64,000 bases of DNA from positions 1,412,501 to 1,476,500 of the forward strand of contig JAYKKM010000121.1 of NCBI GenBank assembly GCA_035772405.1. Direction: 5' to 3'. The position numbers were made by a program, and so were the translations under genes. Below are positions 1 to 64,000 of this stretch, one piece after another (the stretch's first letter is position 1; each line of letters opens with the position of its first letter). A model generated the notes under the pieces. That model did not search any database, was not told where the DNA came from, and saw only the letters and a program-made list of their open reading frames with translations. Source of the DNA: Chrysogorgia sp. JL179-B06. Lineage: Eukaryota; Cnidaria; Anthozoa; Scleralcyonacea; Chrysogorgiidae.

Positions 1-2
1 TT

Positions 3-429
3 CTCAAATTTGCTGAAGAGAAGATCACTCCAGACATTGTTTGTGAACTTTCTGTCTACGATTTGCAGTTACTTGTCTTCGCAGTTGCGCTGATATTCTT
101 CCGAAAGTAAGTAGTGGTCCATAGTTGTGGAGCGCCAAAGTTTCAAATCCCAAAGAGTGTGCTGGCAAACCTTCATGATGAAAGGTTTTCCATAAATGAA
201 ATCGAATCTTAAGCATTTCGGGAAGTACATTTTGCAGAAGGATGAGAACGTTTGGGTTTAGCAAGTTGGCATTCAGCGAAATTTCAGCTGATGATCTTGA
301 TCATGCAGTTAATAACATGTCAAGATTTCCCTCGATGGACAGAATATGTTGAAACAAATTCTCAGTAGTAAGAGAATTAAGGTACAACATGTGAGATTGT
401 GGGATAGCATTCAGAGTTGATTCATATAA
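3..429 (+). pseudogene. N-terminal fragment of an integrase-type transposase
   Basis: Frame 3 reads an open stretch (positions 3-113) containing ITPDIVCELS and SVYDLQLL. After frame changes it continues as CGAPKF, an HTH-like stretch with SINEIESILSISGS, and VQHVRLWDSIQ just before position 430. This order (leader, helix-turn-helix, VQHxRLRD) is what I know from the N-terminal half of animal integrase core domain proteins. The catalytic core resumes at 7117 after three inserted elements, so this is the first of five pieces of one gene. It is cut by the window start and carries several frameshifts. The family call rests on order and motifs, not on a search. Confidence 0.6.
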
Positions 430-860
430 TAGTCCGGGAGCAAGTGTAATCCCGTGGGAATCTCAGGTTGCAAGCAGGTCACCATCTAAATGTGTTAAGG
501 GCACCCTAAATAACTAAAAAAAAATTGGTGGCACTCTTGTAACTTGCACCGAGGGATTGTATGGGGGCTTTTAAAAATGACGTAATTTCACAGCATGAAA
601 ACGAGGCTGACATAAAAATGGCTATTCCCACCATTTTAACGAAATCATACCAAAATTGCAGAGATTATGTTTCTCAATGAGATATATGATATTATACAAT
701 ACCAGCTCCATCGCATTAAAGCTAGCATGGAAACGAGGCTCTGGTTATACAATGGTAACTTTATTCCGTTTCAAGGAAATTTAACAACAAAAGTTGCAAG
801 GAATATATTTCTCAGTGTTTTAAATTATATTAATGGCGTTTCTGATCATTTTCATGGTTA
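430..860 (+). repeat. Left inverted terminal repeat of the Academ-like element
   Basis: About 430 bases that pair in inverted orientation with 6051-6494. Matched landmarks are the TAGTCC terminus, ggtggcactc near 520, a gacgtaatttcacagcatg block near 580-598, and ttctgatcat near 840. The repeat contains no coding sequence I can support. Indels and substitutions show the two arms have diverged since insertion. Confidence 0.8.
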
Positions 861-1188
861 CGTGACGAAGATAACATGGAAACGAGGCTGTCGTACTGAG
901 GCAACAAACTTTCTACCGTTTTCTATAAAATTGTACAAATTAGTAACAAGAGTCACTGGTTACTATATTTAAAAAAAAATTATAAAAATAGTTAGAATAT
1001 GTTGTTTAATTATAAAAGTACAATCGGAAAACCTGTGCTTAGAACATCGGATGGAGCATGCACCATTTTAAGGCACATTGGTCAGCGGTAATTCCCATCG
1101 AAATATAGGTCCGCCATCTTGAATTGCAAACCATGTAGATCTGTAAAAAATTAGGCGATGCGATGGAAATCGACAATCTATCCATAAA

Positions 1189-4100
1189 TTGAAGTCTTTG
1201 TTTAGTTTGCCAATTGGAAAAGGAAGTGAACTCGTAGAAAATCTATCTTGTCACGAAGCATTGCTAGAAGCAATTAGTACAAGAGCTAGTTATGGCGAAA
1301 CTAAGTACGTAGAGATCTGGGCATATTTGAAAGCTTTTAATTCTCAAGAGTTGAAAGTAAAAGCAGCAACGTGGCATCGCAAATGCTATCAAGAAGCAAC
1401 TCATTCTGGGATGGTGAAACGGGCGAGGGAAAGATACGAACGCGAACTGCTGGCCTAAGTGGGAAAAAAAGAAAAGAAACCCAGCCTTCAACACCCCAGG
1501 CTCAGCTCACTCGTTCAATGACAGCGCCATACAACAAAGACGTGTGTTTTTTCTGCGATAAGGCAGCAGGCTATCGAGAAAATCTCCAGGCTGTTAGCAC
1601 CCATTCTGCAGGCAAGTCACTTCATGATGCCATTGAAATTTCAGGCAATGATAACCTGCGAGTTAAACTATCTACTGCAGTGGACCTGAAAGATGCTCAC
1701 GCAATTGATATTAAATATCACAAAAAGTGCTGGGGAAATAACGTTTCCACTGTGCTTCGTCAGTCCCCGACTGCAGGACCATCAAGCTCATCTGGCACTT
1801 CAGTAGCAGCAGAAATCGCAGCCAAAATAGAGTTCTTGACTACTACCGAGATAGCTTTAAGGAATGGCAATGTGCTAATTATGTCAGAGCTACATGCTGC
1901 TTATGACAGTATCCTGGACGAAAATGGCGTAGAAAAGACCTGCTGTCGTAAAGCGCTGAAACAGCTGATAACAGGCGAGATTGATGAAGTTGAGTTTCAC
2001 AAGCCTAAAAGAGTAAATGAATCGGAGAGTGACCATCAAGGGGACCAGAGATGCAGCTGTGCAATTGGCGGAACAGGAAAGTGACATGAACGACGACATG
2101 AACACACTGTATAATGCAGCGCTACATTTGAGAAAGTCTATTAATAAGTACAAAAAGTGGGTGTTTGAAGGTTCACTGGAAACTCTACCCAAAGATCATT
2201 TTCCAGAAGAACTATACTGCTTTTTTCGATGGATGATAAACGGCCCCAATATTACTCTATCTACAGAAAAGAAATGCAACGAAGTTCACAAGCGTGCTAT
2301 GAGTTTGGTCCTAACTGGACGTCAGATTGGTAACAAGAAGTCAGATGTAATCAAGTCAAGCCGTGAAATGCCGCAGCAGTTAGCAGTTGGTCTCGCTGTC
2401 CATCAGTCTGTTAGAAGTAAAAATTTGGTCAACTTTCTTCATGGGTTTGGGATGTCCATGGAGTATAACAGACTTTTGTGAGTGGAGTCGCAAATAGAAG
2501 GTGCAGTATTGAAGCGAATGGAAGAGAATGGTGGATTGTTTCTGCCGCCCGACATAGTGAACGGGAGGCATGTTTTCTTTGCCATCGACAACGTCGATTT
2601 CGCGGAAGATACATATGATGATGGGCGTAGCACGTTGCATGGAACGGCAATGGCGATTTATCAGAAGTGTCATGTGAATGACGATAATACACAACTCAGG
2701 TAGGCATGCTGTGGCATAACACTAACCAAATAGTCTGTCTCGCATCAGTTATTTCAGATCCGTTTCCATTGACAATACATGTATTTGTTTCATTTCAACA
2801 TTAGTTTGGCTACAGACGGAGCAAGCCTGGCGAGATCTGTCAAAGACCTGCCTGCATCGATATCCACTTTGCTGGAATGTCATGTTCTGATCAGGAAGAT
2901 TGTGCATGGCTATTGGCACGTTCCTTGTCTAGAGAACAACATTATCCCACCGATGCACCAGTACGTTCCGAAGATCATCCACGCCAAAGTAAAGTTCCTG
3001 TCTGGTCTGCTTACAACTCCATTGTCGGTGAAGCCCTCCCAGTAACAAGAGTATGTGCGCCTCCTTTAATTGCAGCTCCAGCACACGAGTGGAGCACCCT
3101 TCTTACAGTGCTCAAGCAAGCTCAAGCAATCAATGTTAAAGTCGTAGGCCAACAAAGGAAGACCGTCATCTCGCTCGACATGGGTCTATATATGCCAGCC
3201 AAGAAGTTGCAGATGGGTCGTGAAGATCTTAACAACATCATACTTCGCCCAGGAGAGCTGCACATCGTTATGGCCCAACTAAGGACCATTGGCGCGTTCA
3301 TCGAAAATAATGGTATCGACATGGCGTGGGTGGAGTCCGACATCTATGGTCCGTCTACCGTGAAACAGATCCTAGAAGGCAAGCATGTGATGAAAAGAGC
3401 CCAGGCAGCACATCTGGTTACGTTGCAGTCCCTCTTCAATCTGTACCAAGAAACGTTTCTGAGCGCGGAAGAAGGTGAATGCAAGGAAGACCTGACGAAG
3501 CTAGCCAAGGAGTTGGAAGACGCATGCTCCAGCGGAGAGAAACAAGACGTAGAGGAAGTACAGAAGCGAATGATCCATGCTCTTGAGTCCATGGACATCA
3601 TGAAGAAGATGGCTGAGTTGATGGTCGACACGCTAATAATCCAATGTTCAAGGTTTTCCGGCAGTATATGTCAATGGTATTGGAGATGATGATGTTCGCA
3701 CTGCCAACTGGAAGCTTCACCTGCAAGCCCTTGAGATATTTTCCAAGTATTTTTTCTCCCACGATCGCCTCAATTATGCAAGAATGATTCCTTTGTATCT
3801 AGCCGAAATGAAGTCTCTGCAAAGCAGCGATCCTGACATCTACAGTGAATTCCAAGATGGGAACTGGGTGGTCAACAAGAATTCCCGTGTACCCTTCTGT
3901 GGCCTTGGTGCTGACCACACCCTGGAGCACATCAACCGCTCAATGAAGGTGAGTGGAGGCTTGGTCGGGATAACCCTCAATCCTAGTGCTCGCGCAAAGT
4001 TCTTCTTAATTGCACCAGAACTTGCCCGATTAACCGAGCAAGTCAAGGATATGGCAGGTGTAACTTCCACGATTCAAGACCGACACCATAACCTCACTAC

Positions 4101-4332
4101 TCCCGTGTTGTCTCGTGAAGAGAAAAACGTCAACAAGCTGACCACCACAATCGCAAGTTACACCAACCCCTTTACTGAGCCAGGAGAAGATCTCTTTAAT
4201 ATTGTTACTAAAGTAGTGATGCCTGAGGATGTCAAACGTGATCTCTGTGCGCAAAGTTCTGAAGGAGATAATCTTCTCAAAACGTTTGTCACGGAACGCA
4301 TTCAGAAAGGTAACGTAAATCTGTGGTCATGA
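1189..4332 (+). pseudogene. Academ-like transposase, N-terminal and DDE part, frameshifted
   Basis: Pieces in several frames give one protein in order. First come two zinc-binding modules: WHRKCYQEATH at about 1370, then CFFCD near 1550 with KYHKKCW near 1718. A catalytic-looking block follows with AIDNVDFAEDTYDD near 2580. Next is a long middle part with WSAYNSIVG, APAHEW and RPGELHIVMAQLRTIGAFIE (about 3000-3310), and finally ADHTLEHINRSMKVSGG near 3915, which supplies a plausible acidic residue. Breaks include a frame change near 1440, an in-frame tga at 2479, a possible intron after 2700, a frame change near 2880 and another near 3700. The tga at 4330-4332 separates it from the nuclease part, which was probably the same protein. 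Confidence 0.7.
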
Positions 4333-6038
4333 ATGAAAAAGCGCAAGCTTCTAACCTGGAAATCTACCAGTAAGAAAACCGATATTACTGTCAACAACAC
4401 GATTGTAGAGCTGCAAGAAGACCGAAGTTTGTTTGCTCGCATGATGATGGTGTGCCAGTCTCGACCAGAAATCAACCTACAAGAAGCAATAGGCATGTAC
4501 GAGTTCAACCTGGTGCCAAGGTCACTTTTTGCAGCTGATGGCACAATGTTGCATTGCTCAACCAAGAATGCACTGATGAGCTTAATCGAGAAAGAGGCAC
4601 AGGCAACCACTTCCAGTAACGCGCCAACAGCAGTACCAGTGGTGCGAAACAAGGTAGTTATAGTTGATGGCATGGCAGAGCTACAGTCGCTTGATAAACC
4701 AGCAGCCATAACCAACTGTGCCAACCTCGGTAGTTATAGGTAGTTATAGTGGATGGCATGGCAGAGCTACAGTCGCTTGATAAACCAGCAGCCATAACCA
4801 ACTGTGCCAACCTCGCTGAACACTTTACAGATAAATTTCTGCAGAAGTACAGCGACAGTGATGAACTGCACCTGCTTTTCGACCGATATGACGTCCCTTG
4901 TTCTTTGAAGTCTGCTACCCGAGGACGAAGGCAAGGCGATCAGCATCCAGTCTACTACCGAATAACCGACTCCACTCACATTGCTAAGGTACCAATGAAG
5001 CGTCTGCTAGGTCATGGAAAAACCAAGATGGAGTTGACAGAGTATTTATCAGCCAAGACACTCCAGAAGGCAGAGAGCAGGGGAAAGAATCTCGTTGTTG
5101 TGGCGTGGGGAGTCAACTGTCACGCAACACCACGAGTTGTCACGCACCTTAGAAGCAGTCAGGAAGAGGCAGACACCAAGATGCTTCTCCACGCTGTCGA
5201 TGCTGCTGTAAGCGGAGCAACAGAGATCAACATCTGTTCCCCTGATACAGATGTCTTCATTCTTTCCTTGAGAAGATATCCAGAGCTCTGTGATGATGTG
5301 AGTTTTGTCACTGGAACTGCAGTGCGCCACCGAGTGATCAAGCTAAAGCCTATTGTGCAGGCCCTCGGTAGTACGAATGTTGCAGCGTTGCCCGCCCTTC
5401 ATGCCATGAGTGGTGCTGACGTAACGGGGTGCTTTGCCGGAAAAGCAAAGCTGACATGGTGGAAAATCTTCAAAGAAGCTGACGAAGGAACCATCACTGG
5501 CCTGGCAGACCTAGGCACGATAGACCAGCCAACAACAGATACCATGGCTGCCATAGAGAAGCTTGTATGCCAATTGTATGTGCACAAGACGGAAATGACG
5601 AAGGTCAAGGAACTGAGATGGTGGCTGTTCCGGAAGAGGCAGGCTCAGTCCGAGAAATTGCCGCCTACACAAGAGGCTCTCCGCCAGGCAATCATGAGGG
5701 CTAACCACCAGGCAATGGTGTGGGACCTGGACACTGTAGCTGAACCACAGCTTCCTTCACCAGAAGCCTCTGGCTGGAAGTTGGAGGGCGACGAATGGGT
5801 CCCTGTGATGACTTCTCAACTGCCTGCACCAGAAGCTGTCATCCAGCTAGTAAAGTGTGGATGTTCCAAAAGCCGATGTTCTACGAATAGATGCAACTGT
5901 CGGAGGGCCAAACTGAACTGCACCGACTTATGTAGCTGCTCTGATAGCAATGTTCCGTGCGACAATCAGCTAGAAGATGATGATGATTTTGAAGAGGACA
6001 CGCACGTGGAGTACGAGAGTGATGAGAGCGATAGCTGA
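4333..6038 (+). pseudogene. XPG/FEN-like nuclease with C-terminal CXC domain (Academ-like)
   Basis: The N-region looks like XPG-N, with VVIVDGMAELQ near 4655 and LLFDRYDVPCSLKSATR near 4875. The I-region carries EEADTKMLLHA near 5165 and CSPDTDVFIL near 5234. ALHAMSGADVTGCFAGKAK near 5395 resembles the helix-hairpin segment after the XPG-I acidic residues. The tail has CGCSKSRCSTNRCNCRR and CTDLCSCSDSNVPC (5857-5970), the repeated CxC pattern of tesmin/TSO1-type DNA-binding domains, and ends in an acidic DDDDFEED stretch. In XPG enzymes the acidic residues bind metal for flap cleavage; a role in transposition is inferred. The frame breaks at 4741, beside an internal duplication. Confidence 0.75.
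4653..4815 (+). repeat. 76-bp tandem duplication inside the nuclease gene
   Basis: The block beginning ggtagttatag and ending aacctc occurs at 4653-4728 and again from 4739, joined by a third partial ggtagttata start (4729-4738). It duplicates the first XPG-N strand (DGMAELQSLDKP) and breaks the frame with a tag stop. The copies differ at one visible base (ttgatgg versus tggatgg), so the event is recent relative to the other decay. Confidence 0.9.
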
Positions 6039-6050
6039 TGCAAAGATACA

Positions 6051-6494
6051 GCCATGATCAGAAATACCATTAATATAATTTAAAACACTGAGAAATATAT
6101 TCCTTGCAACTTTTGTGAAATTTCCTTTAAACGGAATAAAGTTACCATTGTATAACCAGAGCCTCGTTTCCATGCCAGCGTTGCACGCGACTAGGCAGTA
6201 GAGCTGGTATTGTATAATATCATATCCCATTGAGAAACAAAATCTGTGCAATTTTGGTATGATTTCGTTAAAATGGTGGGAAGTAATAGCCATTTTTATG
6301 TCAGAGCCTCGTTTTCATGCTGTGAAATTACGTCATTTTTAAAAACCCCCATAAAATTCCTCGGTGCAAGCTACACGAGTGCCACCAATTTTTTTTTGGT
6401 TATTTAGGGTCCCCTTAACACATTTTGATGGGTGACCTGCTTGCAGCCTGAGATTCCCATGGGATTTTAATATGAGACATTTGCTCCTGGACTA
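6051..6494 (-). repeat. Right inverted terminal repeat of the Academ-like element
   Basis: Inverted partner of 430-860, ending ggacta at 6494 and followed by the taa duplication at 6495-6497. It starts immediately after the stop codon region of the XPG/CXC reading frame. Confidence 0.8.
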
Positions 6495-6497
6495 TAA

Positions 6498-6558
6498 GGA
6501 GTTGAAGGAAGAAAACGTGCTACATTACATCGTGTGTATAACGTGCGTGTCCTAACGC
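6498..6558 (+). pseudogene. Integrase fragment 2 (short linker before the DDE core)
   Basis: Read from 6498, the frame gives GVEGRKRATLHRVYNVRVLT. The RRVYNV motif normally lies just upstream of the first catalytic Asp in this integrase type. It lies between the right end of the Academ-like element and the start of the next MITE, and bridges the pieces at 3-429 and 7117-7410. Confidence 0.6.
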
Positions 6559-7113
6559 GTTTTAGTATCAACCAACTAGTGGTCTATTACAAATTCGGCA
6601 TTCTGATTGGCTGAGCTACTCACTGTCTATTGGTGATAGACGGTGAGTAGCGTTACCCAACCACAAACCTTCTTATGCTGGAATATTCCTATCCTGACCA
6701 ATCAGAAGCCACGACATATTCAAGCTGCACGGCCAAACCTGGAATCTAGTCCAAACATGGCGTCTGCTAAAATTTATATACGAGTGATGAAATCATGAAA
6801 ACATTGGCCCGAAAGTAATGGCAAATTGTTCAGTTTGACATTTTCGAATAAGAAAATTAATTCGCTTATGCCTATGGAGTATATCTATACCAAATGTGAA
6901 GCAAAGTAATTACAATCTCGTTTTTTGTGAGCGATTGTTTATCATGTGTCATCGAGCAACAGCAACTCTACATTTTGAATGGGGAGACTTCTACAAACTG
7001 ATGATCTTCTACAAACTGATGACTTCTATCTGAAAATTTGGAACAATGTTAGAAAGGTTGTTTATGGTTGATACTAAAACAATTAGACAACTCGCCCTCG
7101 TTGTCTAATTGTT
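6559..7113. mobile_element. MITE with 14-15 bp inverted ends, inserted in the integrase
   Basis: The left end ttttagtatcaacca (6559) is inverted as tggttgatactaaaa at about 7064-7078. Beside the right end is a perfect hairpin, acaattagacaac / gttgtctaattgt (7079-7112). An internal segment around 6600-6640 (gctgagctactcactgtcta and flanks) recurs at 35970-36000, so the family is dispersed. No coding content. I could not fix the target duplication. Confidence 0.6.
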
Positions 7114-7116
7114 AAA

Positions 7117-7410
7117 TAGCATGTGGACACTAATCACAAGCTTCTCTGCTGGAATTTTGTAACTTTTGGTTGTGTTGATGGTTTTAGTCGACTTTTTATT
7201 GCCTTTAAATGTCTCAATAACAACAAAACAAACACTTTATTACAGTGCATCTATGGTGTTCAAACATATGGTCTACCTAGCAGGGTACAAAGTGACAACG
7301 GTTTAGAAAATGTCCATATTGCACAATTTATGATTGAGAAACATGCAGGGTGTATAATAACTGGTAAAAGCACTCACAATCAAATAATTGAGAGGTTGTG
7401 GAGAGATGTC
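7117..7410 (+). pseudogene. Integrase fragment 3: DDE catalytic core
   Basis: The core reads HVDTNHKL (first Asp), VDGFSRLFIAFKCLNNNKT, LPSRVQSDNGLENV (second Asp), then a STHNQIIERLWRDV segment supplying the Glu. This is the rve-like integrase core found in many cnidarian and fish 'integrase core domain' proteins. The frame is continuous from 7119 to the TTAA at 7411, where a MITE interrupts it. All three acidic residues are present, so this fragment decayed through insertion rather than active-site loss. Confidence 0.8.
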
Positions 7411-7414
7411 TTAA

Positions 7415-7943
7415 AGGGAAATGGCAATAAAAATTAAGTTTATCTTATTTGAAAGAACTTTTAAAATGATATATGAAGACCGTTTACAGATTTTCCATAT
7501 CGTTCTTGGTTCTGTAAATATTTCACTTCTTTTTAACAAAGAACATTGAACATTCCGCCATCTTGGATATGCATAACCATCCTTGGATATGCGTGACGTC
7601 ACAACCAGGGTAGAAATGTTTTTTATATCAGCAATTATCGAGTCATTATAGATGCTAAATCGTAGTTGTTTTGGGTGTTGTATACTTTTAAGTGAAGTAG
7701 CAATCTATTTGAACGCATTCCACTGATATTTGGACAATTATTTACAACTTTTAGAATGTTTACCCTGGTTTTAACGTCACTTAATTAGATCTAATTATAA
7801 AACAAGATGGCGGATTGCAGATATTTTTGTTCACAGATATTTCAAAAATTAAGGAAGTTATGGGGAAATTTTAAAAGGTCTTCATATATTATTTTAAATG
7901 TTCTTTCAAATGAGACAAAGAAAATTTTTATTGCCATTTCCCT
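7415..7943. mobile_element. TTAA-flanked MITE (Kolobok/piggyBac-type target), 529 bp
   Basis: The ends read agggaaatggcaataaaaat inward at 7415 and the inverted copy ends at 7943, with about 70 bp of imperfect inverted repeat. Perfect TTAA copies flank it (7411-7414 and 7944-7947). An AGGG start with TTAA fits Kolobok better than piggyBac, but only the ends are available. There is no coding content. It interrupts the integrase just after the Glu-containing motif. Confidence 0.8.
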
Positions 7944-8028
7944 TTAATGGTGTCCTGTGTTTCTACTATAATTTGTTTTAATACATTAGGGATGTGCCGG
8001 ATACCACTTTACCGGATACCGGATAGTT

Positions 8029-9140
8029 AACAATTATTCACCGAAGTGGAAGTGAATAGTGGTGGATATTTACCAAGATGCGAAGCGTTGAGGTAAATAT
8101 CCACCACTATTCACTGACACTGAGGTGAATAATTGTTTTAGCATATACCAAAACAAATTGATAAAAAATAAGTAAATTTCGGTTAGTTTCATTATAATTT
8201 AGCTAGGAATTGGTGCGAAACGCAAGGCAAAAAATGCCTTTCCATATGGCTTTCCATATTTGGAGTTGTTTATCAGTTTTGACAAGCTGACAGCAGCCGG
8301 TCGTTTTGAAAACCTTTCGAAGTTGGATCAAAGTAAGGCAAACGACAACTGGATTTTAACTCAAAGGAAATATTTTAATACTGTACATGGGAAAACCTGA
8401 GGACAAACGATAACTAATGAATTCTGGGTGAGTAAACGACAGTAATTGTTCTTTTCAAAGCGTTTTTATTTCGGTCAGTGCAATGACAATGTTTCATGTG
8501 TTTAGTCGTTGAATTTCCTTTAATTTATAAATATTTCTGTGGGTGTTTACTGTTATAAAATCGGTAGTATGTTTTCCAGGTCATTTGTTTAGTATTCAGT
8601 TCATTACTCGCCAGTTTCTTGGGCAGTGTATCGCGGTAATCTTTATGGCCGAAACCGTACTAATTATTTACGTTTTGCTTGGTTTTGTTGTAACCGAAAT
8701 GATTTTTAATGTTTGTAAATGTTCTTAAATTCTATATGAAAGGCAGTTAAAATTGTCTCAAAGTATATAAAGGCGAATATCGATATATGAACTACAGAGA
8801 ACACTTTCTTTCAAAATATTTGAACGAAAACTGACATGCAACAGTCAGTTCGCTCAATCAAGTTTGTTTTCGGAGCATATTATTCGTTGTTCTGCGGATT
8901 TTTGAGCACTTTCTATTCTCTCTTGAAACTTGTTTTTCATAAATATTAACTAAAATAATTTTCCTACATAGAGTAATTGTTTTCTACCTGCCTGCTTTTA
9001 CCAATTTCTTGCATTATGTAAAAAGAAATCGTTCAAGAGAATGACACCATGTTTTGCGAAACAGTGAATAGTGCAGGATATCCCGAGCTAGAGGAACCAA
9101 TCAGATTGTGCGAAAAGTACTATTCACTGTTTTGGTATAT
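8029..9140. repeat. Palindromic insertion nested inside the hAT relic
   Basis: Positions 8030-8143 form a near-perfect hairpin: attattcacc..agtgaatagtggtggat against its inverse around 8093-8140. Further right, agcatataccaaaaca (8143) is inverted as tgttttggtatatact (about 9130), with gtgaatagt motifs near both. It is flanked on both sides by the hAT's own ggataccggatag words, so it sits inside that element. No gene is seen in its 1.1 kb. Confidence 0.55.
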
Positions 9141-9616
9141 ACTAATATCGGATACCGGATAGTACTATTGTAATAGTAGCAGGTTTAATTACAAGGGACC
9201 AATGTAACTTCCCATGTTTCTGCTTGACCAGATATCGGTTGTCACATTAACATGGTCGGCATCTTCACTCAACTCATTCTTAACTTGCTGCACTTGCAGT
9301 TTGTACGCTTCCTCGATTGTCTCAGTTATTTTGCGGCATGTAGGCATCTGGTATCTATAGGAAATAATAAAATTATGCTTTTGTTTTAATATTCCACAAA
9401 ATCAAACATGCAAATATCGCAACATTTTAAATTCCAATGATATTTGCTGTTCTAACCTACCTGGGCTTTGCCATTTTCATGAGAGTTTTAAAGCCTTCGT
9501 CGTCAACAATTGAATAGGGTTGACAATCAAGCAAGTTAAAGGTAACGATTGGGCACAATTCGGAGGTAGCATATAACCGCAGCACCTTCCCATGACAGTA
9601 CGAATGTTAAGCTGCT

Positions 9617-9883
9617 TTAATGGTGGTTGATCTGAAACTGCTTCACCATCGGCTTTCCTATTCTTCGTAAGTGATTACTTAATGGCGTAGACGAAGATGT
9701 TGGAATAGATATTCCTCTTTTGATGCGCTCCTCGCAGGTCAGACAAAGCACGTATATTTTTTCAGCGGGGTCCTCTTTAAAAAATGACCAGACATGTCTC
9801 ATCTGAAAATTATTTGCATCAGTGAAGTCATGACCATGACAATGACTTCCTGCCTCGTACCCAAGGAAACAACCTAAGCGCAA
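9617..9883 (-). pseudogene. BED-type zinc finger fragment of a hAT transposase
   Basis: The minus-strand reading contains RHVWSFFKEDPAEKIYVLC, CLTCEERI and SSSTPLSNHLRR. The order W..F, CxxC and L..HL is that of a BED zinc finger, the N-terminal DNA-binding module of hAT transposases. It ends at 9617 with no RNase H-like core, consistent with the surrounding 8-bp TSD and hAT-like ends. Confidence 0.6.
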
Positions 9884-9952
9884 GCGGAAGTAAACACAGC
9901 ATTATCCGGTAAAAGTTTCCGGATTCCGGATCCGGCACACCCTATAATACAC

Positions 9953-10252
9953 GGAAGAGGCTAGTTTCCTTGAACCGCTGAATGATCATCATGTTTATTT
10001 TCCCAAAATAAATGAGAAGTTGGAAACATGGCAGAATGCCTGGGCACGGCATAGGCTATGTACCAAAAGATCATCACCAATGCAGATGTGGCTATCTGGT
10101 CAGCTACAAAACACTCTTGGTTGTATGGTGTTCACGGTAATATTGGTGAAGCTAAAAATGTCAAGCAGCACCCAATTTTCAACCCACCACAAGTGGAGCT
10201 ATTAGTGAATATTGTTTGCAAGAGATGGCATATCGAGTCCCCATCACATTGA
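9953..10252 (+). pseudogene. Integrase fragments 4 and 5: C-terminal part
   Basis: The 39 bases between the TTAA MITE and the hAT (7948-7986) read as the start of a VLCFYYNLF-type motif. The reading resumes at 9953 with EEASFLEPLNDHH, LETWQNAWARHRL and MWLSGQLQN. In this integrase family the E..LDPLND, WQNAWARHRLRT and QLQNP motifs follow the Glu in exactly this order. A frame change occurs near 10060. The gene fades after about 10250. Confidence 0.65.
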
Positions 10253-11079
10253 CATCCAATAACTATGGTATTGATAAATTTGAAGAAACTCTTGGAAAAA
10301 TAATCACATTTAAATACTTTAACATTTATTTCCACAAGTACAATGTTGCGTCAATGATAACCCCAGACATAAGGTAAGAAACAAAACAATGTAAAGTTTA
10401 TCTACAACCAGTTGTTTTTTTCGCTACATTGCAATCAAAGATATGAAGTATTTATTAATAACTTGTAATTATTTGTCAATCTAATCCATTTCAAAATAAC
10501 AATTAAGGAAAGCATAATCATACAATTCAAAGACTGCAATATTATTGGTTGAGAGAGGTATCCTGCTTGGCTCTCACATGTGTAAGGTAATCGATGCATA
10601 CATTCTCACATTCAAAGCATAGATTTTCACAACCAGAACTAACTAGAGGCACAACTCGGAGGATGCAAACCATGCTATTTTCAGGTTGTTCGGAGTTCCT
10701 TTTCCACCCTGGAGTTCGTGACAGTTTACCCGTTTTACCCTATAGTTAAAAAAAACCCTGACCAGGGGAAGACCCAGGATTTTTAAAAAAAGGGGAAGAC
10801 CCAGGATTTTTAAAAAAAGGGGAGGGCCACATTAGGATGGTCTGTTGGCACGTTTATCAAAAAAATGTTGAATTTAGTAGGATTTCAGATTTGCAAAACG
10901 TGGGGGTGTCCTCCCCCACAACCCACTCTGTATAGATTGTATATTCCCATAACAACATAATTAAATGATGCTGAATAAACCTCTTCCAATTTCATACAAT
11001 CTTTGAAAACGAACAACAGATATTAACATTTTGCTTACCATTATCTTTCCAATTGTTTCATATTTATCGAAAGATGCTG
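10253..11079. other. No gene seen; short tandem repeat
   Basis: Non-coding as far as I can read. It contains a 27-bp perfect tandem duplication (ggggaagacccaggattttt plus a run of a) at about 10765-10818. Confidence 0.5.
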
Positions 11080-11430
11080 TCTTTGTCATTTATCAAAGTA
11101 CTTCTTGATTACATTCAGAAACATAAGAAAAAACTCTTCAAGGTCCTGCGTTCCATAAAACTCCTTGTGGATGTATATGTATGTCATGCCCAAGAGGTTT
11201 AGCCCATCATTTCATTCATATCGATTAACTGAGCAGTGGCGACATTTCCTGAGGTTTGTTGTGTCAAGGTCTGCTTGTTTTAGTTCTGGAGCCATGGCAC
11301 AAACCTTCCTCATCACATCATTTCCTCTTAATGGCTTTGTTAATTTGCCATCATAGTTAGGCGGATAAATGGGCAAATTCACCAAAATTGTGCACATTGT
11401 TATACAAACATGAAACTTTGTGGAAAGCAA
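11080..11430 (-). pseudogene. Tyrosine recombinase C-terminal relic (Crypton-like)
   Basis: The minus strand reads LTKPLRGNDVMRKVCAMAPE, then TTNLRK. In other frames it continues with WAKPLGHDIHIH and KEFYGTQDLEEFF. The succession (T)LRK..GH...H...FY matches the arm of a tyrosine recombinase carrying the HxxR-like, His and catalytic Tyr positions. Several frameshifts are present and the upstream half is missing. A Crypton origin is an inference from family resemblance. Confidence 0.45.
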
Positions 11431-11739
11431 GAATATCCACCCACGAAGTATTTTGTATATGGAGCCACTTCAAAATTTGGCTGTAAAGAAAGTTATCCAA
11501 CGTTTTCTATCGGTCGCCATCTTGACCGGAAGTAGTAACATGTCAAGGTTTTGTGTGGTGTTTAGCACTTAGAAAAACATTAAAATTATAAAGGAAACAA
11601 AATCATCTTGAGTAATTTAAATAAATAATACACAATTTTACATGAACATTTGCTAAACAAATTTGAATGAAAAAGAAAAATATCTATTACATTAGTTTGA
11701 AAGAAGAAACAAGCATTTAACTTTAAGAAAGTTTTTGTT

Positions 11740-14485
11740 GATATGTCTAGACAATGTTTAATGCTGTTCATTGAATTCGATATGGTTGCTGAAGTCTCTG
11801 TGGACTGGAAACGACAAGTCAGTTCAATGACGCCATCTTGTTTTTTTACTAATGTTACTCCAGCAGCTCTTCATAATCAAGATCCACCTGTTCCCGAAGT
11901 ACATGGCGAAGTAACAGGGAATGGTTCAATAGTACCGCTGTGTATGAAAGAAGAATACGAATGGCTTGAAAACGTCGACAAAACAATCAAGATACGACGA
12001 CGAGTCATTTTCGTGGGCAGCATACCATTCCAAGTTACAACAAGAAATCGAAACAGCAAATACCCCAGTGGCCATTTCTGCATTATTACCTCTCTTTCCA
12101 GATCAATCGAAATCCTAGTCCGGTTGCAATTGCAAAACATCCAGTGGAGTTGGCGCGAGGTTTATGGAGAATGATATTATGTTGTAGCAATGTTTGGTGG
12201 TATTCACATTGAATTGGCGTTTCTCAAAGTGCTTGGGCAATGGCTCGAAGGAAGTAGCTGGACGTCCCCTTTAACTGAGTCAAAAGTGGCATTATCTGGC
12301 ACAGCCGACTCACCCGACATGTGCATCAATTAACCGCTTGTAGTCTTTACATTCTGGTGCGTAAATCTTACGAAGATCACGTTGAAAGCCCTATGCAAGA
12401 AGACACCGTTTTGCTTTTTGATGAATGGTGTTCAAGAAGAATGACATCTATTCCGGAGTTCAAATTTTGGTACATCGCGTTGCAAGTGGAACTACTGCTT
12501 TTGCTTTATGTACGATCCATTCGACAGGCCAACTTTCAACTTTACATTAACACACTCAGTAAGATGATTCCCTGGTTCTTTGCTCTTTACCACACAAATT
12601 ATGCCAGGTGGTTTCCTATTCATGTGCGCGATATGTGCATGTTAAAAGACATGCATCCCGATGTTAATTCACAATTCCAAAATGGCAATTTTACTATTCA
12701 CAGGCCAGGAATCCTTTTTCAGCTATATCGATCGATCAAGCGCACGAGCAGAATAATGCAATGGTGAAAGGTGATGTGGCGCAGTCGGCCTAACGGAAAA
12801 TCCTGGAGCACTGCGCCGTTGGATGGTATCAGGTCCTGAGATTTCGAGGATCGTAGGTGAATTCGAGTTAAGTGTCACTGCAAATAAGAGGAATGAACAT
12901 TCCAAAGTAAAGAGCACCATGAAGAGAAGAGAAGCACCCAAGAAGCCTTCCTTCTTCAAGGATACCAAAACACTTGTCGAGGCAATAGAAGAAATGGGTA
13001 ACCCCTACATGGAAGAAAGTAACCAATCGTATTCACTTGACACCAAGGACGTTACATGTCAAGCTATTGTCAACACAGTAAAGGGAGTAGAAGCTTTGGG
13101 TATGGAGCAGTATGAGAGCTACGTCAAAGAACGGCTCACCAATCGAAAGACGACATTGTCAGTACTGATAAAGAGAAACAAATTGGCTTTGTTCAGCGCA
13201 TCTCCACCAAGATTAGCAACCAATGTACATCGCCTGTCAAATGAGGGAAGGGGATTAAGCGAATTCTTTCAACACGAAAACCAGCCATGTCCTCCATCTT
13301 TATCCAACGTAGAGAAGCTTCGCCTCACAGGAAACAAGTCAGATCTGATCGAGTGCCTAGAGTCCTACTGTCAGCCACAAACAGAAGCACCCAGCAACGT
13401 CGATGCTATCATTATTGATGGGCCTGCTGTTGTGAACCTGCTGAATCCTAGATCTGCACGAACATTCCTGGATTACACACAGTCTGAAGGCTGCCACTAG
13501 AACAATGAGAGGTACAGGAATTCGATGACGCGTTCTTGCTAACAACGAACTACCAAGAAATTGGAAAAGCTTCTTGAGGGTCGATGACAACAAGACTGAC
13601 CTATTCAAATTCTTGGCATAACAGATCCAACACATAGTCACTGGAAAGCAACTTGTAACATCCTATGGTGAGCAAGTCTTATTAAGCTGACACAAGAATG
13701 TTTGTGCATGAAGTGGTTGCTCTCACACAGGGGTATCGAAAAATTGTTATCCGAACGGTTGATACAGATGTTGTAGTTCTGGCAATCTCCATCAGTTCAA
13801 CAGCTCCAGATCGACCTTGATGTAGGGCTATGGGTAGCTTTTGGTAGAGGATCCAACTTGCGGTATTTTTCAGCCCATGCAATTTCGGCCAAATTGGGAA
13901 CGGAGGTTTCTGGAGCTCTGCCATTTTTCCATGCATTCACGGGATGTGATACTGTCTCGGCGTTCGCCGGAAGAGGAAAAAATACGGCATGGGCAGCATA
14001 TCCTGAATCTACGACCGAATTATTCGCGTTGGCAAACGTTCGAAGCCATCTGGACAACCAATTCCTGTCAATCATAGAACGGTTCGTCATACTGATGTAT
14101 GATAGAACTAGCACTGCGATGCACGTCAACGATGCCCGAAAGCAGTCGTTCAGCCAGAAAAGTAGAGCCTTTGATGCCATTCCACCAACCAAAACATCAC
14201 TAGCTACTGCAGCACACCAAGCGAGCTGCCCACCAGGCTGGTCATTGCTGGGGACAAGCATTAATGGCGAGACCACAGTTGCCCAGCCCATCTGAATGGG
14301 GTTGGATCCTCTCGACAAACATTTGGCATCCATTATGGACAACATTTCCCGACGTCACAAGTAGCTGTAAAGAACTTATAAAGTGTGGTTGTACGAAGGG
14401 TTGCCATGGAAATTGTTCCTGCAAAAAAGCAGCGTTAAAATGCACTGGTTTGTGTCGATGCAATGATCATTGCACAAACAACTGA
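11740..14485 (+). pseudogene. Second Academ-like transposase/XPG/CXC gene, heavily decayed
   Basis: Pieces in order: IQWSWREVYGE near 12140; an MFGGIHIELAFLKVLGQWLE reading near 12190; FWYIALQVELLLLLYVRSIR and NYARWFPIHVRDM near 12470-12630; then MVSGPEISRIVGEFE (12823). Next comes an XPG-N-like IIIDGPAVVNLL near 13412, an I-region ADTRMFVHE with TVDTDVVVLAIS near 13690-13790, and FHAFTGCDTVSAFAGRGKNT near 13925. The C terminus, CGCTKGCHGNCSCKKAALKC (14387-14446), is a CXC domain. It is a different subfamily from the 430-6494 copy, and frames change at least five times. I found no clear terminal repeats. Confidence 0.65.
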
Positions 14486-14714
14486 ACATACATATCGTTA
14501 TAAACCATGTCTATTTAACAGTAAATGTGAAAATCAGTTGAAAACTTATTGACACACTGGAACAATAACATACTCCATGCCATATTACAATTGTCATATT
14601 TGGTAATTTTGACGTATATCGTTAAACCTTCCTGATCACTCAACCCATATATTTGACAAGAAGCATCTCAACGTACATTGTCCAATAAAAGAGCACAAGT
14701 GGAGCACAAGTGCA

Positions 14715-14830
14715 TTCAAACCAGCCTTCTGAAGATGCCGCATCTTTACAAGGGGATATAGTAGCTTTTGAGTCATGGTCTAGAAACCATAGATTAAATT
14801 TCAATATAACAAATGCAAAGTGTTATCCAT
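14715..14830 (+). pseudogene. Short LINE reverse-transcriptase fragment
   Basis: Reads EDAASLQGDIVAFESWSRNH followed by RLNFNIT, a pattern typical of the segment after the RT active site in CR1/Jockey-type LINEs. It abuts the start of the next LINE. Confidence 0.45.
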
Positions 14831-15462
14831 AATAATATGAGAGTGAAAGAACGCCGCAAAGCCTACAGTCGAGATCAAAATACTTGTGTGCAATATGGTC
14901 GCCAAATTTACATATCACCTAATCAAAACAATACACCCTCGTATAATCATCCCTCGAGTTGTTTCTCTGTTTCTACTCAAAACTCGGCAGACACCGCGTC
15001 ATTACAATCATCAAGATGCGAAGAGTTTTTTCCTAGCCAAGTTGTCCATCCCCGGAGGAACTTAAATAATCTGATTTTAATAACACCAAACAAACCTGAG
15101 AATCATAATTTAACTTGCGATCAACCGATCGAAGCAGATAGTATATCAGTCAACACCGGTCTTATAAAAGTTATCCACCTAAACATCCGCTCACTTCGGA
15201 ATAATGTTCACCTTATCCAACTTCGAGAACTAGTGCGTTTAACGAAATTCGACATTATCACCATTTCTGAAACGTGGCTAAACACGAGCGTGACATCAGA
15301 AGAGGTAAACATGGACGGGTATAAACTTATTAGACTTGATCGTCTACACAAGCGAGGAGGAGGAGTCTGCGCGTATATTCGCAAAGATTTCAAATCTTTA
15401 GTCTTGAAAGATCTCTCTTACATATCAGAACACAACTTTCACCAGTTGTGGATCAGTGTACA
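14831..15462 (+). pseudogene. LINE ORF, N-terminal and endonuclease half (split by an LTR element)
   Basis: The reading opens near 14837 (MRVKERRKAY). After a low-complexity leader it enters an APE-type endonuclease with KVIHLNIRSLRNN, FDIITISETWLN (metal-binding Glu) and GYKLIRLDRLHKRGGGVCAY. It stops abruptly in WISV at 15462, where the LTR retrotransposon begins. The rest continues at 19661. APE endonuclease plus RT in one ORF fits a CR1/L2-type LINE. Confidence 0.8.
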
Positions 15463-15623
15463 TACGATAATGATCAAACTAGAAACTCTCACTAGACTTG
15501 TCGTGTTAAGGTTCCCACGGTCACGTGACCTGTGTATTTTAGGTTATTAGAAACAACGAGTAGATCTGTTTCATGCTCTATAACTAATATCTTATATTCA
15601 AAGTAATAAATGTATTCTTAACA
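15463..15623 (+). repeat. 5' LTR
   Basis: Starts tacgataatgatcaaactag and ends attcttaaca. It is followed by tggtggcagcggtggga, a typical primer-binding-site position. It lacks the tgt that precedes the 3' copy, so the exact LTR start is uncertain by about 3 bp. Confidence 0.85.
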
Positions 15624-15729
15624 TGGTGGCAGCGGTGGGATGAGAATTGATAACCATACTGGTCATTTCTCAAGATTCATAACTAATTCATCACTGGATT
15701 AAATACAAGAGAAATTTCAGCTTGAAAAT

Positions 15730-16050
15730 ATGACGGAGGCCCCTGAGGAAAACCCACTGCAAGAAGGAGTTATCTCGAATTTAACACCAAAAGTATTGCA
15801 GAACGTGCCCTTTCCTGAAAAGTTAAGAACAAGCGATAAGCTGTCCAGCAACTGGAAGCAATTCGAGTGAGCTTGGAAGAGCTATGAAGTAGCGTCTCGC
15901 GTAAAAGAACAACATCCGAAGGTTCGAGCCGCCACACTCAACGCCTGTCTTGGTGAAGACGCTCAGGAAATACTCGAAGGATTAACGTTTGAAAATGCAG
16001 GAGACAGGGAAGACGCGGATAAAATTATCGTCGTGTTAAGGAAATATTAG
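15730..16050 (+). pseudogene. LTR-element gag fragment
   Basis: Begins MTEAPEENP and reads through KLSSNWKQFE, then an in-frame tga near 15868. It continues with VRAATLNACLGEDAQEILEG, a capsid-like stretch common in metazoan Gypsy gag proteins. The reading ends at a tag near 16048, where the Harbinger sequence seems to start. Confidence 0.65.
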
Positions 16051-16220
16051 CGACCTTAAGCAGTCGACGTTCTTGAGCCGCGGACGTGAACTCTGACCGC
16101 GGGAGCCTGGGTTGAGAACGCGGTTCGCCCCGCCAAAATTGAAAGTTAAGCTTTGCTCTTCCTACAGCACGAACGCTGCTTATTTTATAGTTTGCTGTTG
16201 CTAAATAAATAATTTATTAC

Positions 16221-17574
16221 ATGACTAGTTTCCAGGAGAAAAGAGACATGGCCATGATAAGTTGCCAGAGAGGTCTTATTTCAAAAGAAGCATGTCTTGT
16301 TTTGCTTGACGAATATTCGTCAAAAAATCCTGCTTTTTCGTACGATATTTACGACCGCTTTGAGCTTCACAACATGGATGAACCCGAATGCAGGTACGAG
16401 TTCAGAGTGGACAAAAGAGACATCCCTTTGCTGGCTGATGCTTTGAATTTACCAGAGACCTTTAGATGTAACCAGAGAACTAAAGTGGGAAAAATTGAGG
16501 GTTTATGCATGCTCCTAAAGCGAACGGCATATCCTTGTCGGTATAACGACATTATTCACTGCTTTGGTAGACCAGTACCAGAAATGAGCATGATAACAAA
16601 TCTTCTTGTTGAGCATGTTTATGAACAGCATGGGCACAGAGTAGCGCATTGGAATAACCAAATCTTGTCTCCTCATTTCTTGGAGACTTACGCAACAGCT
16701 ATTCACGATAAAGGAGCGGCACTGGAGAACTGTTTTGGCTTTGTTGATGGCACTGTTCGCCCAATATGCCGACCAGGACAAAACCAGCGTATTGTGTACA
16801 ATGGGCACAAGAGGGTGCACGCCTTAAAATTCCAATCAGTAAGTTTACCAAATGGCCTGATTGGAAACCTTTATGGTCCAGTAGGTAAGTATGTATTTAT
16901 CTACAGGAAGGGATCGAGAGGGGTTGCAGATATGTTGACATGGAATTATATATATATATATATATTATAAATAATTAAGTATTTATTTATTTTCCATAAG
17001 AAATTTTTCCAATTTTACTACATAGACTCTGTCCAAGTTGGTACAGAGGTGGGACAAGTAAAGTAGAAAATGTAATTTTACCCCATTACAGTAAACATAC
17101 AAAAATATATAGTTGTTTAGCTACAGTACATAATTTCTGCTTTTGAATTTCTGTATTTTAGAAGGGAAAAGACATGATTCAGGCATGTTAGGTGATTCTG
17201 GGCTCTTACAAGATCTTGAGCATCATGCATTTTCAACAACTGGACAGGCCATGTGTCTTTATGGTGACCCTGCGTATCCTTTAAGCTTGCACTTACAGTG
17301 TCCATTCAGAGATGCAAGACTGACCCCTGAGATGCAGGCTTACAACAAGTCAATGAGTGCTACAAGGGTATCTGTGGAGTGGGTCTTTGGGGAAGTAATT
17401 AATTCATTCAAATTCTTGGACTTCAAGAAAAACCTGAAGATACGACTCAGCAGTGTAGGAAAAATGTATGTTGTCTGTGCATTATTGCAGAATGCTATCA
17501 CTTGCCTATATGGTAATCAAACCTCTAAGTTTTTCAATCTTGACCCACCAAGTGTTCAGGATTACTTCTCTTAA
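16221..17574 (+). CDS. PIF/Harbinger transposase, two exons, open
   Basis: Splicing 16221-16884 to 17162-17574 (donor gtaagt, acceptor ttttag) gives an uninterrupted 358-aa reading. The DDE triad is visible: FGFVDGTVRPICRPG (Asp), YGDPAYPLS (Asp) and VEWVFGEV (Glu). GHKRVHALKFQSV and GKRHDSGML are standard Harbinger core motifs. The N-terminal 130 residues contain the helical, DNA-binding-type region. The protein catalyses cut-and-paste transposition at TWA targets together with a Myb-like partner. The start atg at 16221 sits just after AT-rich leader sequence. The partner gene nearby is truncated, so the element is probably not autonomous. Confidence 0.9.
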
Positions 17575-18270
17575 TTTTCAAGAAATGTTATTATTGTTTT
17601 CATCCTTATCTTCTATCATTCACCTTATTCAAAAACATTCGACACTTTCTGGCTTTCGTCAAGAAAAATCAGGGTGGCAAATTTTGAATAAGGTCTATTG
17701 TGACATCAGCTACTGATTGACCACGTTGGAAGCGTAACCTATGAATATCAAAGCCCAGCATATTATTTTTATAAAAGCAATTTATAAGTTTAAAAGCAGT
17801 TTGCCCAACTCAAGAGATTTTCATTTTTATGAAAATAATACGTCGGGCTTTGATATTCATAATTAGAATGTCTATTATAACTTATAAACTTGAATTACAT
17901 GAAGCACATACATGATACCACAGCCCCATTTACTCTCAAGAAAGTTTGATACAAATATATTGATACAAATACAAACTTTTATTTAATATGCAAGTAAACA
18001 ATACAATGCTAACTATTTACTGTTATTCAAAACAAAACAAAACATGTATATATAAAAAATGCTAGATCATATACACTGTACTCTAAAAAAGAGTATAAAC
18101 ACTGAAACATGCAAATAACTGAAGCTATAGAAATATATTCTTGATATTAATGTTTATATTTTTTGTAAATATATTATTTATCATAATAAATATGTTCATA
18201 AACGTCAGGTTAATACCACGCAGTATTACTGGTCGTTTATTTACCTTCCTTTGTTTCATAGTAATACGAA

Positions 18271-18822
18271 TTATTTCTTTATAATTTCAGTCATAAGAGT
18301 CATCAGCGCTTGATTTTGCTGTGCCAGTAGAGCTTGAAATGTAGCTGCCTGCTGTTGTTGCTGCTGTTGTTGTTGAGCCATCATATGAATAAGTGACACG
18401 TGTCTTTTAAGTGCATCGTCACTCCTAACTCTTTCAGCTTCTTGCTGTTGTCTTGTGGATTCAGCTTCCAATTCTTTAAGTCTACACTCTTGTTCACTTT
18501 GGTTTCTCAAGAATTCGACGGCCTCTGATCCGGATCTTCTTGACTTTTTTGGAGTTGGTCTATCTTGTTCGGTAGCACACTTTCTTTTTTGTGTGTCAGA
18601 TAACTTTTCCATAGCTTGTTGTCGCACTTCGATGGCTTTTAGCTTATTCTCGTCCACCTTCCTCTTGTCTTCGGTAACTTCTTCCTCAGCAATACTTTCT
18701 CTTTCAGTTATGTCCTCCAGCAGTAAATCAAGCTCACTTTGTTCATCAGGTGATATTCCAGACGCCTTTTCCTCAGCACTCACTTTTTTACGATATTTCG
18801 AAATGATTACGGCATATCTGTC
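18271..18822 (-). pseudogene. Harbinger Myb/SANT-like partner, N-terminally truncated
   Basis: The minus strand reads VRDRYAVIISKYRKK and ASGISPDEQSELDLLLEDI, then a charged coiled-coil with CATEQDRPTPKKSRR and a glutamine tract (nine Q, near 18350), ending MTEIIKK. The RDRY..L..KYR motif followed by a long helix is the C-terminal half of Harbinger Myb-like proteins, which import the transposase and help bind DNA. The trihelix itself is missing: the frame runs on into antisense gag beyond about 18825, which I exclude. Confidence 0.7.
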
Positions 18823-18825
18823 TCG

Positions 18826-19449
18826 CACTGGGGAAAGAGTTGCACAAAGTGTAAAGGAAAAAATCATTTTGCTGTGAAATGCAGGTCCTCTAGTAAAAGA
18901 ATTCATGCTATAGCCGCAGGATGGGAACCCGAATATGGTGAAAGCCCACCTGAATTTGAGGAGATAGACCACATCTCCACTAACAATGCAACCCAAGTAA
19001 GTGTGAACGCTGTGAACGAATCTATGATATACGCAGTGATGAAAGTCAACCACAAACCAGTCAAATTTCAGCTCGATACTGGTGCTTCAGTAAATCTCAT
19101 CAACCAAAATGATGTTGGAAAAGCTGTTATCAGACCTTCGTCAAAAACACTACTCATGTGGAACAAAGCAGCGATGAAGCCAATCGGTGAGTGCAAGTTA
19201 TTACTAGACAACCCAAAGACTAAACAACACTACTCAGTCAACTTCATCGTCACCGACAAGAATCTAACACCAATTCTGGGTTCTAAAGCGATTCAGAAAA
19301 ATGCATCTTATTACTGTGAATACCAAGAAGTTTTATCAAGTGGCATCCATCAAAACATTGGAGCAGAACATTTTCTGCCTAGTATACCGATCACCACACG
19401 CTTGGGTAGGCAGGTGCGACCTCCAAAAAGATTTATAGACGGTGATTAA
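18826..19449 (+). pseudogene. LTR-element zinc knuckle, protease and polyprotein tail
   Basis: CTKCKGKNHFAVKC (about 18840-18885) is a CCHC zinc knuckle. The aspartic protease motif FQLDTGASVNLI lies near 19068 and the flap-like region up to PILGSKAI near 19275. The sequence then jumps to TRLGRQVRPPKRFIDGD, which resembles the extreme C terminus of a Gypsy polyprotein. RT, RNase H and the integrase core are absent, so this is an internally deleted copy. Confidence 0.75.
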
Positions 19450-19500
19450 AACTTTTGGAAGAACTGAACCCAGCAGTCTTCTTGTTCGGTGGGAGGATGT

Positions 19501-19660
19501 TACGATAATGATCAAACTAGAAACTCTCACAGACTTGTCGTGTTAAGGTTCCCACGGTCACGTGACCTGTGTGTTTTAGGTTATTAGAAACAACGAGTAG
19601 ATCTGTTTCATGCTCTATAACTAATATCTTATATTCAAAGTAATAAATGTATTCTTAACA
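19501..19660 (+). repeat. 3' LTR
   Basis: A 160-bp near-copy of the 5' LTR, preceded by a purine-rich ggtgggagga tract suitable for plus-strand priming. Confidence 0.85.
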
Positions 19661-22193
19661 TACAGTGTAAAAAGACAAAGTCGGTCGTAATTTGTGTAAC
19701 TTATCGTCCAGATGATTGCCCACTAAGCTCGTTTGATAATGTCCTCACGCCAAACTTCATCCAAGCTCTAACGCTGAACAAGCCGATAGTGATACTTGGA
19801 GATTTAAATTTCGATGTTTTAAAACAGAATTGTCCTAAATCCAAAGCATTGGTCAAATTTGCTGCAGAAATGAACCTCAGTCAACTTATTAAGTCTCCTA
19901 CACGAATCACCAATACCACTCAATCCTTATTAGACGTTGTCTTAGTCTCCTCAAATTCACCAGTCCGTCGCAGCGATGTATTAAATACAACAATAAGTGA
20001 CCACCTTCCAGTCTGTCTAACTCAAGCTGAAATCTCCTAAAATTCTCCCCCATTACATAACCGTTCGTAGTTACAAGAACTACTCACCAAGTTTATTCAT
20101 AACCGACCTCGCCAGTAGTTCACACAGCTTAATATCTATTTTCAGCGAGGACGACGTAAATACCAAGTTAGCCATTTTCAATCAAACCATCCAATCTACC
20201 CTAGACTCGCATGCTTCAATAAAGACAGTCAAAGTACGTAACCGTCCTTGTCCATTTGTAACTCAGGACATAAAGGTGCTCATGAAGACCAGAGACCAGC
20301 TACACCGCCGATACTTACAGACACGAGACGATCTTGATTGGAGTAATTTTAAGAATTCTCGAAATGCCGTTAAGACAATGTTAAGAGACTCAGAAAGAAA
20401 TTATTATTTGGAAGAAGTTCAGCGACATAAAAATAACCCAGGCTCTCTTTGGAAAATTATTAATCAAGCCATACCGTCAAAAAGTAAAGAAAAACACGCT
20501 TACACAAAAGACCCAAAGACAGTCGCTGACGAATTCAATCAGTTTTTCACGTCTGTAGGCAAAAATACAGCAGATTCGTCTGGCAGAAGAGTACAACATT
20601 ACTGTAGAGGAAACACCTTTAGAGACAGTTCATATGCCCTTTGAAGATCTCTTTTCCTTCAGAACAGTAACTAGTGAAGAAATACGCCGTGTTATTTCAT
20701 CTCTGCCATTGAACAAGTCCCCTGGACCAGACAAGATAAACTCTCGAATCCTCAAAGACTGTCTCCCCGTTATACTAGGACCACTAACAAACATTAACTG
20801 CTCTCTAACATCTTGTATATTCCCTACTGCATGGAAGCGGAAGCGATTCCCATAGTGAAAGACGGAGACCACGAAGTAGCATCAAACAACCGCCCGATAT
20901 CTCTTCTTGCCATAGCTTCTAAGGTTTGTGAAAAGATTGTACTTGAACAATTCAGTACTTACCTTATAAGTAAAAACCTGCTCTCTTCTCATCAAAGCGG
21001 AAATAAAAAACTCCATTCCACCGAGACCCTGAACATTTTTAGTACTGACACGATGCTAGAGGCCATGGACAAAAAGAAACTCACCGCTTTAGTGTTGTTA
21101 GACCTCTCGAAAGCCTTTGACAGTATCAACCATCACATAATGTTACACAAACTAGCGAATGTTGGTGCTTCCCCAGAAACAGTACAGTGGTTTAAAAGCT
21201 ACTTGTCAGATCGCTTTCAGTCCACCCGAATCAACTCCACCCTATCTGATCCACTACCAATTACTCACGGAGTACCTCAAGGTGCGACGCTTTCACCATT
21301 ATTATTTTGTATTTACTTGAACGATCTGCCCTCCGTATCTCGTGACTCCAACCTTGAATCGTACGTTGATGACTCGAAAGTTTTCCTCTCCTTTCCATTA
21401 CGTGAAATAGATACAGCAATTACAAATCTCGAACAAGACCTACACAGAGTCGCAAGTTGGTGCTGTGAAAACCACCTTTTAATTAACACGGGGAAAACTA
21501 AGTACATGATAATTGGAACAAAGCAGCTGATGAACAGACTACCTACAGTTCTGGGGCAAATCTCTTAGACCAGTGGACTCTGCTAAAGATTTAGGTGTTA
21601 CGTTAGATAGTCACCTAAATTACGACAATCATACCTCGTTACTTGTCTCGTCGTGTATGAACAAATTATACCAGATAAATCGTGCTAAAAATAGTTTCGA
21701 CACAAAAACTCTATCGGAAATCATTTCATCCTTAGTCATTAGCAAGATGCTTTATTGCTCTTCGGTGTGGTCGAATACGTCTGCCTCCAACGTAAAGAAA
21801 GTCCAGTCGATCCAGAATTTTGCATGTAAAATCATCACGAAATCCAGGAAATATGACCACGTAACTCCACTTCTACGTGAATTAAATTGGCTTCCAGTGG
21901 ACAAATTACTATATTTTAGAGACGCTATTTTGACCTACAAATGTGTAAACAACCTCGCACCCGACTACCTTTGTATCAAATTGATAAAAAGGTCATCAAT
22001 CCACAACCGTAGGACTCATACACGTGACTCTCTTCAAATACCGCTATTTAAAACTGCAGCTGGTCAACGGTCATTTGCAAATAGAGCTGTCCACATTTGG
22101 AACAATTTAGACAAGAACCTGAGAGACAGCTTTTCTCTTAAAACATTTAAAGCAGCACTGAAGAAACATTTGCTTGCAAAAGAAAACATTTAG
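19661..22193 (+). pseudogene. LINE ORF, endonuclease end and reverse transcriptase
   Basis: Continues the LINE from 15462. Endonuclease motifs are VICVTYRP, ILGDLNFD (19794) and SDHLPVC (20000). The reverse transcriptase follows with NRPISLL, DLSKAFDSINH (21103), HGVPQGATLSPLLF (21266) and YVDDSK (21362), where YADD has become YVDD. The C-terminal region includes LYFRDAILTYKCVNNLAPDY and HIWNNLD. Frame changes near 20040, 20640, 20860 and 21568 show it is dead. APE plus RT and the short microsatellite tail fit the CR1/L2 group. Confidence 0.8.
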
Positions 22194-22352
22194 TATAACC
22201 AACTAAATTATGTACATAGTTAAGATAATTTTTAAGATACTTTTGTGAAACTTATATATGAAACCTCTACTGCATGCATGTAACTGTAAATAATTTCTGA
22301 AAAACCCTTTTAGGGAGAATTTATTAAATATCTATCTGTCTATCTATCTATA
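22194..22352 (+). repeat. LINE 3' UTR and (tatc)n tail
   Basis: Short AT-rich 3' UTR after the ORF stop, ending in tatctatctgtctatctatc. A tetranucleotide tail marks the LINE's 3' end. Confidence 0.6.
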
Positions 22353-22359
22353 ATAAGAA

Positions 22360-22960
22360 AAAAGGTCCCAGTGATGTCCGTATATAAGCTTGACGACGAC
22401 GTTATAAATCACTAAAGTGTAGAGTTGGATCTGGGTGTCAAAATAAACTCTTCACTTAATTGGAAGGATCAAGCCAATGAAGTGCGCTCTAAAGCAAATA
22501 GGATGTTAGTCCTGATAAGCCGCACCACAATGGAAATGGATGACATTCAAGCTAAAAAGCTCCTGTACCTACAGCTAGTAACACAGTAACTTTAGTCATG
22601 CTTCCCAAGCTTGGTGCCCTCAGTCAATAGGTCTAATAAGCAATATCGAAAAAGTGCAAAGAAGTTTATTTTGAATTTATTTTGAACTGACATTTCATAC
22701 CAAAAAAGATTAACCAAACTCAACCTTCTGCTAGTTAGACATGGTTATGAGTACTTAGACATGGTTATGTTGTTTAAAATTATGAATGGTTGATATCGGT
22801 ATCATGGCGTCCACCTTATTGCTGTTTCCTCAAGGAAAACAAGAAGCTCGTCCGATGATGCTGTCATTACCTTGGTAATTCCTTTTCCAAAAAGAGTAAC
22901 TTTCCAGACTTCTTATTTTATTAGATCGACTAAGGTCTGGAACATCCTTGATTTCGCATA
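22360..22960 (+). pseudogene. Second LINE reverse-transcriptase C-terminal fragment
   Basis: Frames read LDLGVKINSSLNWKDQA and RSKANRMLVLISRTT, the 'LGV.I...L.W..H' and 'KANRMLGLI+R' motifs found after the RT domain of LINEs. It continues weakly through several stops to about 22960. Confidence 0.55.
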
Positions 22961-22969
22961 ACTCTTTTA

Positions 22970-25439
22970 AAATTAGGTTAAGAAATACTATTATAACGCC
23001 TTGTCGAATGTTTACGACATAGAGAATCTGAGAACATGGAAATCCGTATGTGTCAAATGTAAAAGGGCTAGATCCCTTGTTGTGAGTGCAAGTTGGTTGC
23101 TTTTAAAATTGTTTTAATTGTTAATATTTTATTAATTATTTTTATTGTAAACTTTATTGATATCTTTTTAAAACTTACTTTGTAGTGTATTAAGGGACCG
23201 CAGTAATACGTGCTAAAGCTTATTAAACATTAAACATCTAAATAGTACATAGCGACTTTTCTATATTTTATTTTTTCCTATATAGCTATTTGTTATTCCA
23301 ACATAAAATTGTAAGTGTTTACTTATACGTTTTCCTTAACTTGTTACTGTTGTATGCTTGTGTAATGATACACTCCGAAAACGCGTTCTCTCGTTATTTA
23401 TAACGGTCCTTATAAGCGCGTAAGAAATTCTTAATTTTCACGCTACAATATGATACGTTTAGTATTTAAGCTAGTATTTTATTGGCGCTTTTTGAGTGTT
23501 GGCAGTTGCTGTTTGCATTATGATAGAGACCTGACTGCATGTAAAAATAGATTTCCAATTCGTATTTATTAACAACACTGCCAGAAACCGTAAGCATCTA
23601 TTCAGTTTTATCGTACATATAAGGTAAATTTGAATTATTCCTATTAGGTTTGAGCATGAAGCACACTGACTAACAAAGTTTCATTTCCATTCAGCAAAGT
23701 GACAAACACACCTATTCTTGATACTTGTAGTTGCAATATAAAATGTCACAAATGGTGAAATGGCTTCTGTTTACCGCCCTTGTCATGAAACTTGTGAAGC
23801 CATACTTTGCGCGTTCATCATATATTTAATTTTTATTGAATTTTGAATGTATATATTTTATTTACAAGACGAAATTTAGCAATATAATGTGTTCAACATG
23901 GTTAACACCAATGATGTTTATTTCTTCAAGGAGAATATGTAAATGCTTTCCCAGTAAATGCCCTATTCCTTCATGGCCGTCTTCATTTTCACATTTAGGT
24001 CGAAATATAGATAGGTGAACAGGAGTTATACCTGTTATTTTTGATAATATATAGAAATACTAGGATTTATTACCTCTGCCAGGTTATGTTTTTACTTCTG
24101 TCTGATATTTCAAAAATTAATGAACAGATTTTAATGAAAGTTTGTAAGAAGGGATGGTCATATGCCAAGGACCAATCCATAAAATATTGGTTAACTTTGG
24201 ATGAATGGTGATAAAAATCTGTCTGTAAGCTTATCCATGAATGAAAAAAGACGCTTGATTCTGCTCATATTATCCTTATAGTATGCAACTCTTTAATATT
24301 CACAAACAATTGCTGAATTCGCAAAACAACGGCCTTGTCAGTGAAGCCAAAAAGTGCACTAAACGGAACAAATGCAATCAAGCATTTTATTCATTCAAGA
24401 GAGACCAGTTTATAGACATGTAGGTCTGGTGAGTAATTGGCCTAGTGCAACCCACTGGCGGAGGTATGCAGTCTCTGAGTGCCTTCTAGTATTCTTACCT
24501 ACTTTCGTTTTGCTCATAAGCTACTCACTACTGTATGTAAAAGTTTCTTTTCTTCGATTATGCTGCATGCATGCAGTCCAGGCAATCATTAAGTTGGAAT
24601 GTGATTTCGGGTATGGTAAATTTTTTTTCAGACCCTGCACCGAAGTCAGTGTACAATTTTCTCGTTCTACAACTTTCGCTATCATCAATAAGACAAAATG
24701 TAACATGTCGACCAGTGAAAGCTCTACGGACATCACCAACAACGAAATATTAAAGGAGAAAGCAGTCCACACTTGTTTTTGGATTCAAACGAACTGATTC
24801 AGTATCCCACCAGTAATCAGAATTGTTAAATAATTTGTCTGCACCAATGCGACTGCATCGGTGAACGGTGAGCGTAAAAGATGGGATGTAAAAGTCATTA
24901 GAACTTAAACTTACTTACTTGTAAAATGGTCTGTTAAATAACCATTATTATTAGAATTAGAATTAGTAGTGCGTTTGGCTGTTAATTGTGAATTACATGA
25001 GACTGTAAAATGTGCACAAGATATATTTCTTTTCATTTTGGGATTGTGTTTGATACACATCTCAACTATATATGCACAACATATATGGATAACTCGACAA
25101 TGGTCAAACTAGTAAAAATATTTAAACCACAATTCACAAAAATTTACACAAAAACGGTCTGTCAAGTTGATATATAATTTAAAAATATATAATATTTTTA
25201 AACCTACGAGTTTTTACTAACACCATAACATTACTCAAAGCCTGATCAAGCTTGTATTGCCTATAATAAAACTAGGCGCACTTCTAAACTTGCAATAAAC
25301 TTGAAATCAAGTGAAGTAAGCTGTTAAACCATGGCTAATTTTAATCTGCACAATTTGATCCTAATGTGTTAAATAGTTGACCATTGATCTGACATACTGT
25401 AATTTATTTCCTTTACTTAATAGTTTATGCTAAATTATA
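22970..25439. other. Gene-free AT-rich stretch with a dispersed-repeat relic
   Basis: No supportable coding region. Around 24070-24240 is text (cctctgccaggttatgtttt, then aatgaacagattttaatgaa) that resembles a widespread animal interspersed repeat. The remainder is AT-rich with no structure I can defend. Confidence 0.4.
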
Positions 25440-25445
25440 GTTGTG

Positions 25446-25735
25446 TATGGTGGCCCATGAGTGCCATAACAATTTTTTAAATAATACTTTGTTATATTTA
25501 TTTTTTTATTGTATATATTTATTAAAAAATTTTTTTTTTTTTTTTTTTAAATTTATTGTATTTATTTTATATTTTATTCTAACAATTGCCATAACAATTT
25601 TTTAATTATATATATTTTTTAATTTATTTCATTTTATATTTATTTTATTCTTAAAAATAAATTAAATTAAAAACCATTTAAAAATTAATAAAATAAAAAA
25701 GAAATCTGGCCGTGGCCCATGAGTGCCGGCACGAA
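25446..25735 (+). repeat. Left composite inverted repeat of the alpha-kinase element
   Basis: Terminal tatggtggccc, then a very AT-rich run with t-tracts, then a second internal gtggcccatgagtgcc at 25706-25728. The same two-step layout appears inverted at 27995-28382. Confidence 0.75.
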
Positions 25736-25790
25736 AGACTGCAGTCCCAATATAGGTCAGTGGCCGACCATAACATTGTAAAAATGTAAA

Positions 25791-26521
25791 ATGGCAGAAA
25801 GAGTGAGAAATGTTGAGTGGCAAGGAGATGACGAATTGAAAAACGATCTGGAGAAGTACGTCAAGCAAAATTTGCGGAGGGATGAAATACTTGACTTTGT
25901 GAGTGAAAAATACCCCATGTATGCATGGAGCCTTCGAACTTTGTGCTGCCGACTGCATTATTTCAATATCAAGTATACAGACTACAATACAGACATTCAA
26001 TATGTAGAGGAAGCTGTACGAAAATAATAAAATGGACCGGGAAACCTTTTGGGCTATCGAGCTCTTCATACGAAGCTGCAAGAAGTTCATGATCTGAAAG
26101 TGCCACAAGGTCTTGTGTATGCCATGATGCAAGAGGTTGATCCAACGGGATTGGAAGAAAGAGGTGGTGTTGGCCTACCAAAACGACCTCCAAGAATGCA
26201 GAAATTTAAATCGGAGGTACTGTACAATTTGTTTTCTTTTATAACGCTCCCACCTACTCACTTTCAATTTGGAATAAATATGTTGGTTGAAGAACCCTTT
26301 ATTTCTTGCAGGGCTCAGACTATGTGACGTCTTTAAATGGGCATGACAAGATGTGTGGGTACAACAGAAATCGATGTTTCCTCTGTGTATTTATGGTGGC
26401 CAAGACATACAGTGGAAGAATAATTTGTTTGCGAGTTTGGACAACAAACAACAACCCAAACGTAGTGGGGAGATTTTATTTGGAATATTTAAATGAGAGT
26501 CGAGGTCAGATGGCTGCATAA
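25791..26521 (+). pseudogene. Integrase-type transposase of the alpha-kinase element, truncated
   Basis: The start atg (25791) opens MAERVRNVEWQGDDELK, a helical N-terminal region. Two adjacent taa codons (26025-26030) interrupt it, then the same frame continues with LLGYRALHTKLQEVH and EVDPTGLEERGG. An intron (gtactg at 26217, acceptor ttgcag at 26311) joins it to GSDYVTSLNGHDKMCGYN. The position of the first catalytic Asp reads Asn (NGHDK where relatives have DGHDK or DGYDK). After TTNNNPNVVGRFYLEYL the protein is lost, so the second Asp and the Glu are absent. It aligns clearly with the integrase at 51211-53237. Confidence 0.8.
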
Positions 26522-26647
26522 AATTTTGGCTGGTAGAACTTAATTACTGCATGTATACCCCTAACAATCTCTAGATAGCAAAAACAAGTAACGATCTTAA
26601 ACAGGGTGGTGTGCAGATAAATATTGCAATATTATAGCCCAAAAGGG

Positions 26648-28004
26648 TTACAAATCACAAAATAATGTAACTAGCTTCAATTGTTTGCAATATTGGTTGC
26701 ACTCATGATCTGAAATAAAAGTGTCAATTGCAGCGATCGACAGATTACCAGAACAGAAAAGAATGGTCTGGTCTTCATCATCCCTCAGTTTAGCGCTGGC
26801 AATTTCCGGGTTGCAGATGTTGTATCCCACTCCCTGGATATCTAAAACCATTAGCTCTTTAGCTGACTTCTGGTAGGTGTAATGGACAAAAGATTCAGCT
26901 TTCAAAACTAACTCACTACCATCTTGCATGGAAACGCCACCGGTGTTATTGATGTACTTCACGAAGTTGCCTTCGATGAAGCTTTCCACCGTTACGAATT
27001 CACTTCCAAGTTCTCCATAGTACACTTTGTTATACTGGAAAGTTTCACCATACTCCGGAGGGCACTCGTTTTTCAACTTCTTGGCCAAATGTTGCACTAA
27101 ACAGTTGATTTGCACAGCTTTTCGCATGTGAACCTCGAGGGAGCCAAACATGGTTTCAATGGTCAAAACTTGGTCCGCTTTGTATTTCTTTAAAACATAC
27201 TTTCCTTTTATGCCAGATAAAGCAGTTACCTCGAATGCATCTCGGAATCCACCACTGGCAAACTTCTCGTTTGTTACGGAAAGGCGCGTTTCAAAGCGAT
27301 CAAGCCAGGCTTTTTTCTATGGAAAATTACTCCAAGCAGATAGTGACTGCTTCTATGCTTGGTCGAATAATTTTTCCCAACTTTAGCATTGCTGACAATG
27401 AAACCGATGCAGGCATTTCTGAATATTTTTTCTTGGTAACAGCATAATCAGCATTCAAGAACGATGCTGACACAGACCGGCTGACTACCGAAACTGACGA
27501 GCTTTTCGTTTCTTCGGAATTGTACGTTTGCTTCTTGCTTGAATTCTCTTCCAAAATTACAATGCCTTCAACAAACCGAATGTGAAGAACTTTCCAGTTC
27601 TTAATTTGCCCAATATCCGTGAAAGAAGGCCCACGTTCACCAGCCAATAAATCGCATTTTATAGAACTTGGCATTTTAAAATGCCTCTGGCATGTCGCTT
27701 TAACGTTTTTCAACGTCAACTCCTCACCATGGAATGGAACCATTGTCAGTGGCCCTATACGCGAGTACTTCTGGCATTTTCCTTCCACGATGGACGATAA
27801 ACGCTGCATGGTCAGGTATTCCATTGCTGATGCTCCTTGGCTTGCTTCTCCTTTCTTTCCTGCCCGCTTTTTCGCGACATTTTGTTTGAAATCTTTCCAT
27901 TTGACTTTAGTGTTTAAAGAAACATAATATTGTTCATGGCTGAAACGTAGCGGAGACCCTGGGTACGAGGGTTGGCGCCCAAAAAGCACGACGATCTTTG
28001 GCAC
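26648..28004 (-). pseudogene. Alpha-kinase (eEF2K/MHCK-type atypical kinase) passenger gene
   Basis: The start (28004) gives a ~200-aa N-terminal region of unknown fold with CQRHFKMPSSIKCDLLAGE. Near 27327-27310 there is a frameshift and an in-frame tag. The kinase domain then reads FASGGFRDAFEVT (glycine-rich loop), YVLKKYK (ATP-binding Lys), VESFIEGNFVKYINNTGG, LMVLDIQGVGYNICNPEIA (catalytic D.QG.G motif) and SDHECNQYCKQLKL (zinc-binding H.CN.YC). This is the complete alpha-kinase signature, in order. Alpha-kinases phosphorylate Ser/Thr in helical contexts; the target here is unknown. The position inside the terminal repeats, convergent to the integrase, marks it as transposon cargo. Confidence 0.85.
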
Positions 28005-28382
28005 TCATGGTCATGGGCCACGGCCGGATTTCTTTTTTTATTTTATTAATTTTTAAATGGTTTTTAATTTTTAGTTTATTTTTAAGAATAAAATAAATAT
28101 AAAATTAAATAAATTTTAAAAAAATAAATAAAAAAAGTATAATTAAAAAATTGTTATGGCACTCATGGGCCACGGCCAGTTTTTGTTTTTTTGTTTTTTT
28201 TAATTTTTAAATGGTTTTTAATTTATTTTTATTTGATGTTAGAATAAAATAAATACAAATATAAAATAAATTTAAAAAAAATAAATACAAAAAAATTCAA
28301 AAAATAAATAAAAATACAATAAAAAAATTAATATAACAAAGTATTATTTAAAAAATTGTTATGGCACTCGTGCGCCACCATA
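27995..28382 (-). repeat. Right composite inverted repeat of the alpha-kinase element
   Basis: Contains gccac-type words at about 28015 and 28170 and the terminus at 28382, separated by AT-rich runs. The kinase start codon (28004) lies at the inner edge, so the repeat probably holds that gene's promoter. Confidence 0.7.
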
Positions 28383-28619
28383 GTTGTGTGTGGCAAATTG
28401 ACCCAAACACGTTTAACTGGAGTAAACGAGTATGAAACAAATGAGGTTCAGCAATCAGAAGAGCAAGAAAACAATCCATGACTTTGGCATCAAACGCTGC
28501 TGGGGGCATCACGTGCCAGGTAATTGGAAAACTCGGACAAACAACATAGCAGCGACATACAACGTAAATATGTGACAAAGCTCGGTTGTCGTGTTATCTT
28601 TTGTGTTAAATATAGTGTA

Positions 28620-29560
28620 GAATATGGAGAAAAGCGCTCTAGAGGAGAAATTCAATGCTACGAAGCTTGCAGGTTTAAAAAAGTATTTATTAGATCAATG
28701 ATGGTGAAGATGATGAGTTTGGAATAATGGCAAAAATTTATTTGAAAAAATTCAGGAAGCAGATGCACAGAAGTTCTCCAAGCAACTGAACTTCACACAA
28801 GATGAAGTAGATAAAGTGGAATCGGTTACCAAAAAACAATGACAATGCAAGCAGTAGTTTATGCACAATACTGGCTTTGTTGCAGCATCAATGACCAAAA
28901 GTGTCTACAGAAGGCAAAAGTCAGTAGAGAAGCATGGTGCAGATGTTCTCTTTTGGTCGATTCACTAATCGACAACAAAGTATGCATGCCCATGAGATAT
29001 GCAACCTCAGGAAGACTAAAAAATCCAAGGAATAAAACGAAAAAACTGTCGATTACGTGTTGCGAGTGGAGGAAGCTATGACAGCGCTATGGGCCGCTGA
29101 AGAAATAATCAGCGACTCACTGTTGATTGTGATGATTATAAAGGGCATGCTGAGTAGTTACAAGACATTCTCTACGGTGATAATACAGAGGGAAAAACAA
29201 ATGACATTTGCTGAATTTAAGACCGCCCTGTGTAACAACAGTCAATGGAGAAAATATCATGGTCACCAAAGGCAAGGAAAAGTTTGGAAACTGCTACAAA
29301 TGTGGCAAAAAGGGACAAGAAGATGGAATGCTGGTCAAAGATGGAAAGATGATGCAACAAAACGCATGATGCGAAGTATTGTCAAGGGAAGAAAGACACA
29401 GAAGAGGGGAACGGAGAAGTCAGCGTCAGATGTGAACAATGAACATACTTTAGCCTTGCAGTTAAAGACAGCAGTGATAATTTATTTGTAGGTAAGAGTA
29501 ACTACAATTTGTTAGTAGATACTAGGGCTACTAGCCACATAATAAGTCGAAGTTAATAGC
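28620..29560 (+). pseudogene. Copia-like gag/protease relic
   Basis: Frames in order give MEKSALEEKFNATKLAG, VDYVLRVEEAMTAL, LSSYKTFSTVIIQRE with MTFAEFKTAL, then a CYKCGKKG-type zinc knuckle near 29290. Near 29505 comes NLLVDTRATSHI, the aspartic protease D(T/S)GA motif with Gly changed to Arg. The order capsid, CCHC, DTGA(T)SHI is the Copia pattern. No integrase or RT follows, no LTRs were found, and frameshifts are frequent. Confidence 0.65.
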
Positions 29561-30589
29561 TTTTTGACGACTCTGATGCTATTAAATTAGAATGCTTGAA
29601 GTTTTGTTTCATGAACTGCTTATTGCTTTGGAACTTAAACAAAATAAGGCCATCTTCAAATATCCAAACCGCGTCAGGCAGACCGGACACTATTTTTTTT
29701 ACCAGCACTCAGTTAAACGTCTGACTACATCCTTCCATTTACAGAAGATATGGACATCGCTGAAGAACTGTGCTGTATCGAAAGAATGATAATACAGTTG
29801 CATTTGCAACTGTGTCTTGTGGTCTTCTCTTGAATTTTCCACTTTTCTGAACTTAGTGTCAGTATCAATAACCTTTTTTATAATACAAGAGTTACAGCAA
29901 AATGACTTTAGAGCACAAATATCTCCTTCGGCATCCAATCCCAGGTCCACTAACAATTCATCTGCATCCATCTGAAAATACATACAAGAGAAGAGAATAA
30001 CAGTGAAATATCACCGTACCTATTTACAGATACAGTATCTACTAAAACCACTGTGCTTCTTTCTGAAAATGTATTGAGCTGTCTGCAGGAGAGTACGTTT
30101 AGATTTCCGATAAACTATATGGTCAAATTATCCCAAATACTTGAATATATTTTGTACTTTTTTTAGAACGTGGAAAATTATTATTAATATCAGCTATGTA
30201 CTTGGAAAATGTCGTAATTGGTGGTAATATAGCTAAATTGCTAAAACCTTATTTAAACAATTATTTAACACTTCTACTGTACAACTATGTTCCCACACAT
30301 GATGGTTTATTTTAATATATTTTATTAATATTATATTAACTATTATTAATATTTAATATCATATTATATATCACATATCATAGACATATCTCTTCAAATG
30401 AAGAAATAATAGAAAGTGGCTTTGTTGTTAATATGAAATCGACACATTTATTGAAATGATAGCATGATGCAAGTTTCCAGTTTTGTGCCAGCTACAATAA
30501 CTTCACAAGTTTTGTTCAGATGCAAGCATTTCGATAAACATAAATACCCCTATATTCTGGAGGGCAAAAGACCACATCCCATTGAATAA
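29561..30589. other. No recognisable gene
   Basis: AT-rich. A 94-residue minus-strand reading (29699-29983, cysteine pair SFCCNSC) is unrecognised, and I give it no function. Confidence 0.35.
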
Positions 30590-30935
30590 TGTAATAATAA
30601 TAATGTTTACTATTTATATAGCGCAAATTAGCATGTGTATATGATCAAATGCGCTTTACAACATCGACAATTTATTCTATTATATTCAGTACCTAGTATC
30701 CAGTACCCCAAATCAATTAACCTTAGCTATTTTTACAGTTTTTTTATCATTGGTTTTCCTAACTATTTATCCTAGCCCACCCTGTCAACTTCCCTGTGGG
30801 AGGAACCCGGAGAAAACCCACGACTTTCGGCAGAGTGTTGACCAACTTTTTCCACATGCAATCAAATGACCAACACAGGACCTCCAGAGGTGGGAGGCAG
30901 TGGCCCTGACCACTAGACCACCGAAGAGTTTATCT
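30590..30935 (-). repeat. tRNA-derived SINE
   Basis: On the minus strand the head reads ggtggtctagtggtcagggc (pol III A-box-like TGGTCTAGTGG), followed by a degraded B-box area. The body has ccgggttcctcccaca. The 3' part reads gtaaagcgcatttgatc and gcgctatataaatagt and ends in an (att)n tail near 30600. Head, body and LINE-like tail with a trinucleotide repeat are characteristic of invertebrate SINEs. Confidence 0.75.
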
Positions 30936-30989
30936 CGAATCATTGCTTCAAGTAACAATCTTTGCTCGATATTGTACATTATCACCGTT

Positions 30990-32180
30990 ACTGTGAATTT
31001 CTTCAAACTCTAACTTGGTCTGAGGACAATGTTCAAATGGAAAATGGAATCTGCAAGACAGTAGCTTGTGCTACAACGAGTGTCGTTGAACCCTGTTCAA
31101 CATATTTACATAATCAGATTCTATTTCATACTCAGGAAGGTCATTATGGCATTTCTGACATTGATGAACTTGGGGTCTTATCGAGATGTCGTCACCTTGG
31201 CGCGTTTGGGTTAACAGTTGACAATAATCAATCAACATGCTGACACAGTATGTCAGCTTTCTTACCAGATTCAATATCCTGGTCTAGTTCTGTTGTGTCA
31301 GAACAGTCATTGTCATCTTTAAATTTCTGAGCTAAGAATCCTTTAGGGCAGTAAGTTGACACAATCCTGGGTCATTGTTTAGTTTGGCAGTAGCATGACA
31401 ATGAATACTACCTCTACCTTGGTATTCATATTTGAACTAGTGCCATTTTGCAGCAAGAGTATCAGAAAGCCAGTGTTTAAGAAAGCTTTCTAGTCTCTGG
31501 GTGAAAAACCAATCTACAAGATGAGGATTGTTAATAACGTTTTGTCGTCTGTTTCACTGGTGGTATCAGTATTTGCTCCAAACAGAGCATGTAATTCCGG
31601 CCAATGCATATCTGCTGATGAAAAAGTAAAGAACAATGTTGGTGCTCCAACATTGGTTAATGCTTTGAGTTCCTCTCTGACCTTATTCCAGTATGCATGT
31701 GTACCTGCAATATTGCCAACATATCTTGACACTTTCGACATAAATACAGCTGAGTTGTTACTCACGGCCATTAATAGTGAGATGTGCTTCACCTGGATTT
31801 TGTTTGAGGAAAATTCCACTTTGTTGTAAAATGCGCTTTCTTTGAATCGTATTGAAAGCCCAGTATGAAAATCTAGGGTGGTTGGCAAAATGGTACACCC
31901 ATTTACCATCAATAAGTTCAGCAAATTTTAATAGAGCTTGATTGGTGGGGTCACCTTTTAAGGGATAATGTTGGAAAAGCCATAGTGGCCAATTTATTTT
32001 CAACAGTTCATTTGGAGAAAGTTGACTTTTAACTGTTCTGTTTCTTGTTCTTGTTGTTCACCAACAGGTAAAAAAATACTCATTTCAGTTGACTCATTAT
32101 AAACTGTATCCTCAGAGCGGGTTATCAGTAGGTGGGCCTAAATCAGGCATAACATTATTGCATCAGACACTATTTCATCT
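30990..32180 (-). pseudogene. Helitron-like N-terminal domain relic
   Basis: Minus-strand pieces in order: [37 protein letters not shown] with [32 protein letters not shown], with [20 protein letters not shown]; then CQKCHNDLPEYEIESDYVN. These are the 'HPRF.Y...N...R', 'R...YW......L' and 'P..FFT.S.AD..WPEL' motifs of the Helitron_like_N domain. No Rep HUH motif or Pif1 helicase was found in this window. Confidence 0.65.
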
Positions 32181-32251
32181 TCAGTATCAACAGTCATGAG
32201 ATCTGCTGGAACGCCATTTTCAGGTAAAGAGTTTAATGCTTCTACATTAAT

Positions 32252-33110
32252 TTATAACTCTGCATAATGAGGATTATGTACAAGCCACAATAATGCATTG
32301 TGTACTTTTTCTCTTCTCACAGTAACATCTTTAAATGTGTTATCTCTTCCTTTAACCTTGACAATAATCACAGACAATTCATGCTGCTCGTTTTTCTTTT
32401 TTATCGAAGCTTCAGATTTTATCGAATCTAATTCAATCCCAGCAAACTGCAACACTTTTTCTCGTGTGCTAAGGGAATGCCTAGTTAAATCTATAAAGAA
32501 GTCTAAATATGCCTGGCATTCTCGACTAGATGCTGAAATTATAAGAAAATCATCTAATAAGTGCAGAATTTTGTCAATCTTTAGTTTATGTTGAGCAATC
32601 CACTCAATGGCTGTACTAAAAAACGTTTCAAATGTCTTACATGAACTAGTACAGCACATTGGCATGCAGCGATCGTAATAATATAATCCCATTTCATTCC
32701 CAATAATGGATAATTACATGGGTGTACTGGTATGATCCGAAATGTACTCTTTATTATCAGTTCTAGCCAAAAAACAGCTGGGTCCCGCGCGTTTTATTAA
32801 GCGTATTGCATCGCTAACGGTAGCATACCGTACACTAGTGTCTTCATTGGCAATACCATCGTTTATCAAAATGACATATAAGTCGGAAATCACCTGGCTA
32901 TTTCTTTGGTACTACACCAATTGGCGAAACATAAAAGGAAGGAAATGGTAGATAGAAAAATGACCCAGCTAGCCTATAGAGTATTATGTTTATCAATGAA
33001 GGACTTTGCATGGGGCTAAAACTCATTAATAATCCATGAGAAAAACACAAAGGAAAATCATAACCGAGATGTTTGTAAATGTGATCTTGATAAGCATAAA
33101 ATTTCGACAA
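32252..33110 (-). pseudogene. DIRS-like reverse transcriptase fragment
   Basis: Upstream piece: LAGSFFYLPFPSFYVSPIGV VPKK (33110-32898). After frame changes come DDG-like linker text and [14 protein letters not shown], then [20 protein letters not shown] followed by LLDDFLII, the RT catalytic xDD, and [11 protein letters not shown]. The 'SPIG.VPKK', 'CLPMG(C/A)SSSC..FE.FS' and 'HLLDDFL' motifs recur in DIRS-type YR retrotransposons. The RNase H and recombinase parts are absent. Confidence 0.6.
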
Positions 33111-33489
33111 CTTTCACCTCTATTTTCTCTTAAAATACTGATTTGTTTGAGATGCTATATCATACACTCGAAAGCCGTTTATTATCTGATTTCAAAACAC
33201 CTCGAACTGTGTTGTAAATCAGATAATAAATGGCTTCTCATGTATGATATATAACTTCAAAGATTTTGTGTTAAAGACATAGTTGGCGTTTGGAGTTGCA
33301 GTTTGTGGCAAATGGAACTAGCCCCCAAAGTCACGATCTGTCGGTTTCAACCTTTTGTGCATGTGTTGTGCATATACTCCTTCTACAGAATGTTTGAAAT
33401 AATAAATCACAGTACCTGGATCTTGATTGACAACACCACAGTTTGCTGGCAATGCAGCAAGAATGCGACCAGAACGTATGCTCCTTGAT

Positions 33490-34734
33490 TCAAGCGTTGA
33501 ACAAATCGTTATGGATCAAAATTTGTGAATAAGTAAGCTCATTTGACTGACATACTTCAGGTCCAGGGTAGATGATCTCGTAAACTTCTAGAAGGAGTTT
33601 GGAATCATCTGAGTCCAATGAGCTTAGTTTATAATTCTTTGGAATAAAAATCGCTGACTGATTACTCCATACAGTTCCTAAAGGTAATGGTGATGTAACA
33701 GCAAGTGTGTGGACTGTCCACTTGGTTGCCCAATATAAGTCCTCCACCCAAAGGTATCACTCTCATATTGCTTGTTTTCTGAGAACAAATGGAGCAGATC
33801 GTTTTGGAACAAGTCTGGTTATTCTATCATTTAGAAAAACTATCCATTTTAAACCTTTTCATCAATTGTAGCTCAAGAGATCTTTTGATGGTTGGTGTGC
33901 TACCCAATATCCCATTAAAACGTTCGAAACTGAAATACCAAAAACTATTGTTGGACCGTGATCTAATATGACATCCTTTAGGTGGCAGTGGAGATGCATG
34001 TTTGGTGTAATAACTTATTTGCCAGTCTTTCAACTTCTCTGCAAATTTCAAAAAAGTCCATAAAAAACTGCAATATCTGTCTTGGAAATAGATGTTTGGC
34101 AAACATACTTACATGCAAGTACAAATGTTTGCCAGCACTTAAAATCAGCTTCTGGTAAAATATCCTTTACGTAGAATAGCGAGTAAAGTAATCCAGTTCT
34201 TCCACTGTTCAGCTGTATAACAACCAGTGTTGGAAGTTATTTTATGTGGTAATTTTCCGAATGGCACATCCATTAAATTGATCTTTTTTCAACATCCAAA
34301 TTTCAGTCCCAAGGAAAAGATTGTGCATAGTATCGATAGTGAAAAAGTGAATGACATCAAAAAATATGTTAGGTCGAGTAAAATACTGTACTGCGTTATT
34401 CCATTATCTTGGCAAAATGCTTGGGTTCTGGATACTAATTTCAAACAATGAGAACCACCATGAAGGATTGAATGGCTTTTGAAACCTAACTTTCTTGTGG
34501 TAGCTTAATGGCAATCTGCATTTGTGTTTTTAACTTTATTCCATTCCACAGACATTGTAATTCTTTTATAGAAGGTTCCAGAAATGGATTTAAACTATTT
34601 GGCTCTTTGTATATAATACAAAAGAGTAAATCAGAATAATCCTTTCTTCTTTTCATTGGCTGGAAAAAGTCAAAGTGCAGCATAAAACCATTGTTTCTTA
34701 AATCTTTAAGAAAGATCTTTCCATCCACTGTCAT
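33490..34734 (-). pseudogene. EnSpm/CACTA-like transposase relic
   Basis: Minus strand: FMTVDGKIFLKDLRNNGFML with DFFQPMKRRKDYS (34734-34610), EPNSLNPFLEPSIKELQCLW (34590-34530), later FSFERFNGILGSTPT with LELQLMKRF (33940-33860), then WTVHTLAVTSPLPLG and LLLEVYEIIYP (33720-33560). These match the TNP2-like core of animal EnSpm elements (WFQP, EP..+N..L.P.++EL..LW, FERFNG.LG). Several deletions and frame changes. Confidence 0.55.
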
Positions 34735-35499
34735 GAAATCTTTCCACAGTAAACGAGGACTCTATTTCGTATCCATTGTCCCCATCACAACTAATCTAGG
34801 GCTCAACACCCAACAGTCGGCATTATGAGATTGTGAATACAAATTCGTCCTTGACCAGAAAAGCAAAACATTACAAGCGAATGTTACAGCAATTTACGTC
34901 ACAGTGGAGAAGAGAGTAACAAAAGGCATCAAGAAGAGAAGCACATGTCAGTTGGTGATATCACATGTTAGCACCTAAAAATCACTGTCGGTAAACTGGA
35001 AGGCCTAGTTTATTACAAAGGTCAATCCAACATTTGATACCCCTTGAAGTCAAGCAAGATTATGAGCCAACCCAATCGAATACTGATGTTGAAAAAACAG
35101 TTTTAAGTACAAAGAATAAGGAGCACACAATCAACTCAAGCAGACCTCGATGTGCGGCTGTTATTGCTAGTAAACGTTTAAGAGAAAACTTATTGAACGA
35201 TAAGTTATGTTGACATTTGTTTATTTATTATTATTCTATCATTACTTTAGTAATGTGCCCTGCAGGAGTGCAAAGAACTTATCATAAATTAAGTTAATAC
35301 CATGTTGCCCACAAAACAACATGCTCGGTACAAAAAGAGAGAGGGAAGAACAAAACTATAGTCTGTATCCTGTATTATAAATAAAGTGTATAAAACAATG
35401 ATAACCTGCTAACATTGAACATCAAACATCAAAAATTCAAATGTTTTACTTGGTGGTTCTCAAATACTGAAATCTTGAAGTGATGTTTCACTCGTCATA
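34735..35499. other. No gene seen
   Basis: Frames are short on both strands, and no recognised motif or strong repeat is visible. Confidence 0.4.
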
Positions 35500-35910
35500 G
35501 ACACTGCCACAGTTGATCGAATGGATACTATTAAATATCTAGGTGTAACCATTAACCAAAACATGACTTGGTCTGATCACGTTGGTACTGTCATATCTAA
35601 GGCAATACAATGCATTGGCCTGCTCAGGCGCATCAAACATCTTCTACCACATCAAACCTGAAACGCTTTGTCTAATGCTCTGATTCTGCCAATTATCAAC
35701 TATACCAACATTGGGGGAGATAAGGACAATATTACAATTACGAATACAATACAGATAATCGAGAACAAAGCTAGCTGTGAAAGCGATCCTGGATATATTC
35801 CTCTCTATTGTTCCTCAACATAGGTCCAACAAACCTTGAGGTGGGAGAAGCTTGAACAAAGATGAAAGTTCCATAGATGTATTGCTGTCTAAACAAATTA
35901 ATGGTTTAAC
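35500..35910 (+). pseudogene. LINE reverse-transcriptase C-terminal fragment
   Basis: Reads DTIKYLGVTINQNMTWSDHV and ISKAIQCIGLLRRIKHLLP, the region after the RT active site in CR1/Jockey-type LINEs, then breaks down. Confidence 0.55.
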
Positions 35911-35939
35911 TGTTCTTGATTGAACGTTTGTTTAAATAA

Positions 35940-36010
35940 GTATATTCATACTTAATAGCATAAATCCTGCATTCTTATTGGCTGAGCTACTCACTGTCTA
36001 TTGGTGATAG
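35940..36010. repeat. Second copy of the 6.6-kb MITE segment
   Basis: gctgagctactcactgtcta followed by ttggtgataga matches 6608-6640 almost perfectly, with divergent flanks. It is probably an old fragment of the same MITE family. Confidence 0.6.
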
Positions 36011-36049
36011 ACCACTAGCAGCGAAATTGAGGTAATTTTAAAATTCAAA

Positions 36050-36850
36050 ACAATGGTGGAAAACTCGCGTTTTGCCAAGGTATCAGATGAATTTTAGAAA
36101 ATTTGTTGCAGAACTCCATACCAGAAATGACCAAAAAATATGGAATGAAAGTTTTTAATAGTATGAATACAGATAAAACTAATACATTCGTAAAAATGCT
36201 TTTTTGAGGAAACTAAATAATTTTACAATGTTTACAATGTTTTGACAAAAACTGTGAATTTTCAATTTCAGAGTGGTATGCAGGCCAGTCAAAATTTACA
36301 ACGCCAGTGAGCAAATGTGTAAAGACGAGCTTTGTCTCTGCATTCATTTTTTTATGCTGCAGTGAGACAAAAAACTGCAGCGAGTTCAAAGTTTCGTCGC
36401 TTCGAGCGATACATGCGGCAATTGACCAGTATTTAAAGCAAGCTCGAAACAACAAACCCTAATCAATTATTGCCGACCCTGAGTTCGAAAGGGTGAACAA
36501 AACACTTAATGTCATCTGCAATCAAATGACAAGACAACGAAAAGTAGGCCTAGTGGTTCACAAGACCCCCATAACAAGTGAGCGCAGAAGCTGATTGCAA
36601 GTGGTCAACTTGGAGTGACTGAAAAAAACCCTGCCTGCTCCAAGAAAGAGCTTGGTTTTATGCCACTTATTTCGGTAAAAGGGGACGAGAAAATCAAAGA
36701 AAACTCACCAAGGAGATGCTGGTCCTTCATACCACAGCCCACAAACGATTTATTGACAAAAGAAAAAGCCACCTCAAAGTGCAGGAAATGGCATTTCAGA
36801 GACTCTAGATTTCAAAATTTTGCAGGGGATATAGCCCCCTAGAAGTCTCG
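36050..36850 (+). pseudogene. Crypton-like tyrosine recombinase, N-terminal part
   Basis: Frames give ENSRFAKVSDEF, then SSLRAIHAAIDQYLKQARNN, SIIADPEFERVNKTLNVICN, and VHKTPITSE; further on come GQLGVTE-like and FGKRGREN-like text. The succession LR.IR.AIDR.L, IISD..F..AN+.+.A and KPLT..E is the N-terminal SAM-like part of Crypton/KIAA1958-type recombinases. The catalytic R-H-R-Y part is not seen here. Stops and frameshifts are common. Confidence 0.55.
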
Positions 36851-36959
36851 TCCCTTGTGTGCACGACTGCCGATTTCACAATTCAGGTAAAACTCAGATA
36901 TTTTTTCGTTCTAGGTGACACCCTGTAGGTGTCCTATAGGCGCCTAGACTTTTTCTGTA

Positions 36960-37255
36960 AGGGAATGTACATTTACATAAAGCAACGTTTTTGCTATCAT
37001 GCTCTAAGTGATTGGAATAGTTTACCATTAGAATTGCGAAATCCGAAATCAGTTGCCAATTTTTTATAGTTTTATATTTTAGGTAGGGTTTTTATTGTTA
37101 TTATTATTACTATTTATGTATTATATTTATATCCTATCCAGTTAAACATTTTATTGTAGTATTTGTCTATGCATGGCCCCATTGAAAAACTCCTTTGGAG
37201 ATATGGGCTCCCTGTTTAAATATTATAATAAAATAATAATAAAATAAAAAGCAAC
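36960..37255 (+). repeat. CR1-like LINE 3' end
   Basis: Reads YHALSDWNSLPLELRNP-type text (last ORF residues), followed by a 3' UTR with catggcccc, tcctttggagatatgggctc and an (ata)n tail. Confidence 0.55.
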
Positions 37256-37259
37256 AAGG

Positions 37260-38094
37260 ACAGTGGCTGAAACAAAGACCCATCATTGCCACAAAAGAGA
37301 GCCACCTTTACCTCTTTATCTTGCACTTATTGCACACACCCAAACTTACAGTGAGTGAATGAGTTAGCAAATGGCTTGGTGAGGTCCATCTGTAATTGTT
37401 TCAAGACGACTGGGGTCGTTTGTTGACTAAATATGCAGCAATTGATAATATTGACCACAACCCATCCTCTACAACATCGAAGGGCTCATTTCATGGATTT
37501 TTCCAGGAGAAACCACACATGGTACATCTCAAGAACCAGTAACAAACCATAACCCTCCTGATGTTTCCCTAATGGATATCATGCATCGCTTAGCCACAAA
37601 TCAAGCCGCTTAACACCAGCAATGACATATCTTTGCCTGTGTTTTACGAGAAAACCAATAAAGTATCCATGGTAAAGCACAGTATGTATGCAAGTATAGA
37701 AGAAAAGTGCCACCGAATTTCTAAATCACCGCCAAATTCCTGTCATCGCATGTGACCAACTTATTTTCGCCATTGCCAAATATGTCCAATGGAGCTGGCA
37801 AAAGACACACAGTGAAAATATGTCATGTTTGGAGGGCTACATATAGATATGACACTCTGGCGAGTATGTGGTGATATGCTTGATCGATCTGGTTTGAAGG
37901 CAGCTTTGGTTCAAGCGAATGTAGCGTCATCAGGAACAGTCGACTCGCTTCTAAAAGCGACCCACCTTGCTAAAACAAGGTACGCTGATCAGGTTACAGC
38001 CGTTACATTATCAAAGCTTCAAGTTGATGCTTTCCTGAAGAGCAACAGGGATGTGCTGTTTGTTGAAGAAGAATTCAAGGTGTGGCATAATTAA
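37260..38094 (+). pseudogene. Third Academ-like relic
   Basis: AAIDNIDHNPSSTTSKGSFHG near 37438-37500 has the same D-N-(I/V)-D form as the first catalytic block of the 430-6494 copy. MFGGLHIDMTLWRVCGDML (37825) with QVTAVTLSKLQVDAFL matches the MFGGIHIELAFL block of the 11.7-14.5 kb copy. It ends at a taa at 38092. The middle has many stops, and no XPG part follows in frame. Confidence 0.55.
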
Positions 38095-38209
38095 CTACTG
38101 AGCAATACTCGGGCGGTGGTCGCACTCCGATCGCAAAGCATCATGGAGCATCATTATAATTAATTCGTTTGCATGTGCTCCTCAACAGTAATTTAGTAAA
38201 CGATAGCTA

Positions 38210-38780
38210 GTGTTCGCCAATGGAGATCAATTGCCTTTTTTGAAAAAAATAATCTATTCAAACAGATAAACTTAACTAACGTTTCTGGACAAACGGCTGC
38301 TATTGATCTCTCGTGTTGGATTCATAAGGCCTTATCTACGAGTTTACCTCAAACGGGAAGCTGCAAAATCTAAATTACAGATCGATTATTTTCATCTGTG
38401 AAATATAAGGTTGCTCAAACTGGTATTTACCTTTTATACTCTAGGGTTAACGTTATAATTCAGAAACGTATCAATCCACTGAAGAAGTCCAAAGTCACGC
38501 CGTACTTGGTTTTTGATGTGCAATTAGGCAACGGTGCTGTGATATTCTTCTCTCACCTTCAAATGTTTACTCCAAATATTCAGTGATCAGAGTTAAACCT
38601 TTGATTTTGATTTGTGATTGCCGTTACTTGGTTATAATTACGTCGACTTTGCTTAACTTATAGAGAAAGAGACGATCGATGAAAGAAAGCCTCTGAAGCT
38701 ACAAGCAACACTGAAAGAAACAAATTACTGGGACATGCTTCTATAACCTACGAAGATGTATCTTCATGTATAAAGGTGAA
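38210..38780 (+). pseudogene. XPG/FEN1-EXO1-type N-terminal nuclease exons
   Basis: Reads NVSGQTAAIDLSCWIHKALS near 38280-38330, the XPG-N 'VDGY.WLHK' type motif with its metal-binding Asp. A second piece has VNVIIQKRINPL and TPYLVFDVQLGNG near 38440-38540, like 'GVKPYVVFDG'. Near 38725 the text LLGHASITYEDV resembles 'CVSVTPEMA' of EXO1. The spacing suggests two to three exons. Whether this is a host-gene relic or transposon cargo is unclear; it lies upstream of the DUF6589-type gene. Confidence 0.45.
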
Positions 38781-40550
38781 GCATTACTCTTTATTGATGA
38801 TCTAGCCTGCATAGCTGGCTCTCGGGGCGGGGGCAGGAGATCACGGGGGAGGGACTGGGGAGAGGGGAGGGGAAGAAATGAGAGCCTGCAAGAAACCCCC
38901 ATGTTTTTTCATAACGCCCACATCGAAGATCATATTATCTCAGCCAATCATCGCTCACCGGAAGTAAAGCAACGCGACTTGTCAATTTCACGTGTGTATA
39001 ATAATAACAACAACATAGTCGTTCAGTGGTTTTATCATTTTTATTCGCTAATTTACTGGTTCACATATATACATGTATATGCTTTCAACACCAACAAAGC
39101 CTGCGAGACACGGTCCTCAACCGAAAAAAGGGAAAGCAAACGATTTTTGCAGATTTTGCAGCAAAGATTTAAAATCGTCCAAACATTCGTCGGAGAATTT
39201 GTTCAAAGCTTCAGGAAGACAAGACAGCAAAGGTTGTGTTTTGGCCGACGAATGCAATAAGTTAGGAGTTGTGGTACAAAAAAATAAAGAACATTCGGAG
39301 CGGGTTTGTTCTCCGTGTGCCAGAAAAGTAAAGAACGCCGCGGAAATTGTATCATGGCTTAACGAAAAACTACAACTCGAAAATTGTACGCGTTGAAGAA
39401 CCAGGCCATCGACAAAAACGTGTTGTGTCAACAACCATTACTCCGGAGAGGAAGGAGTATTAAAGTTCATAGAGGAGCTGGTAATTCTACAAAAAAACTA
39501 TTTGAGACTCCAAAAGAGATCGAAGGTGACGACTTGCCTGAAGCGAACAAACGTTCCGAAGACGAACAAGAAGATTACATCAAACATTTAATGAACATAG
39601 ACACCCTCGATGTGAAGAAGCAGAGTCAAGTCCGAGCACTAGTTGCCTTCCCTGACGGACATGTTGCAGTGACAGAGAACTTTGACAAAGTTACAACAAC
39701 TATGATTCGTGGTATCGTTCAAAAAAAATGGCACACCGTAGCCAATGATATATTCAAGCACGACGCCCGATGTGGTTAGAAGACAAGTTAGCTCTGAATT
39801 TCAGGCATTAAGCATCGACAGTACTCTGAAAGGGTCTTCCCTGAGGAGCTTTGTTCATTCAGTAATAAAGTCTTCATCCACGAAGTAAGTGTGAAATGTC
39901 CCCTTTGGTATGCTGTAATGAATGGTGCTGTTGGCCTTGATCTCCGTGAAAACGATGACCACAGGAAATCTTGCATCAACCCAATGACACTTTCCACATC
40001 TGCCTTGGCACGATAGAGAAATCCAACTCTTTCTGCTCTTGCCTACAGGATTTATCTTGTTTTATTCCATAGTGGCATCAGCTATTATGATACCGTACAT
40101 CTAAATCACCTGGGAATTTGTATGAGCCCTTCAAGTATGGTACATCTGCAAAAGAAGATGGGTAATTCGTGTGACTCAAGACTACTTCTTTGGAAAAAGA
40201 ACATAGAGGAAGTATAGTCAGCTATAGAACTTTTGCACGAAATTCAAGATAAACAAGTGCCAGAATTAAAGGAAGAAGACATGGAGATTGATGTGTCTGC
40301 TCAGATAGATGAGGAACATTTGAAAGCTAAATACTCTACCTATGACAAATCAGCATAAGAATTATGTGTAAGTTTGATTTATGAGGACATGGGGAGGAAG
40401 AATGATGTCTGTAACCAGCACAACAATACAGGATGTATTGTATTGCATATCCTAAAGACAAGAAAGCTTCCATATTATAAGTAAGTAACATACTAAAATG
40501 TATAAAAGTATTTATACCAGTTTCTTTTTAAGGTCCTCTTCCTCTTAAAT

Positions 40551-40578
40551 ATTATTATTATTATTATTATTATTATTA
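40551..40578. repeat. (att)n microsatellite
   Basis: About nine perfect att units in an intron of the DUF6589-type gene. Confidence 0.9.
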
Positions 40579-40655
40579 AAACTGACAAATATAACAATTT
40601 ATTATAATTTACAGCCAGTTAAAAACATAAATATTCCACATCTATTTGTATACCA

Positions 40656-40784
40656 GGAGTGGGTTGTATAAAGCCTCCATAAGTTATCTGGTGGAAAGTC
40701 TTATTTGTTTGTTATAAGTCATCCATAGGATAGCAAGTTAATCCACTGGATAACAACTTATCCAGGCTTTATACAACCCACTCC
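40656..40784. mobile_element. Small MITE with ~21-bp inverted ends
   Basis: ggagtgggttgtataaagcc at 40656 is inverted as ggctttatacaacccactcc ending at 40784. It is 129 bp long and lies in an intron. The target duplication was not resolved. Confidence 0.75.
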
Positions 40785-40998
40785 AGTATTTATAAATGAT
40801 CCCTTCAACCAACATAAGAGAATACATATTGTAAGTGTCATGTGTTGTTTATTGTCAAATTCAAATTGTCAAAGTCAGATTGACATATCTAGATCTCTCT
40901 CTGACTCATATCTCCATTATATTATTCAATATTTTGAACAGGATTGTTGGTGACAATATAGATGCTCACATTAATGCTAGATACCAATCCGTGGATAG

Positions 40999-41642
40999 TA
41001 GTCCAGTCAATCTACGGTTTAACATCAAACAAATTGCAAAATAAATGATTTTAGCTTTTTCATTACCTTGATACATTCAGAACTAACATACCAAAAGTCC
41101 CTAGAAATCAAGTTTTTCTTACAATTTACCTACAAAAGCACTATTCTTTAAAAAAGGTGAAATTTCAAGTTCACGTTTAGCAAATATTACCTATGTCGTT
41201 AGAAAGTTCTCAAAAAGCTGTATGAATGACATTTAAGCGGATAGTACAATTTTCTAAGCCCATTTTGAGTTATTCGCTCAAGAAAAGTGGAAAATGCAAC
41301 AAAATTCTATTTTTTAGCAGGTTTAACCTTACGTAACTCAAAATCGGAATGGAAAATTGTACTACCCGCATAAATGTCCTTCATATGGTTTTTTGAGAAC
41401 TCTCTAACGACATAGGTGATATTTGGCAAAAGTGAACTTGAAATTTCACTTTTTTTAAAGGATAGTGCTTTTGTAGTTAAATTGTAAGAAAACCCGGATT
41501 TTCTGAACTTTCCACTAAGTTGATTTCTCGGGACTTTTGGTATGTGATTTCTGAATGTATCAAGGTACTGAGAAAGCTAAAACCATTTCTTTTGCAATTT
41601 GTTTGAAGTTGTACCTATATTTCAGATAGATTGACTGGACTA
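40999..41642. mobile_element. Foldback MITE with TAGTCC ends, TSD tag, inside an exon
   Basis: Arms of about 300 bp begin tagtccagtcaatct and end agattgactggacta, flanked by tag (40996-40998 and 41643-41645). Removing the element and one tag restores the exon exactly: gtggatag joined to cacaaatcag reads VDSTNQSIHWT. The six terminal bases and the 3-bp target size are shared with the Academ-like element at 430-6494. Confidence 0.85.
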
Positions 41643-42999
41643 TAGCACAAATCAGTCAATACACTGGACACAGCAATACGCAGTTCTCGACAGGGTGAAC
41701 GAGCTTCTCGATAACACCAAGCCTCAGAAAGCACTAAAGGAAATACAACTTGTTGACTTGCTTCCAATGAAAGAAGTACAGGATGCATTTAAGAGGAATT
41801 GTTCAGTACTAATTGGCCGAGTGATTGTGAAATACTCAAAACATAGTAGTTGAATACCACATTCCACATGGTCATAGTAAGGAGAAGACCAATAAGTCAG
41901 AAATTGTAAGAAAAACTTGTTTAATTATTTTTGATTCCCCTATGGTCATGGTTCCAAATTTAAACATATCCATTTCTATAAAATTTCCAATTTGAATGTT
42001 ATAGTGCTGTCTGGGCTTACAGTTTAAAAACCCCAACATCGCTGGAGAAATGGCTCAGCTTCTTATAACCAATCAAGAGAAATATGTTCCATGTGTCAAC
42101 AGTGGAGACCAACCTACAATTGCTGCCAGGATCCCACTTCATGGAGACCAACTGTTCGAAGAACGGGCAAGAAATGTCCAATGGACATTTTTGGATGGTA
42201 CTAACTCATACGATAGATTAGAAGGAATAATAACCGAGGCTGCAGACTGGCATGCAAAACTGAACCTTTATTCGGTAATGATTGGTTGTTGTATGTGGCT
42301 GTCATTTGTTCATAGTTGTTTTTATAAACACTGCAATACATTATGCACTACTTCATTCCAAATATTTTGTTTTCTATTGTATATTACTATTATAGTATAA
42401 TAAAATTAAAATGTAAACCACTCTGAAATAGAAAGCTAATATTTAATTATAAATTATACAAATTATAAATGTATGTACTGTTTACTATGTTGTATTTTTA
42501 TATATGATGGTTAATTCATTTATATAACCTTTTCAAAAACAGGTGTATGTACAACACATATATATATAGTTAAATATAAATTGTACCAACACCTGCTAAA
42601 ATAAACTTTTTTCATTCATTTATAATACTAGATTGAACACAACACATTTGTCAGTGACGACTCTGGAAGGGAGAGCATGAATCGCATTGGGAAGACAAGA
42701 GCAGCTCAAGGTGTGAAAAAGTACTTCAATGAATACAAGGATTTCGACCAATGTGAAATAGAAGCACATATTTGTGCTGCATTTATGGAAATGGTCAACA
42801 TGAATGATGTGAATGGTAGGTATAGCTATATCAGAAGGGAAAAATGGAATACATTGCAATGCAGAAGTAGACATTTATTTTATTACTTATTTTTGGAATT
42901 GCTCTTAACATTTAATGTTCTAATTAGCAGTACATCCTTTGTTTTCTATTGTTTAATTAATTAGCACTACTGAATACTAATTAGTTGATACTTTCGGCT

Positions 43000-43212
43000 C
43001 GATTTCCATATAAATATCCCCAAATTTAAAACATAATGGCTAACCCAAACCGTACCCTAACCCTAACCCTAACCCTCCACCTAATATATACTAACCGTAA
43101 CTCTTACGATAATGTTTTATTTTAGAAATAACAGCTGATTTTAATTTCGACTTTTACTACCGATAGTCTATGTGACGTCATTTCGGGATTTTATATGGAA
43201 ATTCAACCATAC
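43000..43212. repeat. MITE-like inverted repeat with internal (ccctaa)n
   Basis: atttccatataaatatcccc near 43008 is inverted as a gggattttatatggaaat-type end near 43202. The interior has three to four ccctaa units (43058-43077), the telomere-type hexamer, in an intron. Confidence 0.55.
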
Positions 43213-44768
43213 TTTTCCATGGTACAGTATCAATAATACATTTAAATTTTATAATTTATAAATGGAAGGTGGGGGATTGGTAACTCTAACATTTGTTTTC
43301 TTCCAAAATCAGATGAAAACTGTAATCTAGATATACCAAATCAAAGTGCCCAAAAAAAACAAGAAAGTCGTGGTTTAATCAACTTTGCCGTGATTGCATT
43401 GAAATGTATTTTGGAGATGGTGAAATGCTTAAGCTTGTCAACCAAGTGGACGAATTGCAAACTGTCTTTCAAAACAGATTTGAATGTAGACAAGTCGGAT
43501 GCCAAACAACACTCGAGGCATGTAATGTAAGCAATTAAATATTAAAGTGCAATTACACATGTATTAGTATAAATTTTTATGAATGCAAACCATGCATTCT
43601 GAATGGCTAATTTACTAAATATTGGTGTAGTTTTAGACTGGTAAGAAATCAAATGAGATTTTTAATTTCTCCATTTTTATATGGCTATGAACCAAACATC
43701 ATTTCCATCTTCCCTATATAGCCACAAAGTTATCCCATTTTGAAAAGTATAATTTACTTTTGTTTATTACAGTCATGAGATAGAAGTACATGGACTTAAA
43801 GTGTGGACAGGAGATGAAGAAAGAGACTTTATTGGTTATTATTATTGCAGAGCAAAATGTGGAAGAGTTTACAGTACAAAATCAACTAGAAATAGGTAAA
43901 TATGCACTTCATCATAATGCCCTTTTTCAGTTATGTTTCTCTATACTCAAAGTCTCAAACTAACTCGTTTGTTAGGGTAAATGTGTTGCTTTATAAAATG
44001 GTTTGCTTTTTCAATTAGACATGAAAAGACTGCACATCCAGACTGTGAAGACAATGTAACACATGAAACCCTGCAAATATAGAAGATGCCAAAGATGAAA
44101 AAGACCCTAATGACTATATATACAATTACCATAGGGCCAAAATGGTGTTTGGTCTCATGCTACTAGAATTTGAAGATGCTATAAAAGAGGGGGATGGTGA
44201 CAGAGTCCTTAATGTTTATAAGCTTGCTTTGCTTATTTATAAGATAAATGGTCATACAAAGTACGCATATATCACTCTGCTTTATTTGGTAAATGAACAT
44301 GCTGCATTAACCGCCTTCCAAGCAAATTTCTTGAGACACAACAGATTTTACAATAAGTATGGAGGGAAAGGAAGAAATATACCTCTGGATCTTAAAATGG
44401 AGCAGCTTAATAAGGTTCTAAAGTCACTGTGGAGAGGACTGGGAGCAAACCTAAATGAAACAAATGCTTCAAGGGTGGCAAATGCAATTGAGGTACTGGA
44501 GTGTCTACTTGACTCAATTGATAGAGATTGTACTTTATCTGGTAGACATGGTTACAGGTCAAACAAACATTCTGAGAAGTATGTTAAACAAATAATCAGT
44601 GATCTGAAGGAAAAGAAAGTGTTCAAGTACACAGTGTCTAGGGAAGGGTACCCATCTTTCCAACAGTTTAATGCAAACCTACTAAATGGACTAGACTATC
44701 GTGATCTTCACAAATGGATGACAGAACTTATTGACAAATGGCAGACAATATTACCTAATCAAAAGTAA

Positions 44769-45323
44769 TTATAGCCATTTCAATTACCCCTTTTATAAAC
44801 AAACAGGGCATGAGATTTGCAGTATCCCGATATCCCAGATTTTAATTTTGGATACTGCATGGGCATCATTAAGCTCAGTATCCCGAAAATTGGGTTAGTA
44901 AACAAATGTTGAACAGCTAAGATGTAAATAATAAGATTTACACTCTTATTGATTGTTATTGTATAGCTATCGTACTGTAGACACACACTAGTGAGTAGAG
45001 TCTAGTGTAATATTTATAATGTTGTGTTAAATAAAATAAACCTTGTTTGGATACTGCTAATTATTTAAAAAACTACAGTACTATCCAAATATGGGATACT
45101 ATAATTCTCTGACAAACATAATTTGCATAAATATATTACTGTTTTACAAAAAAATTGTAATAATTATACAGTACATAAGCTATAAGTACTGTTTCCTATG
45201 AGAAACTTTCATTTTTTGTACTCTAGTAATAATATGACCATTCTAATGGATTATCTGCATTTATCTTTATCAGCTGTATGTTGTTGTCAAATCTCAGCTT
45301 AGTTGTTAATAATAGAGTACAGT
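44769..45323. other. Non-coding spacer
   Basis: AT-rich text with repeated gtatcccga / tatcccag words (44820-44890). No gene is visible. It separates the DUF6589-type gene from the HECT element. Confidence 0.4.
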
Positions 45324-45329
45324 ATATGA

Positions 45330-45790
45330 TACGGTGGCCCACAAGGGACATGCTGCATATTAAAATCTTGCTGCAAATTAAAATCGAAGTTGCTGCAAAT
45401 TAAAATGTTGCTGCAAATTAAAATGTTGCTGCAAATTAAAACTATAAGTTGCTGCAAATTAAAAATATGGGTTGCTGCAAATTAAAAATATGGATTGCTG
45501 CAAATTAAAACTATAGGTTGCTGCAAATTAAAAATATGGGTTGCTGCAAATTAAAACTATAGGTTGCTGCAAATTAAAAATATGGGTTGCTGCAAGTTAC
45601 AAATATGGATTGGTGCAAATTAAAACTATAGGTTGCTGCAAATTAAAAATATGGATTGCTGCAAATTAAAAATATGGGTTGCTGCAAATTAAAGGGGTAA
45701 AACCTATGCGCGTGCATAATGACCGTGAACAGACTGGGTACTACATTTGTGCACAAACGTGTTCTAAAACATGGCGAAAGATTAAATATT
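45330..45790 (+). repeat. Left inverted repeat with ~16 subterminal tandem units
   Basis: After the 27-bp terminus come about 16 copies of ttgctgcaaattaaaa plus a 0-8 bp variable tail. The tails mainly alternate between actatagg and atatggg or atatgga. The array ends with attaaaggggtaaaacctat and gaccgtgaacagactgggta, which are mirrored at the other end. Regular subterminal arrays commonly bind transposase; that role is inferred. Confidence 0.88.
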
Positions 45791-45804
45791 TATGAGTTTA
45801 TAGG

Positions 45805-48800
45805 ATGACGTTCTGTTCTGGTTGTGGTGTTCAGTATATTCAAGATGCAAAGTATTGTCATCGGTGCGGCATCACAGTTCCTCAAAGCCCGATAACTAGC
45901 GGCCAAGCCCAAACATCAGAAGCTCCTTCTACCAGTACTAGTACAACCGAAGAAGATACTAGCAAACCTGCGAGTAGAGATTTTTCCTTCAGCGCCTTTC
46001 GTTTACGGAAGGAGGACGACAGAGCCAAGTTCTTCAAAAAGGGTGGCCCAAAGAAGAAAATGAAGACTCAAGAAAAAAAAACACAATTAAGATCACTGTT
46101 GGAGTGATGATAATGAAGGATGGGAATTTATCAGTAAAGAGAGGCGCGACTCTTCCTTTGACTGTGCCTGAAGTTATCGCGTCTGATGATTTACTTAAAA
46201 GAGCAGTGGATAAACACAGTAGGTTTAACCATAATATAATAACGAATGACTCAACATCCTACAGGCTTGTTTATGGAGACACCAAAGTGGTTAAAACAAT
46301 TCCTGGATCCGAAAAACCATTCACTTTGAAGCGATACAAAGAAGAAATCGACAAACCGTACTGTAGAATAACATTCTATTTGTGCTCGTTGGACGACTAC
46401 TTGGATAGCATCATGGCTGTATCAGAATCCTCTGATGATGAATTAACCCACACCATTTACTCCACCAGTAACTCGACCACCACCACTGCCACCACCAGGA
46501 GTCAGCACGAGGATACCACAACATCTTCAGACAGAGTGGCATCTCACCAATCCTCTTCGTTGACTACCAATGATATACAACCTGTAAGCAATGAAATTGT
46601 AATTTTGTCTCCTCAGGCACAGAAAATACAATGTCCTATTTGCCTGGAAAGTTATCCAGTACAGGACATAGAACATCATGCAGATAGCTGTTCTATGTGG
46701 CTGTTGGAAGAAGTTGATGAGCCACCATTTGGAAACTCCTCGTCAAATGGAATCGAAATTGAATGTGAAACAGCAAATGTAGGAGAATCTGCAATATTGA
46801 ATGTTGACAAAAAAAAAGCATTGATGGAGGAGATATCCCAAGTGGCAAAAATGCATATGCTTGATGATGAACCAAAACGGGTGACAGTAAGAAGGAAATG
46901 CATTTGGGAAGACTTCAAGAAGGTTATGCAGGGAAAACTTAACCCAAAGACAAAAGTTAAAGTTGTTTTTGTTGGAGAACCTGCTGTGGATGATGGAGGC
47001 CCACGGAGAGAGCTATTTTCAGGTAATACATGTGACCAGGATTTCACAAATACATGTAGGTCCAACTCCCAAGCTGCAAATTAGTTTCTTTTAGGGTGCC
47101 GGTATCTGGTTTCTGGGGGTATGCTGGCTACAGAATTTGACATTTTGTTGTATAGTATGCAGTATCTAGCCTATGCACATGAACACCTCGCGTTGCATTG
47201 CTTTATATAGTGGGAGTATTGTTTATTAATGTTGCAATTAATCATAACATTTCATTCGACTTTTATTTTAATACAGTATGGACGTGTTTATTTTAGGTGT
47301 TTTGACTACCCATATTCACTTGAGTTAGACTGTGAAATTTGGCCCTGATAACTAAAAAGGAGGAATTCAAAGACAATCCCCATAGAATCACCCTAAAACC
47401 CCAAGAACTTGAACACCAATCTGATCTCATCCTTAACCTTTAAATTTGTAGAATTACTATCCATCGTCAGGAGAAAATTTTTTATAAATGGCAAGCCTGT
47501 ACAGTCAACTTTGGCAATAAGCTCAGGAGACTTCAAGATTTGTGGTGTAGCAATGGGGATGTCTATCTTGCAAGGTGGCCCTGCACCCAACTTTATGGCA
47601 GCTAACATTGCTTCATATATTACAGGCAGTAAACTATCACCAAATGAGAACAAGGAGATCAAGTATAAAGCAGTTGCTGATAGTGTAAGTGTAACATCTT
47701 CGTAGAGAACCAAATATCTGTACAAACCATAAGTAATTAAAAATGCGGAACTTGATATTCAGGTCAAAACTCAAATGAACACAATAATGGTGGTTTTTTG
47801 GATCTACTGTACTATCAAAGTCATGATAAAAATATCAAGTTTTACATTTTCACAAATTGATACAAATATCAAGTTTTACATCAAGTTTTTATTTTTTCCT
47901 TAATTGTGTTACATACTGTAGCACAATAATGACTAAAATAATGATAGTTTGGAATATATGATAATTTATGGTACCACACTACTCTCTTTTATAGTTACCA
48001 TAGCAACCAGTGATGAGCAAGTGAGGAACCTTCTCATAAGTGACTCCATTCTTGATGTTCTACAAGAATTAGGGTATACTGGGATTCCACATAAGGAAAC
48101 CATGCTTTCAGTTAAAAGCATCATACAGTAAGACTGGTTGTACCGTGTATCCAATTTTATTCACTTTATTGTTTGTGAAAGGCCTGCCTTTAGAAAAAAA
48201 ACTTCTAAAACTTTCATGCATGTTCTGGTAATCCCCTTGAAATACAGGGCATTGATTTATTTAATGCTACAGTATTTCCAATCCAGCAATAACAATTAAT
48301 GCATCTACTGTATTAATATTATACATATACAGTGTACCAACCTGATCTCCAATCGGTGAGCGAAGATAAGACCCTGGGTATGAGGTGTGTACAGTGTACT
48401 TGGAAAATGTTTGTATAATATTATTGTAGTTTATAAAGTATTTATGAAACACTTTAATATAAAAAGTGTTTACTTATTTATTGATTTGTTTGAAAGAGCT
48501 CCTCAAACGATAAAGAATGGCGTTTCATAGTTTGCAGTTCTTCCATACCTTATCTCGTTCTCGATTTATTCAAAAAATAAAAATTGTGTAATATGACCTA
48601 TGACGTCACCAGTTTTACCCACCATTATGATGAATCAGAAAATGAAGCATATCTTCGAAACTATTGAACAAAATTCCTTGAAACTTTGCACAAGTATACA
48701 GGAGCCCACAAAAACTTTAGTGTTGCCATGGTAACAGATTAGTTCCCAGACTCCTTTATTCCTCTCATAAACTTGTGTATATTCTGCCTTTTATAAACCA

Positions 48801-50050
48801 ATATTTAATTACCGATAATTTAAATAGTTAGTTTAAATACCGATATTACAAGTATAAGTAATATCATGGTAGTCAACCATGTAATCACAACTGATAACAT
48901 GAAATTTTGACAACCATTATATTACAAAGTATATAACATGGTAATGGTGTATTAGCTGTTAAACTGCCCACTTGATTTGGGAATTAAGTAAAATTCCTTA
49001 ATGACCCTCATTGAGCGGGGGCGGTTTAACAGCTAATACACCTCACTACCATGATATTACTTATAATAAATCAATAAAAAAGTCACCTCAATTTACGTTT
49101 CATAAACACTTTAAGAAATGGTACATTTCATTTCACAGATCATTGTGCATCAAAGATCAATTGGGACAATATTTGCCACAGCTGTTGGAGATTCAAAGTG
49201 GCTTGGATAAATGCGAAATACATGATAGCATCAGAAATCATCCGGAAATATGGAGAGTGGTTTTTGAAAGTGGGAGTTTCTTTAAGCTCTCAGCTGATGC
49301 TTTCTTAGATCAGACTACTGTGGTATTTAGTGAGTCTCAGTTAAAGAAAAATACAGAAATTGATACTTACAAGTTCTTCTGCGATGTCATCGAAGCTGTT
49401 GATGTTGGAGGTACTTTACACAGCATGAAGCCATGAACTAAGCATTATTGAGACCCACAACAAGGCAAACTCTACAAAATATTACTTGACGGATGATATA
49501 TCCAAGGATATGAATCATCCCAAGGGGTTAGATTTTGTCAAATTTTCCAAGTTGAGGGTCTATAAATTAAATTATACCAATGTATGAATGCAGTCTCCTC
49601 CATTGTTGAGATCTCAATAATCCTCTATGTGGGGGTGCAGTGTGTTGTACAGTAGTTTGGTATGGTAAATGAACATGTACATGTAAGCAATACCAGATTG
49701 GGGGTGATTCTATGATAATCGAGTGGTCATGTCTTACAAATCTGATACAATATATGCATACTTTGTGGTAACTTCGAATCTTTGATGTTATTTTCTTAGA
49801 TGTTGAAGGGTTGCAGCTGAATGATGTAATGCAATGGCTTACAGGGTCTTGTGAAGTGCCTCCACTTGGATTTTCTAAGATGTTTAGTCTGCAGTTTGTG
49901 CATGGTTGTACAGAAGGTTGCAGGTGTAGGCCAACAGTGTCCACATGTGACACATCTATCAAGATGCCCATCCACATTAATAATGTTGATATTATGAAAG
50001 AAATGCTATTATCTGCAGTTAAAGACTCATATGGTTTTGGAAATTTGTAG
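45805..50050 (+). CDS. HECT-type E3 ubiquitin ligase (G2E3-like), transposon passenger
   Basis: Starts MTFCSGCGVQYIQDAKYCHR with CG, a C4 zinc ribbon. At the A9 run (46073-46081) the frame slips by one base, then reads KRGATLPLTVPEV and GSEKPFTLKRYKEEI. CPICLESYPVQDIEHHADSC (46633-46692) is a UBZ4-like CCHC finger. The HECT domain begins near VRRKCIWEDFKKVM, with VFVGEPAVDDGGPRRELF. Exons: to 47022, 47452-47684, 47995-48127, 49139-49410, 49800-50050, all with gt-ag ends. Late motifs are MGMSILQGGPAPNFMA, GYTGIPH, WLTGSCEVPPLGF and PTVSTCDTSIKMPIHI, where the TC Cys is the expected thioester residue. The phase at 47684/47995 does not match, so one more lesion or a misjudged splice site exists. 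HECT ligases transfer ubiquitin through that Cys; the substrate is unknown. Confidence 0.82.
48850..49075. repeat. Foldback MITE in a HECT-gene intron
   Basis: catggtaatggtgtattagc / tgttaaactgccc near 48938 pairs with gggcggtttaaca / gctaatacacctcactacca near 49018. It resembles the palindromes at 56.7 and 57.2 kb in design (gcgattaaattgccc-type arms). Confidence 0.6.
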
Positions 50051-50340
50051 ATTAATTTATATATCCTGGTACATAAAGTTTGTTTCAGTTAAGATACAAT
50101 CTATTTTGGGGGTTTCTTGCATGGATTTTTTTTGATTTTAGGTCTTCTGAATGTCATGGAAATAGGTTATATAGGTAAATTCTGTCAGAGGCCTGGTCAC
50201 ATGCATTTTCAAGTGAAAATGCAACCTTTCCAATTTTTCATCCACATGTGACAGTTGTCACATGTCTGCCATTTTAGAAATCCCCCGACCTTAGTTATAC
50301 ATGTACTGGGGTTTACATGGACGGAAGGCCAAATCATTAA

Positions 50341-50654
50341 AGGTGCCGTCCAGTCCGTTCAGCGCATGTCCACGTTTCTGTTTACATTGTTTGTTTACAT
50401 TGCACCATATAAACATTGAACATGAAGTATTGCGGGGTTTTTTCACACGCTTGAGCTTTTCCACCTAAAAAGTGTGTTTTAAGAAGCTGTTTGGTTCCTA
50501 AATGTTGTTAATATATCAAACAACCACTCGTGTCTTCGCCACATTTAACGAATACTCACTTTCGAACTGTCGAAAATCTATTCCGTTAAAGTTTGTTTAC
50601 ATCTGGGGTCCCCAAGAATTTAAATATCACACATGCGCAGAACGGACTGGACCT
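50341..50654. mobile_element. TTAA-flanked MITE between the two convergent genes
   Basis: The ends aggtgccgtccagtccgttc and gaacggactggacct are inverted, with TTAA on both sides (50337-50340 and 50655-50658). It is 314 bp and has no gene. Target and AGG ends parallel those of the 7415-7943 MITE. Confidence 0.75.
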
Positions 50655-50884
50655 TTAATAAATTTGCATTTGGAAACAAAAATGTATGTACTGTATGTGG
50701 ATACTAAAATACCAGCTGCGAGTCAGAATTATGGTTTCCTTGTCTATGGACTGTGCCCCCCCCCCCCCCCATCCCATAATTTTCCACAGTACACTGTACA
50801 GCTGTACTACAAAAATTAATAGAACTAGACATAATGAAGATAAATTAAGAAGGAAGTTTCTTCTTAAATTTATATCTTCACCTA

Positions 50885-51080
50885 CAGGGGCGGATCCAGG
50901 CTCATTTGATAGAGGGGGTGCAGATTTTTCAGGGGGGTGCATCCATCCACAACCACCTTAAATTATGTCAAAAATGCGATAAATCATGAAATTTTTAATA
51001 TACACTGGTTGATACGGATTTTTCTGGGGGGGTGCTAATTTTTTCTGGGGGGTGCGACCCCCCACCCCTAGATCCGCCTA
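50885..51080. repeat. MITE with ggggcggatccagg-type ends
   Basis: ggggcggatccagg (50887) is inverted as cctagatccgccta (51067-51080), with g-rich tggggggtgc words near both ends. Just upstream is a poly-C run (50756-50770). Confidence 0.6.
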
Positions 51081-51210
51081 TGTTCACCTATGTCTTCCAT
51101 TACTTCTTATTCAACTTGAGTATTGTGGTAAATTATCTGGGCACTAGGGTCCATCGATAGGTTTTTAATTTTTTATTGATTTGAAGTTTGGAAACTTACT
51201 AGTTAGTGAT

Positions 51211-53237
51211 TTAATTCTGCAATTCAATAAGCCTATTAAATAAGTGAACAGCATCTTCTTCGTTGACTGGGCATTGCATTCCCATTTCTTCCATCACAGA
51301 TTCAAAGTACTCTGAATAAATGTTTTCCTGTTCCTCAACTTGACAGTTAGCTTCCATTTCCTCTATTTGTGTTGCATTCAAATGTACAAGGCAGTCTTGC
51401 TTTCCCACATACTCAGGTAACAGATACAAGATATTTGGAACGCCTGAAATGGTGTCATGTCTGGACTTCCTGATATAGTGGCTGTTCCAGTGCTCTTTCA
51501 CTTTATCCAGGTCATCTTGAATAAGTTGAGAAAAGCAAAACCACAGGCATTCCATCTGCAACTCATTCCCCAACTGCAAAATATTAGATTGTACCATGTC
51601 CTTGAAGAAGTCAATCCACCAACTGGTTCGATTGCGTCTGAGAAAGGACCACCAGGCCTCAATGCTTTGATTTGAATGGGAAGAACCATAAATGTGAGAT
51701 TTAGCTGCAGCAAAAGCATCATTTCCATTGGCTCTAAAAAAACATTGCATGGCAGCCACAAGCCCATTCTCTGTACCACAGTCAGATCGCAAAATCATAG
51801 GGCATCCTCTCAATGTTGTCACAGCTTCCAGAAATAAATTGGCAGGAATCCTTGGGTCATTGTTTGACCGCACTAATTCTAGCCAAATTATTCTTCGGCT
51901 AAAACCACAAATGCAACCATGTATCGGAAACCCATATGGTTTTAGCTTATCATACCCTGCAATTTAAAACAATGATGAATCTTGGACCTTAGGATAATAT
52001 AAGCATGCACTTGTACTTGTAAGGTAATAATAGGTGATGCTTGGTATGCATATACCAGCAGCAGTGCCTGCATTAGTGTTTGTAAACAGAAATAGAGAAA
52101 CAAATAAAAGATAGATAACACTAGCTACTGTACTAACAATCATCATAAGTATGCAGTGTAGAGCTACAGTATAATAATTTCACAGCAAGGACTGACCTGG
52201 TAATTATAGTAGATTAGTAGGCATACGAAGCATCACTGGAAGGGGTACACAAGTTTGAAAAATTAATTCTGAGCTCATTTGAATTGCATCCTGTTGAACT
52301 TGATTTTATATCTTATGCTTTCACATACAAATTTTGAAATTTTAGGGAGGGGTGTGGCCCCTGTTTATTGTGTTTATGGGGGCCACCATATGCTTCCTGG
52401 CAATGCAGTATTGAGCAACCTCAAATCGTGAATAGACTACAGTACTGCAATGGGCTATTCATTCAATTAATATCCGCACCCCCTATCGAGGAACTTGGAA
52501 TTCTTCAGGGGTAGGTTCACATTGAGCCTTGGAATTCCTCAGGGGTGGCCTAGAATTCCTCGAGATAGACGTTTTCTAGCCTGGAATTCCTCAGGGATAG
52601 ACATTTCAAGACCATGTGTCTCATCAAATCGGGGGGGGGGGGGTGCGGTTATTAAATTGAATAGCCAAAAGTATGTTAAATTTTCTGTACCATCTATGTG
52701 CCAACAGAAATTTGGCCCCAAAGATGAATACCGTCGTCTTGTTAAACGTCGAGATTTTCTTTCCTCAACTCCATCTGGATCAATCTGCTTCAGAAGCCTA
52801 GCAACTAAATTTCGAGGAACATGCACTTGGTGACGTAGACGTAGTGCATGCCACATGCTTCTATAAGCAGCAAGTCTTCCAGCACCTTGGATTTCGTCTT
52901 CGATCAGCCTTTTTACTGCTTCCTCGTCAACACATTTTCCCTTTCTTGACAAGCCCAGATCTTTCAATTTTCGTTTCAAAGTCCGCAAGTGAATGGATAT
53001 CCCTTCTTTTTTAAGCAAATCAACGATAGCAATATATGGGAAGCCGAGGTGAAAGTACTCTGTGATTGTGTCGTTAAGAGATACATCATCAACACACTTG
53101 TCGCATCTTTTCCCTTCTTGATATGTTGTCCGTCCACATCTCGCACATGAAAAACGCTCTACATGTAACTGTCTACCGCATTGATGGCAGAAGTTTGCAT
53201 CTGCGGTAGACTCAATACCACAACAGGAACAAAACAT
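51211..53237 (-). CDS. IS3EU-like integrase transposase, two exons, open DDE
   Basis: Exon 1 (53237-52691) and exon 2 (51956-51211) join across a gtacag..ttgcag intron to give 430 aa without a stop. I chose MFCSCCGIE at 53237 as the start because it aligns with the HECT start. The N-terminal zinc ribbon has CSCCGIESTADANFCHQCG, followed by a second C-x2-C pair (CARCGRTTYQEGKRCDKC). An HTH-type region follows (FPYIAIVDLLKKEGIS, LRTLKRKLKDLGLS). The catalytic core has WHIDGYDKLKPYG (Asp), LRSDCGTENG (Asp) and SHSNQSIEAWWSFLRR (Glu, 40 residues after the second Asp). It should cut and join the element's ends. A MITE lies in the intron. Confidence 0.88.
52451..52672. repeat. MITE in the integrase intron with ggaattcctca repeats
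   Basis: ctattcattcaattaatatc near 52453 pairs with gttattaaattgaatag near 52656. Inside are four spaced variants of ggaattcctcagggg (52495-52600) and a g13 run. Confidence 0.6.
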
Positions 53238-53655
53238 AATACGAATACGATTGAAGTTGGTCCCAGTCTGTTCACGGTCATGCGCGCGCATAGGTTTTAC
53301 CCCTTTAATGTGCAGCAACCTATAGTTTTAATTTGCAGCAACCCATATTTTTAATTTGCAGCAACCCATATTTTTAATTTGCAGCAACCTATAGTTTTAA
53401 TTTGCAGCAATCCATATTTTTAATTTGCAGCAACCCATATTTTTAATTTGCAGCAACCCATATTTTTAATTTGCAGCAACCTATAGTTTTAATTTGCAGC
53501 AATCCATATTTTTAATTTGCAGCAACCCATATTTTTAATTTGCAGCAACTTATAGTTTTAATTTGCAGCAACTTATAGTTTTAATTTGCAGCAACTTATA
53601 GTTTTAATTTGCAGCAACATTTTAATTTGCAGCATGTCCCTTGTGGGCCACCGTA
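53238..53655 (-). repeat. Right inverted repeat with subterminal tandem units
   Basis: Inverse of 45330-45740: ccagtctgttcacggtcatg (about 53262), aggttttacccctttaat, then about 16 units of ttttaatttgcagcaa with atag, cata or catt tails, ending ggccaccgta. The order of unit variants is similar but not identical to the left array. Confidence 0.88.
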
Positions 53656-53810
53656 ATATGAAAGTTAAAATTATTTTTTATGACTGGGAAGCATATGGCA
53701 TTAGGGCAGGAATTATGTTTCAGTAAATGATTTCTGAGCTGTCACTGACAAGTTGATTGTTTATCTGCACCAATACTACTACACTTCCCAATCACATAAA
53801 TAGCTAAAAA

Positions 53811-55620
53811 TTACTTACAGTTTGGTTGAGCTTTGATTTTAGTTGTGATTATTTGAACAATAGTCTTTACAGTGTGTACCGTAAGTGGTGTATCAATCAC
53901 TGTCCACAACATCAATGTCAGAACTGTCACTTTCTGAACCAATATCCAGATATGCAGTTGTTCTTCATAAATAAAATGTTCTGTGTCCTCACATGCATAA
54001 TCGGAACCAGAATCCAAACATCCCAGAGCAGTGTCCTGCTGTAAAAGTAAATCACAGTCAAAAATGTCTATTGTAGAATCCAAGCTGGGAATGTCTGAAA
54101 AGACTTCGTCAAGATCTTCCAGTATTTTGAGACCATGTTTCAATGAAAATACAGGTAAATGTGTGAATGTCATCAAGTGTGAATAGCTTATGACAGTGTT
54201 CAATAATGCTATCAATTAGCTCTAGTGAGAAAGCATGTGATGAATTAATACATAATTAATACATTCCTTATCCTCTGCAGTAATACTTCTATTTGATGCA
54301 GTTGCTGTGGTTTCCATAGGCCCATTTGTCGTTTCAAATGGCAACAATTGAGAACTTGGTAGTCTGCAACTGCAATTTTGAACAGCAATTATGACCTATG
54401 TCTAATGATTTGATGTTGTCATCAAATGGTTTGTAGGCTGCAACTCTGTAACATTCTTTTGCATTAACAAATTTCTTCACATCCTCTTCGCAATATGACA
54501 ACGGTTGCCCATGATAAATAATAATAATATGGGATTGTTGTCCATCCCTGCCAGCTCTGCCAGATTCCTGGTGTTGGTCAAGCAGTGTCCTTGCTGGTCC
54601 CCAATTCACAATGTATCGTATGTCTGGAAAATTAACACCCATGCTTAAAGCAGTGGTTGCCACAATAATTATTTTCGATCCATCCTCACTCAAGGACTTC
54701 ATTATTTTCTCTTTGTTGGGAGTGGTAGATACCAATTATCATATCTTCCTTTCTAATAGAGGAGCATGGATAATATGCATACTTGCCAAGTTTTACCAGA
54801 AGATGATTAACAACTACAGATATTTCTTTCATGGTATTGCAAAATATAATGGTTTTTGCTACGTGCACCCCATTTTCCTTAACTATACTGACAAGCCAGT
54901 CCAGCCCCTTGTGAATCTCTTCTTTGCTGTATTTGGAAACTGAAAATCTCAAGTTTCACGATGTGGACTGACAAGGATCTTCTCTGGGTTTTTCATTATC
55001 AATTCACTACAAATCACATCTTGTGTCTTTCCATCAGCTGTTGCTGTAAGAGCAAGCACAGGTACACCTACAACATAAACATTGTTAAGTATGTTTTTAT
55101 CACATGACAACTGCTCATTTAATTTTATTGGTTGCAATAAATCATATCAAATATATCATTAAAGGTTACATTACAAGTAGAGTATCAATTAATTTCTTAC
55201 AAATTTAGAATAGGAATAGGTAACATCGGAAACAACGGCAAATTATTGAGATTACCCAAGATTAATTTGGAATCTACTAAGAAATCTTTTTACACGGAGT
55301 GAAAACTACAGCTCGTTTATAAAGAATGTAAATATATTATGACATGCCCTACAGTGTAAGTTCTTTTAAATGTTAATCATAGTTATAAACGTATTATATA
55401 TTTTATCTTCGTGTGGCCTGAACCTCAAAACATAATATAAACAAACTTAGATAACATTATGTTAGTTGATGTTAATGTATATGAACATAAGTTAATTTAA
55501 CGAACAGGTACCTTCATTGCAGAGCGATCGAAGAGTTGCCAATCGTCCATACGCACTTCTGAAGGGTATTTTGCCTCTTTTTTTCGTCTTCTTCTTTGAA
55601 CGACATCTTGTACAAACAAT
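53811..55620 (-). pseudogene. RecQ-family helicase relic, C-terminal half
   Basis: Minus-strand exons: KIPFRSAYGRLATLRSLCNE (to 55512), then GVPVLALTATADGKTQDV (from 55067; splice gtacct..ttgtag). After a 1-bp deletion comes LRFSVSKYSKEEIHKGLDWL with TIIFCNTM. After a second frame slip near 54735 come IVATTALSMGVNFPDIRYIV and LLDQHQESGRAGRDGQ (motif VI, arginine fingers), then a HNCCS-type zinc region. The tail continues to 53811 with acidic text. Motifs I-III should lie beyond 55620 but are not found, probably because of the inverted-repeat element at 55683. RecQ helicases unwind DNA 3'-5'; this copy is dead. Confidence 0.75.
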
Positions 55621-56365
55621 TTAGAAATACTTAAACTTAGGTGTTTTATTTCGATAAATAACAAGCATGATATATAGTATAGATACCCTTACGAAACCAG
55701 ACACTATTTTAAAGGTATTTGAAATATATTTTAAACCTATTTCAACTATTTTTTCCCTATTTTTAAAGGCTGATGCCCTATTTTGACACTATTTTTCATA
55801 ATTTGTTAAAATAGTCTTCACAGTTTTAAATCTATTTCAACCATATTTCAATGCTGTTTTAACTTGAATAAATTTTTTTTACCTATTTCAAAACTATTTT
55901 GAAAGCAAAATAGCTAAAAAATAGGTCTATTTTAAGTATGTTTTACATAAGATGTCAATTTTAAAGCTAGTTTTAAATATTTAAGAGAAATTGGAAAACA
56001 AGTTGTGATCTATTTAAAATATATTTTGAATTTATGTGTATATTTTAAAACTATTTAATATAAAATGCAACCTTAAAACTAGTTTTAAACTATCTACCAA
56101 TTCCTACAACATCTATTTTGAAACTAGTTCATCAAATAAGGAACTTGGTTCTATGAACTAGTTTTAAAACAGTCCTATTTTAACTCTAGAGTCTAGACTC
56201 TAGTTGAAATTGCCGCGAAGGCCCTGGGGACGAGGGAAATGGACATTTCCTAGAGTTCCCAGCGAGATAGTCTTAAGCAGTTGCGCCATATTTGAAATTC
56301 CCTCGTGGTTGTCGAAGCTACTCCATTGTGTCTTGGATTCTTTGTTTGGTAAATTTGTGTTACCA

Positions 56366-56430
56366 TGTCTAAAGAAATGTCTGATCATCAATTATTTGTC
56401 GGTCTTGGTTGTGATGAAATGTTCGAAGGT
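56366..56430 (+). CDS. Possible first exon, MSKEMSDHQLFVGLGCDEMF
   Basis: An atg near 56366 opens MSKEMSDHQLFVGLGCDEMF, followed by a strong gtaagt donor near 56430. Upstream is a GC-richer patch with ccctggggacgagggaa. I do not recognise the peptide and found no clear second exon. A reading at 56473-56736 (EELFLMAIVDNRVSNQN, FIWSQEF) may be part of the same gene. It could be the leader of the surrounding element's lost gene. Confidence 0.25.
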
Positions 56431-56724
56431 AAGTCTGATCTACTATAAGCAATACTAAACGTATCTGAAAGTTTGAAGCAGCTATATAAAATACGAAATC
56501 AAATGACAAATAGTTTACCAGAGGTTATCTTAATTATATCTTATCAAAAACGTTGTCTTAGATATTTCCCCTGCATTGTATTAGAAGAGTTATTTTTAAT
56601 GGCAATAGTGGACAATCGAGTGTCCAATCAAAACAATTTGAATGACGAAGAAAGCCATTTGGCTTTATCTTTTATCTGGTCTCAGGAATTTGTGAGGAAA
56701 CAAAGCGGTATTATTATAAGTAAT

Positions 56725-57320
56725 ACCATGACTTGAGGGAAATTAGCGATTAAATTGCCCGCCGCCGAGGGAAGATTTGTGAAAGTCCGAGGGCGAAGCC
56801 CGAGGACTTTTACAAATCTTCCCGAGGCGAAGGGCAATTTAATCGCTAATTTCCCGACAAGTCATGGTATCAGTTTGTAATATTATGATCGCCGAGGAAA
56901 ACTTTGAGAACCTTATCTAGCCCGTGGTTGGAGGCAGAGTCCTTTGTCTTATAAGATTCCCGTCTGGATATGATATGCAAGCGGGAAATTAAGTGGAAAA
57001 CAAAGGATTTGTTTGTCTTCTAATTTTCCCTCATTCACATGCACGGGAAAATGAGTAGACAAAGAAATCCTTTGTGTTCTACCAAATTTCCCGCATGCAT
57101 ATCGTAGGAATGAGGGAAATTTAGAAGACAATGGCAAAATTTCCCTCTTGCATGAGCAATGAGGGAAATTAGCGATTAAATTGCCCGCCGCCAAGGGAAG
57201 ATTTGTGAAAGTCAGAGGTCGAGGACTTTTACAAATCTTCCCGAGGTGAAGGGCAATTTAATCGCTAATTTCCCGACAAGTCATGGTATCAGTTTGTAAT
57301 ATTATAATCGCCAAGGAAAA
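56725..57320. repeat. Duplicated hairpin block
   Basis: Two near-identical palindromes (about 56740-56880 and 57160-57300) have arms gggaaattagcgattaaatt / gcccgccgcc..gggaagattt and the same right flank (acaagtcatggtatcag). The segment between holds related gcgggaaatt and aattttccctcat words, repeated near 59010-59090. Confidence 0.7.
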
Positions 57321-57344
57321 CTCAGGGAAGTATGCTGAGATAAG

Positions 57345-58900
57345 TTTAGGTGTTTGATTTTGATTTGATTTAATTGATTGATTTAATAAATTTGTCGCTT
57401 GCAAAAATATACATAAATAAAGATATACATAAATAAAAAAACACAAAACGACAGGCGGAAGAAACAGGACTGAATGTCCCAATTGATATCTACCTCCTAT
57501 ATATAAAAAATTAAATATAAAACTATTTAGTAAATAAATAGAAGGAAAAAATCAAAAAATAAATCTAACTTATGCCAGGAATGACATAATCAGTTTCTAG
57601 TTTCTGCTTATAAAGTTTAAGTAAATTATTTAAAAAAAAACTTAAGCTGGTAATAATTTTATAGTCCTTGGGTAACTTATTCCATCGTAAGACTACCCTG
57701 TTAAAGTACGAATATTTCATATAATCTTGTTTCGTATGGTTAACTCGATAATTGTTGGGATCAAAATTCCGAGTATTGTATCTGTTCGTTGGAACTTGTT
57801 GAAGGTTTTCTGAACAATTGATGACAGATTGTCCAGTTTTGGATTTGAAAAGTTGAATAAGATCGGCAATCTCTCTCCTATATTCCAACGGCAAGATTGA
57901 TAGGGTAATCAACCTCTGCTTATAGCTTTTCTCTATTGGATATCCAAGTATAAACTTAGTTGCACGTCGTTGCACGTTTTCTATTTGTAGCTTATACTTC
58001 ATTGTATATGGTGACCATACTTCGCTAGCATACTCCAGTTGTGGTCTCACTAGCGAACAATAGATAATTTTTTTTTGTATTAATGTCGAAGTTATCTTTA
58101 CATATTCTGCGAATAAGTCCCAATTTCCGATTTCCTTTTAGTGTGATTTGATCTATATGATCATTCCAAGTCAAACAATTTGTCACCGTTAATCCGAGAT
58201 CAATAATTTGAGCTACTGTTTCCAGAAGGAGGGAATTAAGCGTGTATGATCGTTCAACCTTGACTAATTTTTTTTTGATATATTTAAAACCTTGCATTTT
58301 GAGGCATTGAAAACCATGTTCCAATCATTGCACCACCGATTAAGTTCAGATAAGTCACTTTGCAAATCTACAGAATTTGTTGAATTTCCTATAGTTTTAT
58401 AAAGTTTAGAATCATCAGCAAACAGCCCAAGGTAGAATTGCATTTTATGTAATTTGGCATGTCGTCGATGTAAACAAGGAATAGCAGGGGCCCTAGTATT
58501 GATCCTTGTGGCACACCAGACGTGACTTCGAGCCAATCAGAATATACTCCGTCTAGTAAAACTCGTTGTTGCCTACCCATTAGATAGCTTTTAAACCAGA
58601 GACTTAATTGCCCTTCAATTCCATAAGAGTTTAGTTTTTCCATTACATTTCCATAGGAAACTTTATCAAAGGCTTTCGCAAGGTCGAGATAAATAACGTC
58701 AACTTCATAACCTTTAGACAATGATGTAAGGATGTCATTATAGACCAGGAGAAGTTGTGAAATTGTCGTTCTACCTTTGAGGAAACCATGCTGTAGGTGG
58801 TAGAATTGAGGGCTGAGGAACGGAAAACAATGGTCAAAAACACATCTTTCGAATACTTTAGATAAAGTACAGAGCAATGAAATTGTATGGTTCAGTGAAG
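57345..58900 (-). pseudogene. 5'-truncated LINE (reverse transcriptase)
   Basis: Minus strand: [20 protein letters not shown] (58870), [16 protein letters not shown] with [20 protein letters not shown] (58690-58470), [14 protein letters not shown] (58430-58390), WNDHIDQITLKGNRKLGLIR (58170), RPQLEYASEVWSPYTMKYK (58050) and FNRVVLRWNKLP (57700). The FADD catalytic pair is present. The 3' UTR ends in an attgattgattta-like tail near 57350. The ORF breaks near 58460, 58290 and 58050, and nothing upstream of the RT fingers remains. Confidence 0.75.
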
Positions 58901-59139
58901 TTGTTTACGAGTTTTATTACTATTGATTGAAGTAATTATACCTTTGGGAGATGCTTTGTGTTTGTGAGATATGCAAGTTCTACGACTATCTATAATATTA
59001 TATCTATAATAGATATGCAAGCGGGAAATTTAGTAAAAGAGAAAGGATTTCTTTGTCTACTAATTTTCCCCTGCATGGTTGATGAGGGAAAATTAGAAGA
59101 CAAAGCCGTATGGATGGTTAATGAGGAAAATACGAGGTT

Positions 59140-59570
59140 TACATTCCCGGAGAGAACAAAAGAATCCGAGGCGATGATGGTATTATTATACGAAATTGTT
59201 TTTGGGAATATTTGTTTACATAACCTTCATTTGTTTATAATAATAATGATGATAATTATAAGTATGAATATATAACAATCAACAAAAGCAAAGGAATTTC
59301 TAAGATTTAAATGCTTGCTGAAAAACACAACTTAAAAGTTCAAAGACGGCATATGCATTATGTGATATTTCTTTGGTTTTAGAAGTGTTGTTTATAATAT
59401 CATAATTTTTATGTATAAATTTAACTTCCAAACATTTGGTAATATTCAAAAGATTTCTTGATGTGATATTGTATACCAGTTGCAATTGATTATATTTTTT
59501 TGATTTTTCAATTGATGGAATTATAAATGCATGTTGTGAACAAAGTGCCAAGTGAATCAGTTCAGTTTTA
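59140..59570. other. No gene seen
   Basis: AT-rich. It contains a fragment related to the gcgggaaatt family at its left edge. Confidence 0.35.
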
Positions 59571-59574
59571 TACA

Positions 59575-59705
59575 TACTAGTATGTATGTAAGAGATAAAG
59601 TCCGAGAAGGAGGGCTTTATGCTATATGAAGACCTGAGGACGCTGTGTGTCCGAGGGCTTTATATAGCATAAAGCCCGATGTTTGAGGGCTTTATCTGAC
59701 TTATT
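59575..59705. repeat. Foldback MITE with agggctttatgctata arms
   Basis: agataaagtccgagaaggag / ggctttatgctata pairs with tatagcataaagcccgatgt / ttgagggctttatct. Both arms are visible within 130 bp. Confidence 0.7.
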
Positions 59706-59947
59706 TCACGAGTGAGGAGGTTTTCCAACAAAATTTTGTCCATTTTATCCACCTTGGACAAAGATTTCCCTTAGTTTTTCCTTCATTTCTTATCTAATTA
59801 GTATTCATGGTCTTTATGCTAGATAAAGACCGCACGTACATCAAAGAAAACCGACTCAATCGTGTAATAAGTATGGATTGAGACTTTGATAGGGGTTCCA
59901 TTTACAGTATTATACTGACAATAACTTTGGGACTTTGATAACTGACT

Positions 59948-62662
59948 GCTTAATACGGGTGGCCGCTTAATACGGGTGGCCGCTTAATACGGGTGGCCGC
60001 TTAATACGGGTGGCCGCTTAATACGGGTGGCCGCTTAATACGGGTGGCCGCTTAATACGGGTGGCCGCTTAATACGGGTGGCCGCTTAATACGGGTGGCC
60101 GCTTAATACGGGTGGCCGCTTAATACGGGTGGCCGCTTAATACGGGTGGCCGCTTAATACGGGTGGCCGCTTAATACGGGTGGCCGCTTAATACGGGTGG
60201 CCGCTTAATACGGGTGGCCGCTTAATACGGGTGGCCGCTTAATACGGGTGGCCGCTTAATACGGGTGGCCGCTTAATACGGGTGGCCGCTTAATACGGGT
60301 GGCCGCTTAATACGGGTGGCCGCTTAATACGGGTGGCCGCTTAATACGGGTGGCCGCTTAATACGGGTGGCCGCTTAATACGGGTGGCCGCTTAATACGG
60401 GTGGCCGCTTAATACGGGTGGCCGCTTAATACGGGTGGCCGCTTAATACGGGTGGCCGCTTAATACGGGTGGCCGCTTAATACGGGTGGCCGCTTAATAC
60501 GGGTGGCCGCTTAATACGGGTGGCCGCTTAATACGGGTGGCCGCTTAATGCGGGTGGCCGCTTAATGCGGGTGGCCGCTTAATGCGGGTGGCCGCTTAAT
60601 GCGGGTGGCCGCTTAATGCGGGTGGCCGCTTAATGCGGGTGGCCGCTTAATGCGGGTGGCCGCTTAATGCGGGTGGCCGCTTAATGCGGGTGGCCGCTTA
60701 ATGCGGGTGGCCGCTTAATGCGGGTGGCCGCTTAATGCGGGTGGCCGCTTAATGCGGGTGGCCGCTTAATGCGGGTGGCCGCTTAATGCGGGTGGCCGCT
60801 TAATGCGGGTGGCCGCTTAATGCGGGTGGCCGCTTAATGCGGGTGGCCGCTTAATGCGGGTGGCCGCTTAATGCGGGTGGCCGCTTAATGCGGGTGGCCG
60901 CTTAATGCGGGTGGCCGCTTAATGCGGGTGGCCGCTTAATGCGGGTGGCCGCTTAATGCGGGTGGCCGCTTAATGCGGGTGGCCGCTTAATGCGGGTGGC
61001 CGCTTAATGCGGGTGGCCGCTTAATGCGGGTGGCCGCTTAATGCGGGTGGCCGCTTAATGCGGGTGGCCGCTTAATGCGGGTGGCCGCTTAATGCGGGTG
61101 GCCGCTTAATGCGGGTGGCCGCTTAATGCGGGTGGCCGCTTAATGCGGGTGGCCGCTTAATGCGGGTGGCCGCTTAATGCGGGTGGCCGCTTAATGCGGG
61201 TGGCCGCTTAATGCGGGTGGCCGCTTAATGCGGGTGGCCGCTTAATGCGGGTGGCCGCTTAATGCGGGTGGCCGCTTAATGCGGGTGGCCGCTTAATGCG
61301 GGTGGCCGCTTAATGCGGGTGGCCGCTTAATGCGGGTGGCCGCTTAATGCGGGTGGCCGCTTAATGCGGGTGGCCGCTTAATGCGGGTGGCCGCTTAATG
61401 CGGGTGGCCGCTTAATGCGGGTGGCCGCTTAATGCGGGTGGCCGCTTAATGCGGGTGGCCGCTTAATGCGGGTGGCCGCTTAATGCGGGTGGCCGCTTAA
61501 TGCGGGTGGCCGCTTAATGCGGGTGGCCGCTTAATGCGGGTGGCCGCTTAATGCGGGTGGCCGCTTAATGCGGGTGGCCGCTTAATGCGGGTGGCCGCTT
61601 AATACGGGTGGCCGCTTAATACGGGTGGCCGCTTAATACGGGTGGCCGCTTAATACGGGTGGCCGCTTAATACGGGTGGCCGCTTAATACGGGTGGCCGC
61701 TTAATACGGGTGGCCGCTTAATACGGGTGGCCGCTTAATACGGGTGGCCGCTTAATACGGGTGGCCGCTTAATACGGGTGGCCGCTTAATACGGGTGGCC
61801 GCTTAATACGGGTGGCCGCTTAATACGGGTGGCCGCTTAATACGGGTGGCCGCTTAATACGGGTGGCCGCTTAATACGGGTGGCCGCTTAATACGGGTGG
61901 CCGCTTAATACGGGTGGCCGCTTAATACGGGTGGCCGCTTAATACGGGTGGCCGCTTAATACGGGTGGCCGCTTAATACGGGTGGCCGCTTAATACGGGT
62001 GGCCGCTTAATACGGGTGGCCGCTTAATACGGGTGGCCGCTTAATACGGGTGGCCGCTTAATCGGGTGGCCGCTTAATACGGGTGGCCGCTTAATACGGG
62101 TGGCCGCTTAATACGGGTGGCCGCTTAATACGGGTGGCCGCTTAATACGGGTGGCCGCTTAATACGGGTGGCCGCTTAATACGGGTGGCCGCTTAATACG
62201 GGTGGCCGCTTAATACGGGTGGCCGCTTAATACGGGTGGCCGCTTAATACGGGTGGCCGCTTAATACGGGTGGCCGCTTAATACGGGTGGCCGCTTAATA
62301 CGGGTGGCCGCTTAATACGGGTGGCCGCTTAATACGGGTGGCCGCTTAATACGGGTGGCCGCTTAATACGGGTGGCCGCTTAATACGGGTGGCCGCTTAA
62401 TACGGGTGGCCGCTTAATACGGGTGGCCGCTTAATACGGGTGGCCGCTTAATACGGGTGGCCGCTTAATACGGGTGGCCGCTTAATACGGGTGGCCGCTT
62501 AATACGGGTGGCCGCTTAATACGGGTGGCCGCTTAATACGGGTGGCCGCTTAATACGGGTGGCCGCTTAATACGGGTGGCCGCTTAATACGGGTGGCCGC
62601 TAAATACGGGTGGCCGCTAAATACGGGTGGCCGCTAAATACGGGTGGCCGCTAAATACGGGT
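59948..62662. repeat. 17-bp minisatellite, ~160 copies, variants in blocks
   Basis: Unit gcttaatacgggtggcc repeats with very few interruptions for 2715 bp. From 59948 to about 60544 and from about 61596 on, units carry taatac. The middle block (about 62 copies) carries taatgc. The final few units read ctaaatac. One unit near 62061 has lost a single base. The last unit runs into gggttccactgta, so the array ends inside a TIR-like sequence. Confidence 0.95.
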
Positions 62663-62690
62663 TCCACTGTATTTGCATCATATAATATAT

Positions 62691-62952
62691 CTGCCTGGTT
62701 ACTCAGCTAAGCGTACTTTTTATTTTTGATTCGGAATCCAAAATCAAAGCGAAGCGAAAGCTGAACGATTTATTCGATTAGTATTTGTTATTTTCATGTT
62801 GGTGGGTTATTTTGGACAAGTTAGAAGTAAAGCGTAATGACAATTTAATGTCTAATCGTGGTGGGAAACGCGAAGGAGCTTGAAGGCCACGATTGCCGTA
62901 AACTATCTTGAACAAAAAATCAACAAGTACGCTTAGCTGAGTAACCAGGCAG
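62691..62952. mobile_element. MITE with perfect 27-bp inverted ends
   Basis: ctgcctggttactcagctaa followed by gcgtact (62691) is exactly inverted at 62926-62952. It is 262 bp with no gene and lies just outside the minisatellite. Confidence 0.85.
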
Positions 62953-63336
62953 ATCGTGACATAGCCCCTTTAAACAATACAGTATGAAAAGTGGTAGTGC
63001 TGGAGGGAAAGGTAAAGTTTGTTTGGTAGAAACTTCTTGAAAAATTCCATAGGAAAGAGCAGTTAGCCAAGGAGTAAGAAGACTTAATATTATAATAATC
63101 AATGCCATCTTTGACATATAAACTGCTTCATAATATTATTCAATTTATAATTTTGTAGCTAGCAGAACTGGCAAGTGGAATGTGGTGCTGTCCAGTAAGA
63201 GCAAAGGCCATAATAAAAAGCTCTAACAAATATTATATTTATTATATAGTTCCCAACTGATATGTAAAAAAATGTCTATTCCAGCTTTTCAATAATAAAT
63301 CATTTTATATTTGACAGTTGTCTTCAATTTATTTTC
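62953..63336. other. No gene seen
   Basis: AT-rich spacer between a MITE and the right inverted arm. A 65-residue minus-strand hydrophobic reading (62920-63117) overlaps the MITE and is not supported. Confidence 0.35.
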
Positions 63337-64000
63337 TTTATTAAGACCTTCTACCTTTGTGGAAAACCCTTCAAATAGAGTACTAAACTAGGCTAAACTA
63401 TATTTTAAATTATAACAGAACTCATCCAGGTTTACTATTTTGGATGTATTTTAATACTATTTAAAACCTGTTTTATTTGCTATTTTGGATATATTTTAAT
63501 ACTATTTAAAACCTGTTTTAAGTAAACTAGGCTTAAAATAGTATTAAACTATATTTTAAATAGCATGGTTTTTTTGCAGCTTTACTATTTTTAATGTATT
63601 TTAATACTATTTTAAACCTGTTTTAATGGCTGATCAACAACTAAACACATGCTTTGGAAAAGTTAAAACAGGTTTAAACTATCTTTCAAATAGCTTTAAA
63701 CCAGATTAAAACTATAATAAAACTAGTTTACAAATAGGGTTGACAATCACTTTCTAAATAGAACTTGAACTAGATTTAAAATAGCTTTTCAAACTAGCAT
63801 TAAACTATCTTCAAAATAGTGTTTGGTTTTGTAAGGGTATAGTTTACGACCGATCTGCACATTTTTCGTGTGCATGCATGTTCACGATGTACGTTATAAG
63901 TTGACATGTAATTTTGTTATTTAAAGCGTCATTTAACCATGCCAGCAAGTATTTAAGACTTTATAGCTGACCTTTTACCGGACCATGTTTCTACAGTATG

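What the first reader, a model, noticed from the sequence alone, without database searches (positions are those of the whole stretch)
25440..53661. A shared architecture with an exchangeable signalling-enzyme slot
The two elements share TAY ends, 6-bp duplications, a left-right convergent gene layout and homologous integrases, but the second gene is a kinase in one and a ubiquitin ligase in the other. Inference: this transposon lineage repeatedly acquires host post-translational-modification enzymes, perhaps to tune the transposase or the host response. This is the best candidate here for an undescribed system.
Basis: inference. Interest (0 to 1): 0.95.

Follow-up and report, generated by a model that had tools for sequence, protein, structure and literature searches.

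The report
Transposons paired with kinase or ligase
Two jumping genes in this coral-like genome each carry a cut-and-paste enzyme plus a second, host-type enzyme (a protein kinase in one, a ubiquitin ligase in the other); the partner looks fixed within each transposon lineage rather than freely swapped, and the ligase pairing was not found in the papers searched.

Summary
Element 1 (25446-28382) and element 2 (45330-53655) are IS3EU-like DNA transposons with TAY ends, exact 6-bp duplications, homologous DDE integrases and a convergent second gene: alpha-kinase (PF02816, 1.8e-34) in one, HECT ligase (PF00632, 1.7e-9) in the other. The inference of repeated acquisition fails its own test. In the 781-Mb genome, of the loci listed by capped searches, 55 of 70 element-1-type integrase loci have a convergent alpha-kinase within 5 kb and none a listed HECT; 35 of 97 element-2-type loci have convergent HECT and none a listed alpha-kinase. 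A third integrase lineage also carries HECT. On the integrase tree kinase versus ligase needs one change over 25 labelled rows; the two integrase types are distant (28% identity). So this is a two-gene transposon whose second enzyme is a conserved partner, switched at least once, long ago. Alpha-kinase in IS3EU is in print for fungi (PMC12730594); HECT in IS3EU was not found in my paper searches. Extra: in element-2-type elements transposase and ligase begin with the same kind of zinc ribbon (6 of 6 elements examined, one partial), suggesting that the ligase is aimed at the element's ends or transposase. No third partner class was seen, but most unpaired loci were not inspected.

The parts
25440..25445 (.). 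E1 left target-site duplication GTTGTG
   Evidence: repeated at 28383-28388
25446..25514 (+). E1 left terminal inverted repeat (TATGGTGGCCC...)
   Evidence: 69 nt, 96% complementary to 28314-28382
25791..26520 (+). E1 integrase, N-terminal half only; two in-frame stops near 26025; intron before about 26311; first catalytic D reads N; the part with the second D and E is missing
   Evidence: (frames), compared with L002
26648..28004 (-). E1 alpha-kinase gene, convergent to the integrase, split over two frames (28004-27327 N part, 27316-26648 kinase domain)
   Evidence: (PF02816, 1.8e-34)
28314..28382 (-). E1 right terminal inverted repeat
28383..28388 (.). E1 right target-site duplication GTTGTG
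45324..45329 (.). E2 left target-site duplication ATATGA
   Evidence: repeated at 53656-53661
45330..45738 (+). E2 left inverted end (TACGGTGGCCC...), holding a 23-bp tandem array 45368-45693
45805..50050 (+). E2 HECT ligase gene: N-terminal zinc ribbon (from 45805), C2HC-like finger (by eye), HECT exons at about 47465-47630, 47995-48128, 49128-49410, 49801-50050 with the catalytic-Cys context STC
   Evidence: (PF00632, 1.7e-9); splice borders approximate, role of the Cys recalled
51211..51956 (-). E2 integrase exon 2 (second D and E of the DDE core)
   Evidence: (PF24764, 3e-26)
52691..53237 (-). E2 integrase exon 1 (zinc ribbon, HTH-like region, first D)
53262..53655 (-). E2 right inverted end, holding a 23-bp tandem array 53304-53618
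53656..53661 (.). E2 right target-site duplication ATATGA

Best explanation
Both are two-gene cut-and-paste DNA transposons of the IS3EU kind. Shown: a DDE integrase-type transposase at one end; a convergent gene for a protein-modifying enzyme at the other; 6-bp target duplications; the partner class goes with the transposase lineage among the loci listed in this genome. Inferred: the second enzyme is a true helper selected in active copies. It acts on the transposase/DNA complex or on a host silencing or repair factor. In element-2-type elements I favour a ligase brought to the element ends or to the transposase through a zinc ribbon that both proteins carry, marking the complex or a host protein bound to it for removal. 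In element-1-type elements a kinase fills the same place. The kinase/ligase difference is one old switch (or one old gain of each), not a live exchange.
For: Anatomy. Pairing in the genome, convergent and exclusive: E1-type x kinase 55 pairs within 5 kb, 55 convergent, 0.13 expected; E2-type x HECT 36 pairs, 35 convergent, 0.16 expected; cross pairs 0 (lists capped). Profiles over 33 fetched loci plus the two window elements: kinase in 15 loci and E1, HECT in 10 loci and E2, no locus with both. Tree: one change over 25 labelled rows. Constraint between divergent copies similar for both genes: integrase 0.117 and HECT N half 0.163 (window E2 against L024; HECT C part saturated); kinase 0.184 and integrase 0.168 (E1 against L005/L002). 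Zinc ribbon at the start of both genes in 5 of 6 element-2-type elements and partly in the sixth, in 0 of 120 kinase-type proteins.
Against: No assay; the targets are unknown. Closer copies show weaker or no constraint (13 ratios from 0.25 to 1.94), as expected of dead copies but also of dispensable genes. The shared zinc ribbon could be mere sequence exchange between inverted ends; its within-element likeness is only suggestive (3 of 720 orders as high, two of the six elements being close kin; 3 of 24 with four of them; DNA 9 of 120). L027's HECT-like piece (5.6e-4) lies on the same strand as its integrase; one E2-type HECT pair, one third-lineage HECT pair and one third-lineage kinase pair are not convergent.
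Confidence: 0.62

Rival explanations
1. Exchangeable slot: the lineage often captures host signalling enzymes, and kinase and ligase are two of many recent passengers.
For: Two enzyme classes sit at the same place and orientation in one architecture; fungal IS3EU elements can also carry a TET/JBP gene between transposase and kinase (PMC12730594, passages and one section read). Most unpaired loci were not inspected.
Against: One change on the tree; exclusive co-location among listed loci; no other enzyme seen by reading the ORFs of L004, L006, L011 and L018, the E1-type loci without a kinase (no Pfam scan of these); HECTs of two integrase lineages are nearer to each other than to solved cellular HECTs.
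Confidence: 0.1
2. The second genes are neutral passengers or captured host genes without a role in transposition.
For: E1's copy is broken; closer copies show ratios up to 1.94.
Against: Divergent families keep both genes at similar constraint (0.12-0.18, dS near saturation); kinase motifs D[IVLM]QG and DP[EQ][IV] in 61 of 64 long proteins each, H.C[NH]..C in 51 of 64; 90 of 91 E1-type x kinase and E2-type x HECT pairs are convergent.
Confidence: 0.13
3. Kinase and ligase proteins are one ancestral helper with a shared N-terminal adaptor domain and an exchanged catalytic domain.
For: By eye each has a basic N-terminal stretch and then a compact beta-rich-looking domain.
Against: Profile comparison gave no support: probability under 3% for kinase against HECT and under 1% with the third lineage, from three sequences only.
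Confidence: 0.1

Closest known systems
IS3EU DNA transposons (Repbase superfamily; with GingerRoot), as described in PMC10045372 (passages read)
   Same: TA..TA termini, 6-bp target duplications, DDD/E integrase-type transposase
   Different: The paper's main text holds no 'kinase', 'HECT' or 'ubiquitin'; transposase phylogeny against Repbase entries could not be run here
Fungal TET+ IS3EU elements of rusts and Tuber, PMC12730594 (passages and section 25 read)
   Same: TAYGG..CCRTA ends, 6-bp duplications, transposase and alpha-kinase genes in opposite orientation: the E1 layout
   Different: They carry an extra TET/JBP gene; the hosts are fungi; no HECT form ('hect' and 'ubiquitin' 0 occurrences)
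Styx element of Zymoseptoria, PMC10853768 (passages read)
   Same: Said to descend from an IS3EU element encoding two proteins, one a DDD/E transposase
   Different: Two further genes were added; the second ancestral protein is not named in the passages seen
G2/M phase-specific E3 ligase-like proteins annotated in corals (Paramuricea, Montipora, Stylophora)
   Same: They match E2's ligase (E 8.8e-97, 4e-39, 3.9e-83)
   Different: Named as ligase genes; whether these three lie in transposons was not tested

Membership tests
IS3EU | TA..TA (TAYGG..CCRTA) termini with inverted repeats over 30 bp | tested here: met
   E1 69 nt at 96%, E2 inverted ends over about 400 nt
IS3EU | 6-bp target-site duplication | tested here: met
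   both exact; also exact in 11 of 20 E1-type loci, 3 of 5 E2-type loci, a fourth with 1 mismatch, and 2 of 6 third-lineage loci
IS3EU | IS3/IS481-like DDE integrase | tested here: met
   PF24764 3e-26 in E2; E1-type against E2 6e-43; E1's own copy is truncated. Likeness to IS3/IS481 proteins themselves was not tested
IS3EU | transposase groups with Repbase IS3EU proteins in a tree | not testable with these tools
   no Repbase sequences are held
Alpha-kinase-bearing IS3EU (fungal layout) | alpha-kinase gene in opposite orientation to the transposase | tested here: met
   E1; 55 of 70 listed E1-type loci. E2: not met, it carries HECT
HECT E3 ubiquitin ligase | HECT domain with catalytic Cys context | tested here: met
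   E2 PF00632 1.7e-9 over the cut-off, STC motif; activity not testable
Exchangeable-slot transposon lineage | more than two partner classes, or repeated swaps on the integrase tree | tested here: not met
   one genome, capped lists

The most novel reading that the evidence does not exclude
A transposon that encodes its own ubiquitin ligase aimed at its own transposition complex: ligase and transposase carry the same zinc-ribbon head, kept alike within an element, so that the ligase is drawn to the element ends or the transposase and controls turnover of the complex or of bound host silencers. A related lineage fills the same post with an alpha-kinase.
Probability: 0.22. Interest if true: 0.75.

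Novelty: new variant of a known kind. Interest (0 to 1): 0.45.

Why it matters
If right, a large transposon group in coral-like genomes (in this one 1,745 integrase, 1,189 HECT and 247 alpha-kinase first-look candidates, a loose count that may include host genes) consists of two-gene machines whose second gene is a dedicated protein-modifying enzyme. Kinase against ligase as alternative partners makes it testable what a transposon needs from the host's signalling machinery. It also warns that coral genes named as G2/M-phase E3 ligases, myosin heavy chain kinase B-like or alpha-protein kinase 1-like may in part be transposon genes, so reported family expansions need checking.

Tried and rejected
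Shared N-terminal adaptor between kinase and ligase proteins: no profile support. A third partner class: none seen by reading the ORFs of loci lacking a kinase (L004, a deleted copy with complete ends; L006, L011, L018). Relatives in IMG/VR: none confirmed. Prokaryotic outgroup for rooting: the scan gave only two contigs filed under a sponge symbiont genome, probably sponge DNA (L032, L033), so the tree is unrooted and the direction of the switch is open. Solved structures: only weak HTLV-2 integrase matches (0.0017-0.0018) for the integrase profile, the other three of five listed being E 0.6 or worse. Structure prediction: not available. Rfam: no match in the window. Earlier notebook entries miscounted: the correct figures are 15 of 20 E1-type loci with a kinase inside the fetched stretch (L001's kinase lies just past its edge), 11 of 20 with complete ends and exact duplication, and 3 (not 4) of 5 E2-type loci exact. 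Rows dropped before the co-location count: of 133 rows, 32 were left out (15 at E2-type loci, 16 extra short pieces of loci already counted, 1 decayed row of 38% identity); of 151 kinase matches one was not printed.
Full report
WHAT WAS CHECKED. E1 lies at 25446-28382 and E2 at 45330-53655. Both have TAYGGTGGCCC ends (E1's right end has one change in these 11 bases), inverted repeats and exact 6-bp duplications (GTTGTG, ATATGA). With fixed criteria (TA[CT]GG ends, 20-nt TIR with at most 5 mismatches, 6-bp TSD with at most 1) exactly these two pairs appear in the 64-kb window. E2's integrase is open in two exons (53237-52691, 51956-51211) and matches the integrase core family PF24764. E1 keeps only the N-terminal half, with stops and with N where the full-length relative L002 has the first catalytic D. 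L002's integrase and E2's share 28% identity over 352 aa (6e-43). Second genes: E1 alpha-kinase 1.8e-34; E2 HECT 1.7e-9. In both elements they converge on the integrase. Among named relatives of E2's integrase in the list, 5 of 7 are octocorals and 2 stony corals; among those of the ligase 3 of 8 are octocorals, 3 stony corals and 2 (weak) fish. The host is therefore probably an octocoral or near one; the genome itself is unnamed.

The genome holding the window has 781 Mb in 522 contigs. Searches gave 70 E1-type integrase loci (from 101 of the 133 rows; the 32 dropped rows are accounted for), 97 E2-type loci, 150 loci nearest to the Pfam model, none shared with the other two lists, taken as a third lineage on the strength of 6 that were fetched, 142 alpha-kinase loci and 129 HECT loci from two queries. 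All lists are cut to the best-scored candidates. Within 5 kb: E1-type x kinase 55 pairs, all 55 convergent (0.13 expected); E1-type x HECT 0; E2-type x kinase 0; E2-type x HECT 36 pairs, 35 convergent (0.16 expected); third lineage x HECT 14 pairs, 13 convergent; third lineage x kinase 1 pair, not convergent. Within 10 kb: 60 pairs, 58 convergent; 0; 0; 37 pairs, 35 convergent; 15 pairs, 14 convergent; 1 pair, not convergent. The expected numbers assume even spread over the genome. No partner was listed within 5 kb for 15 of 70, 62 of 97 and 136 of 150 loci (HECT for the last).

FETCHED LOCI. Profiles of the kinase protein and the transposon HECT over 33 loci and the two window elements: kinase in 15 loci and E1, HECT in 10 loci and E2, none with both. 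L026's HECT was seen with Pfam instead. L027's hit is weak (5.6e-4) and lies on the same strand as its integrase. Loci with neither: L001 (kinase just past the edge), L004, L006, L011, L018, L032, L033. Complete ends with exact duplication: 11 of 20 E1-type loci, 3 of 5 E2-type loci plus one with a mismatch, 2 of 6 third-lineage loci (L026, L028).

TREE. 36 integrase rows, 388 columns: the E1-type rows (14, 100/100), the E2-type rows with HECT (7, 100/99) and the third lineage (6, 100/100) are each one side of a branch against the other groups. Over the 25 rows with an assigned partner (13 kinase, 12 HECT), kinase versus HECT needs 1 change; L004 and L027 were left out of that count because no partner, or only an unclear one, was found, and 9 rows of unknown partner were not counted. 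For L029 and L031 the HECT assignment was by eye when the tree was run and was confirmed by profile afterwards. Dendronephthya P0059 counts as HECT on its gene number next to P0170 alone. The tool warns that the long E1-type and third-lineage branches meet, and the tree is unrooted, so the direction (ligase to kinase or the reverse) is open. L030's HECT scores 126 bits with the HECT at a locus beside an E2-type integrase (C96) and up to 117 bits with protein relatives of E2's HECT, against 23-26 bits for the best solved cellular HECT. This favours one origin of the transposon HECT; the host's own HECTs were not compared.

ARE THE SECOND GENES FUNCTIONAL? Between divergent copies dN/dS is 0.117 (integrase) and 0.163 (HECT N half) for window E2 against L024, and 0.184 (kinase) and 0.168 (integrase) for E1 against L005/L002; dS there is 1.4-2.3, so the ratios are rough, and seven other comparisons, the HECT C part among them, were saturated. 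Thirteen comparisons of closer copies give 0.25-1.94 on 5 to 170 changes, as decaying copies would. Kinase motifs D[IVLM]QG and DP[EQ][IV] are each in 61 of 64 long proteins and H.C[NH]..C in 51 of 64; their roles are recalled. A HECT Cys motif was found in 4 of 52 HECT-type proteins; most of the others have no HECT domain in their predicted length.

A SHARED HEAD. In E2 the first codons of both genes encode a zinc ribbon, and the first ~70 nt of the two genes align (score 30 against a maximum of 15 in 300 shuffles). Of six distinct E2-type elements examined, five (window, L022, L023, L025 and Dendronephthya P0059/P0170) have a ribbon at the start of both proteins; L024's transposase ribbon is partial. 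L021, a near copy of the window's E2, has both too. In L025 the ribbon on the ligase side is assigned to the ligase by position only. Among the proteins listed, 52 of 120 E2-type integrases, 41 of 52 HECT-type proteins and 0 of 120 kinase-type proteins have such a ribbon in the first 70 residues. Ribbons within an element tend to be more alike than between elements (3 of 720 orders as high with six elements, 3 of 24 with four, DNA 9 of 120). This is suggestive, not shown, and two of the elements are close kin. E2 also has 23-bp tandem arrays inside both ends, which could be binding sites (inference).

MECHANISM. Shown: two-gene anatomy, target duplications and a lineage-fixed enzyme partner among listed loci. 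Inferred: the partner helps transposition, by acting on the transposase complex or on host silencing; in E2-type elements the ribbon could bring the ligase to the element. Not shown: any activity or target.

KNOWN OR NEW. PMC12730594 (passages and section 25 read) states that all TET+ IS3EU families of fungi have transposase and alpha-kinase genes in opposite orientation; it gives TAYGG..CCRTA ends and 6-bp duplications for those of rusts. E1's layout is therefore known. PMC10045372 (passages) describes IS3EU by TA..TA ends and mostly 6-bp duplications. PMC10853768 (passages) speaks of an ancestral IS3EU with two proteins. HECT together with IS3EU, or with DNA transposons in the forms searched, gave no paper that looked relevant (the single papers listed were seen as listings only). 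The library lacks most subscription papers, and Repbase, where such a protein may be noted, could not be searched. Verdict: a new variant of a known kind; the exchange model in its strong form is rejected on this genome's evidence.

Noticed in passing
window 59948-62662: 160 copies of a 17-bp unit (GCTTAATACGGGTGGCC), 99% matches, coinciding with the 62% GC stretch; the unit holds TACGGGTGGCC, close to E2's end TACGGTGGCCC.
   Followed up: partly
L005 3885-4964: Repeats of a TACGGGCATGTTACATA-like 17-bp unit in inverted order between the exons of an E1-type integrase.
   Followed up: no
window 52380-52390 (-): A lone TATGGTGGCCC inside the intron of E2's integrase; it may be a relic end of another element.
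   Followed up: no
window 54334-54735 (-): Helicase_C domain piece about 0.7 kb right of E2.
   Followed up: no
window 17134-17574, 20798-21568, 58389-58904, 44067-44768: DDE_Tnp_4 transposase, two reverse transcriptases and a DUF6589 piece: other mobile-element-like genes in the window.
   Followed up: no
window 41016-41615: Nested inverted repeats of 168 and 99 nt, 88-89% complementary, 61 and 402 nt apart.
   Followed up: no
L026, L028: Third integrase lineage elements (5.0 and 5.2 kb, TSD TGATCA and GATGTC) with HECT partners; repetitive open frames near both ends suggest terminal tandem repeats.
   Followed up: partly
L032, L033: Two contigs filed under a Cycloclasticus symbiont genome from a sponge encode third-lineage integrases; probably sponge DNA in the bacterial bin.
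   Followed up: partly
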